Shown: positions 1-64,000 of the stretch, one piece after another | How positions within the stretch are numbered: position 1 is the stretch's first letter | Layout: every line of letters begins with the position of its first letter | From: Bifidobacterium tissieri | GTDB lineage: Bacteria; Actinomycetota; Actinomycetes; Actinomycetales; Bifidobacteriaceae | Direction of reading: 5' to 3' | DNA length: 64,000 nt | Assembly: GCF_002259645.1 (NCBI RefSeq) | Contig: NZ_MWWV01000007.1 | Location: 1 to 64,000, forward strand | Notes under the pieces: generated by a model | Databases searched by the model: none | Told to the model about the DNA's origin: nothing | The model's input: the letters and a program-made list of their open reading frames with translations, nothing else | Program-made: the position numbers and the translations under genes

Positions 1-39
1 GGTTCGTCGTTGACCGTATGACGGGGCATAATACGGAGC

Positions 40-291
40 ATGCACTTCTTCACTCCGAAACGATGCCCGAATTCGTCGAAAATCATGTATCACGACAAAG
101 CCCAGGCGGAACGAGCCGCTGAGCAGAGCCGTATCGAACGCGGAGCGGAACTGTGGACGTATCGTTGCCAGTACTGTGGAACATGGCATCTGACCAGTCA
201 TTCACCGGACAATGCGTGGGTGCATGTGCCACTCAATCAGCAGGTCAAACCGCATTCGCGGAAAAAGGGATACAAGCCACGTCGTAAATAA
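40..291 (+). CDS. Small CxxC-containing hypothetical protein
   Basis: An 83-residue basic protein of unknown function. It has a single CQYCGTWHLT segment (around residues 43-52), which looks like half of a zinc ribbon, with one more cysteine near residue 9 and histidines nearby. A His/Lys/Arg-rich C-terminus (HSRKKGYKPRRK) suggests nucleic-acid contact. There is no strong Shine-Dalgarno in the few bases visible upstream. The following 400 bp hold no gene, so it appears to stand alone. The metal-binding idea is inference. Confidence 0.6.
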   Translation: MHFFTPKRCPNSSKIMYHDKAQAERAAEQSRIERGAELWTYRCQYCGTWHLTSHSPDNAWVHVPLNQQVKPHSRKKGYKPRRK

Positions 292-688
292 CGGAGACGA
301 TCGTCATCTCGTCATCAGTACGGAGTCGTCAATACCGTCATACATACACCGAGGCCAATCGTTGACTGTGGAACAGCATTGCGGTGGTCTTCAGCAATAG
401 CACATCTGCTGTGCTGTCAGAGGTACGCCAAAGAACGTAGAGCAACATCACTGTGGACTCCAACCACGTCCCATGGGGCGGCGTGGGAACTGAACTATGG
501 AATCGCATCACAGTGGACTCAACAACGTTGACAATTGCGACGTTGACAATTGCAGGAACGGTGAGTGTCCACTGTGATACGCATAGGATGGCGAAAAGCG
601 CGCGATACACGTAGAACGAACGGTAGCCGGTACGTTCTGACCGGCTACCTTCATGAAGTGCGTTATGCGCGTAGGGTGAACGATCGAA
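292..688. repeat. Intergenic region with inverted and tandem short repeats
   Basis: No credible gene. A 12-bp arm ATCACAGTGGAC (507-518) pairs exactly with GTCCACTGTGAT (567-578). A variant ATCACTGTGGACTC lies at 447-460. Inside the loop the 14-mer ACGTTGACAATTGC is repeated in tandem at 525-538 and 540-553. The arrangement resembles the other extragenic palindrome families in this window. Function is unknown; it could be a transcript-end structure for the convergent nitroreductase gene. Confidence 0.6.
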
Positions 689-1474
689 CTAGCGGTCGAG
701 ACGGAATCCCTGGCGGGAAGCAACCGGCTGGACCTTGCGTTCATCCATGTTCGCGGTGGAGTTCTTTGCGATCTGATCGCTGAAGGCGTCGACCGGGCGA
801 TCCGTGTCTCGCAGATCGTAGTACTGATGCACATCGGCATCGAAATCGGCGATCTTGGACAGTACGTCGTCGGAAATCTCCGGGTAGGCGTTCTCGAAGA
901 ACTGTACCGACTTCGGCATACGCGGCTTCAGCTTGGGCTCCTGAGCGGGAACGCCCATTGCCAGACCCAGCACGGGGTAGGTGTACTTGGGCAAGTGGAG
1001 CAGGTCGATCAGCGCGTCCACATCGTTGAGCAGCGAGCCGAGGATCACGCAGCCCAGACCAAGCGAATAGGCGGCGGTTTCCATGGCATGCAGGGCGAGC
1101 ACGGCGTCGTTCTGCGCCTGGGTAAAGCGGTAGCTGCCGTTCAGCGTGAACTCGTCGGAATCGATATCCACGCTCTTGGCCTTGGCGATCAGCGCGTTGC
1201 GATGCTCGTCAAGAACGAACACGTACAGCAGCGGAGCCTGTGCGATATAGGGCTGGCGGCCGATTTCAGCGAGTTTGGCGGCGATTGCGGGATCGGTGAT
1301 ACGGATTGCGGACCAGTCGTTGAGGTACTGGCTGGATGCTGCGTGCTGGGCCACGGATTCCAGAGCATCGATCACATCGGCGGGAATGGCTTCGTCGGCG
1401 AATGCGCGGATGGAACGACGGTTCAGCAGCGTCTGAATGGTTGGATTGTCAAGATCATAGGTGTGTTCTGTCAT
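689..1474 (-). CDS. Nitroreductase-family NAD(P)H:FMN oxidoreductase
   Basis: A 261-residue protein of the FMN-dependent nitroreductase family (NfsA/FRP-like). Family features: the early segment LLNRRSIRAF, which contacts FMN phosphate; AASSQYLNDWSAIRI; and a mid-protein region with alanine-rich helices followed by SLGLGCVILGSL. The C-terminal extension after about residue 200 is typical of the NfsA/FRP group. Likely role: cytosolic two-electron reduction of quinones, nitro compounds or flavin. An upstream in-frame GTG at 1495 would add seven residues; the ATG at 1474 matches the family start better. Monocistronic, convergent with nothing nearby. Confidence 0.85.
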   Translation of the reverse strand: MTEHTYDLDNPTIQTLLNRRSIRAFADEAIPADVIDALESVAQHAASSQYLNDWSAIRITDPAIAAKLAEIGRQPYIAQAPLLYVFVLDEHRNALIAKAKSVDIDSDEFTLNGSYRFTQAQNDAVLALHAMETAAYSLGLGCVILGSLLNDVDALIDLLHLPKYTYPVLGLAMGVPAQEPKLKPRMPKSVQFFENAYPEISDDVLSKIADFDADVHQYYDLRDTDRPVDAFSDQIAKNSTANMDERKVQPVASRQGFRLDR

Positions 1475-1591
1475 GACACCATTGTGGCAGAACACAGTAT
1501 GACGACACTGAACGTTGTTCGCTGGGAGAACATGGGAGTGCTCTGTCCAGCGATCGGTGTCACAGCGATATTGATAACGATTGTCTAACGA

Positions 1592-2035
1592 TTATCGGCG
1601 ACGGTGACGGCGATTCACCAAGGCCTGGGATCCACGATCGGAAAGCTGGGAGACCACGGCGCTCAATGCCGCGGACAACGCCGAGAACGCGATGCTCATG
1701 AACAGGCTTTCTTGTTCATCGATGGTGCCATCGCCGAGCTTGCCGGTGCCAACGGAATTCTCACGCGTCACCGCGGACTGGGCCGAATGACGTCCAGCGC
1801 GCTGCGACGCACGCTTGGTCATGAGGCCGTTCCACACCAATTGAAATGCCTTGCTGGCTATGAATCCGGCAACGGACGGGATGGCGAATTTCAGCATCTT
1901 GTCGCCGAGCGAATCAGGATCGTTGAGACGACGCTCACGCATGGCATCCACCTTTGCATCGAAACGTCCGAAGGCGTCGACGATCTGATCGACATTGCCG
2001 TTCGGGCTGGTCTGGAAATCCGTCATGATGACCAT
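1592..2035 (-). CDS. DUF4235-like small membrane-associated protein
   Basis: A 147-residue protein of unknown function. The segment KMLKFAIPSVAGFIASKAFQLVWNGL resembles the start of actinobacterial DUF4235 proteins, and a second hydrophobic stretch (SIAFSALSAALSAVVSQL) lies near residues 112-129. The tail RRHRRR is strongly basic. Two weak membrane segments with a positively charged end suggest a small inner-membrane protein. An alternative start three codons downstream (2026) is equally plausible. It lies about 50 bp downstream of the chelatase gene on the same strand, but no functional link is evident. Confidence 0.65.
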   Translation of the reverse strand: MVIMTDFQTSPNGNVDQIVDAFGRFDAKVDAMRERRLNDPDSLGDKMLKFAIPSVAGFIASKAFQLVWNGLMTKRASQRAGRHSAQSAVTRENSVGTGKLGDGTIDEQESLFMSIAFSALSAALSAVVSQLSDRGSQALVNRRHRRR

Positions 2036-2082
2036 TATTCCACGATCTCCAACGGCCGAACGGCAGCGGACGCCGAGTTCGT

Positions 2083-2787
2083 TTAGTTCGCCGGGGCCAA
2101 GGCGAGCTCGGAAAGACGCTCCTGAATAGCCGCGGTAATGACCGGATCATCCTCCAACGTGGGAAGGAATACAGCGTCGGAGGTCAGCGCCTCGACGCGG
2201 GCCTTGATCTTGTTGGCAAGACGTCCGTCGGTGAGGAACAGGCGCTCGACGATCAACGGGCCGGGATCGACGCGCAGCGTCTCCTCGATCAACGGATGGC
2301 CGATGTGATTCGTGCAGATGATCGGCACGCCGATCTGCCGTTCGACATCGGAGGCCAACGCCTGCAACTGGTCGAACGGTTCGGGGAAGTGCGGAGTGCC
2401 ATGCGCGACCAGCAGAATACGACGTCCAGGATATTCGTTGACCGCCTTGCTCAGATGATCGACCAGGTAGTCGCGCACCGCGCGCGTGGTGGCCAACGGT
2501 TCGGTGACGGACAATGTGACGCCGGGCTTGAGTACCTTGCGCGTGCGCTGCGGAATATCCCAACGCATATGCGTGGCGGAAAACAGCAGCACCGGCACGA
2601 TCGTCAGGTGCGAGACATGGGATTGCAGGTCGCGAATGCCGTCCTCCAGAGTCTGCTCGTCACCCTCAAGAAATGAGATGCGACCGATCTGCTCGGAACG
2701 CTGAATGAAGTTGTTCAGCAGGTCGAGGTTTGACTCGGGAATCTTTCCGCGGCGCCCGTGCAGGACGTAGAGGTATCCAGTGGTCAT
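2083..2787 (-). CDS. sirB: Sirohydrochlorin ferrochelatase (SirB/CbiX-like)
   Basis: A 234-residue CbiX/SirB-type chelatase that would insert Fe2+ into sirohydrochlorin to complete siroheme. The protein shows the two-half chelatase layout: LYVLHGRRGK at the N-terminus (metal-binding His in the HG motif), VPVLLFSATHMRWDIP in the middle, a second LLVAHGTPHF near residue 145, and TNHIGHP later. It lies directly downstream of the flavodoxin/sulfite-reductase pair on the same strand, and precorrin-2 dehydrogenase and methyltransferase genes occur 27 kb away. Cobalt chelation for B12 is the alternative, but no other cobalamin-specific enzymes are in the window. Confidence 0.82.
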   Translation of the reverse strand: MTTGYLYVLHGRRGKIPESNLDLLNNFIQRSEQIGRISFLEGDEQTLEDGIRDLQSHVSHLTIVPVLLFSATHMRWDIPQRTRKVLKPGVTLSVTEPLATTRAVRDYLVDHLSKAVNEYPGRRILLVAHGTPHFPEPFDQLQALASDVERQIGVPIICTNHIGHPLIEETLRVDPGPLIVERLFLTDGRLANKIKARVEALTSDAVFLPTLEDDPVITAAIQERLSELALAPAN

Positions 2788-2812
2788 GATGAGTCCTTGA
2801 TGTGAGACCTTG

Positions 2813-2855
2813 ACGGCTCCCTTCGACGGTGATGAACACCATCGAAGGGAGCCGT
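2813..2855 (-). terminator. Strong hairpin after flavodoxin gene
   Basis: A perfect 14-bp stem, ACGGCTCCCTTCGA (2813-2826) with TCGAAGGGAGCCGT (2842-2855), sits between the flavodoxin stop and the chelatase start. No T-run follows on the minus strand, so it may be a processing or attenuation hairpin that lowers sirB expression relative to sulfite reductase rather than a full terminator. Confidence 0.6.
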
Positions 2856-2906
2856 GACGGGGATGAGTGTGGGGATGAGAGATGGGATCGAGGCCGGGCT
2901 GGGAGA

Positions 2907-3353
2907 TCAGTCCGCGTCGGCGAGGGTCTTGGCGAGATCCTTGATCTTGGCGATCGCGTCGTCGTCGGGGGCGAGCTCGATCTTCAGGGACGGAGCGGCC
3001 AGTTCGGCACCGTCAGCCGTGAGCAGCTTTTCGAAGATGTCCACGGCGGCGCAGAAGTGCGGGTAGCTGGTGTCGCCGGTGCCGAGCACGGCCACCTTCT
3101 TGCCGGACAGGTCGTATCCGTCAAGATCGTCGTAGAAGTCGACGATACCGCCGGGCACTTCGCCGTTGTCGCCGTCGCTCCAGCTGGCCACGACATAGTT
3201 GTCGGCACCGTCGAAGAACTCGTCGACCTCCACGCCGTCCTCGGCGTCGAAGACCTCAACGTCCTGATCCAGATCCTGCAGGGCCTCCTCAAGCAGTTCC
3301 ACGGCCTCCTTGGTGTTGCCGGTCGCGCTCGTGAAAACGATCTTGGTGCTCAT
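2907..3353 (-). CDS. fldA: Flavodoxin (electron donor)
   Basis: A 148-residue short-chain flavodoxin. The FMN phosphate loop TSATGNTKEAVE is at residues 8-19, and the W/Y-containing isoalloxazine loops (VASWSDGDNGEVPGG and GTGDTSYPHFCAA) are at the expected places. The protein is very acidic, as electron-carrier flavodoxins are. Its ATG overlaps the upstream reductase stop by one base (TAATG), implying translational coupling and matched amounts. In this context it most likely passes electrons from the NADPH reductase at 5339 to the siroheme reductase at 3353. Confidence 0.9.
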   Translation of the reverse strand: MSTKIVFTSATGNTKEAVELLEEALQDLDQDVEVFDAEDGVEVDEFFDGADNYVVASWSDGDNGEVPGGIVDFYDDLDGYDLSGKKVAVLGTGDTSYPHFCAAVDIFEKLLTADGAELAAPSLKIELAPDDDAIAKIKDLAKTLADAD

Positions 3354-4984
3354 TACTTCAGTACCTCCGTTGCGGGTAGGGTTGCCAGATAATTGTCGAA
3401 AACTTCCTGAAAATGTTCGGTGCCCACACGCTGGTAGTAGTCGTAGAACGACTCCTTGCCCTCATGGGAGTCCTGATAGTCGGCGAGTAGCGAGCCCACC
3501 GCATCGGTGAGCTGCTCGGCGGAGACCACACCCTTCAGCTGTTCGTTGAAGTGACCGCCGTCGAGCAGGCTGCCGCCCACGGATAGCTTGTATCCCGCCG
3601 TGTGCTGACGGTCGGCCGTACGGGCGTGCACGCCTTCGATGCCGATATCGGCGATGGAACGGTGGGCGCAGCCGTTGCCGCATCCCGTGAGCGTGATGTT
3701 CAGCGGGGTGTCGAAGCTGAACCGCTTGTCGAGCTCCTCGACCAGCGGCTTGAACACGGTCTTGGTGTACGCGTTCGCCAGATTGCAGTACTCGGCTCCC
3801 GTGCATGTGGTGCCGTAATCGGCCAGCAGACGCGGGTGGATCGAGAACCGTTCGAAGATCGGCTCGGCCTCAAGAGCGGGCAGATCCTCCTCCTTGATCC
3901 ACGGAATCATGAGATTCTGGCAGTGGTCGAAACGGATCTCGTCCTTGCCGTACTTGCGTGCCACGTCGATCAGCGCCTGGAAATCATCGGCCTGAATACG
4001 GCCGGACGGTACGCTGACGCCCACGTAGTAGTAGCCGTCCTGCAGCTGACGATGCACGCCAAGCGCGGTGCCGTTCGTCCAACCCTTGACCTTGGACACG
4101 CCCTTGGTCTGCAGATCAGGCAATGATTCGCGGATCTTGTCCTCGAACTGTTCGACGCCCCAATCCTTGATCAGAAACTTGAGCCTGGCCTTGGAACGGC
4201 TGCGACGGTAGCCGTAGTCACGGAACAGACGGCAGACGACCTCGGCGAGATCGGCCACGCGGTCGGGCGTGACGAAGATGTTGAGCTGCTGGGCGAGCAT
4301 CGGCTTCATGCCCAGACCGCCGCCGACCTTCACGTTGAAGCCCTTGACCGTGTGACGGCCGATGCGTTTGGTGGCCGGGATGAACGCCAGATCGTTGATC
4401 TCCGCATTGCCCGAGTTGTGACGGTTGCTGCTGATCGAGATCTTGAACTTGCGCGGCAGGTTCGAATAGTCGTAGTTGCCCTGGAAACGACGGTATACGT
4501 CGAGCACGGTCTGACGGGTGTCGAACAGCTCGTCGGGATCGATGCCGGACAGCGGATTGTCGATGATGTTACGCGTGATATCGCCTTCGGCACCCACCGT
4601 GGTGAGGCCCACAGCCTCGATGCCGGCGAAGATGTCGACGAGTTCGGCGAACGGAATCCAGTGGTACTGCACGGCCTGACGGGTGGTCAGGTCAACGATG
4701 CCGTGACCGTACTTGCGGCCGATCCATGCAAGATGATCCGCCTGCTTCACGGTCACACGACCGCCGGGGATCTTGATGCGCATCATGAAGTAGCCTTCGT
4801 CCTGCGGCTTCTGCACCGTCAGACCGGCGTACTTGAAGTACATGTAGTAGCTTTTGTCGACTTCCGAGAACGGCTTCTTGACCAGTTCCGGCAGATCCTT
4901 GAATACGTCAAGGCCATCCTCGTTCAGCTTGCTGATCTCGTTGGCGTTGAGCTTTTGGTCTGCCCAGGTGGCGGTGTAGCTCAT
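3353..4984 (-). CDS. Siroheme [4Fe-4S] sulfite (or nitrite) reductase
   Basis: A 543-residue assimilatory ferredoxin/flavodoxin-dependent sulfite/nitrite reductase. The [4Fe-4S]-siroheme ligands are visible as C394-x5-C400 and C435-x3-C439 (CTGAEYC and CGNGC). Siroheme-contact motifs include TTRQAVQYHW and LPRKFKISIS. The start at 4984 is preceded by GGGGG four bases upstream; a longer in-frame reading begins at 5089 without support. The region GDITRN...NPLSGIDPDELFDTR looks more like nitrite reductase than like mycobacterial SirA, so substrate is assigned from context: the window makes sulfite from taurine and has no nitrate or nitrite gene. Translationally coupled to flavodoxin. Confidence 0.85.
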   Translation of the reverse strand: MSYTATWADQKLNANEISKLNEDGLDVFKDLPELVKKPFSEVDKSYYMYFKYAGLTVQKPQDEGYFMMRIKIPGGRVTVKQADHLAWIGRKYGHGIVDLTTRQAVQYHWIPFAELVDIFAGIEAVGLTTVGAEGDITRNIIDNPLSGIDPDELFDTRQTVLDVYRRFQGNYDYSNLPRKFKISISSNRHNSGNAEINDLAFIPATKRIGRHTVKGFNVKVGGGLGMKPMLAQQLNIFVTPDRVADLAEVVCRLFRDYGYRRSRSKARLKFLIKDWGVEQFEDKIRESLPDLQTKGVSKVKGWTNGTALGVHRQLQDGYYYVGVSVPSGRIQADDFQALIDVARKYGKDEIRFDHCQNLMIPWIKEEDLPALEAEPIFERFSIHPRLLADYGTTCTGAEYCNLANAYTKTVFKPLVEELDKRFSFDTPLNITLTGCGNGCAHRSIADIGIEGVHARTADRQHTAGYKLSVGGSLLDGGHFNEQLKGVVSAEQLTDAVGSLLADYQDSHEGKESFYDYYQRVGTEHFQEVFDNYLATLPATEVLK

Positions 4985-5122
4985 GTGACCCCCAAAATAA
5001 CGTAAAACCCCTAGTGGCTGCGGCCCCGCCGCTGTTGCGTGGCCGGCCGTATGGCTCACAGCGTACAAATGTGCGTGGCGGACTGTCAAAACGGCTCATG
5101 ACGGTCATATAGTGCCCAAAAC

Positions 5123-5138
5123 CGTTGGAATTGCAACG
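5123..5138. promoter_or_regulatory. Palindromic box CGTTG-N6-CAACG, copy 1
   Basis: CGTTGGAATTGCAACG lies 139 bp upstream of the sulfite reductase start, in the divergent promoter region shared with the NADP reductase gene. A second copy follows 87 bp away and a third lies at 55521. The dyad and its repetition suggest an operator for an unidentified dimeric regulator. Confidence 0.6.
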
Positions 5139-5209
5139 AAAACGTGATGTCAAGAGCGGACGGGTGTGAGAAAGTACGGTGACGGTTCTATTTGTGAACC
5201 GTTATCAAT

Positions 5210-5225
5210 CGTTGAAATTGCAACG
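5210..5225. promoter_or_regulatory. Palindromic box CGTTG-N6-CAACG, copy 2
   Basis: CGTTGAAATTGCAACG differs from copy 1 by one base in the spacer and lies 114 bp upstream of the NADP reductase start. Copy 2 is the box nearer the rightward gene and copy 1 the one nearer the leftward gene, so each transcription unit may have its own box. Confidence 0.6.
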
Positions 5226-5338
5226 TTTTCGGCAGTGTTGGCAGTGTTTCGTCAACGGTGGTGAATCCGTATACTGGCGGCTATCGTCATGCACAATGCG
5301 TGCGTAATGCGTCATATACAACACTAGGGGGAACCATT

Positions 5339-6319
5339 ATGACCGATGAGACGCTGACCGATGTGACCGTGATCGGGGGAGGACCGGTGGGCATGTTCAC
5401 CGCGTTCTATGCGGCCATGCGCAATCTTGATGTGCAGCTGGTCGACAGTCTGCCCGAACTCGGCGGTCAGGTGGCGGCGCTCTACCCGGAGAAGCCGATC
5501 CACGACATCGCCGGATTCGTGTCAGGAACGGGCGCGGAACTCATCGCCAATCTCAAACGGCAGATCGAATCGTTTGGTGACCGGATCGATGTGCACACGA
5601 ACGAGGAGGTGACCGGACTCGAACGTCGTGATGACGGTACGTTCATCCTGCGCACGGCGAATCGTGAGATCCATACGCGCAGTGTGATCGTGGCCATCGG
5701 CAGCGGTGCGTTCAGCCCGCGTCCGTTGGCCATTGACTATGATCGTGAGCAGCTCGACGGACGCAAGGTGTTCTACTTCGTCAAGCGTCTGGCCGATTTC
5801 AAGGGCAAGACCGTGGCTGTGGCGGGCGGTGGCGACGCGGCGATCGACTGGGCGCTCGAACTGGAGCAGATCGCCGAAAAGGTGGTGCTCATCCATCGTC
5901 GCGACAACTTCCGTGCGCTTGAATCCAGCGTCACCCGGCTCAAGGAGTCCACGGTGGCGATCCTGACCCCGTACAAGTTCACCACCGTGGCCGGCACGCC
6001 GGACGGTCTGCATATCGAACTGGCGAAGATCAAGAGCGACGAGACGCTTGATCTCGACGTGGATGCGCTGCTGGTCAACTACGGGTTCACCTCCGACAAC
6101 CATGTGCTGCGCGATTGGGGATTGCCGGTCAAGCGCGGCGACCTGCAGGTGAACGAGTATCTGGAAACCGACGTGCCGGGCATCTACGGCGTAGGTGACG
6201 CGGTGAACTATCCGGGCAAGGTGAAGCTCATCTCCGCGGGATTCGGCGAGGTGCCGCGTGCGGTGAACCATCTGGCCGAGCAGCTGTATCCGGATCGAAA
6301 GCAGCCGCTGCACAGCTGA
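5339..6319 (+). CDS. Ferredoxin/flavodoxin--NADP+ reductase (thioredoxin-reductase-like)
   Basis: A 326-residue FAD/NAD(P)H oxidoreductase of the YumC-type ferredoxin-NADP reductase group. FAD dinucleotide fold: TVIGGGPVGMFTAFYAA at the N-terminus. NADPH fold: VAVAGGGDAAIDWALEL in the middle. C-terminal FAD motif: GIYGVGDAVNYPGKVKLISAGFGE. There is no CxxC disulfide between the two folds, which excludes thioredoxin reductase. Start chosen at the ATG following AGGGGG. It is divergent from the flavodoxin/sulfite reductase operon and is the natural NADPH entry point for that chain. Confidence 0.88.
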   Translation: MTDETLTDVTVIGGGPVGMFTAFYAAMRNLDVQLVDSLPELGGQVAALYPEKPIHDIAGFVSGTGAELIANLKRQIESFGDRIDVHTNEEVTGLERRDDGTFILRTANREIHTRSVIVAIGSGAFSPRPLAIDYDREQLDGRKVFYFVKRLADFKGKTVAVAGGGDAAIDWALELEQIAEKVVLIHRRDNFRALESSVTRLKESTVAILTPYKFTTVAGTPDGLHIELAKIKSDETLDLDVDALLVNYGFTSDNHVLRDWGLPVKRGDLQVNEYLETDVPGIYGVGDAVNYPGKVKLISAGFGEVPRAVNHLAEQLYPDRKQPLHS

Positions 6320-6342
6320 GCGGGTGCTTTCGTAGTTGGCTG

Positions 6343-6374
6343 GCGGGTGACCTGACGCAGGGTCACCCGCTTTG
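6343..6374 (+). terminator. Intrinsic terminator after NADP reductase
   Basis: Stem GCGGGTGACC (6343-6352) pairs with GGTCACCCGC (6361-6370), followed by a short TTTG. It lies 23 bp after the stop codon. Confidence 0.7.
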
Positions 6375-6388
6375 TGAGAGCGTGCGAT

Positions 6389-6655
6389 CTATTCCGATTT
6401 TCGAGCGTTCTTCTCGCGCTCTAGATAATTGAGCCTGATCTCGATGTGGTAAAGAGCCTGAATGACCTCTGCAGATAGGGTTTCCATTGTGAATGTCGGA
6501 TTGCCGTCAGGATCCACGGTGGAGAGTCTTTGACATACAGACTCAATGAAACCGAATGTTGTTGGAGTCTCGTCCTTATCCAAATTCGATTCAAAACTCT
6601 TTAGGAACCGCGTAAAGTCTTCTTCTGTAATTTTCTTACCTATTTTCATTTTCAA
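6389..6655 (-). CDS. Hypothetical protein, AT-richer than neighbours
   Basis: An 88-residue charged protein (MKMKIGKKITEEDFTRFLKS...) with no recognised domain. It is predicted mostly helical: the second half (TMETLSAEVIQALYHIEIRLNYLERE) could form an amphipathic or coiled-coil helix. Its base composition is visibly lower in GC than everything around it, and it sits between a terminator and an inverted repeat, suggesting recent acquisition. No partner gene is visible. It might be an immunity- or antitoxin-like orphan, but nothing in the sequence proves this. Confidence 0.55.
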   Translation of the reverse strand: MKMKIGKKITEEDFTRFLKSFESNLDKDETPTTFGFIESVCQRLSTVDPDGNPTFTMETLSAEVIQALYHIEIRLNYLEREKNARKSE

Positions 6656-6790
6656 GTGTTCCTAGCCAGATGCCATTGTTGTCGAGGCTTATCACGCAAT
6701 AAGCAGAAGGCCACAAAGCCAGCCACGTAATACCTTTCCCCAATCGAATCCCGGTCCGTTCTGGGTCGAACTGGGTCATGAACACCGGCT

Positions 6791-6852
6791 CTGGGTATAA
6801 CCATGTCACGAACACCTTCTTTTTCGCCGCTAACCTACCCGGTTATACCCAG
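6791..6852. repeat. Inverted repeat with 12-bp arms downstream of aminotransferase gene
   Basis: CTGGGTATAACC (6791-6802) pairs exactly with GGTTATACCCAG (6841-6852) across a 38-nt spacer. A similar stem (TCTGGGTGTAACC with its complement) serves as the hairpin at 35854-35895. It lies just past the stop of the minus-strand aminotransferase gene, so it may form its transcript end. Confidence 0.55.
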
Positions 6853-6887
6853 ACGTCCGGTAATACCCGTGGTGTCGGATGCGGTTA

Positions 6888-8234
6888 TCAGGCGTTGCAG
6901 AATTTGCGGTCGGCCCAGGCGAGGACGTCGTCGAGCGTGGCGAGCTGTTCGCGCAGTTCGTCCTCGGTGATGATGAGCGGCGGGCAGACGTTGAGGTTCG
7001 ACTCGCGGCCGAACGTGTAGAATCCACGACGCTTCAGCTCGGCGAAGATGGCGGGCATGCGGCCGTTCGACGTATGGTACGGGGCCATGAGTTCACGCGT
7101 GCTCTTGTCGGTCACCAGTGTAAGCGCCGCGAACAGACCGATGCAGCGTGCCTCGCCCACGCAGGCGTGACGCTGGACGAACTCTTCGAGCGCGGGCTTG
7201 AGCACGCCCTCCAACTGCTTCACATGGCCGCAGATGTCGTTGTCCAGATAATACTGGGTGGCGGCCACGCCGGCGGCGCACGCAAGCGGATGCCCGGAAT
7301 AGGTCAGGCCACAGGGCAGCGGATGGTTCTCGAAGAACGCGGAGATCTCCTTGCTGGCGATCACGCCGCCAAGCGGGACCGTGGCACCGGTCACGCCCTT
7401 GGCGAAGGTGATGAGATCCGGAACCAGATCGAAGTTCTGCCAGGTGAACATCTTGCCGGAACGCGCGAATCCGGCCATGACCTCGTCGCAGATGAGCAGG
7501 ATGCCGTTGTCTCGGCACAGCTTCGCCACGCCTTCCATATAACCCTTCGGCGGGATCAGCACACCGTTCGCGCCCACGATCGACTCCATGAGCACGGCCG
7601 CGATGGTCTCCGGCCCCTCATAGCGGATCTGCTCCTCCAGCTGACGCAGATACTGGCGTGTGCAGCGGGCCTCGTCCTCCTCAGTGCGATCGAAGCCGTC
7701 CTCGTACACACTCGGATTGAGGAAATGAATGAACGACGGGGCTGCACCGCCCACTTCGTAGGCGAAACGACGCCAGTCGCCGCTCGCGAACGCGGAGCCC
7801 AGCGTGGAACCATGATAGGAGCGATAGCAGGAGAGGATCTTCGGACGTCCGGTATAGAAGCGGGCGATCTCGATGGCGTTCTCATTGGAATCCGAACCGC
7901 CCAGCGTGAAGAACACCCGCTGGAAATGATCGGCCCCGGCGATGTCGACCAGCAGCTTGGCCAGCTTGCCGCGCGGCTCCACGGCGAAACTTGGTGCGAT
8001 ATAGCACAGTTCGTCGGCCTGACGCTTGATCGCCTCGACCACCACCTTGTTCTGATGGCCGAGATTGGAGCACACCATCTGCGAGCTCATATCGGCGTAC
8101 CGGTTACCGTCGTAATCCCAGAAGTAGATGCCCTCGGCGCGCTTGATGGGCGTGGCGGGAGCCCCCTGCTTCGCCCACGGCTGCAGAACATACTGCTCGT
8201 GAAGATGTGCCACTTCCTCGCCGGTCAACGTCAT
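6888..8234 (-). CDS. toa: Taurine aminotransferase (2-oxoglutarate- or pyruvate-dependent)
   Basis: A 448-residue class-III PLP aminotransferase. Visible hallmarks: GGSDSNENAIEIAR (cofactor-binding, residues 112-125), CYRSYHGST, D250-E251-V, and the Schiff-base lysine K279 in TFAKGVTGA. Proposed reaction: taurine plus 2-oxoglutarate gives sulfoacetaldehyde plus glutamate, delivering taurine nitrogen. Enzymes of this kind (Toa) are known from Bifidobacterium kashiwanohense, and Tpa is the pyruvate-dependent Bilophila counterpart. It is divergent from a sulfoacetaldehyde reductase gene. The amino-donor assignment is by context; the acceptor cannot be told from sequence. HemL (also class III) was considered and rejected because this protein is longer and its neighbours are sulfonate genes. 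Confidence 0.78.
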   Translation of the reverse strand: MTLTGEEVAHLHEQYVLQPWAKQGAPATPIKRAEGIYFWDYDGNRYADMSSQMVCSNLGHQNKVVVEAIKRQADELCYIAPSFAVEPRGKLAKLLVDIAGADHFQRVFFTLGGSDSNENAIEIARFYTGRPKILSCYRSYHGSTLGSAFASGDWRRFAYEVGGAAPSFIHFLNPSVYEDGFDRTEEDEARCTRQYLRQLEEQIRYEGPETIAAVLMESIVGANGVLIPPKGYMEGVAKLCRDNGILLICDEVMAGFARSGKMFTWQNFDLVPDLITFAKGVTGATVPLGGVIASKEISAFFENHPLPCGLTYSGHPLACAAGVAATQYYLDNDICGHVKQLEGVLKPALEEFVQRHACVGEARCIGLFAALTLVTDKSTRELMAPYHTSNGRMPAIFAELKRRGFYTFGRESNLNVCPPLIITEDELREQLATLDDVLAWADRKFCNA

Positions 8235-8598
8235 ATCGAAACCCCTTCCGAAACCGGACTGAAATCATTGGAACGCCCACGGACGTCGTGAGCTGATAGG
8301 CAGTATACGCGGCGACTCCGCGCGGACGAAACGTCGTCAATACCGCGGAATGTCAAGGATTATGCGGAATAGTAATCCGTCATAGCGAATGCCTATAGGC
8401 CTTTTTTCGTTTTTCTGATTTTTCGCGATTTGAGGAGAATATTGTGGTATACGGATTCCGACGACACGCCGGAACCCACGCATGACCGCGTCGGAGGAGG
8501 GGATGCCTCCGGTGCGGTCCGTCACAACAGCAGTATTCGTATTCCACGACGTCAGGAACAGGGCCGACGGGCGCCGTTTCTCGGGGAGGCATCGTCAT
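8235..8598. promoter_or_regulatory. Divergent toa/tauF promoter region
   Basis: Gene-free 364 bp between divergent starts. It contains an inverted repeat GGATTA (8357-8362) / TAATCC (8373-8378) and a palindrome GCCTATAGGC (8391-8400) followed by a T-run. The stretch GGATTATGCGGAAT (8357-8370) resembles GGATTATAGGGATT at 16673-16686 upstream of the lyase gene. No regulator gene is adjacent. Confidence 0.5.
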
Positions 8599-9780
8599 AT
8601 GAAATGGAACTACACGCAGCCGGTCGACATACGATTTGGTGCCGGTCGCGTGGCTGAAATCGGCGAGGTCGCACGTGAACGCGGACTGTATCGCGGGCTT
8701 CTCGTGGCCGGCGGGCACAGTGTGCGCTCCGGTCTGGCCCAGCGCGTGCTCGACCACGGTCGCGGCACGATCGAAGCCGTGTTCAGCGAGTTCTCCCCTA
8801 ACCCCGATGTGACCGAAGTGGACGCCTGTGCCGAACTGATCCGCACGCAGGACGTCGGATTCATCGTGGCGCTCGGCGGCGGCAGCGCGCTCGACCTTGC
8901 CAAGGCCGCGTCCGTGATCGGTGCGGGCAGTCGTGAATCGGTCGGTTCGATCACGGACTATCACGGCACCGGCAAGCCGTTGCCACTCACCCACCTGCCG
9001 CTGATCGCTGTGCCGACGACAGCCGGCACCGGCAGTGAGGTCACCTGCGTCTCCGTGCTGACCAATCGTGCGGCGGGCGTCAAGGCACCCATCGTGTCCA
9101 ACGGGTTCTACCCGGAACTGGCGATCATCGATCCGGAACTCACCTATACCGTGCCGCCATATGTGACCGCATGCACGGGAATGGACGTACTCAGCCAGGC
9201 CATCGAAGGCTACTGGAGTGTGGGTCATCAGCCGATCTGTGACGCGCTCGCCGTGCATGCCGCCCGGCTCGTATTCGAATTCCTACCGAAGGCGTTCACC
9301 ACGCCGGACGATCGGGAGGCGCGCGAGCGCATGTGCGAGGCGTCGGTGACGGCCGGACTGGCGTTCACCCTGCCGAAGACCACGTCCAGTCACGCCTGCT
9401 CGTTCCCGCTGACGAACCGGTACGGCATCGCGCATGGCGAGGCGTGCGCGCTCACGCTTGACTACTTCACGCGGATCAATGCGGCGGACCCCGAAGGACG
9501 GGTGAATGCGTTGGCGCGTTCGCTGGGATATCGGGACGCCGACGGACTGGCCGACGCCATCGCCGATCTGCGGCGAACGCTGGGGCTGCGCGAGAACATC
9601 GCCGATCTCGGACTTGGTGAGTCCGACATTGCGGCGCTGGTACGTGACAGTCATCATCCGAATCTTGACAACAATCCCGTCGTCATCACCGACGACAACC
9701 TACTGGCCCTGTATCGCGGGCTTGCCTCGGGCGGCGCGGCGAATGCAGACAAACACAACGAACGAGAGGAACGTCAATGA
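8599..9780 (+). CDS. tauF: Sulfoacetaldehyde reductase (metal-dependent alcohol dehydrogenase)
   Basis: A 393-residue member of the iron/metal-dependent alcohol dehydrogenase family. It would reduce sulfoacetaldehyde to isethionate with NADH. The nucleotide motif GGGSALDLAKA is at 93-103 and TTAGTGSE at 140-147. Metal-ligand positions read D196, Q200, H265, H279: the usual first His is Gln. The start at 8599 follows GGGGAGG; the longer frame to 8482 is unsupported. Its stop overlaps the permease start by four bases (ATGA), placing it in the importer operon. A related enzyme, TauF, is known from Bifidobacterium kashiwanohense. Phosphonoacetaldehyde reductase is the main alternative; no phosphonate genes are present. 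Confidence 0.78.
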   Translation: MKWNYTQPVDIRFGAGRVAEIGEVARERGLYRGLLVAGGHSVRSGLAQRVLDHGRGTIEAVFSEFSPNPDVTEVDACAELIRTQDVGFIVALGGGSALDLAKAASVIGAGSRESVGSITDYHGTGKPLPLTHLPLIAVPTTAGTGSEVTCVSVLTNRAAGVKAPIVSNGFYPELAIIDPELTYTVPPYVTACTGMDVLSQAIEGYWSVGHQPICDALAVHAARLVFEFLPKAFTTPDDREARERMCEASVTAGLAFTLPKTTSSHACSFPLTNRYGIAHGEACALTLDYFTRINAADPEGRVNALARSLGYRDADGLADAIADLRRTLGLRENIADLGLGESDIAALVRDSHHPNLDNNPVVITDDNLLALYRGLASGGAANADKHNEREERQ

Positions 9781-10676
9781 CCGCCGTAAGCATACCTGCA
9801 TCCAAGGTGACGGAGCGAATCCGTAGCGTATTCGGCCAGCCCGGAGGAAACGGATCGGTGAAATCCGACGGTCGGGTGACCGTGAGCAAGGCGCAGGGGG
9901 TGATCTCCCTGGTGGCGTTCCTGATCGCATGGTGGGCGGTGACCGCGGCCAAGCTGGTCAGCCCGCTGTATCTGCCGAGTCCGGCGGCGGTGTGGGACGC
10001 GTTCGTGAAGGCGAACACCTGCAATCCGATCGCGGCCGGCTCCGATCGCATCGTCTGCGGTGTGCAGCAGTACTTCCTGTGGCAGCATCTGCTCATGAGC
10101 CTGGAACGCATCGGCGTGGGATTGGCGCTCGCCATCGGATTCGGCGTGCTCGTCGGATTCGTACTCGCCAACGTGACGGTGCTCAACCGGCTGGTGATGC
10201 CGTACATCAACTTCATCCGTGCGTTGCCGCCGCTGGGATACATCGGTCTGCTGATCGTCTGGTTCGGCATCGGCGACACCACCAAGATCTGGCTGCTGTT
10301 CCTCGCCGCGTTCCCACCGATCGTGCTCGCCACCATCGACGGCATCTCCAGCGTGAACCGTGATCGTCTGAATTCGGCGCTCTCGTTGGGCGCGAACCGA
10401 CTGCAGCTGCTGGTGCATGTGATGTTCCCGAGCACGCTGCCGTCGATTCTCAACGGCATTCGACTGGCCGTCGGATTCGCGTGGACCACGGTGGTGGCGG
10501 CCGAGCTGAACAACGGTATTCCGGGCATCGGCGCGCTCGCCTACCTGTCCGGTACCGAGATGAACACGCCGCTGACCATCGCGTGCATTCTGGTGATCGG
10601 CGTGGCCGCTCTGGTGCTTGACGGGCTGATCCAGCTGGTGATCCGCGCGCTTACGCCGTGGGTCGGCAAGGAGTAG
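9777..10676 (+). CDS. tauC: Taurine/sulfonate ABC importer permease
   Basis: A 299-residue inner-membrane permease of the SsuC/TauC (binding-protein-dependent) family. Several hydrophobic helices are clear, beginning with GVISLVAFLIAWWAV near residue 45. The conserved coupling loop ALSLGANRLQLLVHVMFPSTLPSILNGIRLAVGFAW, typical of the EAA motif in this family, is near residues 200-235. It starts inside the last codon of the reductase gene and is followed after about 180 bp by the binding-protein gene. The Cys-containing loop CNPIAAGSDRIVCG (residues 80-95) is unusual and might form a disulfide outside. Confidence 0.82.
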   Translation: MTAVSIPASKVTERIRSVFGQPGGNGSVKSDGRVTVSKAQGVISLVAFLIAWWAVTAAKLVSPLYLPSPAAVWDAFVKANTCNPIAAGSDRIVCGVQQYFLWQHLLMSLERIGVGLALAIGFGVLVGFVLANVTVLNRLVMPYINFIRALPPLGYIGLLIVWFGIGDTTKIWLLFLAAFPPIVLATIDGISSVNRDRLNSALSLGANRLQLLVHVMFPSTLPSILNGIRLAVGFAWTTVVAAELNNGIPGIGALAYLSGTEMNTPLTIACILVIGVAALVLDGLIQLVIRALTPWVGKE

Positions 10677-10780
10677 CGCGGTAGCCGTTTCGCGGCGTCG
10701 AACACATCGAATATCTGTGATCGTGGTTCGTGAATGGGGGTTTGCGGACCACGGTTGAACGCACCTTTGGTCGGAGGCTT

Positions 10781-10808
10781 GTCGTTGGTGCAAGTGTCGT
10801 TGGCACAA
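10781..10808 (+). repeat. Tandem direct repeat upstream of binding protein
   Basis: GTCGTTGGTGCAA (10781-10793) is followed by GTCGTTGGCACAA (10796-10808) in the 178-bp gap between permease and binding-protein genes. It could be a regulator-binding pair or part of a leader structure that lets the binding protein be made in excess. Confidence 0.4.
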
Positions 10809-10854
10809 GGTGCGGCATGGCAATCAACATCACTATCAACAAGGGGGAAGAACC

Positions 10855-11943
10855 ATGCCCGTTTCATCGAAATCATCGAATGCGTGGCTGCGCAAGGCAT
10901 TGTCCGTGATCGCGGCGGGGGCCGCGGTATTGTCGCTCACGGCGTGCGGCGGCATGAAGACGGCTGATCAGGTGGCCGGCAACACCGACGCATCGTCGGC
11001 AAACGGCGCCTGCCCGACCGATGTCAACAACGATTTCACCGGAACCGTGCGTGTGGGATGGCAGGCCATTCCGAACGCCGATCTGGTGGTGAAGGATCAG
11101 AAGCTGCTGGAGTCCTGCCTGCCCAAGGCGACCATCAAGTGGAGCCAGTTCAACTCCGGTGCCGACGTGTTGCAGGCGTTCGGCGCGAAGTCCCTAGACA
11201 TCGCGCTGCTGGGATCCAGCCCGTCGGTGAAGGCCGTGAGCGGCCCGCTCAACCTGCCGGTGCAGGTGGTGTGGATCAACGATGTGATCGGTGAGGCCGA
11301 GTCGTTGGTGACGCAGGCGCAGGGCGTGTCCTCGATCAAGGATCTCAAGGGCAAGACCATTGCCGTGCCGTTCGGATCGACGTCGCACTTCAGCCTGCTG
11401 TCGGCCCTGAGCGAGGCGGGTCTGACCGAGTCCGATGTGAAGCTGGTGAACCTTGATCCGGACAAGATGCCGGCCGCGTGGGAGCGCAAGGAGATCGACG
11501 CCGCATGGGTGTGGGACCCGGTGCTGAGCCAGCTCAAGGAGAAGGGCGGCACCACGGTGACGTCGAGTGCCGAAACCGCGAAGACCGGTGCGCCGACCTA
11601 CGATCTGGAGCTTGCCGACAGCACGTTCATCAAGGACAATCCGGCGGTGCTTGACACCTGGACCGCAGTGGAGAACCACGCCGTGCAGCAGGTGAAGAAG
11701 GCCGACGACAAGGCCGTGGACTCCATCGCCGTGCAGCTCAACGTGAAGCCTGATCAGGTGCGCCAGCAGCTCAAGGGGTACACGTATCTCGACGCTGCGG
11801 AGCAGGCCAAGGCCTTTGATGATCTGCCCGGCGTGTTCTCCAAGACCGCCGAGTTCCTGAAGAGCCAAGGCGGACTCGACTCCGTGGCATCCAGCTATGA
11901 TTCGGCGCTCTACACCGACGCGATTCAGAAGGCAAGCAAGTAG
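10855..11943 (+). CDS. tauA: Taurine/sulfonate ABC importer, substrate-binding lipoprotein
   Basis: A 362-residue secreted lipoprotein. Signal peptide with lipobox LSLTACGG, acylated cysteine C31. The mature part is a SsuA/TauA-type periplasmic-binding fold: VRVGWQAIPNADLVVKDQKLLE, FGAKSLDIALLGSSPSVKAV, and GKTIAVPFGSTSHFSLLSALSEAGL are recognisable family stretches. Start at 10855 after AAGGGGG. The gene precedes the ATPase gene by 15 bp and belongs to the tauF-tauC-tauA-tauB operon. Taurine is the substrate suggested by the neighbouring aminotransferase and reductase; other alkanesulfonates are possible. Confidence 0.82.
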   Translation: MPVSSKSSNAWLRKALSVIAAGAAVLSLTACGGMKTADQVAGNTDASSANGACPTDVNNDFTGTVRVGWQAIPNADLVVKDQKLLESCLPKATIKWSQFNSGADVLQAFGAKSLDIALLGSSPSVKAVSGPLNLPVQVVWINDVIGEAESLVTQAQGVSSIKDLKGKTIAVPFGSTSHFSLLSALSEAGLTESDVKLVNLDPDKMPAAWERKEIDAAWVWDPVLSQLKEKGGTTVTSSAETAKTGAPTYDLELADSTFIKDNPAVLDTWTAVENHAVQQVKKADDKAVDSIAVQLNVKPDQVRQQLKGYTYLDAAEQAKAFDDLPGVFSKTAEFLKSQGGLDSVASSYDSALYTDAIQKASK

Positions 11944-11958
11944 GCGAGTAGGAGAACC

Positions 11959-12741
11959 ATGACCGATACCCAACCGGCCGTCGCCATCCGAGGCGTGACC
12001 AAACGATTCCACACCGACCGCGGCGAGGACGTGACCGCGCTGCACGACGTCAACCTGACGATCAACGCGCATGACTTCATCACCGTGGTGGGACAGTCCG
12101 GATGCGGCAAGACCACATTGCTGCGCATGCTCGCCGGCTTTGACCAGCCCACCGAAGGGGAGATCCTCATCGACGGACGTTCGGTGAGCGGACCCAGTCC
12201 CGAACGCGGTGTGGTGTTCCAGAAGCCGCAGCTGTATCCGTGGCTGAACGTGCGACGCAACGTGGAATTCGGTCTGCGTATGCAGGGCGTTGACGCCGCT
12301 CGGCGCCAGCGTGTGGCCAACGAGTATCTGTCGATGGTCGGCTTGTCCGATGCGGCCGATCGCAAGCCATATGAGCTGTCCGGCGGCATGCAGCAGCGCG
12401 CGCAGATCGCGCGAGTGCTGGCCGCCGACCCGGCCGTGGTACTGATGGATGAGCCGTTCGGCGCGTTGGATGCCCTGACCAGGGAGAATCTGCAGGTGGA
12501 GTTGCGGCGCATCTGGCAGGAGCAGCGCAAGACCGTGTTCTTCATCACCCACAGCGTGGACGAGGCGATCTTCCTCGGTACTCGAGTGGTGGTGATGAGT
12601 GCGCATCCGGGCACAGTGCTGATGGACATCCCGGTGGACGTGCCGCGCGACCCGGAGCACCCCGAGGACATCGACGCCGTGCGGGACACCGATGAGTTCC
12701 GCACGCTGGAGACGAGGATCTCCGCCGCGATTCACGCGTGA
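11959..12741 (+). CDS. tauB: Taurine/sulfonate ABC importer ATPase
   Basis: A 260-residue ABC ATPase of the SsuB/TauB family. Walker A GQSGCGKTT, Q-loop QKPQLYPW, signature LSGGMQQRAQIARVLA, and Walker B VVLMDEPFGALDALT are complete. The last gene of the operon, ending just before a strong bidirectional hairpin. It would energise uptake through the TauC-type permease. A second, complete importer of the same type lies 12 kb downstream, so the two probably differ in substrate. Confidence 0.88.
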   Translation: MTDTQPAVAIRGVTKRFHTDRGEDVTALHDVNLTINAHDFITVVGQSGCGKTTLLRMLAGFDQPTEGEILIDGRSVSGPSPERGVVFQKPQLYPWLNVRRNVEFGLRMQGVDAARRQRVANEYLSMVGLSDAADRKPYELSGGMQQRAQIARVLAADPAVVLMDEPFGALDALTRENLQVELRRIWQEQRKTVFFITHSVDEAIFLGTRVVVMSAHPGTVLMDIPVDVPRDPEHPEDIDAVRDTDEFRTLETRISAAIHA

Positions 12742-12771
12742 GAGCGGTAGTCGCCGAGTTCTCCATTATGA

Positions 12772-12820
12772 CGATTTGGGGTATGAGTGTTACAACAACG
12801 CTCATACCCCAAAATATTGT
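12772..12820. terminator. Bidirectional terminator between tauB and islB
   Basis: TTTGGGGTATGAG (12775-12787) pairs exactly with CTCATACCCCAAA (12801-12813), with further pairing inside. It lies between converging genes and has A/T tracts on both sides, so it can end transcription in both directions. Confidence 0.85.
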
Positions 12821-12862
12821 TTCTGCGTAGAACTCGACGATCGCCAGTTCCCGTGCATGAGA

Positions 12863-13897
12863 TCAGTCGTGGTATAGGGCTTCGGCGGCCAGACCGGACG
12901 CGAGCGCATCGTCGCGGATCGCGTTGAACAGGTCGTCGTCGAGCTTGACTGATCCCATCGGATAGTTGCGGCCGAGGGCGTGATACTTGCCTTCACCGAA
13001 ACGGTGGTAGCGCAACGGTTGATAGGTGATGTTCGCGTCGGCACCGCCCAGTCCGTGCAGGAAGTCGAGAATGGCGGCCACGTCCTCGCGTGAATCGTTG
13101 AAGCCGGGGATGATCGGCGTGCGTACCAGTTTGGGGATTTCCGGATGGTCGGCGCAGAGGCGGCGGAAGTTGTCGAGGATGCGGGTGTTGCCGAAGCCGG
13201 TCCATTCGCGGTGTTTCGCATCGTTCATGGATTTGATGTCGAACAGCACGTAGTCCAGATGTTCGGCGGCGCTGGCCAGCGAGGCGTAGGGCGCGTATCC
13301 GCAGGTTTCGATGGCGGTGGAGATGCCCCGATCGTGGGCACCGGCGAGCAGGGAGGTGAGGAACGTCCGGTGGGAGAGCGGTTCGCCGCCGGATACGGTG
13401 AGACCGCCGCCGCTGCGGTCGAAGAACACTTCGTCGCGTTCCACGACGTCGAGGATTTCGTCCACGCGCATGGGACGGCCTTCCAGGGTGAGTGCCTTGG
13501 AAGGGCAGGTTTTGGCGAAGGCGGTGATCTCGTTGAGATCGAGGCGGTCGAGCCGTTCGTGGTCGAGGGTGATGGTGTCGGTTCCCGGTGCGGTACGCAC
13601 CGCTCCCGGGCAGGCCAGTGCGCATCGGTCGCAACCCATGCCGGCGATGCATTTGTCGGCCACGTAGCTGACCTCGGGGCCGAAGCGCTGCGATTCGGGG
13701 TTGCTGCACCACGGGCAGCGTAGCGGGCAGCCTTTGAGAAACACGATGGTGCGGATGCCCGGGCCGTCGTGCAGCGAATAGTGCTGGATGTTGAACACCA
13801 GTGCCGAGTCCTTGGGCATGAGTTTGCGCCATTCGCCGGTGGGCTTGGAGGAGCGGCTGCGATCCTCGAGGATGCGGCTGACGAGTGACGATTGCAT
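12863..13897 (-). CDS. islB: Glycyl-radical enzyme activase (isethionate lyase activating enzyme)
   Basis: A 344-residue radical-SAM activase. The SAM cluster is C57-x3-C61-x2-C64 (GCPLRCPWC). A ferredoxin-like insert with C83, C89, C92, C96 and C131 provides auxiliary clusters, as in activases of choline, glycerol and isethionate lyases and unlike PflA. The GGEPL motif and a C-terminal barrel follow. It would abstract hydrogen from G801 of the adjacent lyase. It lies downstream of islA on the same strand, separated by 177 bp with two large hairpins. The first 27 residues are a basic extension; a later ATG at 13819 is possible. Confidence 0.85.
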   Translation of the reverse strand: MQSSLVSRILEDRSRSSKPTGEWRKLMPKDSALVFNIQHYSLHDGPGIRTIVFLKGCPLRCPWCSNPESQRFGPEVSYVADKCIAGMGCDRCALACPGAVRTAPGTDTITLDHERLDRLDLNEITAFAKTCPSKALTLEGRPMRVDEILDVVERDEVFFDRSGGGLTVSGGEPLSHRTFLTSLLAGAHDRGISTAIETCGYAPYASLASAAEHLDYVLFDIKSMNDAKHREWTGFGNTRILDNFRRLCADHPEIPKLVRTPIIPGFNDSREDVAAILDFLHGLGGADANITYQPLRYHRFGEGKYHALGRNYPMGSVKLDDDLFNAIRDDALASGLAAEALYHD

Positions 13898-13948
13898 AGG
13901 AGCCTCGGGCGTGGTGTTGGAAACGGGAATATGGCAATGACCGGAGAA

Positions 13949-14030
13949 GGTTGTGGGATTCCCGCCGCAGGGGCTGGGAATCCCACAACCATGAGTCGAT
14001 ATATATAAATATGTATTTATTTATATATAT
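13949..14030 (-). promoter_or_regulatory. Two stacked hairpins between islA and islB
   Basis: Stem 1: a perfect 15-bp inverted repeat, GGTTGTGGGATTCCC (13949-13963) with its complement at 13976-13990. Stem 2: a perfect 13-bp all-A/T repeat, 13999-14011 with 14018-14030. In the islA transcript they come after the stop codon and before the activase gene. They probably reduce or stabilise part of the message so that lyase greatly exceeds activase. Confidence 0.65.
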
Positions 14031-14074
14031 GTATATGAGTGTGAGGCGCTCACGGCGCGTGGAATCAGGATGTC

Positions 14075-16555
14075 TTAGAAGGCTTCCTGCTCGTTGCGGG
14101 AGATGAGCTCGTCCTGCAGATCCTTCGACAGCTCGGTGAAGAACGCGGAGTATCCGGCGATGCGCACGATGAGGTTCCGGTACAGTTCCGGATGCTTCTG
14201 CGCCTCGCGCAGCGTCTCGTTGTTCATCACGTTGAACTGCACGTGCCACAGCTTGAGGTCGCGCCAGGTCTCGATGAACTCGACGAGCTTCTCCGTGCCT
14301 TCCTTGCCGGCCACGCAGCCGGGGGAGAGCTTGATGTTGAGCAGTCGGCCGGCATGCTCGTTGTGGTCGAAGTTCTTGGTCAGGTAGTTCGACAGCAGGA
14401 TCGCGGTGGGGCCTTCGTGATCGGCACCTTGCGCGGCGGAGGATCCGTCGGACAGCGGCGTGTAGGCGCGACGGCCGTCAGGCGTGGCCGACACCACCTT
14501 GCCGAACGGCACGTGGCTGGTGAACGGCACCAGACGGATGTCCATGTGCACGCCGATCTGTTCGGAGTACTTGGCGGTGAATTCCTGCGCGGTACGGTCG
14601 AGCACCTTGCCGATCTCGTCGGCGTACGGGTCGTCGTTGCCGTAGGACGGGGCGTTCTTCAGCAGCTGGCGGATCACCTCGTAGCCTTCGAAGTCGTGTG
14701 CGCACGCCTCCTTGAGCTCGTGCAGGGTGATCACGTGATCCTCGAATACGAGCTTGCGGATGGCGGCAAGCGAGTCGATCACCGTGGCATAGCCCATGTA
14801 CTCGAGGTAGCCGAGGTCGATGCCTCCCGGGATCTTCGGCTGGTGAAGGTCGATGCACGAGTCGCGGCACAGCTTCTGCAGCATGGAGCCCAGCGGGGTG
14901 GCGAAGTGCTCGGCGCGCAGGCGGATGATCTCATGCTGCTGGATGAACGCGTGCTTGAGCAGGTTGTTCTGCTGCTTGAGGAACGCGGCGAACAGGTCGT
15001 CGAAGCTCGTGAAGTCCTCGAATTCGCCGGTTTCCAGGCCCAGCACCTCGTCGCCGTACTTGAGCATGCGGCCGTTGTACATCACCATTTCCAGCGCGGC
15101 GGCGAAGTTGATGTAGGCGTTCGGGCTGGTGTAGGTGTCGCGGTTCGGCATACGGCATTCGGCGCATCCGGACACGGAGTAGTCGAGCGCCTCATCGAAC
15201 TTGGCACCCTTGCTGAGCAGCAGCGGCACCACGTCCTCGTCGTTGAGCAGCTTCGGGAAGCCCTCGCCGCTCTTGATGGTCAGCGCCACCTCGCGCAGGT
15301 AGCGCTTGGGGGAACGGGTGTGGATGCGGGCGGCAAGATCCGGGTAGTTGAGCGGGAACTCGCGCTTGGACTTGAGCAGAATGTAGGTGAGCTCGTTGGT
15401 GGCGTCGTAGCCCTCCGGGGTCTGGCCTCCGATGGTCACCGCCTCCCAGTGCGCGTAGCCCTCGTTGAACGCGCCACCGGCGTCGGACAGGTACAGGTCG
15501 ATGTACTGGGCCATATCGACCCACATGCATTCGAACAGCTCCTGCGCCTCCTCGGCGGTGATGCGTCCGGCCTCCTTGTCCGCCTTGTAGAACGGGTAGA
15601 GGTACTGGTCCATACGGCCGTTGGAGATGATGGTGCCGGTCTTCTGCTCGATGCGGCTGAACAGCTGCGTGAACCACTGGCTCTGCATGGCCTCGTAGAA
15701 GGTGCGGGCCGGGTGCTCGGGCACCCAACGGCAGGTTTCGGCGATGCGGCGCAGTTCGGCGGCACGCTTCGGATCGGACTCCTCGACGGCCAGCTGCTCG
15801 GCCAGATCGGCGTGACGGTTGGCCCACAGAATGATCGCGTCCGCGGTGAGGATCTCCGCCTCCAGGAACGGGCGCTTCTCGCAGTTGTCGATCGGCGAGA
15901 ACTCGTCGAGCTGCGCCAGACGCTCCTGCGCCTCGGCACGCAGTCCGCCGAAGCCCTTCTTCAGCACGATGTCGTAGTCGTGCACCCACTGCAGGCTCGA
16001 ACGGAACGATGCGGTCTCGTTCACCACGTAACGGGAGGTGAGCGCCTCATCGGGGTTGTAGGTGAGCTTCATGGTCTCCGGGCCCAGCGCCTTGGCCAGA
16101 TCCTCGTGGAAGGTCTTGCCCTTCCAATACGGGGCGATCTCCTCGACGATGATGCGAGCGTCCTCGGGGCTGATGTCGAACGGCGAGCTTTCGCGCGTTG
16201 GCAGCTTCTGAATGGCCAGATCGAGCGTATCGCCGTCAAGTTCCGGGTACAGCAGTCCGTAACGGCCCTCACTGCCGCCACGGCCCACGATCAGCTGATC
16301 CTGGTCGATGTACACGGTGGCCTTTTCCGCGTAGTGGTAAAGCGCCTTGGCCCAGCGCAGCACGAGCGGCTCGCCTTCGGTCTGACGGAAGCTTTCGGTG
16401 AACAGCAGTCCGCGTTCCACATCGACGTGCGGCTTCTCCGCGCGAATGCGGGCCAGAATGTCATTGGCTCGCGTGTGATGCTCGAGCTTGACCGGCTGGT
16501 GTTCGATCTGCTCCTTGATACGGGTCTCCTGCGGAGAGAGTACGACTGTGCTCAA
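14075..16555 (-). CDS. islA: Isethionate sulfite-lyase (glycyl radical enzyme)
   Basis: An 826-residue glycyl radical enzyme proposed to split isethionate into acetaldehyde and sulfite. Catalytic Cys464 and Glu466 lie in SGCAECRMP; the radical Gly801 is in RIAGYSAFF, 25 residues from the end. Positions recalled for Bilophila IslA (R189, Q193, W374, C468, E470, R678, F682, G805) correspond, with a constant offset of four, to R185, Q189, W370, C464, E466, R674, F678 and G801 here. IslA's F680 is Val here. The start is a TTG with GGGAG five bases upstream; no ATG fits. Pyruvate formate-lyase is excluded by the single GCxE cysteine instead of adjacent cysteines. Confidence 0.85.
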   Translation of the reverse strand: MSTVVLSPQETRIKEQIEHQPVKLEHHTRANDILARIRAEKPHVDVERGLLFTESFRQTEGEPLVLRWAKALYHYAEKATVYIDQDQLIVGRGGSEGRYGLLYPELDGDTLDLAIQKLPTRESSPFDISPEDARIIVEEIAPYWKGKTFHEDLAKALGPETMKLTYNPDEALTSRYVVNETASFRSSLQWVHDYDIVLKKGFGGLRAEAQERLAQLDEFSPIDNCEKRPFLEAEILTADAIILWANRHADLAEQLAVEESDPKRAAELRRIAETCRWVPEHPARTFYEAMQSQWFTQLFSRIEQKTGTIISNGRMDQYLYPFYKADKEAGRITAEEAQELFECMWVDMAQYIDLYLSDAGGAFNEGYAHWEAVTIGGQTPEGYDATNELTYILLKSKREFPLNYPDLAARIHTRSPKRYLREVALTIKSGEGFPKLLNDEDVVPLLLSKGAKFDEALDYSVSGCAECRMPNRDTYTSPNAYINFAAALEMVMYNGRMLKYGDEVLGLETGEFEDFTSFDDLFAAFLKQQNNLLKHAFIQQHEIIRLRAEHFATPLGSMLQKLCRDSCIDLHQPKIPGGIDLGYLEYMGYATVIDSLAAIRKLVFEDHVITLHELKEACAHDFEGYEVIRQLLKNAPSYGNDDPYADEIGKVLDRTAQEFTAKYSEQIGVHMDIRLVPFTSHVPFGKVVSATPDGRRAYTPLSDGSSAAQGADHEGPTAILLSNYLTKNFDHNEHAGRLLNIKLSPGCVAGKEGTEKLVEFIETWRDLKLWHVQFNVMNNETLREAQKHPELYRNLIVRIAGYSAFFTELSKDLQDELISRNEQEAF

Positions 16556-17087
16556 GATTGTCTCCCATCGTGTGACGATTATGGTGGTTGCCGGACCGCT
16601 CATCCCTTAACGATTCGACATCCATTCCAGCGTACCGGCTGGCGTTCGTCCGCGGGCGAAAAACGGCGAACGGGATTATAGGGATTGATTATGAGCGCTC
16701 ATAGATCCTTGAAACCATTGGATTTCAAGGCGTGAGACCGTGTAGGGCATAGCCGTTCTCTATAGGGGCCGGTTATGACAAGTAAAAGAACGGGACAACC
16801 ATGGCGAATGCGTGACGGCCATAACCAGCCGCTATAGCGAATCCGCCGATTTCGGTTCAGGCGACGTCTTCGTGCGGCTAGTATGGCAACCAACGACGAC
16901 GCGGATGGGGGTCCGCGACATCGTACGGAATCATCACAGTGCCGATATGAATTCAGCCGTATTCGAATTCACACCGGCACGATCGCACACGAAGGGTCAA
17001 CGGTCTCAAGGGGATGCCGTCGGCATATTCGATATTCGCCTTCATGATTCCGCGAATCAGTCATCGACATCACGTAAGGGGGAAACC
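16556..17087. promoter_or_regulatory. islA / amidohydrolase divergent promoter region
   Basis: 532 bp without a gene. It contains a perfect 14-bp palindrome TATGAGCGCTCATA (16690-16703), an 8-bp-arm inverted repeat CCTTGAAA (16707-16714) / TTTCAAGG (16723-16730), and several TATAG-containing stretches. GGATTATAGGGATT (16673-16686) resembles a stretch in the toa/tauF promoter region. These are the best candidates for operators controlling the lyase. Confidence 0.5.
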
Positions 17088-18776
17088 ATGTCTGATGAAC
17101 CGTATTCCGAAACCGATGAAATCCGCCCGCGACTGTTCGTGGGCGGTGACATCCTGACCGCCACGCCGGACTTCGAGAACGCACCGAAGCCCCAGGCGCT
17201 GCTCACGAACGCCGAAGGCCGTATCGTATTCGTCGGCGACGAGGACGAGGCTCGTTCTCGCGCCAAGGAATTCGACAACGTGGAGGAACGTGATCTTGAC
17301 GGTGCCGCGCTGCTGCCCGGATTCGTCGACGCGCATGGTCATCTGTCGGCCATCGCCCACTATTTCACCACCGCCGATCTGCACGATACGAAGGACATCG
17401 ATGATGTCGTGAACCGTCTGCGTGACTTCGCGCAGCAGCGTCACATCGATGCCAACGGCATCATCATCGGCAACGGATACGACCAGAACACGTTGGTCGG
17501 CGGAAAGCACCCGACACGTCATGATCTGGACCGCGTATCCACGACCATTCCGGTGGTGGCGGTTCACGTCTCCGGACATGTGCTCGCCGCCAATACGAAG
17601 GCGCTGGAGGTCAGCGGTATCCATCTCGACGATCCTGATCCGTTCGGTGGCACCTTCGGGCGCGACGCGGACGGGCTTATCAACGGGTACGCGGCCGAGG
17701 GGGCGGCTTGGCGTATCCGTGCCGCAGCGGCGGAACGCAGTGTCGTCGACTTCGATGAGCTCGGCGACGCCACGCAGGACGTTTACCTGTCGAATGGCAT
17801 CACCACGGCGCAGGACGGGGCTTCCGGGCGGCAGCCGCTCGCGGATTTCGCCCGGTTCGCCAATACACACGGTCTGCGCCTCGACGTGGTCGCGTACCCG
17901 GTCAGTGGTCGGGATTCCGACGGCGTGCTCGCCGACTACGCGACCTACGTGGGCGAAACCTACCACAATGGACTGCGCATCGGCGGTCTCAAAGTCGTGT
18001 TGGACGGCTCCCCGCAGGCGCGTACCGCATGGGTGACCGAGCCGTACACGCCCGGTCCGGAAGGAGAAGGATACCGTGGCGGCCCGTCGGTCAGCGAGGA
18101 GGCCGTCTACCAGGCAGCGCGCAAAACCATCGACAACGATCTGCAGCTCATCGTGCACACCAACGGGGACGCGGCATCCGACCGGTTCCTCGACGCCTAC
18201 GAGCGAGCGCTGCACGATTCGCCGAATCCCGGCAAGCACGATCTGCGTCCGGTGATGATCCACAGCCAGCTCGCCCGTCAAGACCAGTTGGAACGTCTGC
18301 AGAAACTCGGCGGCATTCCATCGTTCTTCGTGGCGCATACCTGGTATTGGGGAGACGTGCATGTGAAGAACTTCGGTGCCAGACGAGGCGGACGAATCTC
18401 CGCCGCCGGTGACGCCAAACGACTGAGGCTGCGGTACACGTTCCACAACGATTCGCCGATCATCAAGCCGAACCTGCTTGACACCGTCTGGGCGGGTGCC
18501 ACACGACGCACCAAAAGCGGCCGTCAGCTCGATCTTGATCAGAGGGTGAGCGTCGCTGACGGATTGCGTGCCATCACCGCCAACGCCGCATACCAGTACG
18601 GCGAGGAGCGCGACAAGGGCACGTTGGAGGCCGGCAAGCGCGCCGATCTGGTGATTCTGGAGAAGAACCCGCTGTCGGTGCCGTTGGACGAGACCGGGGC
18701 TCCGGACGACAGCCTGCGCAGCCTTCACGTGCTGGAAACCATCAAGAATGGCCGTACCGCCTGGACGCGCGGCTGA
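17088..18776 (+). CDS. YtcJ-like amidohydrolase
   Basis: A 562-residue metal-dependent amidohydrolase of the YtcJ/NfdA type. N-terminal metal site GFVDAHGHLSAI; later metal histidines in VHTNGDAASDRF and MIHSQLAR; C-terminal segment GTLEAGKRADLVIL typical of amidohydrolases. No signal peptide, so cytosolic. Start at 17088 after AAGGGGG. Family members hydrolyse N-acyl or N-formyl groups. It is followed by a complete peptide-type ABC importer and is divergent from islA, so an inferred role is releasing an amine (possibly taurine) from an imported N-acyl compound. The true substrate is unknown. Confidence 0.75.
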   Translation: MSDEPYSETDEIRPRLFVGGDILTATPDFENAPKPQALLTNAEGRIVFVGDEDEARSRAKEFDNVEERDLDGAALLPGFVDAHGHLSAIAHYFTTADLHDTKDIDDVVNRLRDFAQQRHIDANGIIIGNGYDQNTLVGGKHPTRHDLDRVSTTIPVVAVHVSGHVLAANTKALEVSGIHLDDPDPFGGTFGRDADGLINGYAAEGAAWRIRAAAAERSVVDFDELGDATQDVYLSNGITTAQDGASGRQPLADFARFANTHGLRLDVVAYPVSGRDSDGVLADYATYVGETYHNGLRIGGLKVVLDGSPQARTAWVTEPYTPGPEGEGYRGGPSVSEEAVYQAARKTIDNDLQLIVHTNGDAASDRFLDAYERALHDSPNPGKHDLRPVMIHSQLARQDQLERLQKLGGIPSFFVAHTWYWGDVHVKNFGARRGGRISAAGDAKRLRLRYTFHNDSPIIKPNLLDTVWAGATRRTKSGRQLDLDQRVSVADGLRAITANAAYQYGEERDKGTLEAGKRADLVILEKNPLSVPLDETGAPDDSLRSLHVLETIKNGRTAWTRG

Positions 18777-18871
18777 CCAGCCACCCATCACTCGTATCAG
18801 ATTCATCACTCGTATAGGGGAACCACAACATCACGCGGCTTTGGGGAGTCGCACACGAAGGGGGAACAATC

Positions 18872-20539
18872 ATGAACAATCGGAAGAACCGACCGTTGTC
18901 CGGTCGCATAGGCAAGGCATTCGCGGCAATCGCATCCGTGGCCACCATCGCGGCGCTCGCGGCATGCGGCAGCTCGTCGGCGAGCGCCGGCGACAATGCC
19001 GGAACGCCTCAGCAGGGCGGCACGCTGCGACTCATCCAATTCCCGGACACCGGCCAGTGCATCGACCCGTCCCAGGCGATCTCCGACTCCGGTCCGCGCA
19101 CGGTGGTGCGCAACTATGTGGAATCGCTCACCGATCAGGACCCGGACACGGGCAAGCTGGTGCCGCGACTCGCCTCCGACTGGCAGGTGAGCGAGGACGC
19201 GAAGACGTATACGTTCCACATCAGGCAGGGCATCACGTTCTCGGATGGCGAGAAGCTCGACGCGGCCGCCGTGGTCAAGAACATCGAATCGCTGTCCAAA
19301 CAGGCGGCCATCTCCAAGGTGCTGTCGCTGAACACGCTGGAGAAGGCCGAGGCCACGGACGCCAACACGGTGACGGTGACGTTCTCGACACCGAACCTCG
19401 CGTTCCTCAACTCCACGGCGTCGACGAAGTTCGGCATCATCGCGCCGAAGTCGCTTGACATTCCGGCCGCACAGCGCTGCTCCGGCCAGGGCGTGTACGG
19501 CACGGGTCCGTTCACGCTGGAACAGTACGATCCGAACACGAAGACGATCCTGAAGCGTCGCGCCGACTACAAGCCGACCAGCGAGCTCGCCAAGCATCAG
19601 GGCGCCGCCTATCTCGACACCATCGAGATCTCGTACGTGCCCGAGGAATCCGTGAGACTCGGCACCTTCTCCAGCGGACAGGCCGACGCCATCCACGCCG
19701 CCACCACCGAACAGTTCACGCGGAACGCCGTGGCGCAGATCAAGGCCGCCGGCGGCACCATCCAGTCGCACTCCATTCCCGGACAGGCGTTCAACATCTA
19801 CCCGAACGTGGAGGACGGCAAGCCGCTGAGCGACATCAAGGTGCGTCAGGCGCTCTCCTACGCCATCGACCGTGCCACGTACGCCACCACGGTGTATCGC
19901 GAAGGCTACCCGGTGGTCGGCAGCGTCTACGACGCCACCAGCGTCGGACTGGTGAAATCGCCCAACACCACCACCTACGACGTGGACAAGGCCAACAAGC
20001 TGCTCGACGAGGCCGGTTGGAAGCAGGGCGACGACGGCTACCGTCACAAGGACGGCAAGAAGCTGACGATCGTATGGTTCGATGCGACCAAGCGCACCGG
20101 CCAGGAGCTGCTGATCGACGAGCTGCGCAAGGTGGGCATCGACCTTCAGGTGGACATCAACCCCTCCGCAGGCGAGAATCTCAAGCGTGTGCAGAGCGGT
20201 GACTACGACTTCGTGACCACGCCCTACAACGCCAAGAACGATCCGAACGTGTTCGACCTCATCTACAGTGATCAGCCGTCCTTCTACAGCGGCGTTCACT
20301 CGCTGACCCCCGACAAGCTCAAGCAGGCCCAGGATATTCTCAAGCAGGCCGACGAGGGCACCACCAAGGAGGCGCGTCTGGAACAGTACTCGAAGTTCCA
20401 GAAGTTCATCGAGGAGAACTACGCGGCCATTCCGCTCAGCGAGCGCACCCAGGATCTTGCCGTATCCAACAAGGTGCATGACACCCGGTTCGGTGTGGAG
20501 ACCACTGTCGACTTTACCGACACGTGGCTGTCGAAGTGA
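18872..20539 (+). CDS. Peptide-type ABC importer, substrate-binding lipoprotein
   Basis: A 555-residue family-5 extracellular solute-binding protein (DppA/OppA/NikA type). Lipobox ALAACGS with acylated C32. Characteristic stretches are LVPRLASDWQVSEDAKTYTFHIR near residue 92, KVRQALSYAIDRATY near 325, and NKLLDEAGWK. Start preceded by AAGGGGG. Upstream, ATCACTCGTAT occurs twice in tandem about 70 bp before the start. It heads a four-gene operon with two permeases and a double ATPase. Substrate unknown; the preceding amidohydrolase suggests an amide-containing compound. Confidence 0.85.
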   Translation: MNNRKNRPLSGRIGKAFAAIASVATIAALAACGSSSASAGDNAGTPQQGGTLRLIQFPDTGQCIDPSQAISDSGPRTVVRNYVESLTDQDPDTGKLVPRLASDWQVSEDAKTYTFHIRQGITFSDGEKLDAAAVVKNIESLSKQAAISKVLSLNTLEKAEATDANTVTVTFSTPNLAFLNSTASTKFGIIAPKSLDIPAAQRCSGQGVYGTGPFTLEQYDPNTKTILKRRADYKPTSELAKHQGAAYLDTIEISYVPEESVRLGTFSSGQADAIHAATTEQFTRNAVAQIKAAGGTIQSHSIPGQAFNIYPNVEDGKPLSDIKVRQALSYAIDRATYATTVYREGYPVVGSVYDATSVGLVKSPNTTTYDVDKANKLLDEAGWKQGDDGYRHKDGKKLTIVWFDATKRTGQELLIDELRKVGIDLQVDINPSAGENLKRVQSGDYDFVTTPYNAKNDPNVFDLIYSDQPSFYSGVHSLTPDKLKQAQDILKQADEGTTKEARLEQYSKFQKFIEENYAAIPLSERTQDLAVSNKVHDTRFGVETTVDFTDTWLSK

Positions 20540-20557
20540 CGGACGGGGCGCGCAATC

Positions 20558-21523
20558 ATGAATCCCAAAGGATATGCGGTGTATATCGCCAAGCGTATCG
20601 GGCAGGCGGTCCTGGTGCTCTGGGCCGCCTACACGGTGACGTATGTGATCCTCAACCTGCTGCCCAAGAACGTCGAACAGTCGATTCTGGTGGCCCGAGG
20701 CATGCAGGAGGCGGTGGGTGATCCGAACGCCATCGCCCAGGTCCGTTCCGAATTCGGACTCGATGAATCGCCGGTACGGCATTATTTCACGGTGCTGTTC
20801 GCCGCGTTGCACGGCGACCTCGGCACCTCCTACCAGTACGGTTCCAACGTGGCCTCGCTGATCGCGACACGACTCGGCATGACGATATCCGTCAGTCTGC
20901 TCGCCATACTGCTGGCGGTGGTCGTGGCGTTCGCGCTCGCGTTCGCCGCATCGTACTTCCGTCAGAAGACCGTCCGCGCGATCCTGCAGGCATTGCCCAC
21001 GCTGTCGGTGTCGGTACCGACCTTCTGGATCGGACTGCTGCTCATGCAGGTGTTCTCCTTCTGGCTGGGATTGCTGCCATCCATCGGGCAAAGCGGATGG
21101 AAGACGATGGTGCTGCCGGTGGTCACCATGGCCATCCCCGTGAGCGCCATGCTGTCACGACTGCTCATGGATGGGTTCGACACTGTGATGCGTGAGCCGT
21201 TCATTGTGGCGGCCAAGGCGCACGGCTTCAGCCGTCGGTCGATCGTCATCAGTCATGTCATCAAGAACGGTTCGCTCCCGGCGCTGACCATGCTTGGCCT
21301 GATCGTGGGCGGCACGGTGAACGGCGCGATCGTGGCGGAGACCGTGTTCTCCCGCCAGGGTGTGGGCCTTCTGATCCAGCAGGCCGTGCAGAATCAGGAT
21401 TTCCCCGTCGTGCAGGGCGTGGTGTTGCTTGCGGCTGCGGCCTTCGTCGTCGTCAATCTGGTGGTCGATCTGATCTATCCGTTACTTGATCCGCGAATCT
21501 CCCATATCGCCAAGGAGGTGTGA
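20558..21523 (+). CDS. Peptide-type ABC importer permease 1 (DppB-like)
   Basis: A 321-residue DppB/OppB-type permease. First membrane helix about residues 9-30 (IGQAVLVLWAAYTVTYVILNLL), followed by the large extracytoplasmic loop containing FGLDESPVRHYFTVLFAALHGDLGTSY, standard for this family. The coupling motif MREPFIVAAKAHGFSRRSIVISHVIKN is near residue 210. It follows the binding-protein gene by 18 bp and precedes the second permease by one base. Confidence 0.88.
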   Translation: MNPKGYAVYIAKRIGQAVLVLWAAYTVTYVILNLLPKNVEQSILVARGMQEAVGDPNAIAQVRSEFGLDESPVRHYFTVLFAALHGDLGTSYQYGSNVASLIATRLGMTISVSLLAILLAVVVAFALAFAASYFRQKTVRAILQALPTLSVSVPTFWIGLLLMQVFSFWLGLLPSIGQSGWKTMVLPVVTMAIPVSAMLSRLLMDGFDTVMREPFIVAAKAHGFSRRSIVISHVIKNGSLPALTMLGLIVGGTVNGAIVAETVFSRQGVGLLIQQAVQNQDFPVVQGVVLLAAAAFVVVNLVVDLIYPLLDPRISHIAKEV

Positions 21524-21524
21524 G

Positions 21525-22436
21525 ATGAGCAACGCCATACAACTTGAATCACTCGAATCGGTGAAGACATCCATGCACAGTACATCGTCATACAGTCAGT
21601 CCGTGTCCACTGTGTTGCGCAGGATCGGAAACGGATTGCGCGCGCACAGCAGCGTCTCGACCACGTTGGCGGGACTGTTCACCGTGGTGATACTGATCGC
21701 CTCGCTGTTCCCCTCGGTGGTGGCCCGCAAGGATCCGTACGCCACCGACCCCGTGCACATGTTCCAGGCGCCGAGTGCCGAACACTGGTTCGGCACCGAC
21801 CAGCTTGGCCGTGACCTGTTCTCGCGAACCATCTACGGCGCGCACGCCACCGTGACGGCGTCCCTGCTGTCATTGGCCATCGCCGTGGTGGGCGGTCTTA
21901 TCATCGGCATCGCATCCGCCTACGTCGGCGGCATCGTGGACACCGCGCTCATGCGTTCGGTCGACGTGCTGCTGTCCATTCCGGGACTGCTGCTGTCCAT
22001 CACCATCGTCACGGCCATCGGCTTCGGCACCACGCCAGTCGCGGTCGCCATCGGCGTGGCCAGTCTTCCGGGCTTCGCGCGCACCACCCGCGCGCAGACG
22101 CTGAAGATCAAGAACCACGCCTACGTGGAGGCGGCCGTCGTGTCCGGCGTCTCACCGTTGCGCATCGTGTTCTCGCACATTCTGCGCAACGTGCTCGGAC
22201 CGGTGTCCGTGCTCGCCATGCTCGAATTCGGCGCCGTCATCATGTCGGTGGCCACGTTGAGCTTCCTCGGCTTCGGTGCGAAACCGCCGGCCGCCGAATG
22301 GGGCTCGCTGATCAACGACGGTCGCAACTATCTCATCACCAGCCCGTGGATATCGCTGATCCCCGGATTCGTGGTGGTCCTGACCGTGCTTTCCGCCACC
22401 GTGCTGGCGAACAATCTGAAACGAGGTGAACGATGA
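21525..22436 (+). CDS. Peptide-type ABC importer permease 2 (DppC-like)
   Basis: A 303-residue DppC/OppC-type permease. An N-terminal cytoplasmic stretch precedes a first helix (TLAGLFTVVILIASLFPSVV); the family motif HWFGTDQLGRDLFSRTIYGA follows and the coupling loop KIKNHAYVEAAVVSGVSPLRIVFSHILRN is present. Start chosen at 21525 because AAGGAGGTG lies just upstream; the longer frame overlaps the previous gene. The stop overlaps the ATPase start by four bases. Confidence 0.88.
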   Translation: MSNAIQLESLESVKTSMHSTSSYSQSVSTVLRRIGNGLRAHSSVSTTLAGLFTVVILIASLFPSVVARKDPYATDPVHMFQAPSAEHWFGTDQLGRDLFSRTIYGAHATVTASLLSLAIAVVGGLIIGIASAYVGGIVDTALMRSVDVLLSIPGLLLSITIVTAIGFGTTPVAVAIGVASLPGFARTTRAQTLKIKNHAYVEAAVVSGVSPLRIVFSHILRNVLGPVSVLAMLEFGAVIMSVATLSFLGFGAKPPAAEWGSLINDGRNYLITSPWISLIPGFVVVLTVLSATVLANNLKRGER

Positions 22437-24124
22437 GCAGTGCTGAATCCACGGCAACGGCGGCGGATGGAACCGCGACGGAAAAAATCGCAACGAACGA
22501 CGGTAATGACACGGTCATCGAGGTCTCGCATCTGAGCGTGACCTACCGGTCGTCCCGCCGATCGGTCACCGCCGTCAACGATGTGACATTCGCCGTCCGA
22601 CATGGCGAAACCGTCGGCATCGTCGGCGAATCCGGCTCCGGAAAATCAACCCTGGTCGACACGTTCCTCGGCATATTGCCCGACAACGCCGACATCACCG
22701 GCACCTTCTCACTGTTCGGCGAGGACTTCACCCATGCCGACGAACGGCAATGGCGGCAGGTTCGCGGCCGCGTCCTCGGATTCGTTCCGCAGGATCCACG
22801 AACGAACCTCGACCCGACCATGACCGTCGGCAGGCAGACCGAGCAGATCGTACGGTTGCGCCATCCCGAACAGTCACGTGACGATGCGCGGAAGCGCGTC
22901 ATCGACCTGTTCACCGAAGTCGGCATCGACCGCCCCGAACTGCGCTACCGGCAATATCCGCACGAACTGTCCGGCGGACTGCAGCAGCGTGTGCTCATCG
23001 CCCAGGCCTTGGCCAGCGAACCGGAGGTCATCGTCGCCGACGAGCCCACCAGTGCACTCGACGTCACCGTGCAGAAACGCATCCTCGACGTACTCGAATC
23101 ACTGGTACGCAAGCGCGGCATCACCCTCGTGATGATCACCCACGATCTGGCGGTCGCCTCCGACCGTACACAACGACTGCTGGTCATCCACAACGGGCGT
23201 CTGGTCGAACACGGCGAGACACGTCAGGTGCTCGACCATCCCCACGAGGAATACACGCGGCATCTGATCTCCTGCGCGCCAGCGTTCCAGGTGAACGAGA
23301 ACGTGCACGACGACGAGCGTGAGCAGGCCGACGCGGAGACCACCCCGTCCGACGACATCGCCGTGAGCTGGAACGACGTCTCGAAGGTGTACCACGAACG
23401 CGGCGGACGAGGGGCGGCGTTCAACGCGCTGAACCACGTATCGCTCACCGCCCGCACCGGACGGACGCTGGCCATCGTCGGCGAATCCGGTTCCGGAAAA
23501 TCCACGCTGCTGCGACTCGCGCTCGCGCTCTCCGCACCCACATCCGGCACCGTGCTCGTCGACGGACGCAACATCCACGAACTGCACGGCCGCGCGCTGC
23601 GCGTCGAACGACGCAACTTCCAGCTCGTGCAGCAGAACCCGTTCGACTCGCTCGACCCGAACTACACCGTGCGCAAGGTGATCGACGAACCGTTGCGATC
23701 ATTCGGCTACGGCAACCGTCAACGCCGCAACCAACGCATCGCCGAACTGCTCGACCGCGTCTCCCTGCCCGAACGGCTGCTCGACGCCAAAGGCTCCGAA
23801 CTCTCCGGAGGCCAATGCCAGCGCGTGGCCATCGCCCGGGCGCTCGCCATCGGCCCGAAGATCCTGTTCCTCGACGAACCCGTCTCCGCACTCGACGTCT
23901 CCGTACAGTCGCAGATCCTCGACCTGCTCAAGGAACTGCAGGAGGCGCTGGGCGTCACCTACGTGTTCGTTTCGCACGATCTTGCCGTCGTCGCCGGTCT
24001 GGCCGACGACATCGCCGTCCTCGAACGCGGCAACATCGTGGAACATGGCAGCGTGGACGACGTCTTCGGCCATCCGCGCAGCGCCTACACCAGAAAGCTC
24101 CTCGACGCCATCCCCGGGCGTTGA
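22433..24124 (+). CDS. Fused peptide-type ABC ATPase (DppD-DppF)
   Basis: A 563-residue protein carrying two full ABC ATPase domains. Domain 1 (about 20-265): Walker A GESGSGKST, signature LSGGLQQRVLIAQAL, Walker B VIVADEPTSALD. Domain 2 (about 295-560): Walker A GESGSGKST, signature LSGGQCQRVAIARALA, Walker B ILFLDEPVSALD. A short acidic linker joins them. Fused pairs like this are common in actinobacterial peptide or nickel importers. It energises the two permeases encoded just upstream. Confidence 0.9.
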   Translation: MSSAESTATAADGTATEKIATNDGNDTVIEVSHLSVTYRSSRRSVTAVNDVTFAVRHGETVGIVGESGSGKSTLVDTFLGILPDNADITGTFSLFGEDFTHADERQWRQVRGRVLGFVPQDPRTNLDPTMTVGRQTEQIVRLRHPEQSRDDARKRVIDLFTEVGIDRPELRYRQYPHELSGGLQQRVLIAQALASEPEVIVADEPTSALDVTVQKRILDVLESLVRKRGITLVMITHDLAVASDRTQRLLVIHNGRLVEHGETRQVLDHPHEEYTRHLISCAPAFQVNENVHDDEREQADAETTPSDDIAVSWNDVSKVYHERGGRGAAFNALNHVSLTARTGRTLAIVGESGSGKSTLLRLALALSAPTSGTVLVDGRNIHELHGRALRVERRNFQLVQQNPFDSLDPNYTVRKVIDEPLRSFGYGNRQRRNQRIAELLDRVSLPERLLDAKGSELSGGQCQRVAIARALAIGPKILFLDEPVSALDVSVQSQILDLLKELQEALGVTYVFVSHDLAVVAGLADDIAVLERGNIVEHGSVDDVFGHPRSAYTRKLLDAIPGR

Positions 24125-24439
24125 CGGTCTCCCGGGAAGATCGCCGTCGTCGACGTCGTTGGAGTCTCCCCGCACGGTCCGGTGGACATCCCCGTCCGCC
24201 GGACCATTTTCCGTATGGTGCCGCATATCGAACGGTGTGCCGGACGGCGTATCGAGCGGCCTCGACCATACACGCGTAACCGCTGAAATTTCAGCGGTTG
24301 ATAAACGGCTCAAGATTTTTGGATTACCCCAAAGCGTTGATTTCACTCGAATGGGCAACATGGCGCGGAGATAATGGTGAGCAACGCGGCTCGTCGCAGG
24401 GGACCAGTACGACGGCGCGACATACATCGTAAGGGGATC
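24125..24439. promoter_or_regulatory. Intergenic region with perfect 22-bp palindrome
   Basis: Between the fused ATPase and the second sulfonate importer. A perfect, loop-free 22-bp palindrome occupies 24278-24299: the half AACCGCTGAAA is followed directly by its exact reverse complement. Lack of a loop argues against a terminator and for a repressor or activator site about 140 bp upstream of the binding-protein start. No second copy was noticed. Confidence 0.6.
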
Positions 24440-25576
24440 ATGATGGGCACAGGCAACGGGAGTGGCATACGCGGACGGCTTCACGGCGTGCGCATGGCAT
24501 GCCGTTGCGTCGCGGCCGCGCTCTCGCTGACGCTCATGCTGTCCCTGTCCGGATGCGCATGGCCCAGCGAACTCATCGCCGACGCCGGTGCCAAGGCGCT
24601 GCGCGACAACGGCAGCGGCACCACCACACTGCGCATCGCCGCCCAACCCTACCCGCTGTACTCCGACGTGTGGGTGGCCCACGAACTCGGCTACCTCAAG
24701 GACGAACTCGGCAAGGCCGACGCCAGCTACAACTGGGATTCGTTCAAAAGCGGACCGCTCGTCAACGAGGCCATGGCCTCCGGCAACGAGGACATCGGCT
24801 ACGCGGCCGACCTCCCCGCCATCATCGCCAAATCCACCGGGCAGAACGTGACCATCGTGTCGAACGTGGCCTACGGGGAGAAGGCGCTCGCCATCATGGT
24901 GCCCACTGACTCGCCCATCACATCCGTCGCCGATCTCAAAGGAAAGAAAGTCGGCTACGCCACGGGATCGTACGCCCAGCATCTGCTGGCATTGCGCCTC
25001 GCCGAACAGGGCTTGACGCTCGACGACGTGCAGACCGCGAACCTGTCCGCTGAGGATCAGGTCGCCGCAATCCAAAGTCATGGCGTGGACGCCATCGTGA
25101 TCTGGGAGCAGTACATCACCAAGCTGGAAAGCGAGGGCACGGCCAAGGTGCTCGTCGACGGCACCGGCGTGAAACGCGGCAACATGGTCAGCTATGCGAC
25201 CGCCGACTACGCGAAGCAGCACCCGGACGTGATCCGTGCCTACAACCGTGCCGTGCAGCGTGGCGCCGACCTGATCGCCAAGGACCCCGACAAGGCGTCG
25301 TCCGCCGTGGCCAAGGACTTCGGCGTGGATGCCGCCATGCTCAAGCGGATCTGGATCCATCTCACGTTCACCACCGAACTCAAGCAGGACGATATCGACG
25401 CGATCACGCAGGTCAGCGACTTCGCGTGGCGCAATGGCATCCTCAAATCGCAGGTGGACGTCAACGCGCTCATCGACACCAAACTCGCCGCATCAACGTC
25501 GGCTTCGGCTTCGTCGCCGACATCAACGTCGTCATCGTCGTCATCGTCATTCACCACAGCCACTACGAAGGAGTGA
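24440..25576 (+). CDS. ssuA: Second sulfonate-type ABC importer, substrate-binding lipoprotein
   Basis: A 378-residue SsuA-like binding protein. Signal peptide with lipobox SLSGCAW (C39). Mature part: TTLRIAAQPYPLYSDVWVAHELGYL, GNEDIGYAADLPAII, and VADLKGKKVGYATGSYAQHLLALRLAEQGL, typical of sulfonate/nitrate/bicarbonate binding proteins. The end is a low-complexity Ser/Thr/Ala tail of about 25 residues. ATG codons at 24440 and 24443 both follow AAGGGG; spacing slightly favours the second. It is the first gene of a three-gene importer operon. The substrate may be a sulfonate such as isethionate or taurine. Confidence 0.78.
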   Translation: MMGTGNGSGIRGRLHGVRMACRCVAAALSLTLMLSLSGCAWPSELIADAGAKALRDNGSGTTTLRIAAQPYPLYSDVWVAHELGYLKDELGKADASYNWDSFKSGPLVNEAMASGNEDIGYAADLPAIIAKSTGQNVTIVSNVAYGEKALAIMVPTDSPITSVADLKGKKVGYATGSYAQHLLALRLAEQGLTLDDVQTANLSAEDQVAAIQSHGVDAIVIWEQYITKLESEGTAKVLVDGTGVKRGNMVSYATADYAKQHPDVIRAYNRAVQRGADLIAKDPDKASSAVAKDFGVDAAMLKRIWIHLTFTTELKQDDIDAITQVSDFAWRNGILKSQVDVNALIDTKLAASTSASASSPTSTSSSSSSSFTTATTKE

Positions 25577-25582
25577 CCAGTC

Positions 25583-26485
25583 ATGGTCGAAAAGGTACTT
25601 ACGGGATTGTCGGCACTCCGTCCGGGTGCCATCGAATCGAAGCCGGCCACCGTCGTGCGACCGGATTCACGCACGCAGGCGGGCGCGAAGAACACGGCAA
25701 CTGCGAAACGACGTTCCGGCACGCGTTCCGCCGCGACCCGAGGCATTGGCGGATGGGCGCTGTATCTGGCGCTGCCCGTCTTCCTCGTGGCGGCATGGTC
25801 GCTGTATGGCGTGGTCCGCGGCGGTCAGTCCGTCGCCATGGCAACGCCGCAGCAGATCGTGGGTGCCGCGGTCGAATACGCGGCCAACGGCGAACTGTGG
25901 CTGAACATCGCGGTGAGCATCGCCCGCGTGCTGGAGGGATTCCTCGTGGCCCTGGTCGCCGCGGCAGTGCTCGGTGTGGCCGCAGGTGTCTCGCGCCGGT
26001 TCGAGCGCGCGATCGATCTGGTCATGCAGATCCTCCGTCCGATCCCCGGCATCGCATGGATTCCGCTTGCGATCATCTGGTTCGGCATCGGCGAAAACTC
26101 GAAGGTGTACATCATCTTCATCGGCGCGTTCTTCCCCATGTTCGTCAACATCGTCGACGGCATCAAGGGCATCGACAAGCGCTATTTCGAACTCGGCGAA
26201 GTGTATGAGATCCCCAAGTGGCGGTTCATCCGGCAGGTCGTGGTGCCCGCCGCGCTGCCGCAGATCCTCACCGGCATCCGTCTGGGCCTGTCCGGCGCGT
26301 GGATCTGCGTGGTGGCCGCGGAGATGATCGGCGCCACGTCCGGCGTGGGATTCATGCTGTCCGACGGCCGTTCGATGTCCCGCCCGGACGTGGTGATCCT
26401 CGCCATGCTCATCATCGGCGTGATCGGCAAGTTCATGGACGACTTCGTGCAGTGGCAGCGTCGTCGTATGGTCAACTGGCAGTGA
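25583..26485 (+). CDS. ssuC: Second sulfonate-type ABC importer permease
   Basis: A 300-residue SsuC-like permease. A basic cytoplasmic N-terminus of about 55 residues precedes the first helix (LYLALPVFLVAAWSLYGVV). The family coupling loop FELGEVYEIPKWRFIRQVVVPAALPQILTGIRLGLSGAW is near residues 195-235. Start follows GAAGGAG. It is separated by six bases from the binding-protein gene. Confidence 0.86.
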   Translation: MVEKVLTGLSALRPGAIESKPATVVRPDSRTQAGAKNTATAKRRSGTRSAATRGIGGWALYLALPVFLVAAWSLYGVVRGGQSVAMATPQQIVGAAVEYAANGELWLNIAVSIARVLEGFLVALVAAAVLGVAAGVSRRFERAIDLVMQILRPIPGIAWIPLAIIWFGIGENSKVYIIFIGAFFPMFVNIVDGIKGIDKRYFELGEVYEIPKWRFIRQVVVPAALPQILTGIRLGLSGAWICVVAAEMIGATSGVGFMLSDGRSMSRPDVVILAMLIIGVIGKFMDDFVQWQRRRMVNWQ

Positions 26486-26569
26486 CCGGTCGTCCGTGAA
26501 CGACGATGACGAAACAGCGATGACGACATTGACGACATCACCATCAACGAAGGCGGCGGACCTGCGATC

Positions 26570-27310
26570 ATGACCGACAGCATCATCGACATCCGTAATC
26601 TCACCAAGACCTTCCCGTCCGACGACGGCGAGGTCGAAGCGTTGCACGACGTGACGCTGTCGCTTGATCGCGGCGGATTCACATCGATCATCGGCCCGTC
26701 CGGCTGTGGAAAATCCACGTTGCTGCGCATCATCGGCGGACTTGACACCGACTATGAGGGCACGGCGCTGATGAACGGCGAACCCATCGCCGGGCCCGGC
26801 CGTGACAAGGGATTCGTGTTCCAGGACCATCGTCTGCTGCCATGGTTCTCCGTGCGCGACAACATTCGATTCGCGCTGCCCGATGAACATAAGAACGACG
26901 ACGACTACATTCAGGAATACATTGATCTTGTAGGGCTCACCGGTTTTGAAAAGGCCCTGCCGAAGCAGCTGTCCGGCGGCATGGCGCAGCGTGTGGCCAT
27001 CGCCCGCGCGCTGGCGAACCGGCCGAAGATCCTGCTGCTCGACGAACCGTTCGGCGCGCTCGACGCCATCACCAAAATCAAGCTGCAGGACCAGCTGCTG
27101 CGCATCTGGCAGGCCGAGCACATCACGATGGTGATCGTGACGCATGACATCGACGAAGCCGTGTATCTGGGCCAGACCGTGGTGGTGATGAAACCGCATC
27201 CCGGTGAAATCAAACGCGTGGAGCACGTTGATCTCGGCACGCCGCGCAAGCGGGTCGGCGATGCGTTCAACCGTGCCAAGGACGCGATCTACACCGAATT
27301 CTTTGCATGA
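26570..27310 (+). CDS. ssuB: Second sulfonate-type ABC importer ATPase
   Basis: A 246-residue SsuB/TauB-like ATPase. Walker A GPSGCGKST, Q-loop FQDHRLLPW, signature LSGGMAQRVAIARALA, Walker B ILLLDEPFGALDAIT. It ends the operon and is followed 46 bp later by an intrinsic terminator. The gene starts 84 bp after the permease stop, a longer gap than elsewhere in the operon. Confidence 0.9.
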   Translation: MTDSIIDIRNLTKTFPSDDGEVEALHDVTLSLDRGGFTSIIGPSGCGKSTLLRIIGGLDTDYEGTALMNGEPIAGPGRDKGFVFQDHRLLPWFSVRDNIRFALPDEHKNDDDYIQEYIDLVGLTGFEKALPKQLSGGMAQRVAIARALANRPKILLLDEPFGALDAITKIKLQDQLLRIWQAEHITMVIVTHDIDEAVYLGQTVVVMKPHPGEIKRVEHVDLGTPRKRVGDAFNRAKDAIYTEFFA

Positions 27311-27356
27311 TCGTGTGAGCCTGTGCCCGGCTGTGCCTGATCACGGCTGATTTCCG

Positions 27357-27407
27357 ATCCGCGCGACGTTATCGATTATTCCGATGGCGACGCGCGGATT
27401 TTTGTTG
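27357..27407 (+). terminator. Intrinsic terminator after ssuB
   Basis: ATCCGCGCG (27357-27365) pairs with CGCGCGGAT (27391-27399), followed by TTTTTG. Clear intrinsic terminator of the second sulfonate importer operon. Confidence 0.85.
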
Positions 27408-27761
27408 TAACGCGAAGCTTGCGTTGGACGAGGTCGGGTCGTTAGCATCGGAACTACGCAACGGAACGAAGGTTGCCACGCAACGTTTCGCAACGACGGG
27501 ATTCATTTGACGGTGGGGGACACGCGTCGGGGGAATTCAATACGCAGATGTGGCATCGGACCTGAATCCGTTCCGTTGCGGCCAATTCATCAATCAATGC
27601 AACACAAACCAACACAACTAACAAACCATCAACAAGCTGACGTCAGTCAACAGACAAGATGTTCGGTATCGCGGTAGTCAGGCGTCGTGGTACCGGATGT
27701 GATCACGGACAATGCCGATGGGGATCGGCAGCGTCCGTGCAAGGAAGAAGGGGAAACCATC
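27408..27761. other. Gene-free leader region before the YeiH-family gene
   Basis: About 350 bp. It contains several GCAACG words near 27462-27496 and a long C/A-rich, probably unstructured stretch (27580-27640) with a TGACGTCA palindrome. No ORF with a ribosome site was found. It probably holds the promoter of the exporter gene. Confidence 0.4.
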
Positions 27762-29234
27762 ATGGCGCAATCACAACCGGTGGCGGTGAGGCAAACCGCC
27801 AAGCGTGGAGTCAAAGAAGCGGTCCCGGCGGCCGCCGAAGGACGCAAGATCCTCGGCAGTGAGGACTGGTGGGCCACGTTCATCGGACTCGGCATCGTAG
27901 TGCTCGGATTCGTGATCTGGGCATTCGGCGGCACCTTCAACGTGTTCGCCGCCAAGATCCCCAGCTGGGGTGATTGGGCGTTCCTGTTCAACGGCGGCGA
28001 CGTGACCAAGAACGGCGTCACCACGCATGCGGCCGGACTCATCCAGCGACTGCCGAACATCATCGCCCTGTTCGCGCTGTTCGCCGTGGTGTTCGGCGTG
28101 GCCGCGTACTTCCTCAGGCTCAAGGTGCAGGCGTTCCTCGGCGGATTCCTCGCATTGTTCGTGCTGAGCTTCATCGTCAACGTGTTCAGCTCGTCGAAGT
28201 TCGCCAGCTCCTACAATCTTGAGGCGCCGCTCGTCGCGCTGGTCATTGGACTGGTGCTTGGCAACCTGATCAACCTCGAACGGTTCTTCGGCGGCGCGTT
28301 GCGCACCGAACTGTTTGTCAAGGTCGGCATCGTGCTGCTCGGTGCCACCCTGCCGTTCACCACCATCGTCAAGGCCGGACCGGTCGCATTCCTGCAGGCC
28401 ACGTTCATCGCCGTATCCACCTTCCTGGTGATCTACTTCGCCGCGACCCGCCTGTTCGGGCTCGACAAGCGCTTCGCCGCCACGCTCGGCGCCGGCGGTT
28501 CCATCTGCGGCGTCTCCGCGGGCATCGCCGTGGGCAGTGCCGTCAAGAGCCGTAAGGAGCACGTCTCCGCGGTGATCTCCATCGTGGTCGTATGGGCCAT
28601 CATCTCCATCTTCCTGCTCACCGCACTCGGCAAGGCGTTCGGTCTGCCCGACGGTGTGGCCGGCGCCTGGGTCGGCACCTCCGAGTTCGCCGACGCGGCC
28701 GGCGTGACCGCGGCCAGCAGCTTCGGCGAGCAGGGCATCGCCGCCTTCACCCTGATGAAGGTGGTCGGCCGCGATATCTTCATTGGCGTGTGGTGCCTGA
28801 TCCTCGCGTTCATCGCCGTGACCTACTGGGATCGTCAGGACCAGATCAAGGAGGCCAAGGCCGAAGGCCGCGACCCCGCCACCCTGCCCAAGCAGAAGCT
28901 TGACGTGGCGCAGATCTGGCACCGCTTCCCCAAGTTCGTGATCGGATTCTTCATCGCCTCGATCTTCCTCACCATCGTGATCGCGGTGGCGGGTACCGCG
29001 GCATCCGGTGGCGTCACCAGCGATCTGATCACCCCGATCAAGGAACTGCGCACGTGGGCGTTCACCTTCACGTTCCTGTCGATCGGTCTGACCACGCGCT
29101 TCGGCCAGCTCTCCTCGCTTGGCTGGAAGCCTGCCGCCGCATTCAGCATCGGCGCGATCGTGAACATCATCCTCGGATTCATCCTCTCCGCGGTGATTCT
29201 GCCCGGCTTCTGGGCCAACATCCCGGTGGCCTGA
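27762..29234 (+). CDS. YeiH-family (UPF0324) putative sulfate/sulfite exporter
   Basis: A 490-residue polytopic membrane protein of the YeiH/UPF0324 family. Family-specific stretches: LGATLPFTTIVKAGP, TLGAGGSICGVSAGIAVGSAVKSRKEH, and a C-terminal RTWAFTFTFLSIGLTTRF. About 11 to 12 hydrophobic helices are visible; the protein is longer than the approximately 350 residues of E. coli YeiH because of extra N-terminal and central segments. Start at 27762 after AAGAAGGGG. Members often lie beside sulfonate or sulfite metabolism genes. In this window export of sulfite, sulfide or another sulfonate product is a reasonable inference, but transport direction and substrate are unproven. Confidence 0.75.
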   Translation: MAQSQPVAVRQTAKRGVKEAVPAAAEGRKILGSEDWWATFIGLGIVVLGFVIWAFGGTFNVFAAKIPSWGDWAFLFNGGDVTKNGVTTHAAGLIQRLPNIIALFALFAVVFGVAAYFLRLKVQAFLGGFLALFVLSFIVNVFSSSKFASSYNLEAPLVALVIGLVLGNLINLERFFGGALRTELFVKVGIVLLGATLPFTTIVKAGPVAFLQATFIAVSTFLVIYFAATRLFGLDKRFAATLGAGGSICGVSAGIAVGSAVKSRKEHVSAVISIVVVWAIISIFLLTALGKAFGLPDGVAGAWVGTSEFADAAGVTAASSFGEQGIAAFTLMKVVGRDIFIGVWCLILAFIAVTYWDRQDQIKEAKAEGRDPATLPKQKLDVAQIWHRFPKFVIGFFIASIFLTIVIAVAGTAASGGVTSDLITPIKELRTWAFTFTFLSIGLTTRFGQLSSLGWKPAAAFSIGAIVNIILGFILSAVILPGFWANIPVA

Positions 29235-29282
29235 CGGATCCTCGACCCGAACCATCCCATCCCATATCGAAGGAGCAGACTC

Positions 29283-29723
29283 ATGAGTTTCGCAGCCCTG
29301 CTGAAGACCCGACCCGTGGGCGACTCGTTCGCCTCGGGGGTGAACGATGACGAACACGCGGCCGTCGCCGACTCCGGCGACGTTGCGAATGCCGACGGCG
29401 GACTGCCCGTCGTATGGCATGTGATCGTCGACATTCCCTTCCTCGACGGACCATTCCGTCGCACCCGACTGTCGCTGGACGAGGCGTCCGAAGCGCTCAG
29501 CAAACGCGTCGAACGCGCGACCGTGGTGGAACGCGTGCTGCGCGCACTGCGGTCGATTAGTGATGCGGACGACTGGCAGGTCACGATCTCATGGAAGGGC
29601 GTGCGCGCTGAACGCGACGGTGAATCCTACGAGCGGCTCGAACAGGAGCTGCGGGCTGCGGGATTCGACGACGGCGACTTCGAAATCCGCGTGGAATACG
29701 CCCGCTCCTGGGGAATGCTGTGA
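29283..29723 (+). CDS. Hypothetical protein linked to YeiH-family gene
   Basis: A 146-residue cytosolic protein with no recognised family. It has an acidic N-terminal third, a helical middle (LSLDEASEALSKRVERATVVERVLRALRSI), and an alternating beta-like end (WQVTISWKGVRAE). The ribosome site GAAGGAG lies upstream and only 48 bp separate it from the exporter gene, so the two are probably cotranscribed. It may be a regulatory or accessory partner, but no motif shows it. Confidence 0.65.
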   Translation: MSFAALLKTRPVGDSFASGVNDDEHAAVADSGDVANADGGLPVVWHVIVDIPFLDGPFRRTRLSLDEASEALSKRVERATVVERVLRALRSISDADDWQVTISWKGVRAERDGESYERLEQELRAAGFDDGDFEIRVEYARSWGML

Positions 29724-29783
29724 TGCGGTGACTCGATTTGAGCCTCATACCCGTCTAAGTTCTGGAGCTAAGGGATGGGCCTA

Positions 29784-29907
29784 GGGGATGGGCGGCATAT
29801 GATGATCGACTGTATCAGCGGAGGTGATTTGATATGCTCTGCAATCAAATCGCCGGAGCGAGGCCAAACGGCCTGAGTGTGTCGATCATCATATGCCGGC
29901 CATCCCC
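29784..29907 (+). repeat. 124-nt structured element, copy 1 (candidate RNA or small mobile repeat)
   Basis: Two 27-bp arms, 29784-29810 and 29881-29907, pair with one mismatch. Between them lie an inner stem (GGTGATTTGAT with ATCAAATCGCC) and a small GGCC-AAAC-GGCC hairpin, giving a three-way-junction shape. The inner sequence includes a strong GGAGGTGA site six bases before an ATG (29834) that would start MLCNQIAGARPNG. A second element of the same length is at 39943. The arms differ at about eight positions between copies, yet both keep pairing. Confidence 0.75.
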
Positions 29908-30015
29908 TTCTCCCTATAGAGATTCGTTAACCCGGGCACCCCTTTTCCGTATCTGCTGGCGCTCCGCCGGGTGCGTTGAGGGCAAAGGGATTTGGGGTGG
30001 AAGGTTGCTGGGGCT

Positions 30016-30513
30016 TTATGCTTCTAGCCGCTGGAGCCAGTCGTGCAGCAACGCTTTCACCCTGCGCGCGCGTGACGGGTTCTGGCCGTATGTGGAGACC
30101 GTGAGCATCAGGCCGTCGTGTTCCGTCACGGCCACGTTGGCGAAGGTCGATTGCGCGGGATCGGCGGCGTTGTTGATCAGGGGAACACCGGCCGTCTTGG
30201 CGTCGTTCGCGACCTGCGCGTTCACCGTCGGATCGTCCGTGCAGGCGATCACGATGAACGCACGATCGGCATCGTCGTCGGTTGTGAAGTTATCCCCAGA
30301 CTTGTATGACATATCCACCCAGATCACGCGTCCGGCCGACACCTGTTCGGCGATACGCGGATCGATCGTCGGGCTGATCACCGTCACGTGCGCGCCGGAG
30401 CGCAACAGCGACATGACTTTGCGCGTGGCCACGGTTCCGCCGCCCACGACCACGGCCCGTCTGCCGCGGATATCGAGATTCACCGGGTACGGTTGGTGGA
30501 ATTCCGCGGTCAT
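30016..30513 (-). CDS. Precorrin-2 dehydrogenase (siroheme synthase N-terminal type)
   Basis: A 165-residue NAD-dependent dehydrogenase that would oxidise precorrin-2 to sirohydrochlorin. NAD-binding motif RAVVVGGGTVATRKVMSLLRSGA at about 18-40; IVIACTDDPTVNAQVANDAK, followed by VPLINNAADPAQSTFANVAV, is the conserved active region of the CysG/Met8/SirC group. It is a single-domain version, with the methyltransferase encoded separately just upstream and overlapping by four bases (ATGA). The chelatase step appears to be supplied by the CbiX-like gene at 2083. Confidence 0.9.
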   Translation of the reverse strand: MTAEFHQPYPVNLDIRGRRAVVVGGGTVATRKVMSLLRSGAHVTVISPTIDPRIAEQVSAGRVIWVDMSYKSGDNFTTDDDADRAFIVIACTDDPTVNAQVANDAKTAGVPLINNAADPAQSTFANVAVTEHDGLMLTVSTYGQNPSRARRVKALLHDWLQRLEA

Positions 30514-31316
30514 TGCTCGCCCGCCAGCGTCTCGTCCAGCAGCGACGCCACGCCGCCGACCACGATCAACGCGGGCGCGCCCAGCCCGGCCTCATCCACC
30601 GCCGCACGGATGCCGGCGAGATCGGAGCGCACGGCCCGCTGCTGTTCACGCGTGGCCCATTGGATCACGGCGATCGGCGTATCGGCCGGCTTGCCGTTGG
30701 CGATCAGATTGCCGGTGATGCGGTCAAGCGATTCCATACCCATGAGGAACACGAGCGTGCCCTCCATGTGCGCGATGTTGTTCCAGTCGAGTTCATGCCC
30801 CTCGCGTTTGCGATGCCCGGCGATCACATGGAAGCTCGACGCATAGTCGCGGTGCGTCACGGGAATGCCCACGGCCGCCGGCCCCGCGATCGCGCTGGTG
30901 ATGCCGGGCACGATCTCCACGCGCACACCGCGGTCGCGCAGATACCGCTGCTCCTCGCCGCCGCGTCCGAACACGAACGGATCGCCGGATTTAAGCCGCA
31001 CCACGCGCTTGCCGTCACGCGCGAGACTGGCGAGCATATCGTTGATCTCACGTTGTTTCACCGGATGATGATGCGCGGATTTGCCCACGTCGATGCGTTC
31101 GGCGTCGTCGCGTGCGAAATCGAGCAGTTCAGGGTTGACGAGTCGATCGTAGACGATCACGTCAGCCTCCTCGATCCGGCGTTTGCCGCGCAATGTCAGC
31201 AGTTCCGGGTCGCCCGGCCCGGCACCGACCAGCGACACCAGCCCCGTGCCGTCGGTGCCGTCGTGCCGTGCAATACGTGCATTGGTCGTATCCTTCACGT
31301 CGTCGTTGCCGCCCAT
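30510..31316 (-). CDS. cobA: Uroporphyrinogen-III C-methyltransferase
   Basis: A 268-residue SAM-dependent methyltransferase (SUMT). Motifs: LVSLVGAGPGDPELLTLRGKRRIEEADVIVYDRLV near the N-terminus, VVRLKSGDPFVFGRGGEE in the middle, and VPGITSAIAGPAAVGIPVTHRD. It converts uroporphyrinogen III to precorrin-2, the branch to siroheme. Start preceded by GGAAGGG. It forms an overlapping pair with the precorrin-2 dehydrogenase gene and is divergent from hemB across about 245 bp. Confidence 0.93.
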   Translation of the reverse strand: MGGNDDVKDTTNARIARHDGTDGTGLVSLVGAGPGDPELLTLRGKRRIEEADVIVYDRLVNPELLDFARDDAERIDVGKSAHHHPVKQREINDMLASLARDGKRVVRLKSGDPFVFGRGGEEQRYLRDRGVRVEIVPGITSAIAGPAAVGIPVTHRDYASSFHVIAGHRKREGHELDWNNIAHMEGTLVFLMGMESLDRITGNLIANGKPADTPIAVIQWATREQQRAVRSDLAGIRAAVDEAGLGAPALIVVGGVASLLDETLAGEQ

Positions 31317-31561
31317 ATGGTCCCTTCCGTTTGTCGACGCCCGTATGCGCCGCAGTCAATCACTCGTTCCAACATACCTGTCCGCGCAATCCGCGAGGAA
31401 CGTCCGGAATCATCACCATCCTTGCAATCATTGATCTCTATCAGCCGTCATAACAAACCGGTATAGGCGTTCCAACACCCGGCGCAACGCATTCCCGCCG
31501 AACCGGTTACGCTGGGGATTCGGAAAACGCAGATAGTGATATTGGACATATTGGGGGATGT

Positions 31562-32566
31562 ATGACGGAGAACAACACCATCAGCACACTGCAGTTCGAT
31601 CGGCATCGTCGTCTGCGCACCAGCGCCGTGCTGCGTGATCTGGTACGCGAGACGCATGTGTCGAAGGACGATCTGATCATGCCGGTGTTCGTCGATGCCA
31701 CGATCAGCGGCAGCCAGCCGATCGCATCAATGCCGGGCATTTCGCGCTTCGGCCTGGACGCCGTGGCCGCCGAGATCGATGAGATCGTGGCGCTTGGCAT
31801 CAAATCGGTCATCGTGTTCGGCATTCCGGATCATAAGGACGATACCGGTTCGGATGCGTGGAGCGACAACGGCATCGTGCAGCGTGGCATCCGACTGATC
31901 AAGTCCCGCCATCCGGAGCTGGTGGTGATCGCCGACGACTGCATGTGCGAGTACACGTCCACCGGCCACTGCGGCATCGTGCGCGACGGTGAGGTGGTGA
32001 ACGACGAATCGCTGGACTACATCACCCGGATCGCGGTGAGTCAGGCGAAGGCCGGCGCGGACATCATCGCGCCGTCGAACGCGATGGACGGATACGTGGC
32101 CGCGATCCGCGCCGGCCTTGATGCGGCCGGGTTCGTGAATACGCCGATCATGTCGTATGCGGTGAAGTATGCGTCGAGTTTCTACGGCCCGTTCCGCGAC
32201 GCCGCCGACGGCGCTCCGCAGTTCGGCGACCGCAGTGGATATCAGATGGATCCGGCGAACCGTCTGGAGGCGCTGCGTGAGGCGGCAAGCGATGAGCGTG
32301 AGGGCGCGGACTTCCTGATGGTCAAGCCGGCGATGGCATTCCTTGACGTGGTACGCGAGGTGCGCAATGCGAGCGATCTGCCGCTGGTGGCATACAACGT
32401 CTCCGGCGAGTATGCGATGATCAAGGCCGCGGCGGCCAACGGCTGGATCGACGAGAACCGAATCGTCAAGGAGACGCTGACCGGCATCAAGCGCGCCGGC
32501 GCCGACCTGATCATCACCTACTTCGCCAAGGACGTGGCGGCGCGCATCGACGCCCGTACGTGGTGA
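31562..32566 (+). CDS. hemB: Porphobilinogen synthase (5-aminolevulinate dehydratase)
   Basis: A 334-residue HemB. Condenses two 5-aminolevulinates to porphobilinogen. Schiff-base lysines K202 (SYAVKYASSFYGPFRDA) and K255 (FLMVKPAMAFLD) are present. The zinc-type cysteines C127, C129 and C137 (DDCMCEYTSTGHCG) mark it as a zinc enzyme. It is followed after 13 bp by the HemD-like gene, with HemC further downstream. Bifidobacteria are generally thought not to make haem, so here it is read as part of a siroheme-only route. Confidence 0.93.
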   Translation: MTENNTISTLQFDRHRRLRTSAVLRDLVRETHVSKDDLIMPVFVDATISGSQPIASMPGISRFGLDAVAAEIDEIVALGIKSVIVFGIPDHKDDTGSDAWSDNGIVQRGIRLIKSRHPELVVIADDCMCEYTSTGHCGIVRDGEVVNDESLDYITRIAVSQAKAGADIIAPSNAMDGYVAAIRAGLDAAGFVNTPIMSYAVKYASSFYGPFRDAADGAPQFGDRSGYQMDPANRLEALREAASDEREGADFLMVKPAMAFLDVVREVRNASDLPLVAYNVSGEYAMIKAAAANGWIDENRIVKETLTGIKRAGADLIITYFAKDVAARIDARTW

Positions 32567-32579
32567 CGGCGAGTCCGTC

Positions 32580-33485
32580 ATGACCGTACTGATCACCTAT
32601 CCGCGGCGGAGCGTTCCGGAGGATCTGCGTGCCCGGCTTGAACAGGCCGCCCCGGCGACTCCGCCGATCTACCTGCCGCTCCGGCATCTTCGCGCGGTGC
32701 CGTTGTCGTCGCAGGACCGTCGGCGCATCGCGCGCAGCGCATATCTTGTGGTGACCAGTCATTTCGCGCTGACCACGCTGATCGATCTGCTCCCCACGCT
32801 GGCACCGGCGTGGCAGGGTACGCTGATCGTACTGAGTCACAAGATGGAGGCCGTGGCGCGGAACGCCGGGATAGTTCGTGTGCTGGTGCCGGATGAGGAG
32901 AACCATCGGGGGTTGGACCGGCTGATCGCCGCATTGCCGCCTCACGAGGGAGGTGACGACGTTGATGATGGTGACGGCGTTGGTGATGCTGACGTTGGTG
33001 ACGCTGTCGGTGATGTCGTCGGTGGCGTCATCGAACTGTGCGGCAACCTGCACGTGCCCGACGATCATACTCGCATTCCGATCGCCGGGAATCCGACGCC
33101 CGTCGTTCCACGAATCCGCATCTACGACAACGCATGGGACGAGATGGGCGAACGGAATGCGGTTCGATCGATCCGGCGATCGTTGACTTCCGCACGACAT
33201 GACGATTCCGGGCTACGCGAACGTGATCAACAAGCCGAAAATCGTATGCGTATCGATCGTGTTCTGGTGACCAGTCCATCTTCATACCAACGTTTGCAAC
33301 GGATCATCGCCGCCACTCCAGAAAGTTTTATCGATGAACTAACGTATTATGTACTGGGTCCCAGCACTGCTCACACCATCGAGGCGGATGGCAATGCCGT
33401 GATCTGTCCGCGTACCAACACCGATGTGCTCCGGCGGATTCTGGACCGGATGCTACGCGATCTTGCCGGACGACCGCAGGACTGA
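32580..33485 (+). CDS. hemD: Uroporphyrinogen-III synthase (HemD-like), divergent
   Basis: A 301-residue protein with the two-lobe HemD layout: AYLVVTSHFALTTLIDLL in the first lobe, and DRVLVTSPSSYQRLQRII with YYVLGPSTAHTIEADG in the second. Sequence conservation in this family is always low. It would cyclise hydroxymethylbilane to uroporphyrinogen III. The placement between hemB and hemC supports the call. Odd: residues about 124-150 are a low-complexity Asp/Gly/Val run encoded by GATG/GACG-type repeats, probably a slippage-grown linker between lobes. Confidence 0.68.
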   Translation: MTVLITYPRRSVPEDLRARLEQAAPATPPIYLPLRHLRAVPLSSQDRRRIARSAYLVVTSHFALTTLIDLLPTLAPAWQGTLIVLSHKMEAVARNAGIVRVLVPDEENHRGLDRLIAALPPHEGGDDVDDGDGVGDADVGDAVGDVVGGVIELCGNLHVPDDHTRIPIAGNPTPVVPRIRIYDNAWDEMGERNAVRSIRRSLTSARHDDSGLRERDQQAENRMRIDRVLVTSPSSYQRLQRIIAATPESFIDELTYYVLGPSTAHTIEADGNAVICPRTNTDVLRRILDRMLRDLAGRPQD

Positions 33486-33602
33486 ACCCGGGCGGTCGCA
33501 GGCCGAGCCTTGGGTTGCGGTGTATCGGCCAGGCGCTGCCGGCACTGATCGCCTACAATGACGGAAGGTTCAAGCGACTCGGCGTCGAGGAAGCGAGGAA
33601 CG

Positions 33603-34652
33603 ATGCAGGCGACCATTCAGGATGTGGCGGCCAAGGCGGGGGTTTCCATCTCAACGGTGTCACGTGCGTTCACCAGACCGGAAATGGTGAGCGAACGCAC
33701 GCGCGCCAAAGTGATGCGCGTGGCCGACGAACTCGACTTCAACATCTCCCGATCCGCGGCCACCCTCAAATCCGGGCGCACCAACCGCGTGGCGATGCTC
33801 ATGAACGACGACATCACCAGCTGGTTCAACGCGTCGGTGCTCGCCGGACTCGAATCCGTGCTGCACCCGGCCGGATACGACATCGCGCTCTTCCAGAACA
33901 TCGACACCGCGCGCAACCGTCAGCACTTCTTCAGCACACTGCCGATCCGACGCAACGTGGATGCCATCTTCGTCGCATCGTTCGCCGTCGACCCGCACGA
34001 GGTCGAACAGCTCGGGCGCGCACAGGTGCCGATCATCGGCATCAACTCCCCGGACGTCGACGGATTCGACGCATCGGTGTCCATCGACGACGAACAGGGC
34101 ATGTTCATGGCCGCCCAGCATCTCATCAAACTCGGCCATCGTCATCTCGCCTACGTGGGCGCGGAGGCGGTACGCACGCTCCACGCCAGCATCGACCAAC
34201 GTGAACAGGGATTCCGAAGGGCCTGTGAATCGGCGCGGTCGGAAGGCGTCGAACTCGACTGGCAGGTGATCGGTGTCCCACGCGATGTATCGGCGCTCGC
34301 CGCCATCTCGTCACCGCAGACGATGTCCATGATTCTGGCCCGTCTGCTGGAACTCGATCCATTCCCCGACGCGATCTGCTGCCAGGCCGACATGATCGCC
34401 ATCCCGCTCATGTTGCGACTCGAACGATACGGCAAACGGACGCCCCGCGACTATTCGATCATCGGATTCGACGACAGCACGTATGCCGACGTACTTGGGC
34501 TGACCACGATTCGGCAGAATCCGCAGTCGATGGGTGCGGCTGCGGCGCGCAAGGCGTTGCGACTGATCGCAGGGGAATCGTTGGGCGACGATGCGCATGA
34601 GACCGCGCCGGCCAGTCTGGTTCCGCGCAATACCGACGATACGTATGCGTGA
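33603..34652 (+). CDS. LacI-family transcriptional regulator
   Basis: A 349-residue LacI-type repressor. Helix-turn-helix ATIQDVAAKAGVSISTVSRAFTRPEMVSERTRAKV at the N-terminus; periplasmic-binding-like sensor follows (VDAIFVASF..., PIIGINSPDVDGFDASVSIDDEQGMFMAAQHLIKLGH), with DYSIIGFDDSTYADVLGLTTIRQNP near the end. The ATG at 33603 follows GAGG; upstream in-frame starts are poor. It lies between hemD and hemC but most likely controls a sugar gene such as the alpha-glucosidase at 35933. It is the only obvious transcription factor in the window. Confidence 0.88.
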   Translation: MQATIQDVAAKAGVSISTVSRAFTRPEMVSERTRAKVMRVADELDFNISRSAATLKSGRTNRVAMLMNDDITSWFNASVLAGLESVLHPAGYDIALFQNIDTARNRQHFFSTLPIRRNVDAIFVASFAVDPHEVEQLGRAQVPIIGINSPDVDGFDASVSIDDEQGMFMAAQHLIKLGHRHLAYVGAEAVRTLHASIDQREQGFRRACESARSEGVELDWQVIGVPRDVSALAAISSPQTMSMILARLLELDPFPDAICCQADMIAIPLMLRLERYGKRTPRDYSIIGFDDSTYADVLGLTTIRQNPQSMGAAAARKALRLIAGESLGDDAHETAPASLVPRNTDDTYA

Positions 34653-34833
34653 GTTCGTCCGTTGGTTTCGTGGCGTCTCCCATAATTCCTTCTATAGGTT
34701 CCTCCCATAAGTTCTTCGTATAGCCGGGCGGCAATTCCGACTTGGCGCGACTGCTATAGTGGTCTGCCGGAATTTGGAATGCGAACTTGCCGGCGTGAAC
34801 GGATGGCGCGGCGAAGCTGGAACGGGGGACGGG

Positions 34834-35844
34834 ATGGGACGTGAATTCCGCATCGGCACGAGACGAAGCCGCTTGGCATTACGCCAGACCGAGCTGATCT
34901 GTGACGCGCTGTGCGAACGGTTCCCGGATATCGTCATCACGCCGAAGCCGATCGTCACCCAGGGGGATCGGGATCTCAACTCCAGTCTGCAGACCATCGG
35001 CGGCAAGGGGGTGTTCGTCAAGGAGATCGAACGCGAATTGCTCGACGGCACGATCGATTTCGCCGCACACAGCCTCAAGGATGTGCAGCCGGTGCTGCCC
35101 GACGGACTGGTGCTGGGATGCTTTCCCAAGCGCGATTCCCCGTTCGACTGCCTGATCTCCCCGCGGCCGTATGAGCGTTTCGACGATCTGCCGACCGGCG
35201 CGCGCATCGGCACGAACAGCCTGCGACGGCAGGCGCAGCTGCTGCATCGCCGACCCGATCTGGTGATCGTGCCGATTCGTGGCAACATCGACAGTCGTCT
35301 ACGCAAGATCGAAACCGAGCATCTTGACGGTGTGATTCTGGCCGAGGCAGGATTGAACCGGCTGTATCCTTCATGCGCGGAAGGTGGTGCTGGCGTGGAG
35401 GTCTCCGAAACGGAATATCTCGGAGTATGTCATCCCGAACTGGATGGACTGTATCGGCTGTCGCTGAGAGGCGTGCTGCTGCCGGCCGCCGGTCAGGGCG
35501 CGATGGTGGTGGAATGCCGCGCCGACGACAGGGAGACGCTGGATCTGCTGGCCGCGATCGATGATCCGGTGACGCGTGACGAGGTCCTGACGGAACGGGA
35601 GTTCATGACCACGCTGGGTGGCAGCTGCACGTTCCCGATCGGAGCGTATGCGATGGCGATGGTGCCGCCGGAGACGGATGAGCGGTGCGTGGCCTTTGAA
35701 GGATTGGTCGCGTCGCCGGACGGCACGCATATGTTCACGGAGCGCAATGTCGGCACGGTCGCCGGTCATGTGGGGCGTGCCGTCGCTGAGGAATTCATCG
35801 AGCAGGGCGTGCTTCCGCTTATCGATCCGGGTGTACGGGCATAG
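34834..35844 (+). CDS. hemC: Hydroxymethylbilane synthase (porphobilinogen deaminase)
   Basis: A 336-residue HemC. It polymerises four porphobilinogens. Catalytic Asp83 in HSLKDVQ matches E. coli Asp84; dipyrromethane-cofactor Cys265 is in TLGGSCTFPIGAYA. N-terminal RIGTRRSRLALRQ and middle NSLRRQAQLLHRRPDL with IRGNIDSRL are standard. An insert of about 25 residues around SCAEGGAGVEVSETEYLGVCHPELDG makes it slightly longer than E. coli HemC. Start follows GGGGGACGGG. Confidence 0.93.
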   Translation: MGREFRIGTRRSRLALRQTELICDALCERFPDIVITPKPIVTQGDRDLNSSLQTIGGKGVFVKEIERELLDGTIDFAAHSLKDVQPVLPDGLVLGCFPKRDSPFDCLISPRPYERFDDLPTGARIGTNSLRRQAQLLHRRPDLVIVPIRGNIDSRLRKIETEHLDGVILAEAGLNRLYPSCAEGGAGVEVSETEYLGVCHPELDGLYRLSLRGVLLPAAGQGAMVVECRADDRETLDLLAAIDDPVTRDEVLTEREFMTTLGGSCTFPIGAYAMAMVPPETDERCVAFEGLVASPDGTHMFTERNVGTVAGHVGRAVAEEFIEQGVLPLIDPGVRA

Positions 35845-35853
35845 GGTTCTAGG

Positions 35854-35895
35854 GTTCTGGGTGTAACCGGGCAGGTTGAGGGTTACACCCAGAAC
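35854..35895. terminator. Bidirectional hairpin between hemC and alpha-glucosidase
   Basis: A perfect 15-bp stem, GTTCTGGGTGTAACC (35854-35868) with GGTTACACCCAGAAC (35881-35895), in the 88-bp gap between two convergent genes. Confidence 0.8.
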
Positions 35896-35932
35896 GGCAT
35901 GCTGCCTGTTGTTGCCTATTGTCTGGACTGCG

Positions 35933-37711
35933 TTAGAACGCGAGCCAGACGGTGGCGTCCTGGGGGAGGCGGCCGTTGTCGTCGAGCGAGGCGGAGGCGA
36001 GCAGCACCTCGGCCTCGGCGGGCAGGGTCAGCGGTTCGTCGGCGAAGTTCGTCACGCTGGCGAACGTGCGGTTGTCGGCGGTCGGACGGCTGTAGGCGAT
36101 CGCGGTGCCGCCTTCGGCGGTGTCGAAATCGTCCAGCCATGCGATCGACGTGTCGCCGGTCGGGGTGAGCAGACGCTGACGCAGGGCGAGCGCGGCTCGA
36201 TACAGGTTGAGCATGGATACTGGATCGGAATCCTCCGTATCGGCGGCGAAGTCCTTGAACCACAGGGGCTGCGGCAGATGCGGTTCGGCTGTGGGGAGGC
36301 CGTCGGGGCGTGCGCCCGGCGCCGGTGCGAACCCGAACGTTCCGGTCGTGCCGTCGCCGAACTTCTCGTCCCATTCGGCCGGCTTCGGCTCGTCGGCGGC
36401 GGTCCATGGCAGCGGCACGCGGCAGCCGTCGCGGCCCTTCACCGTGAACTGGTGCTCGGAATTGAAGGCGTAGGGGTCCTCCAGGCGATCCCATGGGATG
36501 TCGGCCACTTCGAACAGTCCGAGCTCCTCGCCCTGATAGATGTAGGCGGACCCCGGCAGGCCGAGTTCCATGAGCGCGGCCGCGCGGGCGCGACGGGTAC
36601 CGGCGGCGCGATCCTCCTCCACGAACTCGCCGTTGCGCAGCAGCCACGCCTCGGCCATCTGATGGTAGTGCTTCGTCTTCACCTGCGGCAGCGCGTATCG
36701 GCTGGCCGAACGCGGCACGTCATGGTTGTTCATCACCCACGTGGTGGTGGAGCCGGAGCGTTCGGCTGCGGCCATGCCGTCTTCGATGGCGGCGCGCAGA
36801 TCGGACTGACGCCAGTCGGCCTTGGCGAATTCGAAGTTGAAGATCTGGCCGAGTTCGTCCGGGCTGGCGTACAGGGCCTGATGTTCGGGGGAGATCCAGG
36901 CTTCGGCCACGGCGAAGCGCGGCGGATCGTATTCGTTGAACACGGTGCGCCATTCGCGGTAGATGTCATGGACTTCGGCGCGGTCGAAGAGCGGGTTGTC
37001 GCCGTTCGGGTTGAACTGGTCGAGCGTGGACCATTTGCCGAGTTCCACGAGCGGCTTGGATTCCAGATCCTTGGCGAGGCCGTGTGCCACGTCCACGCGG
37101 AATCCGTCGGTGCCGTGGTCGGACCAGAAGCGCAGGGTCTTGAGGAACTCCTCGTGGACTTCGGGATTCTTCCAGTTGAAGTCGGGCTGCTGCTTGGCGA
37201 ACAGGTGGAGATACCACTGGCCGTCGGCCACGCGCTCCCAAGCCGGACCGCCGAAGATCGACTGCCAGTCGTTCGGGGGCAGTTCGCCGTGCTCACCGCG
37301 TCCGTCGCGGAAGATGTAGCGGTCGCGTTCGGGGCTGCCGGGGGCGGCGTTCAGGGCGGCCTGGAACCAGACGTGCTTGTCGGCGCTGTGGTTGGGGACG
37401 ATGTCGACCACGATCTTGATGCCGGCCTCGTGGGCGCGGGCCACCATCTCGTCGAAGTCGTCCATACTGCCGAGGCGGGGGTCCACGTTGCGGTAGTCGA
37501 TCACGTCGTAGCCGCCGTCGTGCAGTTCGGAGGGGTAGAACGGGCTCAGCCAGATCGCGTCCACGCCGAGTTCCCTGAGATAGTCGATGCGGTCGGTCAC
37601 GCCCTTGAGGTCGCCAAGGCCGTCACCGTTCATGTCCTTGAAGCTGCGGGGGTAGACCTGATAGACCACCGCCTGCTTCCACCAGTCGTTGTGGAGATTG
37701 TTTGCGGTCAT
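35933..37711 (-). CDS. Alpha-glucosidase (GH13, oligo-1,6/alpha-1,4-glucosidase type)
   Basis: A 592-residue GH13 alpha-glucosidase. Conserved regions: DIVPNHSADKHVWF, GFRVDVAHGLAKD (nucleophile D207), FAVAEAWIS (acid/base E270) and VMNNHDVPR (D331). The N-terminal WWKQAVVYQVYPRSFKDMNGDGLGDLKG is typical of intracellular bifidobacterial alpha-glucosidases acting on isomaltose, sucrose or malto-oligosaccharides. No signal peptide. Start at 37711, preceded by GGAAAGGA; a longer frame extends to 37864 without support. Likely regulated by the nearby LacI-type protein. Confidence 0.9.
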   Translation of the reverse strand: MTANNLHNDWWKQAVVYQVYPRSFKDMNGDGLGDLKGVTDRIDYLRELGVDAIWLSPFYPSELHDGGYDVIDYRNVDPRLGSMDDFDEMVARAHEAGIKIVVDIVPNHSADKHVWFQAALNAAPGSPERDRYIFRDGRGEHGELPPNDWQSIFGGPAWERVADGQWYLHLFAKQQPDFNWKNPEVHEEFLKTLRFWSDHGTDGFRVDVAHGLAKDLESKPLVELGKWSTLDQFNPNGDNPLFDRAEVHDIYREWRTVFNEYDPPRFAVAEAWISPEHQALYASPDELGQIFNFEFAKADWRQSDLRAAIEDGMAAAERSGSTTTWVMNNHDVPRSASRYALPQVKTKHYHQMAEAWLLRNGEFVEEDRAAGTRRARAAALMELGLPGSAYIYQGEELGLFEVADIPWDRLEDPYAFNSEHQFTVKGRDGCRVPLPWTAADEPKPAEWDEKFGDGTTGTFGFAPAPGARPDGLPTAEPHLPQPLWFKDFAADTEDSDPVSMLNLYRAALALRQRLLTPTGDTSIAWLDDFDTAEGGTAIAYSRPTADNRTFASVTNFADEPLTLPAEAEVLLASASLDDNGRLPQDATVWLAF

Positions 37712-38014
37712 TGCTGTCCTTTCCGTACAAGAAGTCCGGTAGTTCCGATTGTCCACCGGTCGGCGATGGCCGGTAAAGGGGTGTCGGTGCCGGATGTGGA
37801 CTACGTCATATTTGAACGTTCTAATCCTATCGCGACGGAACGACGATTGTGTACGTTCGTACATATCGGCGTGTCAGATTCGCAAATCGTGAATAATCGT
37901 CACTCGGACATGACCTATAAGCAAACTTCTGTATAACTCTCATGAATGCTTATGGCTAACAGAGCCGACATCGGCAACAACACATGACATACAACACATG
38001 ACATGGGGAGAACA
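37712..38014. promoter_or_regulatory. Divergent promoter region, alpha-glucosidase / cystine symporter
   Basis: 303 bp. An inverted repeat TGTACG-TT-CGTACA at 37850-37863 and the octamer GAACGTTC (37814-37821) lie upstream of the alpha-glucosidase start. Either could be the LacI-type operator. Two direct ACATGACA words precede the symporter. Confidence 0.45.
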
Positions 38015-39577
38015 ATGTCAGACGTGACACTCAACTGGGTGGCGCTCGGCGTCACCGTCATCCTGTTCGCGGGAATCGCGGCGCTGAGCGTGAAGAAGAA
38101 GGCCGGATTCACCACACGAGTGCTGCTCGCCACCGTGCTGGGCATCGGCATGGGCGTGATCTTCAAAGGACACACCGACTACGTGGCCGCGTTCGGCACC
38201 GTATGGTCCAACGTGATCTCCGCCATCGTGGTGCCGCTCCTGCTGTTCAGCATCATCGCCAGCATCACCAACCTCGGCGAATCCGTGCGACTGCGCAACA
38301 TCGGCATCAAAACCATAGTCCTGCTGCTGCTCAACACCCTCACCGCGGCGGCGATCACACTGGCCCTGGCGCTCGCGTTCGGCGTGGGCAAGGGCTTCCA
38401 GTACACGCTGCCCACCGACTACCAGCAGCGCGAGGTGCCGGCCGTGATCGACACCATCGTGAATCTGTTCCCCACGAATCTGGCCGCGAACTGGTCTGAA
38501 AACCAGGTGGTGCCCGTGGTCGTCTTCGCCATCCTCGTGGCCGTGGCCTACAACGCGGCCGGTTCCACCGACAGGGCCCGCGCAGCCATCGCGCCGTTCA
38601 AGGCGTTCATCGACGCCGGCAACGTGGTGATGTCCCGCGCCACGCAGATCGTGGTGGGCTTCACGCCGTACGCCGTGCTGTCCCTCATCGCCGCGGCGGT
38701 GAGCGGCAGTGACGTGGCGGCCCTGCTGCCGCTGCTCGTGGTGCTGGTCGTGGCGTACATCGCCATGGCCCTGCAGATGTTCGTGGTGCAGCCGCTCGTG
38801 CTGGCCGCCGCCACCCGACTCAACCCGGTGTACTTCTTCAAGTCGTTCTGGACCACGGGCGTGGTGGCGTTCACCTCCGAAAGCAGCATCGGCACGATTC
38901 CGGTGACCGTGCGCCAGCTGCGTGGCGCGGGCGTGCCCGGCGACATCGCGTCGTTCGTGGCCGGACTTGGTGCCAACCTCGGTATGCCCGGATGCGCGGG
39001 CGTGTGGCCCGTACTGCTCGCCGTGTTCGCCGTGAACGCGCAGGGACTGGCGTACTCGCCGGCACAGTACGGATTCCTCGTGGTGCTGGCGCTGCTGGTG
39101 TCGATCGGCACGGTCGGCGTGCCCGGAACCGCCACGATCACCGCGACGTCCCTGTTCGCGGCCGCCGGACTGCCGATCCCGTTCATCGCGATCTCCCAGC
39201 CGATCTCCCAGATCGTCGACATGGGCCGTACCGCGCTCAACGTCGCCGGTGCCGCCAACACGGCCGTGGTCGTGGCCGCCAGCGAGAAGCAGCTCGACGA
39301 GGACCTGTACTATCAGCGCAAGGCATTCGCCGAGGAAGAGGAAGACGCGATCGAGGCATTCCGCGGCACCATCGCCGGTGTAACGTCCGGTGTTCCCGCG
39401 ACGGCTGCATCCAGCTCCGCGGGAGCGGTGGGCGTTTCCGCCGCATCCGTGTTCGCATCCGCATCGTCGAACCCGCTGGACTTCACGCCCGGTGCCGTGC
39501 TCGCCGGTCAGGGCGAAGACCTGTGCGGCGTCCGCCTGCCGGTCAAGTCCGGTGCCCGCCACTCCGAGGAAAAGTAG
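38015..39577 (+). CDS. tcyP: Cystine:cation symporter (TcyP-like)
   Basis: A 520-residue dicarboxylate/amino-acid:cation symporter. It aligns by eye with the cystine transporter TcyP: KKKAGFTTRVLLATVLGIGMG, RLNPVYFFKSFWTTGVVAFTSESSIGTIP, GMPGCAGVWPVLLAVF and QIVDMGRTALNVAGAANTA match its hallmark stretches. Eight or so membrane helices and two re-entrant loops are expected. The C-terminal 80 residues are an Ala/Ser-rich cytosolic tail not found in TcyP. Start at 38015 after GGGGAG. It adds a cystine route to the sulfur-scavenging gene set. Confidence 0.78.
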   Translation: MSDVTLNWVALGVTVILFAGIAALSVKKKAGFTTRVLLATVLGIGMGVIFKGHTDYVAAFGTVWSNVISAIVVPLLLFSIIASITNLGESVRLRNIGIKTIVLLLLNTLTAAAITLALALAFGVGKGFQYTLPTDYQQREVPAVIDTIVNLFPTNLAANWSENQVVPVVVFAILVAVAYNAAGSTDRARAAIAPFKAFIDAGNVVMSRATQIVVGFTPYAVLSLIAAAVSGSDVAALLPLLVVLVVAYIAMALQMFVVQPLVLAAATRLNPVYFFKSFWTTGVVAFTSESSIGTIPVTVRQLRGAGVPGDIASFVAGLGANLGMPGCAGVWPVLLAVFAVNAQGLAYSPAQYGFLVVLALLVSIGTVGVPGTATITATSLFAAAGLPIPFIAISQPISQIVDMGRTALNVAGAANTAVVVAASEKQLDEDLYYQRKAFAEEEEDAIEAFRGTIAGVTSGVPATAASSSAGAVGVSAASVFASASSNPLDFTPGAVLAGQGEDLCGVRLPVKSGARHSEEK

Positions 39578-39615
39578 CGTCCGGATTTCCGCCGTTGCCG
39601 GCGTAATGAACGAAC

Positions 39616-39652
39616 AGGGTCCGTGTCGCCAAGCGCACACGGACCCTCGCCA
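39616..39652 (+). terminator. Terminator after cystine symporter
   Basis: AGGGTCCGTGT (39616-39626) pairs with ACACGGACCCT (39637-39647), 39 bp after the stop. There is no long T-run, so termination strength is uncertain. Confidence 0.65.
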
Positions 39653-39688
39653 TATCCATACCAATCCATTCCGTATGACACGCACCCT

Positions 39689-39708
39689 CTTAGTGTGATC
39701 ACACTAAG
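39689..39708. promoter_or_regulatory. Perfect 20-bp palindrome
   Basis: Half-site CTTAGTGTGA is followed directly by its reverse complement. It has no loop, which favours a protein-binding site, but no gene starts within 500 bp. It may be a remnant or a bidirectional structure. Confidence 0.45.
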
Positions 39709-39792
39709 GAATGCCCAAACACCTAGCAGCAGTACCCTCCCTGACGGAACGCCCCCCATTCCTGGGAGCTATCCCTCCCTGATAGAGCTATT

Positions 39793-39905
39793 CATTCCTG
39801 ACGGAACGACCCATTCCTGACGGAACGACCCATTCCTGACGGAACGACCCATTCCTGACGGAACGACCCATTCCTGACGGAACGACCCATTCCTGACGGA
39901 ACGAC
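39793..39905. repeat. 19-bp tandem repeat, six copies
   Basis: Six tandem copies of CCATTCCTGACGGAACGAC (the first lacks one base), with degenerate copies just upstream. Each unit contains a small TTCC-TGAC-GGAA dyad. There are no unique spacers, so it is not CRISPR. It looks like a length-variable minisatellite. Confidence 0.85.
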
Positions 39906-39942
39906 ATTCACCCCCGATTCGGTTTATTTCGCATCCACCTGA

Positions 39943-40066
39943 GCGGAAGGCCGGTGCATGATGTCCGACTGTATCAGCGGAGGCGATTTGATATGCTCTG
40001 CAATCAAAACGCCGGAGCGAGGCCAAACGGCCCGAGTGTGTCGGACATCATGCACCGGCTTTCCGC
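39943..40066 (+). repeat. 124-nt structured element, copy 2
   Basis: Same length and plan as 29784-29907. Arms 39943-39969 and 40040-40066 pair with one mismatch but have a different sequence from copy 1. The core keeps GGAGG, ATG (39994) and a short reading frame MLCNQNAGARPNGPSVSDI, here closed by a stop after 27 codons. Nine-base direct repeats CCACCTGAG border it (39935-39943 and 40069-40077), like a target-site duplication. Confidence 0.75.
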
Positions 40067-40303
40067 GCCCACCTGAGAGCATTGAGCGCCGACTTGACCC
40101 GTCCCACAGTGCTCGTCCTGTCGTGATCGCCCCACAGTGAGCATCCGCCCGTGATCGCCAATGTATAGGGAAAACCAAGAGCATCCCTGTAACATGTCTG
40201 ACATCTTCGAGATCGAAACGAAATACTCGAGCAACACGTTCGATGCCGAACGTTGCCATGCTGTTCCCCGTTGCAATCGTTGAATTACGGGGAGAGGAAA
40301 CGC
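40067..40303 (+). promoter_or_regulatory. Leader and promoter region of the urea transporter operon
   Basis: Gene-free. CCCCGT (40266-40271) can pair with ACGGGG (40287-40292), just overlapping the ribosome site. Two CGTTG half-sites (40269 and 40278 area) occur in direct orientation, reminiscent of the CGTTG-N6-CAACG box, but no full palindrome was found. Confidence 0.4.
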
Positions 40304-41650
40304 ATGGCCAGAACATCACTATTCCACGCCGGCCGTGCCGGACTACGTTCCGGCATGATGCGCGCCGGCGCAGCAGCAGTGGCCGTCGCCGCGATCATGA
40401 GCCTCGGTGGCTGCGGATGGGGTCGCACCGTCGCCGAGAAGGAAGCGCTGGACGCCACCGCCGCCAGCGCGACCAGCACCACATCCTGCGTGGACACATC
40501 CGGCAGCACCATCAAGGTCGGCTTCGTCAACTCGCTGTCCGGCACCATGGCGATCTCCGAGAAGACCGTAAGCGATTCCCTGCACATGGCCGTCGACGAG
40601 ATCAACGCGGACGGTGGCGTGCTCGGCAAGAAGATCGAAATCGAACAGCAGGACGGCAAATCCGAACCCGCCACCTTCGCCGAAAAGGCGCGCACATTGA
40701 TCGAAAAGCAGTGCGTGGCCGCGGTGTTCGGCGGATGGACGTCCAGCTCCCGCAAGGCCATGCTGCCCGTCTTCGAAGAGGACAACGCGCTGCTGTTCTA
40801 CCCGCTGCAATATGAGGGCATGGAAGCCAGCCCGAACATCTTCTACTCGGGTGCCGCACCGAACCAGCAGATCGTGCCCGCGCTCGACTACCTCAAGGAG
40901 CAGGGTTACAAGAAACTGTTCCTGGTCGGTTCCGACTACGTGTTCCCGCAGACCGCCAACCGCGTGGTCAAGGCCTATGCGGAAGGCAACGGCATGGAGG
41001 TCGTCGGCGAGGAATACACGCCCATGGGCTCCACCGACTTCACCACGATCGTGAACAAACTCAAGTTCTCCGGCGCGGACGCCGTGGTCAACACGCTCAA
41101 CGGCGACTCCAACGTCGCGTTCTTCAAGGAGTACAAGGCATCCGGCCTGACCGCCGAATCCACGCCCGTGATCTCCATGTCGATCGCCGAAGAAGAAGTT
41201 GCGTCGATCGGCGTCGACAACGTCGACGGCCAGCTCACCGCATGGAACTACTACCAGACGCTCGACAGCACCACCAACAAGACGTTCGTCAAGAACTTCA
41301 AGGCCAAGTACGGCGAAAACCGCCCCACCTCCGATCCGATGGAATCCGCCTACACCTCCGTCTACCTGTGGAAGGCGATGGTCGAAAAGGCCAAGTCGTT
41401 CGACGTGGACAAGGTCAAGGCCGCCGCCGACGGCGTCGCGTTCGACGCGCCGGAGGGCAAGGTCACCGTGGACGGCAAGAACCACCACATCTACAAGACG
41501 TCGTACATCGGCAAGATCGGCAAGGACAAGCTCATCCACACCGTGTGGAAATCCGACGGGCCGATCAAGCCCGACCCGTACCTGACCACCTACGACTGGG
41601 CGAAGAGCCTGAGCGCCGGTGCCACCGATTCCACGTCCAAGAGCGAGTAA
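40304..41650 (+). CDS. urtA: Urea ABC transporter, substrate-binding lipoprotein
   Basis: A 448-residue UrtA. Lipobox SLGGCGW (C37). Family stretches: IKVGFVNSLSGTMAISEKTVSDSLHMAVDEIN, AAVFGGWTSSSRKAMLPVFE, LLFYPLQYEGMEASPNIFYSGAAPNQQIVPALDYL, and SDYVFPQTANRVVKAY, all characteristic of urea-type rather than branched amino-acid binding proteins. Start follows GGGGAGAGG. First gene of urtABCDE, directly upstream of the urease genes. Confidence 0.93.
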   Translation: MARTSLFHAGRAGLRSGMMRAGAAAVAVAAIMSLGGCGWGRTVAEKEALDATAASATSTTSCVDTSGSTIKVGFVNSLSGTMAISEKTVSDSLHMAVDEINADGGVLGKKIEIEQQDGKSEPATFAEKARTLIEKQCVAAVFGGWTSSSRKAMLPVFEEDNALLFYPLQYEGMEASPNIFYSGAAPNQQIVPALDYLKEQGYKKLFLVGSDYVFPQTANRVVKAYAEGNGMEVVGEEYTPMGSTDFTTIVNKLKFSGADAVVNTLNGDSNVAFFKEYKASGLTAESTPVISMSIAEEEVASIGVDNVDGQLTAWNYYQTLDSTTNKTFVKNFKAKYGENRPTSDPMESAYTSVYLWKAMVEKAKSFDVDKVKAAADGVAFDAPEGKVTVDGKNHHIYKTSYIGKIGKDKLIHTVWKSDGPIKPDPYLTTYDWAKSLSAGATDSTSKSE

Positions 41651-41668
41651 GAGGAAGAGAGAACAACC

Positions 41669-42553
41669 ATGAACATGCTGTTTCCGCAGATCGTTGCGGG
41701 ATTGTCAAACGGATCGATCCTGCTGCTCGCCGCGCTCGGCCTGTCGCTGACATTCGGCCAGATGGGCGTGATCAACAACGCGCACGGCGAATTCATGATG
41801 GCCGGCGCTTACACCGCCTACGTGATGAGTTCCGTGATCGGCAGCAAGACCGTGGCCCTGGCCGTGGCGCTCGTCGTCGGATTCGTGGTGTCGGGTCTGC
41901 TCGGCCTGCTGCTCGACGTTCTGCTGCTCGAACGCATGCGTGAACGTCCGCTCGACACGCTGCTCGTCACATTCGGCGTATCGCTGGTGCTGCAACAGGT
42001 GGCGCGAGACATCTTCGGCGCGACCGGCGTATACGCGCAGGCCCCGGCCGGACTCACCCAGCCGGTGACCATCTTCGGCTACAGCTTCCCGGCCGCCCGA
42101 CTGTTCATCTTCATCCTCGCCGTGGTCTGCGTGGCCGCACTGTACGCGGTGCTCAAGCTCACGCCGCTCGGCCGTCAGATCCGCGCCACGTCCGAAAGCC
42201 GTGAACTCGCCGAAGTGTCCGGCATCTCCACCAAGGCCGTGGACCATGTGACGTTCTTCATCGGCTCGGGTATCGCCGGTGTGGCCGGTGTGGCGCTGAG
42301 CCTGCTCAACTCGATCAGCTACAACTTCGGCACTACCTTCATCGTGCAGGCGTTCCTCGTGGTCGTCGCCGGCGGCGTCGGCCAGCTCAAGGGTGCGGTG
42401 ATCGCATCGTTCGTGCTGGGTCTGTGCCAGTCCGCCGTGGAACTGCCCACCTCGTCGTCGATCGCACAGATGTCGGTGTTCCTAATCGTCGTCGTGTTCC
42501 TGCAGTTCCGTCCGCAGGGCCTCGTCTCGATCCGTTCGAGAAACCTGGCGTAA
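41669..42553 (+). CDS. urtB: Urea ABC transporter permease UrtB
   Basis: A 294-residue LivH-type permease. SNGSILLLAALGLSLTFGQMGVINNAHGEFMMAGAYTAYV is the typical N-terminal region of UrtB, and the coupling region RATSESRELAEVSGISTKAVDHVTFFIGSGIAGVAG is clear. Eight helices expected. It starts 18 bp after urtA. Confidence 0.92.
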   Translation: MNMLFPQIVAGLSNGSILLLAALGLSLTFGQMGVINNAHGEFMMAGAYTAYVMSSVIGSKTVALAVALVVGFVVSGLLGLLLDVLLLERMRERPLDTLLVTFGVSLVLQQVARDIFGATGVYAQAPAGLTQPVTIFGYSFPAARLFIFILAVVCVAALYAVLKLTPLGRQIRATSESRELAEVSGISTKAVDHVTFFIGSGIAGVAGVALSLLNSISYNFGTTFIVQAFLVVVAGGVGQLKGAVIASFVLGLCQSAVELPTSSSIAQMSVFLIVVVFLQFRPQGLVSIRSRNLA

Positions 42554-42638
42554 CGGATGACGGACTGATGAGTGCGAATACGAATACGAATGAATGACAC
42601 GAACATGAACGACGTGAACGTGAAAGAGGGGAACTGAC

Positions 42639-43787
42639 ATGAATGCACCAACGACTTCCTCCGGCGTGGCCGGAGCGTTCATCGGCAAATACCGGGCGTG
42701 GTTCGGCACGGCCATAACGATCGTACTGATCTTCCTGATGCCGGCCGTGCTGAGCACCTACAGCCTGGGACTGCTCGCCAAATATCTGTGCTACGCGATG
42801 GTCGCCGTGGGCATCGGACTGGCATGGGGACAGGGCGGCATGCTGACGCTCGGCCAGGGCATGTTCTTCGGTCTGGGCGCCTACGTGATGGCCATCCACC
42901 TCAAGCTTGAGGAACTCGGGCCGGGCGAAGTGCCCGACTTCATGGCCCAGTACGGCATCACGCAGCTGCCCGGATTCTGGGAGCTGTTCCGCAACCCGGT
43001 GATCGCCGCGATCTCCGTGGCCGTAGTGCCCGGCGCGATCGCAGCCATCCTCGGCATCCTCGTGTTCGGCCGCGGTGTGCGCGGCGCCTACTTCGCCATC
43101 CTGTCGCAGGCGCTGGTGGCCGCATTCTCCGTACTGCTGATCGGCCAATCCAAAACCACCGGCGGCGCGAACGGTCTGAGTGACTTCTCCGGATTCTTCG
43201 GATACGATCTGACCGACCCCGCCAACAAGACCATGATCTACTTCATCTGCGCGTTCCTCACGCTCGGCATGGTGCTGATCGTGCGCTGGATTCGCGGATC
43301 ATTCATGGGCGAGCTGATCATCGGCGTGCGCGATCAGGAAAACCGTATGAAGTTCCTCGGCTACAACCCCGCATCGATCAAGGTGTTCGCCTTCTCGCTG
43401 GCGGCCATGTTCGCCGGCATCGGCGGCGCGATGTTCGTGCCGGTCGTCGGCATCATCTCCCCGTCCGACATCGGCGTGACCCCGTCGATCCTCATGCTCG
43501 CCGGCGTGGTCATCGGCGGCCGCACCACACTGCTCGGACCCGTGATCGGCACGCTGCTCGTCCGCTTCGCCGAAACGCAGCTGTCCGACGCCTACCCGTC
43601 CGCATGGACCTACATCGAAGGCCTCATGTTCATCCTCGTCATCGCATTCGCGCCCATGGGACTCGGCCAGTTCAAGGGCGTATGGCCATGGATCGTCGAG
43701 AAAGTCACCGGCCGATCGTCCGGTGCCGCAGTGTCGGCCGGTGCAGCGGCCGCCGCGCCCGTCGCAGCCAAGGCGGTGAAGGCATGA
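42639..43787 (+). CDS. urtC: Urea ABC transporter permease UrtC
   Basis: A 382-residue LivM-type permease. Typical UrtC stretch: GLAWGQGGMLTLGQGMFFGLGAYVMAIHLKLE and TTGGANGLSDFSGFFGYDL; coupling region GVRDQENRMKFLGYNPASIKVFAFSLAAMFAGIGGAMF. An Ala/Val-rich 25-residue tail ends the protein. Start preceded by AGAGGGG. The stop overlaps a possible urtD ATG by four bases. Confidence 0.92.
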   Translation: MNAPTTSSGVAGAFIGKYRAWFGTAITIVLIFLMPAVLSTYSLGLLAKYLCYAMVAVGIGLAWGQGGMLTLGQGMFFGLGAYVMAIHLKLEELGPGEVPDFMAQYGITQLPGFWELFRNPVIAAISVAVVPGAIAAILGILVFGRGVRGAYFAILSQALVAAFSVLLIGQSKTTGGANGLSDFSGFFGYDLTDPANKTMIYFICAFLTLGMVLIVRWIRGSFMGELIIGVRDQENRMKFLGYNPASIKVFAFSLAAMFAGIGGAMFVPVVGIISPSDIGVTPSILMLAGVVIGGRTTLLGPVIGTLLVRFAETQLSDAYPSAWTYIEGLMFILVIAFAPMGLGQFKGVWPWIVEKVTGRSSGAAVSAGAAAAAPVAAKAVKA

Positions 43788-43816
43788 GTAACGACATCAA
43801 CCACAAGGAGGCAACC

Positions 43817-44764
43817 GTGACCACCAACACCACCGATGTCGCCGACACCACTGTCACCACCGACACTGACATGGACGCCGCCCAGCTTCGCGAAGAAGCC
43901 CGTCAGATGCGCGACGAGGCCCGACGCATGCGCGACGAAGTCAGCCGCATGAAAGACGAAATCGTCTCCGAACGCAAACGCATGGAAGACCTCAAGGACG
44001 AACTCGCCGTCCTCGACGACCGCGGCGGCCAATGGAGCGACTACCTCGAAGTCAAAGGCCTCCACGTCGAATTCGACGGATTCGTCGCCGTCAAAAACCT
44101 CGACCTCACCGTCGAACACGGCGATCTGCGATTCCTCATCGGCCCCAACGGCGCCGGCAAAACCACCATCATCGACGCCATCACCGGCCTCACCCCCGCC
44201 ACCGGCTCTGCCACCTTCCGCGGCGAACAGCTCCTCGGCCGCAAACCCAACGACATCGTCAAACTCGGCGTCGGCCGCACCTTCCAAACCGCATCCGTCG
44301 TCGAAGAACTCTCCGTCCTCGAAAACCTCCAGCTCGCCGAAGGATTCCGCAAGAAAACCGCCGACCTCTTCAAAAAGGTCAAAGGCGTATCCCAGAACAT
44401 CCAATACATGCTCGACGTCACCGGCCTCACCGCCGACGCCTACAAGCCCGCCGGCATCCTCCCCCACGGCAAAAAGCAGTGGCTCGAAATCGGCATGCTC
44501 CTCGTCCAGGACGCACACCTTCTCCTCCTCGACGAACCCGTCGCTGGCATGACCCCCGAAGAACGCCAGCAAACCGGCGAACTCCTCAAACGTTGCAGCC
44601 GCAACCGCACCGTCATCATCGTCGAGCACGACATGGACTTCATGCGCAGCTTCGCCGACTCCGTCACCGTCCTCAACCAGGGCGAGATCCTCGCGGAAGG
44701 ATCGGTCGAAGACATCCAGAACAACGAGGAGGTCGTCAGGATCTACCTCGGCGGAGGCGAATGA
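43817..44764 (+). CDS. urtD: Urea ABC transporter ATPase UrtD with N-terminal coiled coil
   Basis: About 316 residues. The ATPase domain begins near residue 77: Walker A GPNGAGKTT, VGRTFQTASVVEELSVLENL, LPHGKKQWLEIGMLLVQDAHLLLLDEPVAGM (the LSxG position is replaced by the UrtD-type HGxKQ). Before it is a heptad-rich helix from AAQLREEARQMRDEARRMRDE to about DELAVLDD, predicted to be a coiled coil and absent from usual UrtD proteins of about 250 residues. GTG 43817 follows a perfect AAGGAGG; ATG 43784 (ATGA overlap with urtC) is the alternative and adds 11 residues. Confidence 0.85.
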   Translation: MTTNTTDVADTTVTTDTDMDAAQLREEARQMRDEARRMRDEVSRMKDEIVSERKRMEDLKDELAVLDDRGGQWSDYLEVKGLHVEFDGFVAVKNLDLTVEHGDLRFLIGPNGAGKTTIIDAITGLTPATGSATFRGEQLLGRKPNDIVKLGVGRTFQTASVVEELSVLENLQLAEGFRKKTADLFKKVKGVSQNIQYMLDVTGLTADAYKPAGILPHGKKQWLEIGMLLVQDAHLLLLDEPVAGMTPEERQQTGELLKRCSRNRTVIIVEHDMDFMRSFADSVTVLNQGEILAEGSVEDIQNNEEVVRIYLGGGE

Positions 44765-44772
44765 TGGAGCGC

Positions 44773-44958
44773 CTTCTGCGTTGCGGAGAACTTGACGTAC
44801 TGTTGTACGCCTTCGTTCTCTGCGCCTTGAAGTCGCACGCATCATTCGCCTCCGGTGGAGGCTGTGATAGGGGGCTTCTGCGTTGTGGAGGACTTGACGT
44901 ACCGTTGTACGCCTTCGTTCTCCGCGTCTTGAAGTCGCACGCATCATTCGCCTCCGGT
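44773..44958 (+). repeat. Tandem 84-bp duplication inside the urt operon
   Basis: 44773-44856 and 44875-44958 are 94% identical (five differences), 102 bp apart. Each ends with CATCATTCGCCTCC, complementary to GGAGGCGAATGATG at the urtD stop (44753-44766), and each contains smaller dyads (GCGGAGAAC/GTTCTCTGC, GTAC/GTAC). A strong folded RNA between urtD and urtE is likely. Confidence 0.85.
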
Positions 44959-44990
44959 CAGCGGTGGGGCAACGAGTAAGGAAAACAATC

Positions 44991-45692
44991 ATGGCAATGC
45001 TTGAAGTGAAGAATCTCAGTACCGGGTATGGCAAGGTGACCGTGGTCAACGACATCGCCTTCAGCGTGGAAGCCGGACAGTGGATCAGCATCATCGGCAA
45101 CAACGGCGCCGGCAAAACCACGCTGCTCAAGGCGATCCTCGGCCTGCTGCCGGCGAGCACGGGTACGGTGTCGTTCGACGGACGCGACGTGACGAAACTG
45201 TCACCGAACCAGCGCATCCGATCCGGCATGGCATTCGTGCCGCAAGGGCAGCAGTCATTCGGCGGCATGACCGTCGACGAAAACCTGCACGTGGTGGCCG
45301 ACCGGTACGGCTCCGAGGCGCAGGCCCGCTACGACGAAGCCGTGGACGCGTTCCCCGTGCTCAAGGAATTCGCGGGGCGTCGCGCCGGCCTGCTGTCCGG
45401 CGGTCAGCGTCAGCAGCTGTCGATCGCCAGGGCGTTGATCACGCGGCCGAAGCTCATGATCCTCGACGAGCCGACCGAAGGCATCCAGCCGAACATCGTG
45501 GCCGACATCCAGAAATCCATCCGTTCGATGGTGGAGGATCGCGGCATCGGCGTGGTGCTGGTCGAACAGAAGGTGCAGTTCGCCGTCGAACGCTGCGACA
45601 CGTATCATGTGCTCGCATCCGGACGGTTCGTGGCCGGTGGTGAAGGCGGGGCCGATCAGGTCGAGGCGGCCAAGCAGTCCATGCGCGTGTGA
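44991..45692 (+). CDS. urtE: Urea ABC transporter ATPase UrtE
   Basis: A 233-residue LivF-type ATPase. Walker A GNNGAGKTT, LSPNQRIRSGMAFVPQGQQSFGGMTVDENL (UrtE type), signature LSGGQRQQLSIARALI, Walker B LMILDEPTEGIQPNI. The ribosome site is weak (AAGGAAAA). The upstream 226-bp gap holds an 84-bp duplication, unusual in an otherwise compact operon. Confidence 0.92.
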   Translation: MAMLEVKNLSTGYGKVTVVNDIAFSVEAGQWISIIGNNGAGKTTLLKAILGLLPASTGTVSFDGRDVTKLSPNQRIRSGMAFVPQGQQSFGGMTVDENLHVVADRYGSEAQARYDEAVDAFPVLKEFAGRRAGLLSGGQRQQLSIARALITRPKLMILDEPTEGIQPNIVADIQKSIRSMVEDRGIGVVLVEQKVQFAVERCDTYHVLASGRFVAGGEGGADQVEAAKQSMRV

Positions 45693-45737
45693 ATGCGCGT
45701 GTGAATGGGCGTGTAAGTGGGCGCGCGATAGCTCGCG

Positions 45738-46119
45738 CGTGGCAGAGAATGCGATATTCGGCTCAATAGTCGTTCTCTGCCACGGCCTTTGGCAGAGAGT
45801 GGAGTACAGGCGTGGTTTCTCGTTCGCTGCCACATTTCGTGGCAAGGAACGCGTATATGTCATGAATTCTCATTCTCTGCCACGCGATCATGGCAGAGAA
45901 TGAACAATCTGGCTGAATCATCATTCTGTGCCAGCGCGTTGCCGAATCGTCGTGGCACGGAATGACCAAATGACCGGATCACGCATTCTCTGCCACGATG
46001 ACACCGCGTATGGAGCCGATTTCCGTGGCAGGGAATACAACAATCACCGTATATGGCATTCTCTACCACGCCCCTTGGCAGAGAATGAATTCAACCTTTG
46101 ATCTGTCATTCTCTGCCAC
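45738..46119. repeat. Alternating hairpin array between urtE and ureAB
   Basis: About fourteen half-sites of the type GTGGCAGAGAATG or its complement CATTCTCTGCCAC alternate strictly in orientation across 380 bp, so neighbours can form at least six hairpins. Loops vary from 4 to 30 nt and some stems carry paired changes. The region has no credible ORF. It separates the urea importer from urease and could terminate, process or supercoil-buffer the transcript. Confidence 0.85.
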
Positions 46120-46288
46120 CCGGCCAACATCACCGTATGCCACGTGTGGAAACGTGTCGTTTTTATTGCGGTCCTAGGATGATCGCGATTCGACAGAATT
46201 ACCTGACATGCCTGACATACCCGACATGCGGATACGACGGATTGTCAGATTCGACATTGCCGGAACGACCGGGACGAATGGGGGTCCG

Positions 46289-46969
46289 ATGAGACTTACT
46301 CCGCGAGAGATCGACAAACTGCTGCTGCATCAGGCGGGGGAGCTTGCCAAGGAGCGCAAAAGCCGTGGCGTGAAACTCAACTATCCGGAATGCGTGGCGC
46401 TGATCAGCTCCGAATGCGTGGAACGCGCGCGCGAAGGCGCGACCGTGGCCGAACTCATGCAGTACGGGCGCACGCTGCTCAAACCCGAAGACGTGATGGA
46501 CGGCGTGGCCGAGATGATCGACGTGGTGGAGGTCGAGGCCACGTTCCCCGACGGCACCAAGCTCGTATCCATCCACAACCCCATCGAAACCACCGAAAAG
46601 CTCAAGCCCGGCGAATACTTCTACGCCGACGGCGACCTCACGCTCAACGAAGGCCGTGACGCCATCGAGCTCGACGTGGTCAACACCGCCGACCGTCCCA
46701 TCCAGATCGGCTCCCACTTCCACTTCTTCGAAGTCAACAAGTATCTCAAATTCGATCGCAAGGCCGCATACGGCAAGCGTCTCGACATCGCCGCGGGCAC
46801 GGCCGTACGTTTTGAACCGGGCGAAGCGCATCGCGTACGACTCATCGACATCGGCGGCACGCGCGAGATCCACGGATTCAGCGCACTCGTCGACGGCAAG
46901 CTCGACGATCCGCAGGTGCGCGACGCCGCATTTGCCAAGGCGCACGATCAGGGATTCCTGGGAATCTGA
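46289..46969 (+). CDS. ureAB: Urease gamma-beta fusion subunit
   Basis: A 226-residue fusion of UreA (about 1-100: [34 protein letters not shown]) and UreB (about 105-226: [46 protein letters not shown]). It forms the small structural part of the nickel urease. Start chosen at 46289, matching the family MRLTPRE start after GGGGG; an upstream frame reads back to 46208. It is followed after 21 bp by ureC. Confidence 0.93.
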
Positions 46970-46990
46970 CGGGGGAAAGAGACCACAATC

Positions 46991-48715
46991 ATGAGCACCA
47001 CGATCACACGCAGCGACTACGCCGGCATGTTCGGCCCGACCACGGGCGACCGCGTACGCCTCGGCGACACGAACCTCATTATCGAAGTCGAACGCGACTG
47101 CACCAACTACGGCGACGAACTCAAATTCGGCGGCGGCAAATCATTCCGCGACGGCATGGGCCAAAGCTCCGTGCAGCTCGACGCGGAATCGCCCGACACC
47201 GTTATCACCAACGCGCTGATTCTCGACTACACCGGCATCTACAAGGCCGACATCGGCATCAAGAACGGCAGGATCAGCGCCATCGGCAAGGCCGGCAACC
47301 CGCAGACCATGGACGGCGTGACGCCGGGACTCGCCGTCGGCTCCGGCACCGAAGCCATCGCAGGCGAAGGCATGATCGTCACCGCGGGCGGACTCGACAC
47401 GCACATCCATTTCATCTCCCCGCAGCAGGTGCGCACCGCGCTCGCCGGCGGCATCACCACCATGGTGGGCGGCGGCACCGGCCCGGCCGACGGAACGAAC
47501 GCCACCACCTGCAATCCGGGCGCGTTCCATCTGGCGCGCATGATCGAAGCCGCCGAAGCGCTGCCCGTCAACATCGCCTACCTCGGCAAGGGCAACGACT
47601 CCAGCCCCGAACCATTGCGCGAGCAGATCCGCGCCGGTGCCGCCGGACTCAAGATCCACGAGGATTGGGGATCGACCCCCGCCGTGATCGACACCTGCCT
47701 TGGCGTGGCCGACGAGATGGACATCCAGGTGGCCATCCACACCGACACGCTCAACGAGGGCGGCTGCGTGGAGGACACGATCGCCGCGTTCAAGGGCCGG
47801 GCCATCCACACGTACCACACGGAGGGCGCGGGCGGCGGCCATGCCCCCGACATCATTCGTGCGGCAGGATTCCCGAATGTGCTGCCCAGCTCCACGAACC
47901 CGACCATGCCGTTCACGCGCAACACGGTGGACGAGCATCTCGACATGATGATGGTCTGCCATCACTTGGATCGCAACGTGCCGGAGGACATCTCGTTCGC
48001 CGATTCACGAATCCGCCCCGAGACGATCGGCGCGGAGGACATGCTGCACGACATGGGCATCATCTCGATGATGAGCTCCGACTCGCAGGCCATGGGCCGC
48101 GTGGGCGAGGTGGTGACACGCACCTGGCAGACCGCGCACAAGATGAAGATCCAGCGCGGCCCGCTTCCCGAGGACGCGCACGACGGCAACCGCAACGACA
48201 ACTACCGCGCCAAGCGCTACGTGAGCAAGTACACGATCAACCCGGCCATCACGCACGGCATCGCCGACTACGTGGGATCGGTCGAAGTGGGCAAGATGGC
48301 CGATCTGGTGATCTGGCAGCCGGCCATGTTCGCGGCCAAGCCGGAGATGGTGATCAAAGGCGGGTCGATCGCCTACTCGCGCATGGGTGACGCCAATGCG
48401 TCGATCCCCACTCCGGAACCCGTGTACTACCGCGACATGTTCGGCGCGCTGGGTCGTGCGCTCGGTTCGAGTTGCGTCACGTTCGTCTCGCAGGCGGCAA
48501 TCGACGACGACATCAAGGGCCGTCTCGGTCTGGCCCGGCAGGTGCTGCCCGTGCGCGGCTGCCGTACGATCGGCAAGAAGGACCTGAAGTTCAACGACAC
48601 GTTGGCCGACATCCAGGTGAATCCGGAAACGTTCCAGGTGACCGTGGACGGCGAGCTCGTGCACTCCGATCCGGCGAACGATCTGCCGCTCACCCAGCGG
48701 TACTTCCTGTTCTGA
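46991..48715 (+). CDS. ureC: Urease alpha (catalytic) subunit
   Basis: A 574-residue UreC. Nickel ligands and active-site residues are all in place: H138 and H140 (THIHFI), carbamylated K221 (GLKIHEDWG), H250 ([11 protein letters not shown]), H276 ([16 protein letters not shown]), flap C323-H324 ([14 protein letters not shown]), and D364 ([16 protein letters not shown]). It hydrolyses urea to ammonia and carbamate. Second and last gene of the structural pair; accessory genes are on the opposite strand 3 kb away. Confidence 0.96.
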
Positions 48716-48794
48716 GATCGCGCGTTCTGGGCGTCGGCGGGCGATGACGTCTGACACCGACGTCCGTCGCCCGTCACCCTCGCCTGCCGGCCGA

Positions 48795-50117
48795 TCACAT
48801 CGCGAACGGCTCGTAATAGATGTCGTCGGCACGCACGCCGTGCGCGAGCAGCGTCTTGCGTACGGCGACGATCATGGCGTGCGGTCCCGCCACCAGATAC
48901 ACGGCTCCGGGACGGATCATGGGCGTGAGCGCCGTCTCATCCGGGCGGTGCAGACTGATGCGCACGCGGGCGTTCGGATGATCTTCGCCGAACCGCGTCA
49001 GCTCCGGACCATAGATGACGTCACGATCCTTACTGACGGTATACAGGAAATCAACGCTACGGCCACCGCCCCTGCCCGTGCCGGCGTAGGCGGTGAGCAC
49101 ACCGATCAGCGGGGTGATGCCGATGCCGCCGCCGATCAGCACCAGCGGCGCGTTGGCGGGATGCTCGTCGACGAATTCGGCGTAGCGGCCGTACGGCGGC
49201 ACCACGCGTACGGCGGTGCCCGGCTGCAGTGACGCCACGCGCGTGGTGAAATCGCCGTCGGCACGAATCGCGAACATCATCGGCTGCGGTGCGGAACCAC
49301 CGTTCGGATCATACGAATTCGTCAGGGAGAACGGATGATATTCGTGCATGCCGCGCTCGCCGGGGAACGCGATGAACGCGAAATCGCCCGGTCGCCAGCG
49401 AGCGTTTCGTGCGGAATCGCCGTCCAGTCCGACCGATAGTTCGGTCACGCGATCGGCGAGCGGCCGTACCGCAATCACCCGCCCACGCAACGCATACGCG
49501 TGTCGGTTGATCATGCTCCACACATAGTAGGCGAACACGACGATGGTCGCCGCATCGATCAGCAGAATAAACGGCTTGATCGCGGCGATGTAGTCGATCA
49601 CATGCACATGAATCAAGATGATGGCGATCGCGATCAGATTGAATCGATGCAGCCAGACGCTCATCTCATGACGGAACACGCGCTCCAGCGTGCGCTTGAC
49701 GTTCTCCAGCCATCGCACCCGGCTGGTCAGCCATCCGGCCATGAACACCAGCGACCAGACCGCCACGGCGATGAACAGGTACAGGCCAACATGGCCGGTC
49801 AGTCCGACCAGCGCCCCGGCACCGGGCAGCAGGCTCTGATGAACGAACGCGAATCCGATCGCCAGAATCGCGAGAATGCCGTGGATCATCATCATGTGCG
49901 GCAGGCCGACCGTGCGATCCACCCAGCGCGGACGGCACGCCAGATAGACGGCCGCAAGCATCCACGTGTAGGCGATCACACCAAGTTCAATGCCGAACAG
50001 TTGGCCGCTGTACAACGACGGCAATCCGTAGGCGAGCGCGGCGAGGAACGGCAATGGCACGACAAACAGCACGACGGCCCATGCCAAGGTGACGGTGGTG
50101 GTGAGATGACGGTTCAT
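48795..50117 (-). CDS. Ferric-reductase-like membrane flavoprotein
   Basis: A 440-residue membrane oxidoreductase. The N-terminal half has six hydrophobic helices (ferric-reductase-like domain, with haem-candidate histidines in HMMMIHGILAI, FVHQ and HRFNLIAIAIILIHVHVIDY). The C-terminal half is an FAD/NAD(P)H reductase (FNR type): FAD motif YHPFSLTN, pyridine-nucleotide motif LVLIGGGIGITPLIGVL and a final YYEPF. It is downstream of an ApbE-type gene and an FMN-binding-domain gene on the same strand, suggesting a trans-membrane electron chain from NAD(P)H to an extracellular flavin. Haem binding is uncertain in a bacterium without visible haem synthesis. Confidence 0.82.
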   Translation of the reverse strand: MNRHLTTTVTLAWAVVLFVVPLPFLAALAYGLPSLYSGQLFGIELGVIAYTWMLAAVYLACRPRWVDRTVGLPHMMMIHGILAILAIGFAFVHQSLLPGAGALVGLTGHVGLYLFIAVAVWSLVFMAGWLTSRVRWLENVKRTLERVFRHEMSVWLHRFNLIAIAIILIHVHVIDYIAAIKPFILLIDAATIVVFAYYVWSMINRHAYALRGRVIAVRPLADRVTELSVGLDGDSARNARWRPGDFAFIAFPGERGMHEYHPFSLTNSYDPNGGSAPQPMMFAIRADGDFTTRVASLQPGTAVRVVPPYGRYAEFVDEHPANAPLVLIGGGIGITPLIGVLTAYAGTGRGGGRSVDFLYTVSKDRDVIYGPELTRFGEDHPNARVRISLHRPDETALTPMIRPGAVYLVAGPHAMIVAVRKTLLAHGVRADDIYYEPFAM

Positions 50118-50209
50118 GATGAGGTCCCTGTGGTTGTACGGTTCTGTGTTCCTGAGTGTCTGCGTGTCTGTGGCGTTTTGCGGTTCCGGCAATTGGTCAG
50201 TGGCATTGG

Positions 50210-51139
50210 TCAGCGGTATCGATCAGCGGCAGTGAGCGAGTCACTGTCGCCGATGGTCGCGATGGTGTGATCGGCGCGTACGAGCACCGCAAGAAGACGC
50301 CCGTGCGGGTCGGTGAGTTCGCGGAAACGGCGCTCGCCGGCGCTGATGGCGGCCGTGGCCCACATGTCGGCGAAGATCAGATGATCATCGACCACGGTGG
50401 CCTGTGCCAGATCGTGTGCGGTTCGGGTGATGTGCTCGCCGCGTCGATAGGTGCCGGAGGTGGCCACGGCACCGTTGCGCAGTGTGATTGTGCGCAGTGT
50501 GGCGGTGTGTGACGTGGCGGTGTGCTCCGCGTCGGTATGCGTTGTGCCGGCGTCGACGGCGAACGGGTTCTGCACGCCGATGCGCCACTGGAAATCACTG
50601 TCCGCATGCACGGCGGTCTGGATGTCGCCGCCTCCGCCCAATGCGGCCGCGGCACATCGTTCGGAACGGACCAGTGGCATGAGTATCCGCTCATGCGCGC
50701 GCTGGATCGCCCAGCCCTTCACGATGCCGGTCGGATCGTAGGCGCCGTCGTGCATCGGATCGAATGCACCATCGGTGAGCTGTTTCGCCTGCGTGCACAA
50801 TGCGTAGACCTCGGCGAAGTCCGGATCGTTCAGCAGGGCGGACCAGTCGCCGCGCCGGGCGCAGGCCACCAGGGAACGCGCGTTGAACGGGGAGAACCGT
50901 GTCTCGACACTATGCAGATGATTAGCAATGCGGGTCGCGGCCGTATCGATCATGCCGTCGAGGTCTTCCGCCGACTGCCATGGCATGCCAACGATCTGTA
51001 TGGTGAACGGTACGGTCATGGCATGAACGACCCGGCTGCGAATAATCCACGGATTATCAGTGTTGTCAATGTCGTCAGTGGGATTGTCGATGCGCTGATC
51101 GGTCCTGTCGTCTACTGTTCTGATCATGTCGTTCCCCAT
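50210..51139 (-). CDS. apbE: FAD:protein FMN transferase (ApbE family)
   Basis: A 309-residue ApbE-type enzyme that attaches FMN covalently to Thr of target proteins. Family features: VETRFSPFNARSLVA (FAD/Mg region), DPTGIVKGWAIQRAHE, ALGGGGDIQT, and the C-terminal ATVVDDHLIFADMWATAAIS. No signal peptide is obvious, and a variable Asp/Asn/Arg-rich N-terminus precedes the domain. The gene immediately upstream encodes a protein with the matching acceptor motif. Confidence 0.88.
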   Translation of the reverse strand: MGNDMIRTVDDRTDQRIDNPTDDIDNTDNPWIIRSRVVHAMTVPFTIQIVGMPWQSAEDLDGMIDTAATRIANHLHSVETRFSPFNARSLVACARRGDWSALLNDPDFAEVYALCTQAKQLTDGAFDPMHDGAYDPTGIVKGWAIQRAHERILMPLVRSERCAAAALGGGGDIQTAVHADSDFQWRIGVQNPFAVDAGTTHTDAEHTATSHTATLRTITLRNGAVATSGTYRRGEHITRTAHDLAQATVVDDHLIFADMWATAAISAGERRFRELTDPHGRLLAVLVRADHTIATIGDSDSLTAADRYR

Positions 51140-51148
51140 TCGCGTCCG

Positions 51149-51691
51149 CTACTTGCTCGCGTTCAGCGCCTGATTGATGGCGTCCTGCAGGGAGTTGACG
51201 AATGCGGTGGATGTTTCGGTCGCGCCGCTGACGAATTGAATATCGGAGCTCTGCTTGCTGATCGCCCGTTCGGCGAGTTCTGGAATGGCCTGCGCACTGA
51301 TCGAACGGGAACGATCGGTGTGGTTCGGGTAGGTGATCGCATTCACGGACGTGATCTTTCCGTCCTTGACGACGACCTGCAGCTGGACTTCGCCATATTC
51401 GTTCGGTGAAGCGACGCTGGTGTAGGTGCCGTCGGTGAGCGTGCCGGCGGAGCCGCTTGCAGAATCCGACGAATCCGAAGAATTCGAGGAATCGTCGGTG
51501 GAATTGCCGGTTGTGCCCGAGTCGGTCGAGTCGGTCGAATCGGCACCGCTTGACGCGCCGAGTGTGCCGGACTGTGACGTCGAGGCAGCTCCGACGTCGG
51601 CATGCGGTTTGACGAATAGCAGGAAAGCGTCGCCAACGATGGCCAGTCCCGCGATGACGGCCACCGCGGCACGGGTGATGGTCGCGTTCAT
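51149..51691 (-). CDS. FMN-binding-domain membrane-anchored protein
   Basis: A 180-residue protein. An N-terminal membrane anchor (residues 7-27) is followed by a Ser/Thr/Asp linker (40-82), then an FMN-binding domain (83-180). The acceptor motif SGAT at 155-158 fits ApbE-dependent flavinylation of T158. It is expected to sit outside the membrane and receive electrons from the reductase at 48795. Start at 51691; an inverted repeat CGCACTACG/CGTAGTGCG lies about 20-50 bp upstream (51711-51740). Confidence 0.82.
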   Translation of the reverse strand: MNATITRAAVAVIAGLAIVGDAFLLFVKPHADVGAASTSQSGTLGASSGADSTDSTDSGTTGNSTDDSSNSSDSSDSASGSAGTLTDGTYTSVASPNEYGEVQLQVVVKDGKITSVNAITYPNHTDRSRSISAQAIPELAERAISKQSSDIQFVSGATETSTAFVNSLQDAINQALNASK

Positions 51692-51710
51692 GATGTCCCT
51701 TCGATGATGC

Positions 51711-51740
51711 CGCACTACGGATACCCCTAGTCGTAGTGCG
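51711..51740. promoter_or_regulatory. Inverted repeat upstream of FMN-binding protein
   Basis: CGCACTACG (51711-51719) and CGTAGTGCG (51732-51740) form 9-bp arms around a 12-nt loop. Between ureD and the flavin module, so it may end ureD transcription or control the module. Confidence 0.5.
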
Positions 51741-51890
51741 ATGCGTATTCCCAACATCTGCGAGACTAAAAACGGTGTCTGGGCACTTCTCTGACATCAA
51801 CTGAGAGCCAGCTGAAAAACACGCTGAATGTGAGCCATCTCTCATCGTCGTCGCTGATGTCAGCGTTGTCCGGCATGCATCGCGTCAGCG

Positions 51891-52919
51891 TCACACCATA
51901 TCGGTGATGGCCGTGATGAGGTCGAAGGCGTCGTCGCCGCGCATGGCCAGTACGCGCACGCACACGCCGTTCACTACACGACTGACGCCGAATTCGCCTC
52001 GGAAACCATGGGATTCCGCGGTTTTGGCATAATCGCGAATCCGCGTGATCAGCGCATCCTCGGCCGCCATGCGCGTCGCTTCGATGCGCTTGCGCGGATC
52101 GGCGATCAACCGGGGATCCTTGGAACCGGACGCAGCCCCTCCCGACGCCGCATACGGCGATGCCTGCACGTCGTCCAGCGCATTCGGGTTGTATCCGGGG
52201 TCGATCTCGGGAAGATGTGCGTACAGCACGCCGCAATGCGTGTACTCGCGCCACATGCCCATCTCCGTGTAATCGAAACGGGAGGGGTCGAGCAGCAGAC
52301 GATCGGCGAACACCAGACGGGAACGATCCGGCTGCTTGCGCGGACGGCCGCGATGCGCGTGACGGCCCGCATCGGAGTCGGAGTCATCAGTCTCACCGCG
52401 TAACGCCCGCCGATAATCCTCCGACGCCAACGACTCATCCACGCTCACGCGCAGCCGATTCGAGAACCGGTTCATCATCCAGCGCTCGCCACGGCCAACA
52501 CGACCGCACGTCACCACATCCGCGTACACGAACGTCGATTCCGGACTGATGCGCGCGGTCGACACGTTCGCAAACGTGCTGCCTGCGAACGGAATCACCG
52601 GAAACGGCAGGAACACCGCCTTCGCATCGCCGCACGCGGTCAGGTCGATCGTGCGTGACGCCGATCCGTCGGCCGTGTTCAGCACCTTCTCGTAGCTTTG
52701 CGTCGTGATCGTCGAATCCGTGCCCGTGCCGAACGTGCACTCGATGTGCGCCTCGTCGCCCTTGAGGAAACCGGGCGAGGCGAGCATCACGATGAAGTCC
52801 GCGTGACGGCCGCGCACGAACGGGCTCATGAGCTTGAACGGCGCCTCGAAATAGACGTCATCGATCTTCGTGCGGCCATTGCGGAATGTGGTGGCGAGAC
52901 GGAAGGTGCTGCTGGGCAT
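51891..52919 (-). CDS. ureD: Urease accessory protein UreD
   Basis: A 342-residue UreD, the scaffold that binds apo-urease and UreF/UreG. Recognisable: YFEAPFKLMSPF near residue 23, HIECTFGTGTDSTITTQSYEKVL (UreD TxQ-type core), VYADVVTCGRVGRGERWMMNRFSNRLRVSV. A polar insertion around residues 175-200 and another near 255-275 make it longer than most UreD proteins. Last of the accessory genes on this strand. Confidence 0.9.
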   Translation of the reverse strand: MPSSTFRLATTFRNGRTKIDDVYFEAPFKLMSPFVRGRHADFIVMLASPGFLKGDEAHIECTFGTGTDSTITTQSYEKVLNTADGSASRTIDLTACGDAKAVFLPFPVIPFAGSTFANVSTARISPESTFVYADVVTCGRVGRGERWMMNRFSNRLRVSVDESLASEDYRRALRGETDDSDSDAGRHAHRGRPRKQPDRSRLVFADRLLLDPSRFDYTEMGMWREYTHCGVLYAHLPEIDPGYNPNALDDVQASPYAASGGAASGSKDPRLIADPRKRIEATRMAAEDALITRIRDYAKTAESHGFRGEFGVSRVVNGVCVRVLAMRGDDAFDLITAITDMV

Positions 52920-53003
52920 GGATTCTCGATTTCTGACGATGGAGCGTGACGGTTCTGACGCGCCTGACGGATGGGTCCTGATGGGAATGGCTACGACTCG
53001 GGA

Positions 53004-53612
53004 CTACTTGCCCTCGAACAGGACGTCCTTCTTGATCCAGTCGATCACATCGTCCACGCCGGAACCGCCCATCAGATCGGTGAAGATGTACGGACGACCG
53101 TTGCGCATACGTTCGGAATCGCGGGCCATCACGTCCAGATCGGCGTGCACGAGCGGTGCCAGATCGGCCTTGTTGATCACCAGCAGGTCGGAGCGGGTGA
53201 CGCCCGGGCCGCCCTTGCGCGGGATCTTGTCGCCCTCGTCGGTGGCGATCACGTAGATCGTCGCATCGGCAAGATCGGGGCTGAACGTGGCGGAGAGGTT
53301 GTCGCCGCCGGACTCCACGAAGATGATGTCTACATCCGGATGCGCGGCGGCCATCGCCTCGCACGCCTCGAGGTTCATCGAGCAGTCCTCGCGGATGGCG
53401 GTGTGCGGGCATCCGCCCGTCTCCACGCCGACGATGCGGTCCTCGGGCAGACGGGAGTTCGCGATCAGGAACTCGGCGTCCTCCTTGGTGTAGATGTCGT
53501 TCGTGACCACGCAGATGCTGTAGTCGTCGGCCATCTTGCGGGTCAGGCGTTCGATCAGTGCGGTTTTGCCGGAGCCGACAGGGCCGGCCACGCCGATGCG
53601 TACGTAGGACAT
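53004..53612 (-). CDS. ureG: Urease accessory GTPase UreG
   Basis: A 202-residue UreG. P-loop GPVGSGKT at 10-17; [15 protein letters not shown]; metal site [39 protein letters not shown]-base NKADLAP. It delivers nickel in a GTP-dependent step. The ATG at 53612 follows AGGAGA; an upstream frame reaches 53714 without support. Confidence 0.96.
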
Positions 53613-53714
53613 GGGGTTCTCCTTTGTTGTGTTGCTTGCTATGTGATATTTGACGAATTGGTTGTTGTGAGATGTGCTTATGTCTTGTCGTGGTTGACGG
53701 GGTGCCGAGCCCAC

Positions 53715-54569
53715 TCAGCTCATGTACAGCCTCGAATACAGGGTCTCGTGCTGCATGGCGGCGATGTCGAGATACGCGCCGGAAATGCCCAGATCGTCCG
53801 GTTTGAGCGTGAACGCCACGTCGACCGCCTGCACCAGATTCGGGAACGAATCGTGCAAGGCCACCTGACCGGCATACTGGCTGAGCGGAATCGCCTTCGC
53901 CGCGCACATGGTGAGCGCACTGATCAGCGAATATCCGTACGTGACGGCCGCGCTGCGCAGACTCGCCGCATGATCGGCCGCATACAATCCCATTGCGATC
54001 GCGTGCAGACCGCGGCAGCGGCCGTCGGCGATCAGACGCCGATATCGTGCCAGATGCGGACTGTTGTGTTCGATGCCGCCGTCGGCGGTCGGGGCGGAGT
54101 CTGCCCCGTTCGCGTCCATCTTCTCCACGAGTTTGATCAGACGGGCGCACATGCGCTCGCTGCCGTCACGAATCTCACGCGCGGACTGCAGCGCCGAACA
54201 CAGCGCGTCCAACTCCTCGATCCGCGTATCCAAACCGCGTTCGGACAACCGCGAATCCTGCGCGTACCGTCCGGCGATCACCATCTGCCCGATCTCCTTG
54301 TAGGGAGCGACCTCCAGATAGTTCTTCAGATACTGCTCGAAGTCGGGGCCTCGGCGGAGAAAGTCCCGCTGCACAAACGTCTCCATGCCGTTCGACAGTG
54401 CAAACGCGCCGATCGGGAACACGCTGTCGCACACCTGCAGCATGGCCAGATGCCGTGCCTCGATCTCATCCGGCGACAGGCCGGTTGGTTCCGCGCCCGG
54501 CGCGGTGGCCGTTGCCGACGAATGAGAGCGGGTGCCCGGGCGTGTTTGGGTGCGAACATTTCGGGTCAT
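53715..54569 (-). CDS. ureF: Urease accessory protein UreF
   Basis: A 284-residue UreF. Core stretch LQVCDSVFPIGAFALSNGMETFVQRDFL and ending QHETLYSRLYMS are typical. It bridges UreD and UreG in the maturation complex. The first 38 residues are a Thr/Ala/Pro-rich extension not typical of UreF; a later start cannot be excluded. It is 81 bp downstream of ureE. Confidence 0.9.
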   Translation of the reverse strand: MTRNVRTQTRPGTRSHSSATATAPGAEPTGLSPDEIEARHLAMLQVCDSVFPIGAFALSNGMETFVQRDFLRRGPDFEQYLKNYLEVAPYKEIGQMVIAGRYAQDSRLSERGLDTRIEELDALCSALQSAREIRDGSERMCARLIKLVEKMDANGADSAPTADGGIEHNSPHLARYRRLIADGRCRGLHAIAMGLYAADHAASLRSAAVTYGYSLISALTMCAAKAIPLSQYAGQVALHDSFPNLVQAVDVAFTLKPDDLGISGAYLDIAAMQHETLYSRLYMS

Positions 54570-54650
54570 GATGGTCCTCGATGAGTGTGATGGTCCGGTG
54601 GTCCGAATGCGGGCCGGCGGTCGGGAAGGACGACCGACCCGCCTGGCGGA

Positions 54651-55337
54651 TCAGTGGGTGTGCCAGGTCCTGCCGCCGTCGTGGCTGTGCGAGCCGTCGG
54701 GACGGTGCAGCACGCCGTTCACTTCGTATTCGCCATCGACGTGGCTGGCGTGATCATGGCCGTGCTCGTGCTCGTGCGCATGATCGTGCGAGTGCTCATG
54801 CCCGGCGTCGGCTGCCCAGTCCTTGTCCGCCTCGGCCTCCTGCTCCTCCTCGGCCAGATCGCCGGTCGTCTTGTTCGTGCCGGGGATGATCGTGCCCGAA
54901 CCGGCATGCGCCTTGACGATCAGGAATCCATCGAATCCGCCCTCGATGATGTGCGGCTCATAGCCGATCTTCTTCGTGTACTCCATCGTCGGATGATCGT
55001 ACGGCACGAGCACACGGTCGTTCTCCACCTTCAGACTCAGGTGACGGTTGCCCAGCTCAAAGCAGAGGCGCCCCATCTCCTTCATCGAATCCACCGGAAT
55101 CTCGATGAGCTGCGCCGACTTGATCTTCGCGTAATACCGCTTGTCGTCCGTCTCGGCCAGCACATCGCCGTCCTTGATCGTGCGGCCGACCATCACGCCG
55201 AACTCGGTGCCGTCCTCCGCCACCTTGGCCATGCGCTTCTTGTCGGTCTCGAACCATTCGAAGTCGATCGGCACGCTCAGCTTGCCGTCCTTCGGAGGAT
55301 TCTCGATGATGTTGCCGCTGATGCTGTTCGCGATCAT
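54651..55337 (-). CDS. ureE: Urease nickel chaperone UreE
   Basis: A 228-residue UreE with a His-rich nickel-binding tail: residues 180-199 are nearly every second residue His, and more His close the protein. Body: LVPYDHPTMEYTKKIGYEPHIIEGGFDGF and QLIEIPVDSMKEMGRLCFELGNRHL (metal-site region). Start at 55337 after AAAGGCGG. First gene of the accessory strand, divergent from the nickel transporter genes. Confidence 0.92.
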   Translation of the reverse strand: MIANSISGNIIENPPKDGKLSVPIDFEWFETDKKRMAKVAEDGTEFGVMVGRTIKDGDVLAETDDKRYYAKIKSAQLIEIPVDSMKEMGRLCFELGNRHLSLKVENDRVLVPYDHPTMEYTKKIGYEPHIIEGGFDGFLIVKAHAGSGTIIPGTNKTTGDLAEEEQEAEADKDWAADAGHEHSHDHAHEHEHGHDHASHVDGEYEVNGVLHRPDGSHSHDGGRTWHTH

Positions 55338-55759
55338 GACGCCGCCTTTCGCGGAAAATCCGCACCGTATCCCGACAGTCATGCCGTGCGTGCGCGGCCG
55401 GCTGTCATCACATTTCGCGGCCAAGAATAATGCTCAAAAAAACATGCGTGTAACGGGGAAATCACCGGTTTCATACGACCGTATCGTCGGCGTGTCGTGT
55501 GGTTTGTCATGTGCTGTTTTCGTTGGAATCTCAACGAAACAACGTATTCGATATCCCATGTTTACATGGGTGAAATCGGACTTCCTACCATATTTCTCGG
55601 GGCTTTGGGCCTGACCGGCCGCAATCCGTGACCGGCCGCGTCCTTCCCGGTCCCGTGTGCAGTGCCCGCTCGCTGCATACGTGAAAAAATGCGGCAATCT
55701 GGCAATTCGTGCGCAGCCGCAAGCCGCGAGTGGGCGGAAGGAAAGGAAGGACGATCGTC
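55338..55759. promoter_or_regulatory. Divergent ureE / nickel transporter promoter region
   Basis: 422 bp with no gene. It contains a palindromic box CGTTGGAATCTCAACG at 55521-55536 closely matching the two boxes at 5123 and 5210. A shared regulator for sulfite reduction and urease/nickel loci is implied. Confidence 0.6.
55521..55536. promoter_or_regulatory. Palindromic box CGTTG-N6-CAACG, copy 3
   Basis: Same outer pentamers and the same GAAT start of the spacer as copy 1. It lies 184 bp upstream of ureE and 224 bp upstream of the nickel transporter start. Confidence 0.6.
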
Positions 55760-56821
55760 ATGGTCACCAACGACGTTGTTACGCTGTCAATGCACATTCC
55801 CGACAACTATCTGTCGCCGTCCACCGGTCTGATGTTCACCGTCATCATGATTCCGATCTGGGGGCTGTGCCTCAAATACGTGATGACCCACGCCAACCAT
55901 GAACGGATGGCGTATCTTGGTGCGGGCGCGGCGTTCTCGTTCCTCATCATGATGTTCAATGTGCCGTGCCCCGGCGGCACGACGGCGCACGCGGTGGGAG
56001 GGTCGCTGATCGCCATCCTACTTGGGCCGCAGTACGCCACGGTTGCGGTTTCGGTGGCGTTGCTGCTGCAGGCGTTGCTGTTCGGCGACGGCGGCCTGAT
56101 CACGTACGGTGCGAACTGCTTCAACATGGCATTCGTGCTGCCGTTCGTGGCGTACGGACTGTATACGTTGCTGACGAAGGCGCTCGCGTCCGGATGGAAG
56201 GAGCGTGTGGCCTCGTTCATCGGAGCCTACGTGGGTATCACGCTTGCCGCGCTCTGCGTGGCCTTGGAGCTTGGCGTGCAGCCGATGCTGTTCCGCGATG
56301 CCGCCGGTCAGGCGCTGTACTTCCCGTATCCGGTAACCGTCTCGGTGCCGGCCATGCTGATTCCGCACCTGCTGATGGCCTCGATCATCGAGGGATTGGT
56401 CACCGTGGTGGTCGTGGAATTCGTCCGTCGTACCGCCCCTGAAATCGTGGCGGGCGCGGCCAAGCCTGCCGCCGATGGCAAGGCTGCCAAGGGACTGAGG
56501 ACCCCGGTCTGGATCGGTCTTGGACTGCTCGCCGTCATCTCTCCGATCGGTCTGCTCGCCACGGGCAGCGCCTACGGTGAGTGGGGAGCCGAGGAATTCA
56601 AGGAGGCCACAGGCCTGAGCTACGTGCCCGATCAGATCGCGCACGGATTCTCCTGGAATGCGCTGCTTCCCGACTACTCCATGCAGGGACTGCCCGACTG
56701 GGCCGGCTATATTCTTTCCGCGGTGATCGGCATCGCCGTGATGACCATCGTGTTCCGTCTGCTGGCGTCGGGCGTCAAGGATGCCTCTGCATCCAAGGGC
56801 ACCAAGGCGACTACCGCATGA
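55760..56821 (+). CDS. nikM: ECF nickel/cobalt transporter S component with PDGLE domain (NikMN/CbiM-like)
   Basis: A 353-residue membrane protein. CbiM/NikM core: MHIPDNYLSPSTG, VPCPGGTTAHAVGGSLIAILLGPQYAT, LLQALLFGDGGLITYGANCFNMAFVLPF. The C-terminal third (from TPVWIGLGLLAVISPIGLLATGSAYGEWG) resembles the PDGLE/NikN part fused on. The ribosome site GGAAGGA fits ATG 55760, but in this family the metal is held by an N-terminal Met-His, which here would begin at residue 11 (55790). Either that inner ATG is used or a ten-residue leader is removed. Urease downstream need makes nickel the likelier metal. Confidence 0.85.
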   Translation: MVTNDVVTLSMHIPDNYLSPSTGLMFTVIMIPIWGLCLKYVMTHANHERMAYLGAGAAFSFLIMMFNVPCPGGTTAHAVGGSLIAILLGPQYATVAVSVALLLQALLFGDGGLITYGANCFNMAFVLPFVAYGLYTLLTKALASGWKERVASFIGAYVGITLAALCVALELGVQPMLFRDAAGQALYFPYPVTVSVPAMLIPHLLMASIIEGLVTVVVVEFVRRTAPEIVAGAAKPAADGKAAKGLRTPVWIGLGLLAVISPIGLLATGSAYGEWGAEEFKEATGLSYVPDQIAHGFSWNALLPDYSMQGLPDWAGYILSAVIGIAVMTIVFRLLASGVKDASASKGTKATTA

Positions 56822-56878
56822 TGCTGCCCTGATCGAGTGCCGATTGGGTTTCTGACTGGGTTCTGACTGGGGAAGGCA

Positions 56879-57763
56879 ATGTCATCAACGTCATCCACGA
56901 CAACAACCATGACGGCGGCGGTCGCGTCGGGATCGTCCTCTGCTGGTTCCGCGCTGCCGGATTGGCTTGCCGAATCGGAGTCATACGAACCGCTCAACGA
57001 CCGTTCGACGTTCATCGAGAAGAATCTGGGGTCCATCGGTTCCGCGCTCGCTGAAGTCGCTGACGGAGGACAGCCGGAGCTCGTTTCCAGCCCGGTCGAT
57101 CGTCTGCTCTGCCGAGTCTCCCCGGCTATGCGACTATTGGGGCTGATCTCGGCCATCATCTGCGTCAATGCGACGCGCAACATGACCTTCGGCTATATCA
57201 TGCTGGCCGTGGTGCTGGTGGCGCTCGCCATACGTCCGGCACGATTGATGAAAACCGTGCTGTTCGGTGGGCTCGGCATCGCCGGGCTGAGCGCGGTGAT
57301 CGCCCTGCCATCGATACTGATCGGACAATATGAGGCTCCGGCGCGGTTGTTCATCCGCGCATTCATCACCGTGTCGCTGACCATAGGGCTTGCGAGAACG
57401 GTGCCGTGGAACCGGCTGATCGCCGGTCTGCGCGGATTGCACATACCGAATGCGGTGGTGTACGTCTGCGATGTGACCATCCAGTTCATCGACATTCTGG
57501 GACGATCCATGCTGCTGCTTCTCGATGCCCTACGGCTACGGAGCGTTGGCCGGAACTCCCGCAAACTCACTTCGGCCGGGCATATCATCGGCACGGTGTT
57601 CCTGCTGGCGAACCGTCGTGCCAAGGAAATGGGGGAGGCCATGCTCTGCCGCGGCTTCGAGGGGGAGTATCGCATTGCGAAGGAGCGCATGCTGACCGCG
57701 GCGAACGCGGTGTACACGTGCGTGATCACCCTGATGATCGCCGCGGCGGTGTATTTCGGATGA
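56879..57763 (+). CDS. nikQ: ECF transporter T component (CbiQ/NikQ-like)
   Basis: A 294-residue transmembrane coupling protein. Helices around residues 85-140 (MRLLGLISAIICVNATRN..., YIMLAVVLVALAIRP) and the cytosolic coupling motifs LDALRLRSVGRNSRKL and MGEAMLCRGFEGEYR (Ala/Arg-Gly type) mark an EcfT protein. An 80-residue Ser/Thr-rich N-terminal tail is longer than usual. It follows nikM by 57 bp. Confidence 0.87.
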   Translation: MSSTSSTTTTMTAAVASGSSSAGSALPDWLAESESYEPLNDRSTFIEKNLGSIGSALAEVADGGQPELVSSPVDRLLCRVSPAMRLLGLISAIICVNATRNMTFGYIMLAVVLVALAIRPARLMKTVLFGGLGIAGLSAVIALPSILIGQYEAPARLFIRAFITVSLTIGLARTVPWNRLIAGLRGLHIPNAVVYVCDVTIQFIDILGRSMLLLLDALRLRSVGRNSRKLTSAGHIIGTVFLLANRRAKEMGEAMLCRGFEGEYRIAKERMLTAANAVYTCVITLMIAAAVYFG

Positions 57764-57792
57764 TTCCGGGCGCGAATCGGCCATCAGGTCGG

Positions 57793-57988
57793 GCAATCTG
57801 CGAGTTCTGTGCGGATTTGCCGAAGTGCAGACACCAATCTTCGAGTTCTGTGCGGTCATATGCCTCAATGCCATAGTAGGACTGTTGGAATTCCAAGCCT
57901 CATACTTGGTATATGACGTTATATCCGCACAGAACTCGCAGATTGATGTCTGCAATGGCCTGGAATCCGCACAGAACTCGTAGATTGC
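57793..57988. repeat. 196-bp palindromic element, copy 1
   Basis: Outer arms 57793-57817 and 57964-57988 pair over 25 bp with one mismatch. Inside are two more repeats of CAATCTNNGAGTTCTG, one per half, and the exact centre is TTGGAATTCCAA (57885-57896). It lies just upstream of the ECF ATPase gene. No ORF. Confidence 0.8.
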
Positions 57989-58064
57989 TCAGTTTTTGGC
58001 CTTGGCCGGGCGCTCGAGCAGTGGATTCACACAATGACCTATGCACAATGAACGAGGAGAGATG

Positions 58065-58766
58065 ATGAACAGCGGACATGATGACGGAACGCCCCTTGTC
58101 GAGTTGCGGAACGCCTGCTTCTCATACCCGGGCGTGGAGGGGGACCCGCCCCACGAGGTGCTGCGCGGGTTCGACATGGTGCTTGATCGCGGCGAATCCG
58201 TGGCCCTGCTCGGCCCGAACGGCAGCGGCAAGACCACCATCATGCGCATTCTCAATGGTTTGGAATTCCTCTCCGCCGGAGAATACCGGTTCGACGGGAA
58301 CCGCATCACCCGAGATGCGCTCGCCGACAAGCGCTTCGCCAAGCGGCTGCATCAGCGCATCGGTTTCGTGTTCCAGAACTCCGAAACCCAACTGTTCTGC
58401 CCGTCGGTGGCCGAGGAGATCGCGTTCGGTCCGGCACAGATGGGGTTGCCGGACGAGGAGATTCATCGTCGCACCAACGACATCCTGCGACTGTTCGAGC
58501 TTGAACGATTCGCCGAACGGGCACCCTATCGCCTCAGCGGAGGCGAGAAGAAGCGTGTTGCCATCGCCTGCTGCATGTCGTTGAACCCCGATCTTCTCGT
58601 GCTCGATGAGCCCACCGACGGGCTTGACGAACGGAATACGGCCCTGGTCGTGCGCGTGCTCAACCAGTTCGTCGCCGCCGGCAAGTCCATCCTCGTCTCC
58701 ACGCATCACCACGACATCGTCGAGGCCTTGCACTCCCGCCGTATTCCCGTCCATCCGATCGAATAG
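58065..58766 (+). CDS. nikO: ECF transporter ATPase (CbiO/NikO-like)
   Basis: A 233-residue ABC ATPase. Walker A GPNGSGKTT, FQNSETQLFCPSVAEEIAFGP (typical CbiO Q-loop), signature LSGGEKKRVAIACC, Walker B LLVLDEPTDGLD, and STHHHDIVEAL. ATG 58065 lies at ideal distance from GAGGAG; ATG 58062 and 58041 are alternatives. It is separated from nikQ by 300 bp occupied by one 196-bp palindrome and followed by another, so its transcription may be separate. Confidence 0.9.
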   Translation: MNSGHDDGTPLVELRNACFSYPGVEGDPPHEVLRGFDMVLDRGESVALLGPNGSGKTTIMRILNGLEFLSAGEYRFDGNRITRDALADKRFAKRLHQRIGFVFQNSETQLFCPSVAEEIAFGPAQMGLPDEEIHRRTNDILRLFELERFAERAPYRLSGGEKKRVAIACCMSLNPDLLVLDEPTDGLDERNTALVVRVLNQFVAAGKSILVSTHHHDIVEALHSRRIPVHPIE

Positions 58767-58790
58767 CCGAATCCGAGCGGAAGAGGGCGG

Positions 58791-58986
58791 GCAATCTTTG
58801 AGTTCTGCAGTGATTTCACGCCGTTGCAGACATCAATCTCAAAGTTCTGAAGTATGCAATGCGTCACACCCATATACATTCATTGGAATTCCAAGGGTGA
58901 TACTCGTCATATCCCGTCTTGACACTTCAGAACTTGGAGATTGATATACGCACACCCTCACAATTACCGCAGAACTCGAAGATTGC
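58791..58986. repeat. 196-bp palindromic element, copy 2
   Basis: Same length and plan as 57793-57988 but diverged in sequence. Terminal 18-bp arms (GCAATCTTTGAGTTCTGC and its near-complement ending at 58986) pair with one mismatch; centre TTGGAATTCCAA at 58883-58894. The two copies flank the nikO gene. Confidence 0.8.
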
Positions 58987-59062
58987 CTACGAAACCCGTT
59001 GTGCGTTCAGTGCCGCTGGTAGATTGCTGGTTAGATGACCGATGGGCCGATGGGGGTGCCGG

Positions 59063-61201
59063 ATGAGTGTTCTGCCAATTGACGAGCTTCCTACCTACAC
59101 GGGCGATGATCTGGGTGCGATTCCCGACAAGACCGGTCAAGGCACCACATTCCGTGTATGGGCGCCAACCGCAAGCCGTGTCGAACTGCGACTGTTCTAC
59201 GAGGGTGGCGTTTGTGCTCCGGGCGTGCATGTCGAAGGCGTCGATGCCGATGTGATGCAGCAGCCGTACGCCACCTATGCGATGACCGCGGTGGCCGTGG
59301 TGCCTCGTCATGGCTCCGGTCCGCGCAACGCCAAGGAATTCGACGGCACCTGGCTGGTACACGTCGACGGTGTAGGCCACGGTGTCTACTACGACTACGT
59401 GGTGCACTTCCCAGACGGCCACGTATCCAGAACCGCCGACCCATGGGCGCGGGCCGCCGGCGCGAACGGCCGCCGCAGCATGGTCGTCGATCTGCGCAAA
59501 ACCGACCCCGACGGCTGGGCCGCCGACCAGGCCCCGCACATCCCCCTCAACGAGCTCGTGGTCTGGGAAACCCACGTCGGCGACTTCAGCAACGACTCCC
59601 ACAGTGGCATCCCCGACGAGCATCGGGGCACATATCTGGCCTTTACCCACAACAACACCAGCGTGGATGGCGAAGGCGATTTCCCCACATGCACGGCCTA
59701 CCTGCGACGGCTCGGCGTCACCGCGGTGCAGCTCATGCCGATCTTCGACTTCGGATCGGTGGACGAGGCCGCCGCGCGGGACGGCGACCCGCTCGACCGC
59801 GCCTACAACTGGGGCTATGACCCGGTCAACTACAACGTCCCCGAAGGCTCATACAGCACCGATCCGTTCGACGGCGCGGTACGCATCCGCGAATGCAAGC
59901 AGATGATCCAGGCGCTGCATACGGCCGGTTTCAAGGTCATCATGGACGTGGTCTACAACCACATGTATTCCGCCGACAACTGGCTGGAACGCATGGTGCC
60001 GGAATACTTCTGCCGCCGCTACGCCGGGGGAGCGCTGTCCAACGGCTCCGGCTGCGGCAGCGACATGGCGTCCGAACGGCCGATGATGCGCAAGTACATC
60101 GTCGATTCCGTGGCATACTGGGCGCGCGAATACCACATCGACGGATTCCGCTTCGACCTCATGGGCCTGATGGATGTCGACACCATGAACGCGGTGCGTG
60201 CCCGGCTGGATTCACTGCCCGGCGGTGCCGAGAAGATCCTGTACGGCGAACCGTGGGCCGCGGATATGACCGCGGTGTCGCCCGATGTCGTATTGGCCGG
60301 CAAGCGCGGCCTTTCGCGACTCGATCCGCGCATCGGATTCTTCAGCGACGACACGCGAGACGCCATACGTGGCAACATCTTCCACCATCGCAAGCCCGGT
60401 TACGTCTCCGGCGCGGCACTCGAGTTCGCACCGGCCATCCGTCATGCGGTCGACGGGTGGCGCGGCACCCAGGTGGAGGCCGCCAGCGTCGGCCAGTTCG
60501 TGCAATACATCTCCGCGCACGACGATCTGACGTTGTGGGACAAGCTGTGCATGGCCATGCGTTCGGTCGCGTTCGGTCATACGGACGCGTCGACCGCAAC
60601 CGGATTCACCGGCGTCTGGCCTGCGGAATCCGGCCCCACGCACGCCGAATATGACGCCGATCCCAGCCTGAGCGAGGACATCATGGATGCGAATCGCATG
60701 GCGGCCGGCATCATCGCCACGTCCGTGGGAATCCCGTTCATGCTTTCCGGCGAGGAATTCGCGCGCACCAAATACGGCTGCGACAACTCGTACGACCGAT
60801 CCGCCGAACTCAACCGACTAGATTGGCGTCGCGCCCGCCGGCTGCACGATCTGGTGGACTACTATGCGGCGCTGATCCGCATTCGCCGCGGCAACCCCGC
60901 ATATTTCGGCGGCCCCCGCATCGTTCCCGCCCGCGATGATTCCGTCGTGGTGTTCCGCGTGGGCAACGACTGCGTGACCGTCAACCCGACGCGGCAGACG
61001 GCATGGCAACATGTGTCGGCGTTGCGTGCCGTGCACGACTATGGCCAGTTCGCGCCGCTCGACGATTCCGCATGGGAGTGCGTGTTCAGTTCGCGCGGCC
61101 CCAAAGCGTGCGGCGAGGCGAATTGGGAGAGTTATGCGCAGGGGCATGAGCGACAGATCGCCATCCCGCCGCGCACCTTCTGCGTGTGGCGCAATGGCTG
61201 A
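59063..61201 (+). CDS. pulA: Type I pullulanase (GH13)
   Basis: A 712-residue alpha-1,6-debranching enzyme. N-terminal starch-binding-like region TTFRVWAPTASRVELRLFYEGG; diagnostic pullulanase motif YNWGYDPVNYNVPEGSYS; catalytic regions DVVYNHMY, GFRFDLMGLMD (nucleophile Asp), KILYGEPWA (acid Glu) and ISAHDDLTLWDK (Asp). No signal peptide or wall anchor, so intracellular; probably debranches glycogen or imported alpha-glucans alongside the alpha-glucosidase at 35933. Start at 59063 after GGGGG. Confidence 0.9.
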   Translation: MSVLPIDELPTYTGDDLGAIPDKTGQGTTFRVWAPTASRVELRLFYEGGVCAPGVHVEGVDADVMQQPYATYAMTAVAVVPRHGSGPRNAKEFDGTWLVHVDGVGHGVYYDYVVHFPDGHVSRTADPWARAAGANGRRSMVVDLRKTDPDGWAADQAPHIPLNELVVWETHVGDFSNDSHSGIPDEHRGTYLAFTHNNTSVDGEGDFPTCTAYLRRLGVTAVQLMPIFDFGSVDEAAARDGDPLDRAYNWGYDPVNYNVPEGSYSTDPFDGAVRIRECKQMIQALHTAGFKVIMDVVYNHMYSADNWLERMVPEYFCRRYAGGALSNGSGCGSDMASERPMMRKYIVDSVAYWAREYHIDGFRFDLMGLMDVDTMNAVRARLDSLPGGAEKILYGEPWAADMTAVSPDVVLAGKRGLSRLDPRIGFFSDDTRDAIRGNIFHHRKPGYVSGAALEFAPAIRHAVDGWRGTQVEAASVGQFVQYISAHDDLTLWDKLCMAMRSVAFGHTDASTATGFTGVWPAESGPTHAEYDADPSLSEDIMDANRMAAGIIATSVGIPFMLSGEEFARTKYGCDNSYDRSAELNRLDWRRARRLHDLVDYYAALIRIRRGNPAYFGGPRIVPARDDSVVVFRVGNDCVTVNPTRQTAWQHVSALRAVHDYGQFAPLDDSAWECVFSSRGPKACGEANWESYAQGHERQIAIPPRTFCVWRNG

Positions 61202-61278
61202 CGGTGGGGCTGGCGGCAGACTGCTGTCTGCGCCACGTCGTCAGGGAAGTCTGTCGCGGAATCGCGCTGATTGATAAT

Positions 61279-61293
61279 CGTTGATAACCAACG
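61279..61293. promoter_or_regulatory. CGTTG-N5-CAACG dyad upstream of LLM monooxygenase
   Basis: CGTTGATAACCAACG, about 155 bp before the start. It has the same pentamers as the CGTTG boxes but a spacer of five, so it may be a variant or coincidence. Confidence 0.35.
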
Positions 61294-61447
61294 TCTATAC
61301 GGCGTTCCGCGATTTCGGGGATTCCGCGGGATTTCGGGCGGCATAATGGCGATATCCGTGGTGTGCGTCTGGGGAGGCGTGCGCCGATTTCGCCGAACGC
61401 CGTCCGCGGGGAGAGCGTTCGGGCCGTCGTCATGAAAGGACGCTTCA

Positions 61448-62869
61448 GTGGGGAACAACGCCGCCAACAGCAATGACCATCAGTTCAACAGCCCGGCCAA
61501 ACGCCAGATTCACTTCAACGGATTCGTCAAGGACTGCGTGGGCCATCAGTCGTCGGGCATGTGGCGATACCCCGGCGACCGGTCGGCGGAATACACCGAC
61601 ATCAATCATTGGATCGAACTGGCGAAACTGTTCGAGCGCGGCCGTTTCGACGCCATGTTCATCGCCGATCTGGTCGGCTACTTCGACGTGTACGGCGGCA
61701 ATGTGGACTCCGCGTTGCGCACCGCCTCGCAGCTGCCGATCAACGATCCGACCACGCTGATCTCGGCCATGTCCGTGGCCACCGAAAACCTTGGATTCGG
61801 CGTGACCGCCGGCGTCTTCTACGAGCATCCGTACACGTTCGCGCGCCGCATGAGCTCGCTCGACCACATCACCAACGGCCGTGTGGGCTGGAACGTGGTG
61901 ACCGGCTATCTGCCGTCCGCACTGCGCAACATGGGTCAGGACGACATTCCGCACGACAAGCGCTACGACTACGCCGACGAATACCTCGAGGTGCTGTACA
62001 AGCTGTGGGAGGGCTCGTGGGAGGACGACGCAGTGGTGAAGGACAAGGCGCACGACGTGTACGCCGACCCGGCCAAGGTGCACGAGATCAACCATCACGG
62101 CGAGTTCTTCGATGTGCCCGGCATCCATCTGTGCGAGCCGTCGCCGCAGCGCACGCCGGTGATCTTCCAGGCCGGAACCTCGCCGCGTGGCATCAAGTTC
62201 GCCGCCGAGAACGCCGAGGCCATCTTCGTGACCGGCCCCACGCCGGAACTGGTCGCGCCGCAGGTGAAGAAGGTGCGTGACTCGCTCGAGGCCGCCGGCC
62301 GTGGCCGCTACGACGCCCGTGTGCTCATGATGCTCACCGTGATCACCGGCAACACCGAGCAGGAGGCGTGGGACAAGTACCACGACTACGAGCGGTATGC
62401 GTCCACCGAGGGCGCGCTCACACTGTATTCCGGATGGATCGGCACCGACCTGTCGAAGTACGATCTCGACCAGCCGCTCGACGACATCGACTCCAACGCC
62501 ATCCAGTCCACGGCCGCCAACATGCAGAAGGTCAAGGGCGACGACGGCAAGCGCTGGACGGTGCGAGACATCGCCGTGCGTCGCGCGATCGGCGGCAATA
62601 GCCCGGTGATCATCGGTTCCGGCGAGCAGGTGGCCGACGAACTGCAGCGCATCGTCGAACTGACCGACGTGGACGGATTCAATCTCGCCTATGTGACCAA
62701 TCCCGGCACGTTCGAGGACATCATCGACTATGTGGTGCCGATTCTGCAGGAGCGTGGGGTCTATCAGACCGAGTACGCGCCCGGTACGCTGCGCAACAAA
62801 CTGTTCGGCAAGGGCGATCATCTCAATCCGAACCACCGCGGATACCAGTACAAGGTGTCCCGTCCGTAG
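61448..62869 (+). CDS. LLM-class flavin monooxygenase (NtaA/DmoA/SnaA-like)
   Basis: A 473-residue FMN-dependent luciferase-like monooxygenase of the NtaA/SnaA/DszA/DmoA group. Typical stretches: IQFHFNGF-like start, LAKLFERGRFDAMFIADLVG, TENLGFGVTAGVFYEHPYTFARRMSSLDHITNGRVGWNVVTGYLPSALRNMG, and PQRTPVIFQAGTSPRGIKFAAENAEAIFV. Members oxidise sulfur or nitrogen compounds with O2 and reduced FMN. The start is GTG with GAAAGGA upstream. Such an O2-using enzyme is unexpected in an anaerobe; a role in low-oxygen sulfur-compound use or a different reaction is possible. Confidence 0.82.
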   Translation: MGNNAANSNDHQFNSPAKRQIHFNGFVKDCVGHQSSGMWRYPGDRSAEYTDINHWIELAKLFERGRFDAMFIADLVGYFDVYGGNVDSALRTASQLPINDPTTLISAMSVATENLGFGVTAGVFYEHPYTFARRMSSLDHITNGRVGWNVVTGYLPSALRNMGQDDIPHDKRYDYADEYLEVLYKLWEGSWEDDAVVKDKAHDVYADPAKVHEINHHGEFFDVPGIHLCEPSPQRTPVIFQAGTSPRGIKFAAENAEAIFVTGPTPELVAPQVKKVRDSLEAAGRGRYDARVLMMLTVITGNTEQEAWDKYHDYERYASTEGALTLYSGWIGTDLSKYDLDQPLDDIDSNAIQSTAANMQKVKGDDGKRWTVRDIAVRRAIGGNSPVIIGSGEQVADELQRIVELTDVDGFNLAYVTNPGTFEDIIDYVVPILQERGVYQTEYAPGTLRNKLFGKGDHLNPNHRGYQYKVSRP

Positions 62870-63142
62870 CCGTGTCCGGTGCGGACTTGGCGGAGTGTTC
62901 GACGGCTGTTAACCGTCCGTTGCCGAAATTCATGTAGCGGTTGCCCGGGGGATGCCCCCCGGACGATTGACGGGCATAGCGTTCCCACATAGGGAGCATT
63001 CCCTCAGCGGTAAGGATGCCGGCTGGCCTGTTGGCGTGATCGTGGATCATGCCCTTGGGACAGCCGGCATAATACATCGGTCAGCGTCGACATGACGTGC
63101 GATCGAGCAACCGTTGCTCGAAGATGGAATTGAGGTATGGAA
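62870..63142. other. Intergenic region before alkaline phosphatase
   Basis: Contains an exact 10-bp inverted repeat ATGCCGGCTG (63016-63025) / CAGCCGGCAT (63061-63070), which could form the promoter-proximal dyad. No ORF with a ribosome site. Confidence 0.4.
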
Positions 63143-64000
63143 GTGAACACTCGCAAGGCTTTGAAGGGAACAGTGGCCGCGATCCTCGCGTCCGCCACTC
63201 TGTTCGGCTTCGCTGGTCTGGCCAACGCGGCCGACGGTCAGGGCGTCGAACAGCTCAAGGAACACGGTGCCGCACAGCGCATCGCCGGAGTCTACGGCAA
63301 CGCCAAGGCCAAGAACGTCATCCTGTTCATCGGTGACGGCATGGGCGACTCCGAGATCACCGTGGCCCGCAACTACCTGCACGGCGTGAACGGCAGCTTC
63401 GACGGACTCGACAAGATCGGTCAGCCGAACCTGAACAAGGGCGTGGAGACCGGCACCGGCCAGTACACCACCTTCTCGCTGGGCAACAGCTCCAACGACT
63501 CGCTGATGGCCAAGGACAAGAACGGTCAGCTCACCGGCAGCAAGACCGCCGGCGTGATCACCCCCGTGACCGACTCCTCCGCCTCCGGCTCCAGCTGGGC
63601 CACCGGCACCAAGACCTACAACAACGCCGTCGACGTGGACGTCGAGGGCAACCCGCAGCTCAACCTCATCGAGCTCGCCAAGGCGGCCGGCAAGGCCACC
63701 GGTAACGTGACCACCGCCGAGATCCAGGACGCCACCCCGGCCGTGCTGGAATCCCACTCCTCCGAGCGCGCCTGCTACGGCCCGCAGGGCAAGTGGGACG
63801 GCACCGACAAGAACGGTGACGGCGTGGTCGATCTCAAGGACGCCGAGGCTGCCGGTATCGGCAGCTGCCTCGCCCCGCAGCTCAAGGCCAACGGCGGCAT
63901 CGGATCCATCTCCGAGCAGCTGATCGACACCCGCGCCGATGTGACCATCGGTGGTGGCGCCAAGTACTTCAACCAGCTGGACCAGTCCGGCAAGACCCTG
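63143..64000 (+). CDS. phoA: Secreted alkaline phosphatase, partial (runs off window)
   Basis: The first 286 residues of an alkaline phosphatase. Signal peptide [20 protein letters not shown] (cut near 30). Metal motif [11 protein letters not shown] (64-72); nucleophile Ser145 in [17 protein letters not shown]. Between Cys211 and Cys242 there is an insertion carrying a 12-residue EF-hand-like loop (D222[11 protein letters not shown]233), absent from E. coli PhoA, suggesting calcium binding. The open frame reaches the last base without a stop. GTG 63143 fits GAGG at 63132-63135 better than ATG 63137, which is only one base away. Confidence 0.9.

Follow-up and report, generated by a model that had tools for sequence, protein, structure and literature searches.

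The first 64,000 nucleotides of contig NZ_MWWV01000007.1 of Bifidobacterium tissieri (GCF_002259645.1, positions 1-64,000; hereafter the window) carry a sulfonate gene set, all as long open frames, that probably lets a fermenting Bifidobacterium assimilate sulfur from sulfonates. In gene content it would be a novel way of combining known modules for assimilation. A sequence-only reading of this DNA had placed a taurine aminotransferase, a sulfoacetaldehyde reductase, an importer, a glycyl radical enzyme with its activase and a sulfite reductase set at 2083..16555; every gene that it named was borne out there as a long open frame, and profile and PDB matches agreed with the assignments. It had also put the siroheme genes in this interval. 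The chelatase does lie there, but cysG_N, cobA, hemB, hemD and hemC stand instead at 30.0-35.8 kb, and these five together with a YeiH gene (27.8-35.8 kb) extend the island beyond the interval first read. The predicted genes are as follows.

2083..2787, minus strand, CbiX-type sirohydrochlorin chelatase (Pfam CbiX 54.6 bits, cut-off 22)
2907..3353, minus strand, short-chain flavodoxin (Pfam Flavodoxin_1 68 bits; TIGR01753 107 bits, below cut-off 123)
3353..4984, minus strand, siroheme sulfite reductase, NIR/SIR hemoprotein (both domain types found, Pfam NIR_SIR and NIR_SIR_ferr)
5339..6319, plus strand, FAD/NAD(P) reductase, FNR/TrxR type (Pfam Pyr_redox_2)
6888..8234, minus strand, Toa, taurine:2-oxoglutarate aminotransferase (best PDB match 6jix, BkToa; 716 bits, E=1.9e-214)
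8599..9780, plus strand, TauF-type sulfoacetaldehyde reductase (best PDB match 6jko; 522 bits, E=7.8e-156)
9777..10676, plus strand, TauC permease (best NCBIfam model TauC, 187.5 bits, below cut-off 342)
10810..11943, plus strand, TauA substrate-binding protein (TIGR01729 195 bits, below cut-off 304)
11959..12741, plus strand, TauB ATPase (best NCBIfam model TauB, 253 bits, below cut-off 357)
12863..13897, minus strand, IslB-type glycyl radical activase (TIGR02494 316 bits, over cut-off)
14075..16603, minus strand, predicted IslA-type isethionate sulfite-lyase (start probably near 16555, where homologues begin)
16812..24124, plus strand, amidohydrolase and dipeptide-type ABC importer, divergent from islA (Pfam Amidohydro_3, SBP_bac_5, ABC_tran)
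24374..27310, plus strand, second NMT1-type (SsuABC-like) importer (Pfam NMT1, BPD_transp_1, ABC_tran)
27762..29234, plus strand, YeiH-family transporter (Pfam PF03601 168 bits; TIGR00698 90 bits, below cut-off 233)
30016..30513, minus strand, CysG N-terminal type precorrin-2 dehydrogenase (TIGR01470 80 bits, over cut-off 62)
30510..31316, minus strand, CobA uroporphyrinogen-III methyltransferase (TIGR01469 317 bits, over cut-off 185)
31562..32566, plus strand, HemB porphobilinogen synthase (NF006762 489 bits, over cut-off 297)
32580..33485, plus strand, HemD uroporphyrinogen-III synthase (Pfam HEM4 38 bits, over cut-off 27.5; no NCBIfam match at 1e-10)
34759..35844, plus strand, HemC hydroxymethylbilane synthase (TIGR00212 285 bits, over cut-off 164)

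The gene order is the same in G001, G004, G005 and G006 and is spread over two contigs in G002, which excludes a chance arrangement. Among the former four, TauF adjoins toa only in G001, and in G006 cbiX lies beyond the contig end.

In the proposed route, TauABC would bring taurine into the cell and Toa would pass its amino group to 2-oxoglutarate, gaining nitrogen as glutamate and leaving sulfoacetaldehyde, which TauF would convert to isethionate. IslA, activated by IslB, would then split isethionate into acetaldehyde and sulfite. Acetaldehyde could go to ethanol or acetyl-CoA through fermentative dehydrogenases, and the siroheme reductase would reduce sulfite to sulfide with electrons from the FNR-like protein and the flavodoxin, its probable donor. 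A CysK-like enzyme or homoserine sulfhydrylase would fix the sulfide, and YeiH may ease sulfite stress. Siroheme would be made from ALA via HemB, HemC, HemD, CobA, CysG_N and the CbiX-type chelatase, with hemB/cobA and hemC apparently sharing an operator-like motif with islA and toa. That these reactions take place in the organism is our inference; what was observed is the gene content, the residues, the co-occurrence, the missing assimilatory PAPS/APS reductase and the shared motif.

The reductase match 6jko is, we presume, BkTauF, its PDB name being different. All seven active-site residues of BkTauF (D192, Q196, F252, T257, H261, F265 and H275, as listed in part of PMC6616044) are kept in the alignment with TauF. 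At E<=1e-70, TauF was not found in four of the eight islA genomes (G002, G004, G038 and G100). A replacement sulfoacetaldehyde reductase was sought in the gap between islB and tauB; the frame there resembles, by eye, a small heat-shock protein in L026, L027 and L028 and a transporter in L032.

The distribution of these genes was followed in 189 family genomes, one per species, with thresholds chosen per query (IslA 1e-180, SiR 1e-20, TauF 1e-70, Toa 1e-150); the named-genome scan reaches close relatives only. IslA was found in 8 genomes, SiR in 10 and both in 7, a co-occurrence confined to two related genera, for which the Fisher value overstates independence. The coincidence of islA with the siroheme reductase was seen in seven of the eight IslA genomes; all eight have Toa, and the one without the reductase is an incomplete MAG. 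Toa is found without IslA in 16 genomes, every one of which has TauF and none SiR. Three genomes (G008, G090 and G094) have SiR without IslA, so the reductase has at least one other source of sulfite. CobA is over cut-off in 7/9 genus genomes, exactly those with SiR. The PAPS/APS reductase family PF01507 was absent from all nine genus genomes (positive control 14/14), on which ground an assimilatory sulfate route was rejected.

From ALA onward the siroheme set is present, with the CbiX-type chelatase presumably taking the SirB role. For ALA formation, no frame in the nine genomes passed the HemA cut-off and none matched ALA synthase, and the HemL-like frames there are below cut-off. To call the route complete, as had been done, was therefore too strong, the more so as the CysK-like matches (327-333 bits) fall just under their cut-off of 344 and TauF was not found in half of the islA genomes. 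Homoserine sulfhydrylase is known from the B. longum literature as an alternative sulfide-fixing enzyme. The dipeptide-type importer at 16812..24124, which shares the islA regulatory spacer in G000 and G005, is a possible ALA importer; Dpp imports ALA in E. coli.

A 20-bp operator-like pattern, GYCATARC-N6-STATAG (motif 1), was found at these places.

8379..8398, plus strand, motif 1 in the toa/tauF spacer, 0 mismatches
16746..16837, unstranded, three motif 1 sites between islA and amidohydrolase/dpp, 0, 0 and 1 mismatches
31447..31466, plus strand, motif 1 between cobA and hemB, 0 mismatches
34704..34723, plus strand, weak copy upstream of hemC, 2 mismatches, weight-matrix score only 4.1 bits

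At one mismatch or fewer the window holds five sites against 0.02 expected; at three mismatches it holds 12 against 8.65, not above chance. Because the pattern was drawn by eye from four window sites prior to counting, the hemC copies and the other genomes are the fairer test. The hemC copy has one mismatch in G004, G005 and G006. Sites with at most one mismatch were found in six of the eight toa spacers of islA genomes and in the cobA/hemB spacer of all seven genomes with hemB on the examined sequence; the islA copies are weak in G004 and G006. Over all examined sequence there are 21 distinct sites at this stringency, 20 of them beside toa/tau, islA/amidohydrolase, hemB/cobA or hemC, and the remaining one (L045) follows a LacI gene, the one located before hemC in G000 and G001. 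The same search gave 0 sites in 34 overlapping loci from clusters that have Toa/TauF and lack islA, and none upstream of sir, fnr, yeiH, tauA, islB, cbiX or fld; the sir/fnr spacer offers nothing closer than three mismatches in G000, where the copy overlaps the fnr start, and two mismatches in G008. The LacI gene at 33558 was considered as the regulator and not supported, as it does not adjoin hemC in G002, G004 and G005. Motif 1 thus appears to link sulfonate use with siroheme synthesis, a new connection in which the direction of regulation is our inference. Together with the islA-sir co-occurrence and the lack of PAPS/APS reductase (9/9), this motif common to islA, toa and the siroheme genes supports the proposal of the sequence-only reading that the sulfite is assimilated.

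The genes could alternatively serve nitrogen gain and redox balance only, sulfoacetaldehyde and acetaldehyde being NADH sinks and sulfite being expelled by YeiH or detoxified to H2S, with little sulfur reaching biomass. The YeiH-family gene in the same island, whose Salmonella counterpart gives sulfite resistance (PMC12880088, in part), is consistent with this, as are the 16 genomes with Toa/TauF and no IslA and the cysteine requirement of most bifidobacteria tested (PMC4656816, in part). B. callitrichos DSM 23973 was tested there and is not among the six strains growing without cysteine; as far as that source was covered, taurine was tested with B. bifidum only, and the islA of this strain of B. 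callitrichos is read in two frames. As an outfit for detoxification, however, six genes for siroheme and a single-subunit reductase linked to flavodoxin would be costly, and the siroheme genes share their motif with islA and toa, which makes this explanation unlikely beside sulfur assimilation. Among the annotated genes of the cluster, none stood out as a dissimilatory reductase.

The predicted substrate of the glycyl radical enzyme is isethionate. Its best PDB matches are 7kq3 (BwIslA, 1190 bits), 5ymr (1179), which we take to be Desulfovibrio IslA, and 6lon (1091), presumably HpsG; identity is 62.5 and 64.2% with the IslA chains versus 58.6% with the 6lon chain. A lyase of HpsG type, acting on dihydroxypropanesulfonate or a different C3 sulfonate in a route not specific to taurine, would fit the roughly 59% identity with 6lon and a small tree that is a polytomy and leaves IslA and HpsG unseparated. 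HpsG is also the sole close NCBIfam model (1460 bits, over cut-off 1000), and among equivalogs the activase scores best with HpsH (377 bits, below cut-off 430). The NCBIfam output gave no IslA model, however, so the HpsG label may be a default, and passing its cut-off does not separate the two enzymes. Eight residues whose mutation stopped or cut IslA activity (PMC8473560, in part) are kept in 7/7 bifidobacterial rows: the equivalents of the catalytic C468 and E470, the radical G805 and, with roles from the same source, the sulfonate-binding R189, Q193 and R678 and the aromatic W374 and F682. Nine of ten mutated positions checked are kept, V680 included, and I192 is Leu, as in 6lon. Against a C3 substrate, F682 is Phe in all seven rows and both IslA chains and Ile in 6lon, the only HpsG sequence compared, and the 147 positions at which the two IslA chains share a residue absent from 6lon divide into 71 IslA-like, 22 6lon-like and 54 mixed. 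Toa, moreover, is present in 8/8 islA genomes, on the same contig in seven, and in G002 the toa contig starts inside islB. A C3-sulfonate lyase is on this evidence quite improbable, and isethionate is the preferred assignment.

That the island is decaying or rarely used is suggested by the islA of B. callitrichos DSM 23973 (L032 = G038), split over two frames, and by the four islA genomes where TauF was not found, and is made very hard to believe by IslA frames open at 92-97% identity in six other genomes and by motif sites preserved in several genomes. We give almost no credence to a nitrite reductase among neighbours unrelated to sulfur, an identity rejected despite best PDB matches to plant nitrite reductases and a best NCBIfam model of ferredoxin--nitrite reductase (392 bits, below cut-off 594), since 10/10 reductase homologues have Lys-x-Lys, not Lys-x-Asn, at the anion site, where tobacco NiR has Asn and where we assume Lys or Asn to discriminate SiR from NiR, and since sir co-occurs with sulfonate genes. 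No description of this Asn226 rule was found in the literature searched. An FNR-like gene adjoins sir in 9/9 other sir-bearing genomes.

Bilophila wadsworthia respires taurine through Tpa, SarD and IslAB. The assimilatory route proposed here is similar in its transamination, reduction to isethionate and glycyl radical cleavage to sulfite and acetaldehyde, but has a Toa-type aminotransferase, a TauF-type reductase and a TauABC-like importer, and it would pass the sulfite, in a fermenting cell, to a siroheme reductase of one subunit served by flavodoxin. With assimilatory sulfate reduction (CysH, sulfite reductase, siroheme) it would share sulfite reductase, siroheme synthesis and sulfide fixation, and differs in lacking PF01507 (0/9 genomes). 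Homologues of Toa and TauF, the latter with its residues conserved, are shared with B. kashiwanohense (PMC6616044, in part), where isethionate is proposed, unlike here, as a waste of nitrogen assimilation; the 16 Toa and TauF genomes lacking both IslA and SiR support this contrast, which had been drawn from the sequence. Rhodobacter capsulatus IsrBHDK likewise frees isethionate sulfur as sulfite without oxygen for assimilation, and Bilophila islAB can replace the lyase step, restoring growth of a mutant on isethionate as sole sulfur (PMC11423573, in part); there the native enzyme is nitrogenase-like, the host phototrophic and islAB introduced. Published work describes bifidobacteria as having neither sulfate reduction nor sulfite reductase (PMC11540073, in part), and no account of the combined route in bifidobacteria was found in the literature searched, in line with the novelty claimed for it.

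A small bifidobacterial group, including one from marmosets, has genes with which it looks able to take nitrogen and sulfur from taurine and to incorporate the reduced sulfur. Most of the named species have monkey hosts. Such a subgroup, freeing and reducing sulfonate sulfur, would alter the view of who consumes bile taurine, would set beside the Bilophila route a counterpart that ferments and assimilates, and would explain the occurrence of siroheme genes in this group. More tentatively, the island may be a conditional regulon, in a genus supposed to depend on cysteine, in which sensing of taurine or sulfur need would induce IslA along with taurine uptake and siroheme synthesis, the ALA being scavenged, perhaps via the Dpp-type importer; these bifidobacteria might then compete with Bilophila for bile taurine, locking its sulfur in biomass as opposed to H2S respiration, and so be adapted to hosts rich in taurine-conjugated bile acid.

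A separate element was noted beside the reductase.

5123..5225, unstranded, pair of palindromes (CGTTGNAATTNCAACG) in the sir/fnr spacer, 87 bp apart

Two copies are present in 7/7 genus genomes with sir, with one mismatch per copy in G002, and the palindrome is degenerate in the three sir genomes of the other genus. A two-mismatch copy lies at 24281, upstream of the second NMT1-type importer.

All of the genes named by the sequence-only reading, which had proposed a complete route from taurine to sulfide at 2083-16555 of the window, were found as long open frames, and its observation of sulfonate and sulfite-reduction genes was right. The source contig (C36, of which the start, 64 kb, was used) belongs to a 2.87 Mb genome (G000) that is 99.34% complete. 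The order islA-islB / tauBAC / toa / fnr / sir-fld-cbiX is conserved in the related genomes G001, G004, G005 and G006 (the G006 contig stops before cbiX), and G002 has the same islA to cbiX order spread over two contigs. Scanning named genomes for the glycyl radical enzyme (GRE) gave seven loci, all Bifidobacterium, in a scan that reaches close relatives only: pluvialisilvae, primatium, saimiriisciurei, catulorum, callimiconis, callitrichos and one MAG, with B. callimiconis the closest (97%). B. callimiconis, B. primatium and B. saimiriisciurei have an uninterrupted islA frame as well as sir. In B. callitrichos DSM 23973 (G038), islA (L032:10001-12483; G038:C11:61767-64249) lies in two overlapping frames, either a genuine break or an assembly error.

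The GRE (14075-16603, minus strand) was compared with IslA and HpsG. It scored 1190 bits with the PDB chain 7kq3 (BwIslA) and 1179 with 5ymr (Desulfovibrio IslA), compared with 1091 for 6lon (HpsG); its identity with the two IslA chains was 62.5 and 64.2%, versus 58.6% with 6lon, and the tree does not order them. The eight residues whose mutation abolished or lowered IslA activity, according to an excerpt of PMC8473560, are conserved in 7/7 bifidobacterial rows of a 13-protein alignment. The same excerpt reports strongly lowered activity when F682 is changed to Ala or Tyr (PMC8473560); the bifidobacterial rows share Phe at this position with both IslA chains, whereas 6lon has Ile. At position 192 they carry the Leu of 6lon instead of the Ile of the IslA chains. 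At 147 positions 6lon departs from a residue common to the two IslA chains; of these, 71 have the IslA residue in every row, 22 are 6lon-like and 54 mixed. The GRE exceeds the NCBIfam HpsG model (1460, cut-off 1000), and the best equivalog for the activase is HpsH, under its cut-off. The NCBIfam output shows no IslA model. We therefore class the GRE as IslA-type, and the residues and gene context point to isethionate as its putative substrate. With Bilophila islAB introduced, an R. capsulatus mutant regained the ability to grow when isethionate was its only sulfur source, as described in part of PMC11423573.

TauF retains 7/7 of the residues listed for BkTauF in the portion of PMC6616044 from which the list was taken. 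TauA, TauB and TauC have the Tau models as their best NCBIfam matches, all under those models' cut-offs, and TauA is also under the SsuA cut-off. The reductase carries both NIR/SIR domains (Pfam), and Lys-x-Lys was present in 10/10 reductase homologues, compared with Lys-x-Asn in tobacco NiR, a position which we take to distinguish sulfite from nitrite reductases.

Across the 189 family genomes, Toa was found in 24, TauF in 20, the siroheme reductase (SiR) in 10 and IslA in 8 (one in two frames), with IslA and SiR together in 7 (Fisher 6e-10, a value that ignores kinship). The eighth IslA genome, G100, in which SiR was not found, is a 78% complete MAG whose contig stops inside fnr. Toa accompanies IslA in 8/8 genomes; the 16 other Toa genomes all carry TauF, and none carries SiR or IslA. 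TauF adjoins toa in G000 and G001, while G005 and G006 have it at another place together with a second Toa; the family search did not find it in the IslA genomes G002, G004, G038 and G100. PAPS/APS reductase (PF01507) was absent from 9/9 genus genomes (control positive, 14/14), and a CysK-like gene was present in 8/9 at 327-333 bits (cut-off 344). Three genomes, G008, G090 and G094, have SiR without IslA. G008 may draw on another sulfur source: at L045:7771-12355 an arylsulfotransferase-like protein adjoins an NMT1-permease fusion protein and an ATPase; frames resembling this set were seen by eye in L048/L049.

The sequence-only reading had missed yeiH, cysG_N, cobA, hemB, hemD and hemC at 27.8-35.8 kb, which with the chelatase at 2083 would form the siroheme pathway from ALA onwards. 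YeiH is required for Salmonella sulfite resistance, according to a partial text of PMC12880088. CobA exceeds its cut-off in exactly 7/9 genus genomes, those with SiR. G090 holds hemC, cysG_N, cobA, hemD, yeiH, fnr, sir, fld and cbiX inside ~14 kb, plus a few other genes, and has no IslA; sulfite reduction would thus seem to be the core module and the sulfonate genes an apparent addition. No hemB was seen in the examined stretches L046, L047 and L126 of G038, G090 and G094, though some or all of hemC, hemD, cobA and cysG_N were present. A protein without a Pfam match (29283-29723, plus strand) also lies beside yeiH or hemD in L122, L123, L125, L126, L026, L046 and L047.

HemA was not found above cut-off in the 9 genus genomes (sub-cut-off fragments in 6/9, none in G000), nor was any ALA synthase match. 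HemL-like aminotransferase frames fall under the cut-off of 527, at 353 bits in G000 and 352 in G001 and G008, and other hits reach at most 173; the 352-353 bit frames (L108, L109, L110) are confined to these three genomes. ALA would therefore come from elsewhere, and the Dpp-type importer adjoining islA is a candidate for its uptake, as Dpp takes up ALA in E. coli. Together with the sub-cut-off CysK-like match and the four IslA genomes missing TauF, these gaps make "complete" too strong a word for the route.

One pattern, GYCATARC-N6-STATAG (motif 1), recurs in the spacers toa|tauF, islA|amidohydrolase and cobA|hemB. At up to one mismatch the window holds 5 sites versus 0.02 expected, all in these spacers; at three mismatches, 12 sites versus 8.65 expected is no excess over chance. 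At up to one mismatch, motif 1 occurs in the toa spacer of 6/8 islA genomes; G038 has a copy with two mismatches there and G100 a weaker one. Upstream of islA, 4/8 genomes (G000, G005, G038, G100) reach this threshold, the copies of G001 and G002 carry two mismatches, and those of G004 and G006 are weaker. In cobA|hemB the threshold is reached in 7/7 genomes with hemB inside the sequence searched. The hemC copies, which took no part in writing the pattern, match within one mismatch in G004, G005 and G006 and with two in G000, G001 and G002, the G000 copy having a low weight-matrix score. Counting the window and some 805 kb of overlapping loci, 20/21 distinct sites at up to one mismatch adjoin toa/tau, islA, hemB/cobA or hemC genes or the amidohydrolase. 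The remaining site (L045) directly follows a LacI gene, after which hemC comes next in G000 and G001, beyond the searched stretch in L045. Toa/TauF clusters lacking islA, covered by 34 overlapping loci (142 kb), contained no site at this threshold; sir|fnr has weak copies only and yeiH none.

Two palindromes of type CGTTGNAATTNCAACG stand exactly 87 bp apart in the sir|fnr spacer of 7/7 genus genomes with sir (one mismatch per copy in G002). Both in the window and in L027 a two-mismatch copy precedes an SsuA-like gene, and further copies lie near tau genes in some loci. Motif 1 near sulfonate and siroheme genes and a separate sir|fnr palindrome thus suggest two putative regulators, one linking sulfonate use with siroheme synthesis and one for sulfite reduction.

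That taurine supplies nitrogen and sulfur, with the sulfite assimilated, is likely to be right in outline. By sequence, the locus is a new combination of known modules in a new host, with a new putative regulatory link; no description of this taurine route in bifidobacteria was found in the open-licence papers searched. In the parts available of the sources, B. bifidum PRL2010 did not grow significantly when taurine was to supply both nitrogen and sulfur, growth without cysteine was limited to six of 48 (sub)species, B. callitrichos not included (PMC4656816), and taurine went undegraded in a model community containing B. longum unless Bilophila was present (PMC7692227). One excerpt describes marmoset bile acids as taurine-conjugated only (PMC12772247); another counts bile acids conjugated with glycine among the metabolites of the marmoset gut (PMC12363189).

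Further features of the window beyond the island:
40253-58766, amino-acid/urea-type periplasmic-binding-protein gene, urease subunits and CbiM-type metal transport; genes for nitrogen from urea may thus lie close to those for nitrogen from taurine
47148-47434, minus strand, Rfam 5' ureB sRNA match (102.8 bits) antisense to urease alpha, which may only mirror conserved coding sequence
48795-51757, minus strand, consecutive ApbE, FMN-binding domain protein and NAD-binding oxidoreductase, recalling flavin-based electron transfer sets
55521-55536, upstream of CbiM, where the sir|fnr palindrome recurs with one mismatch
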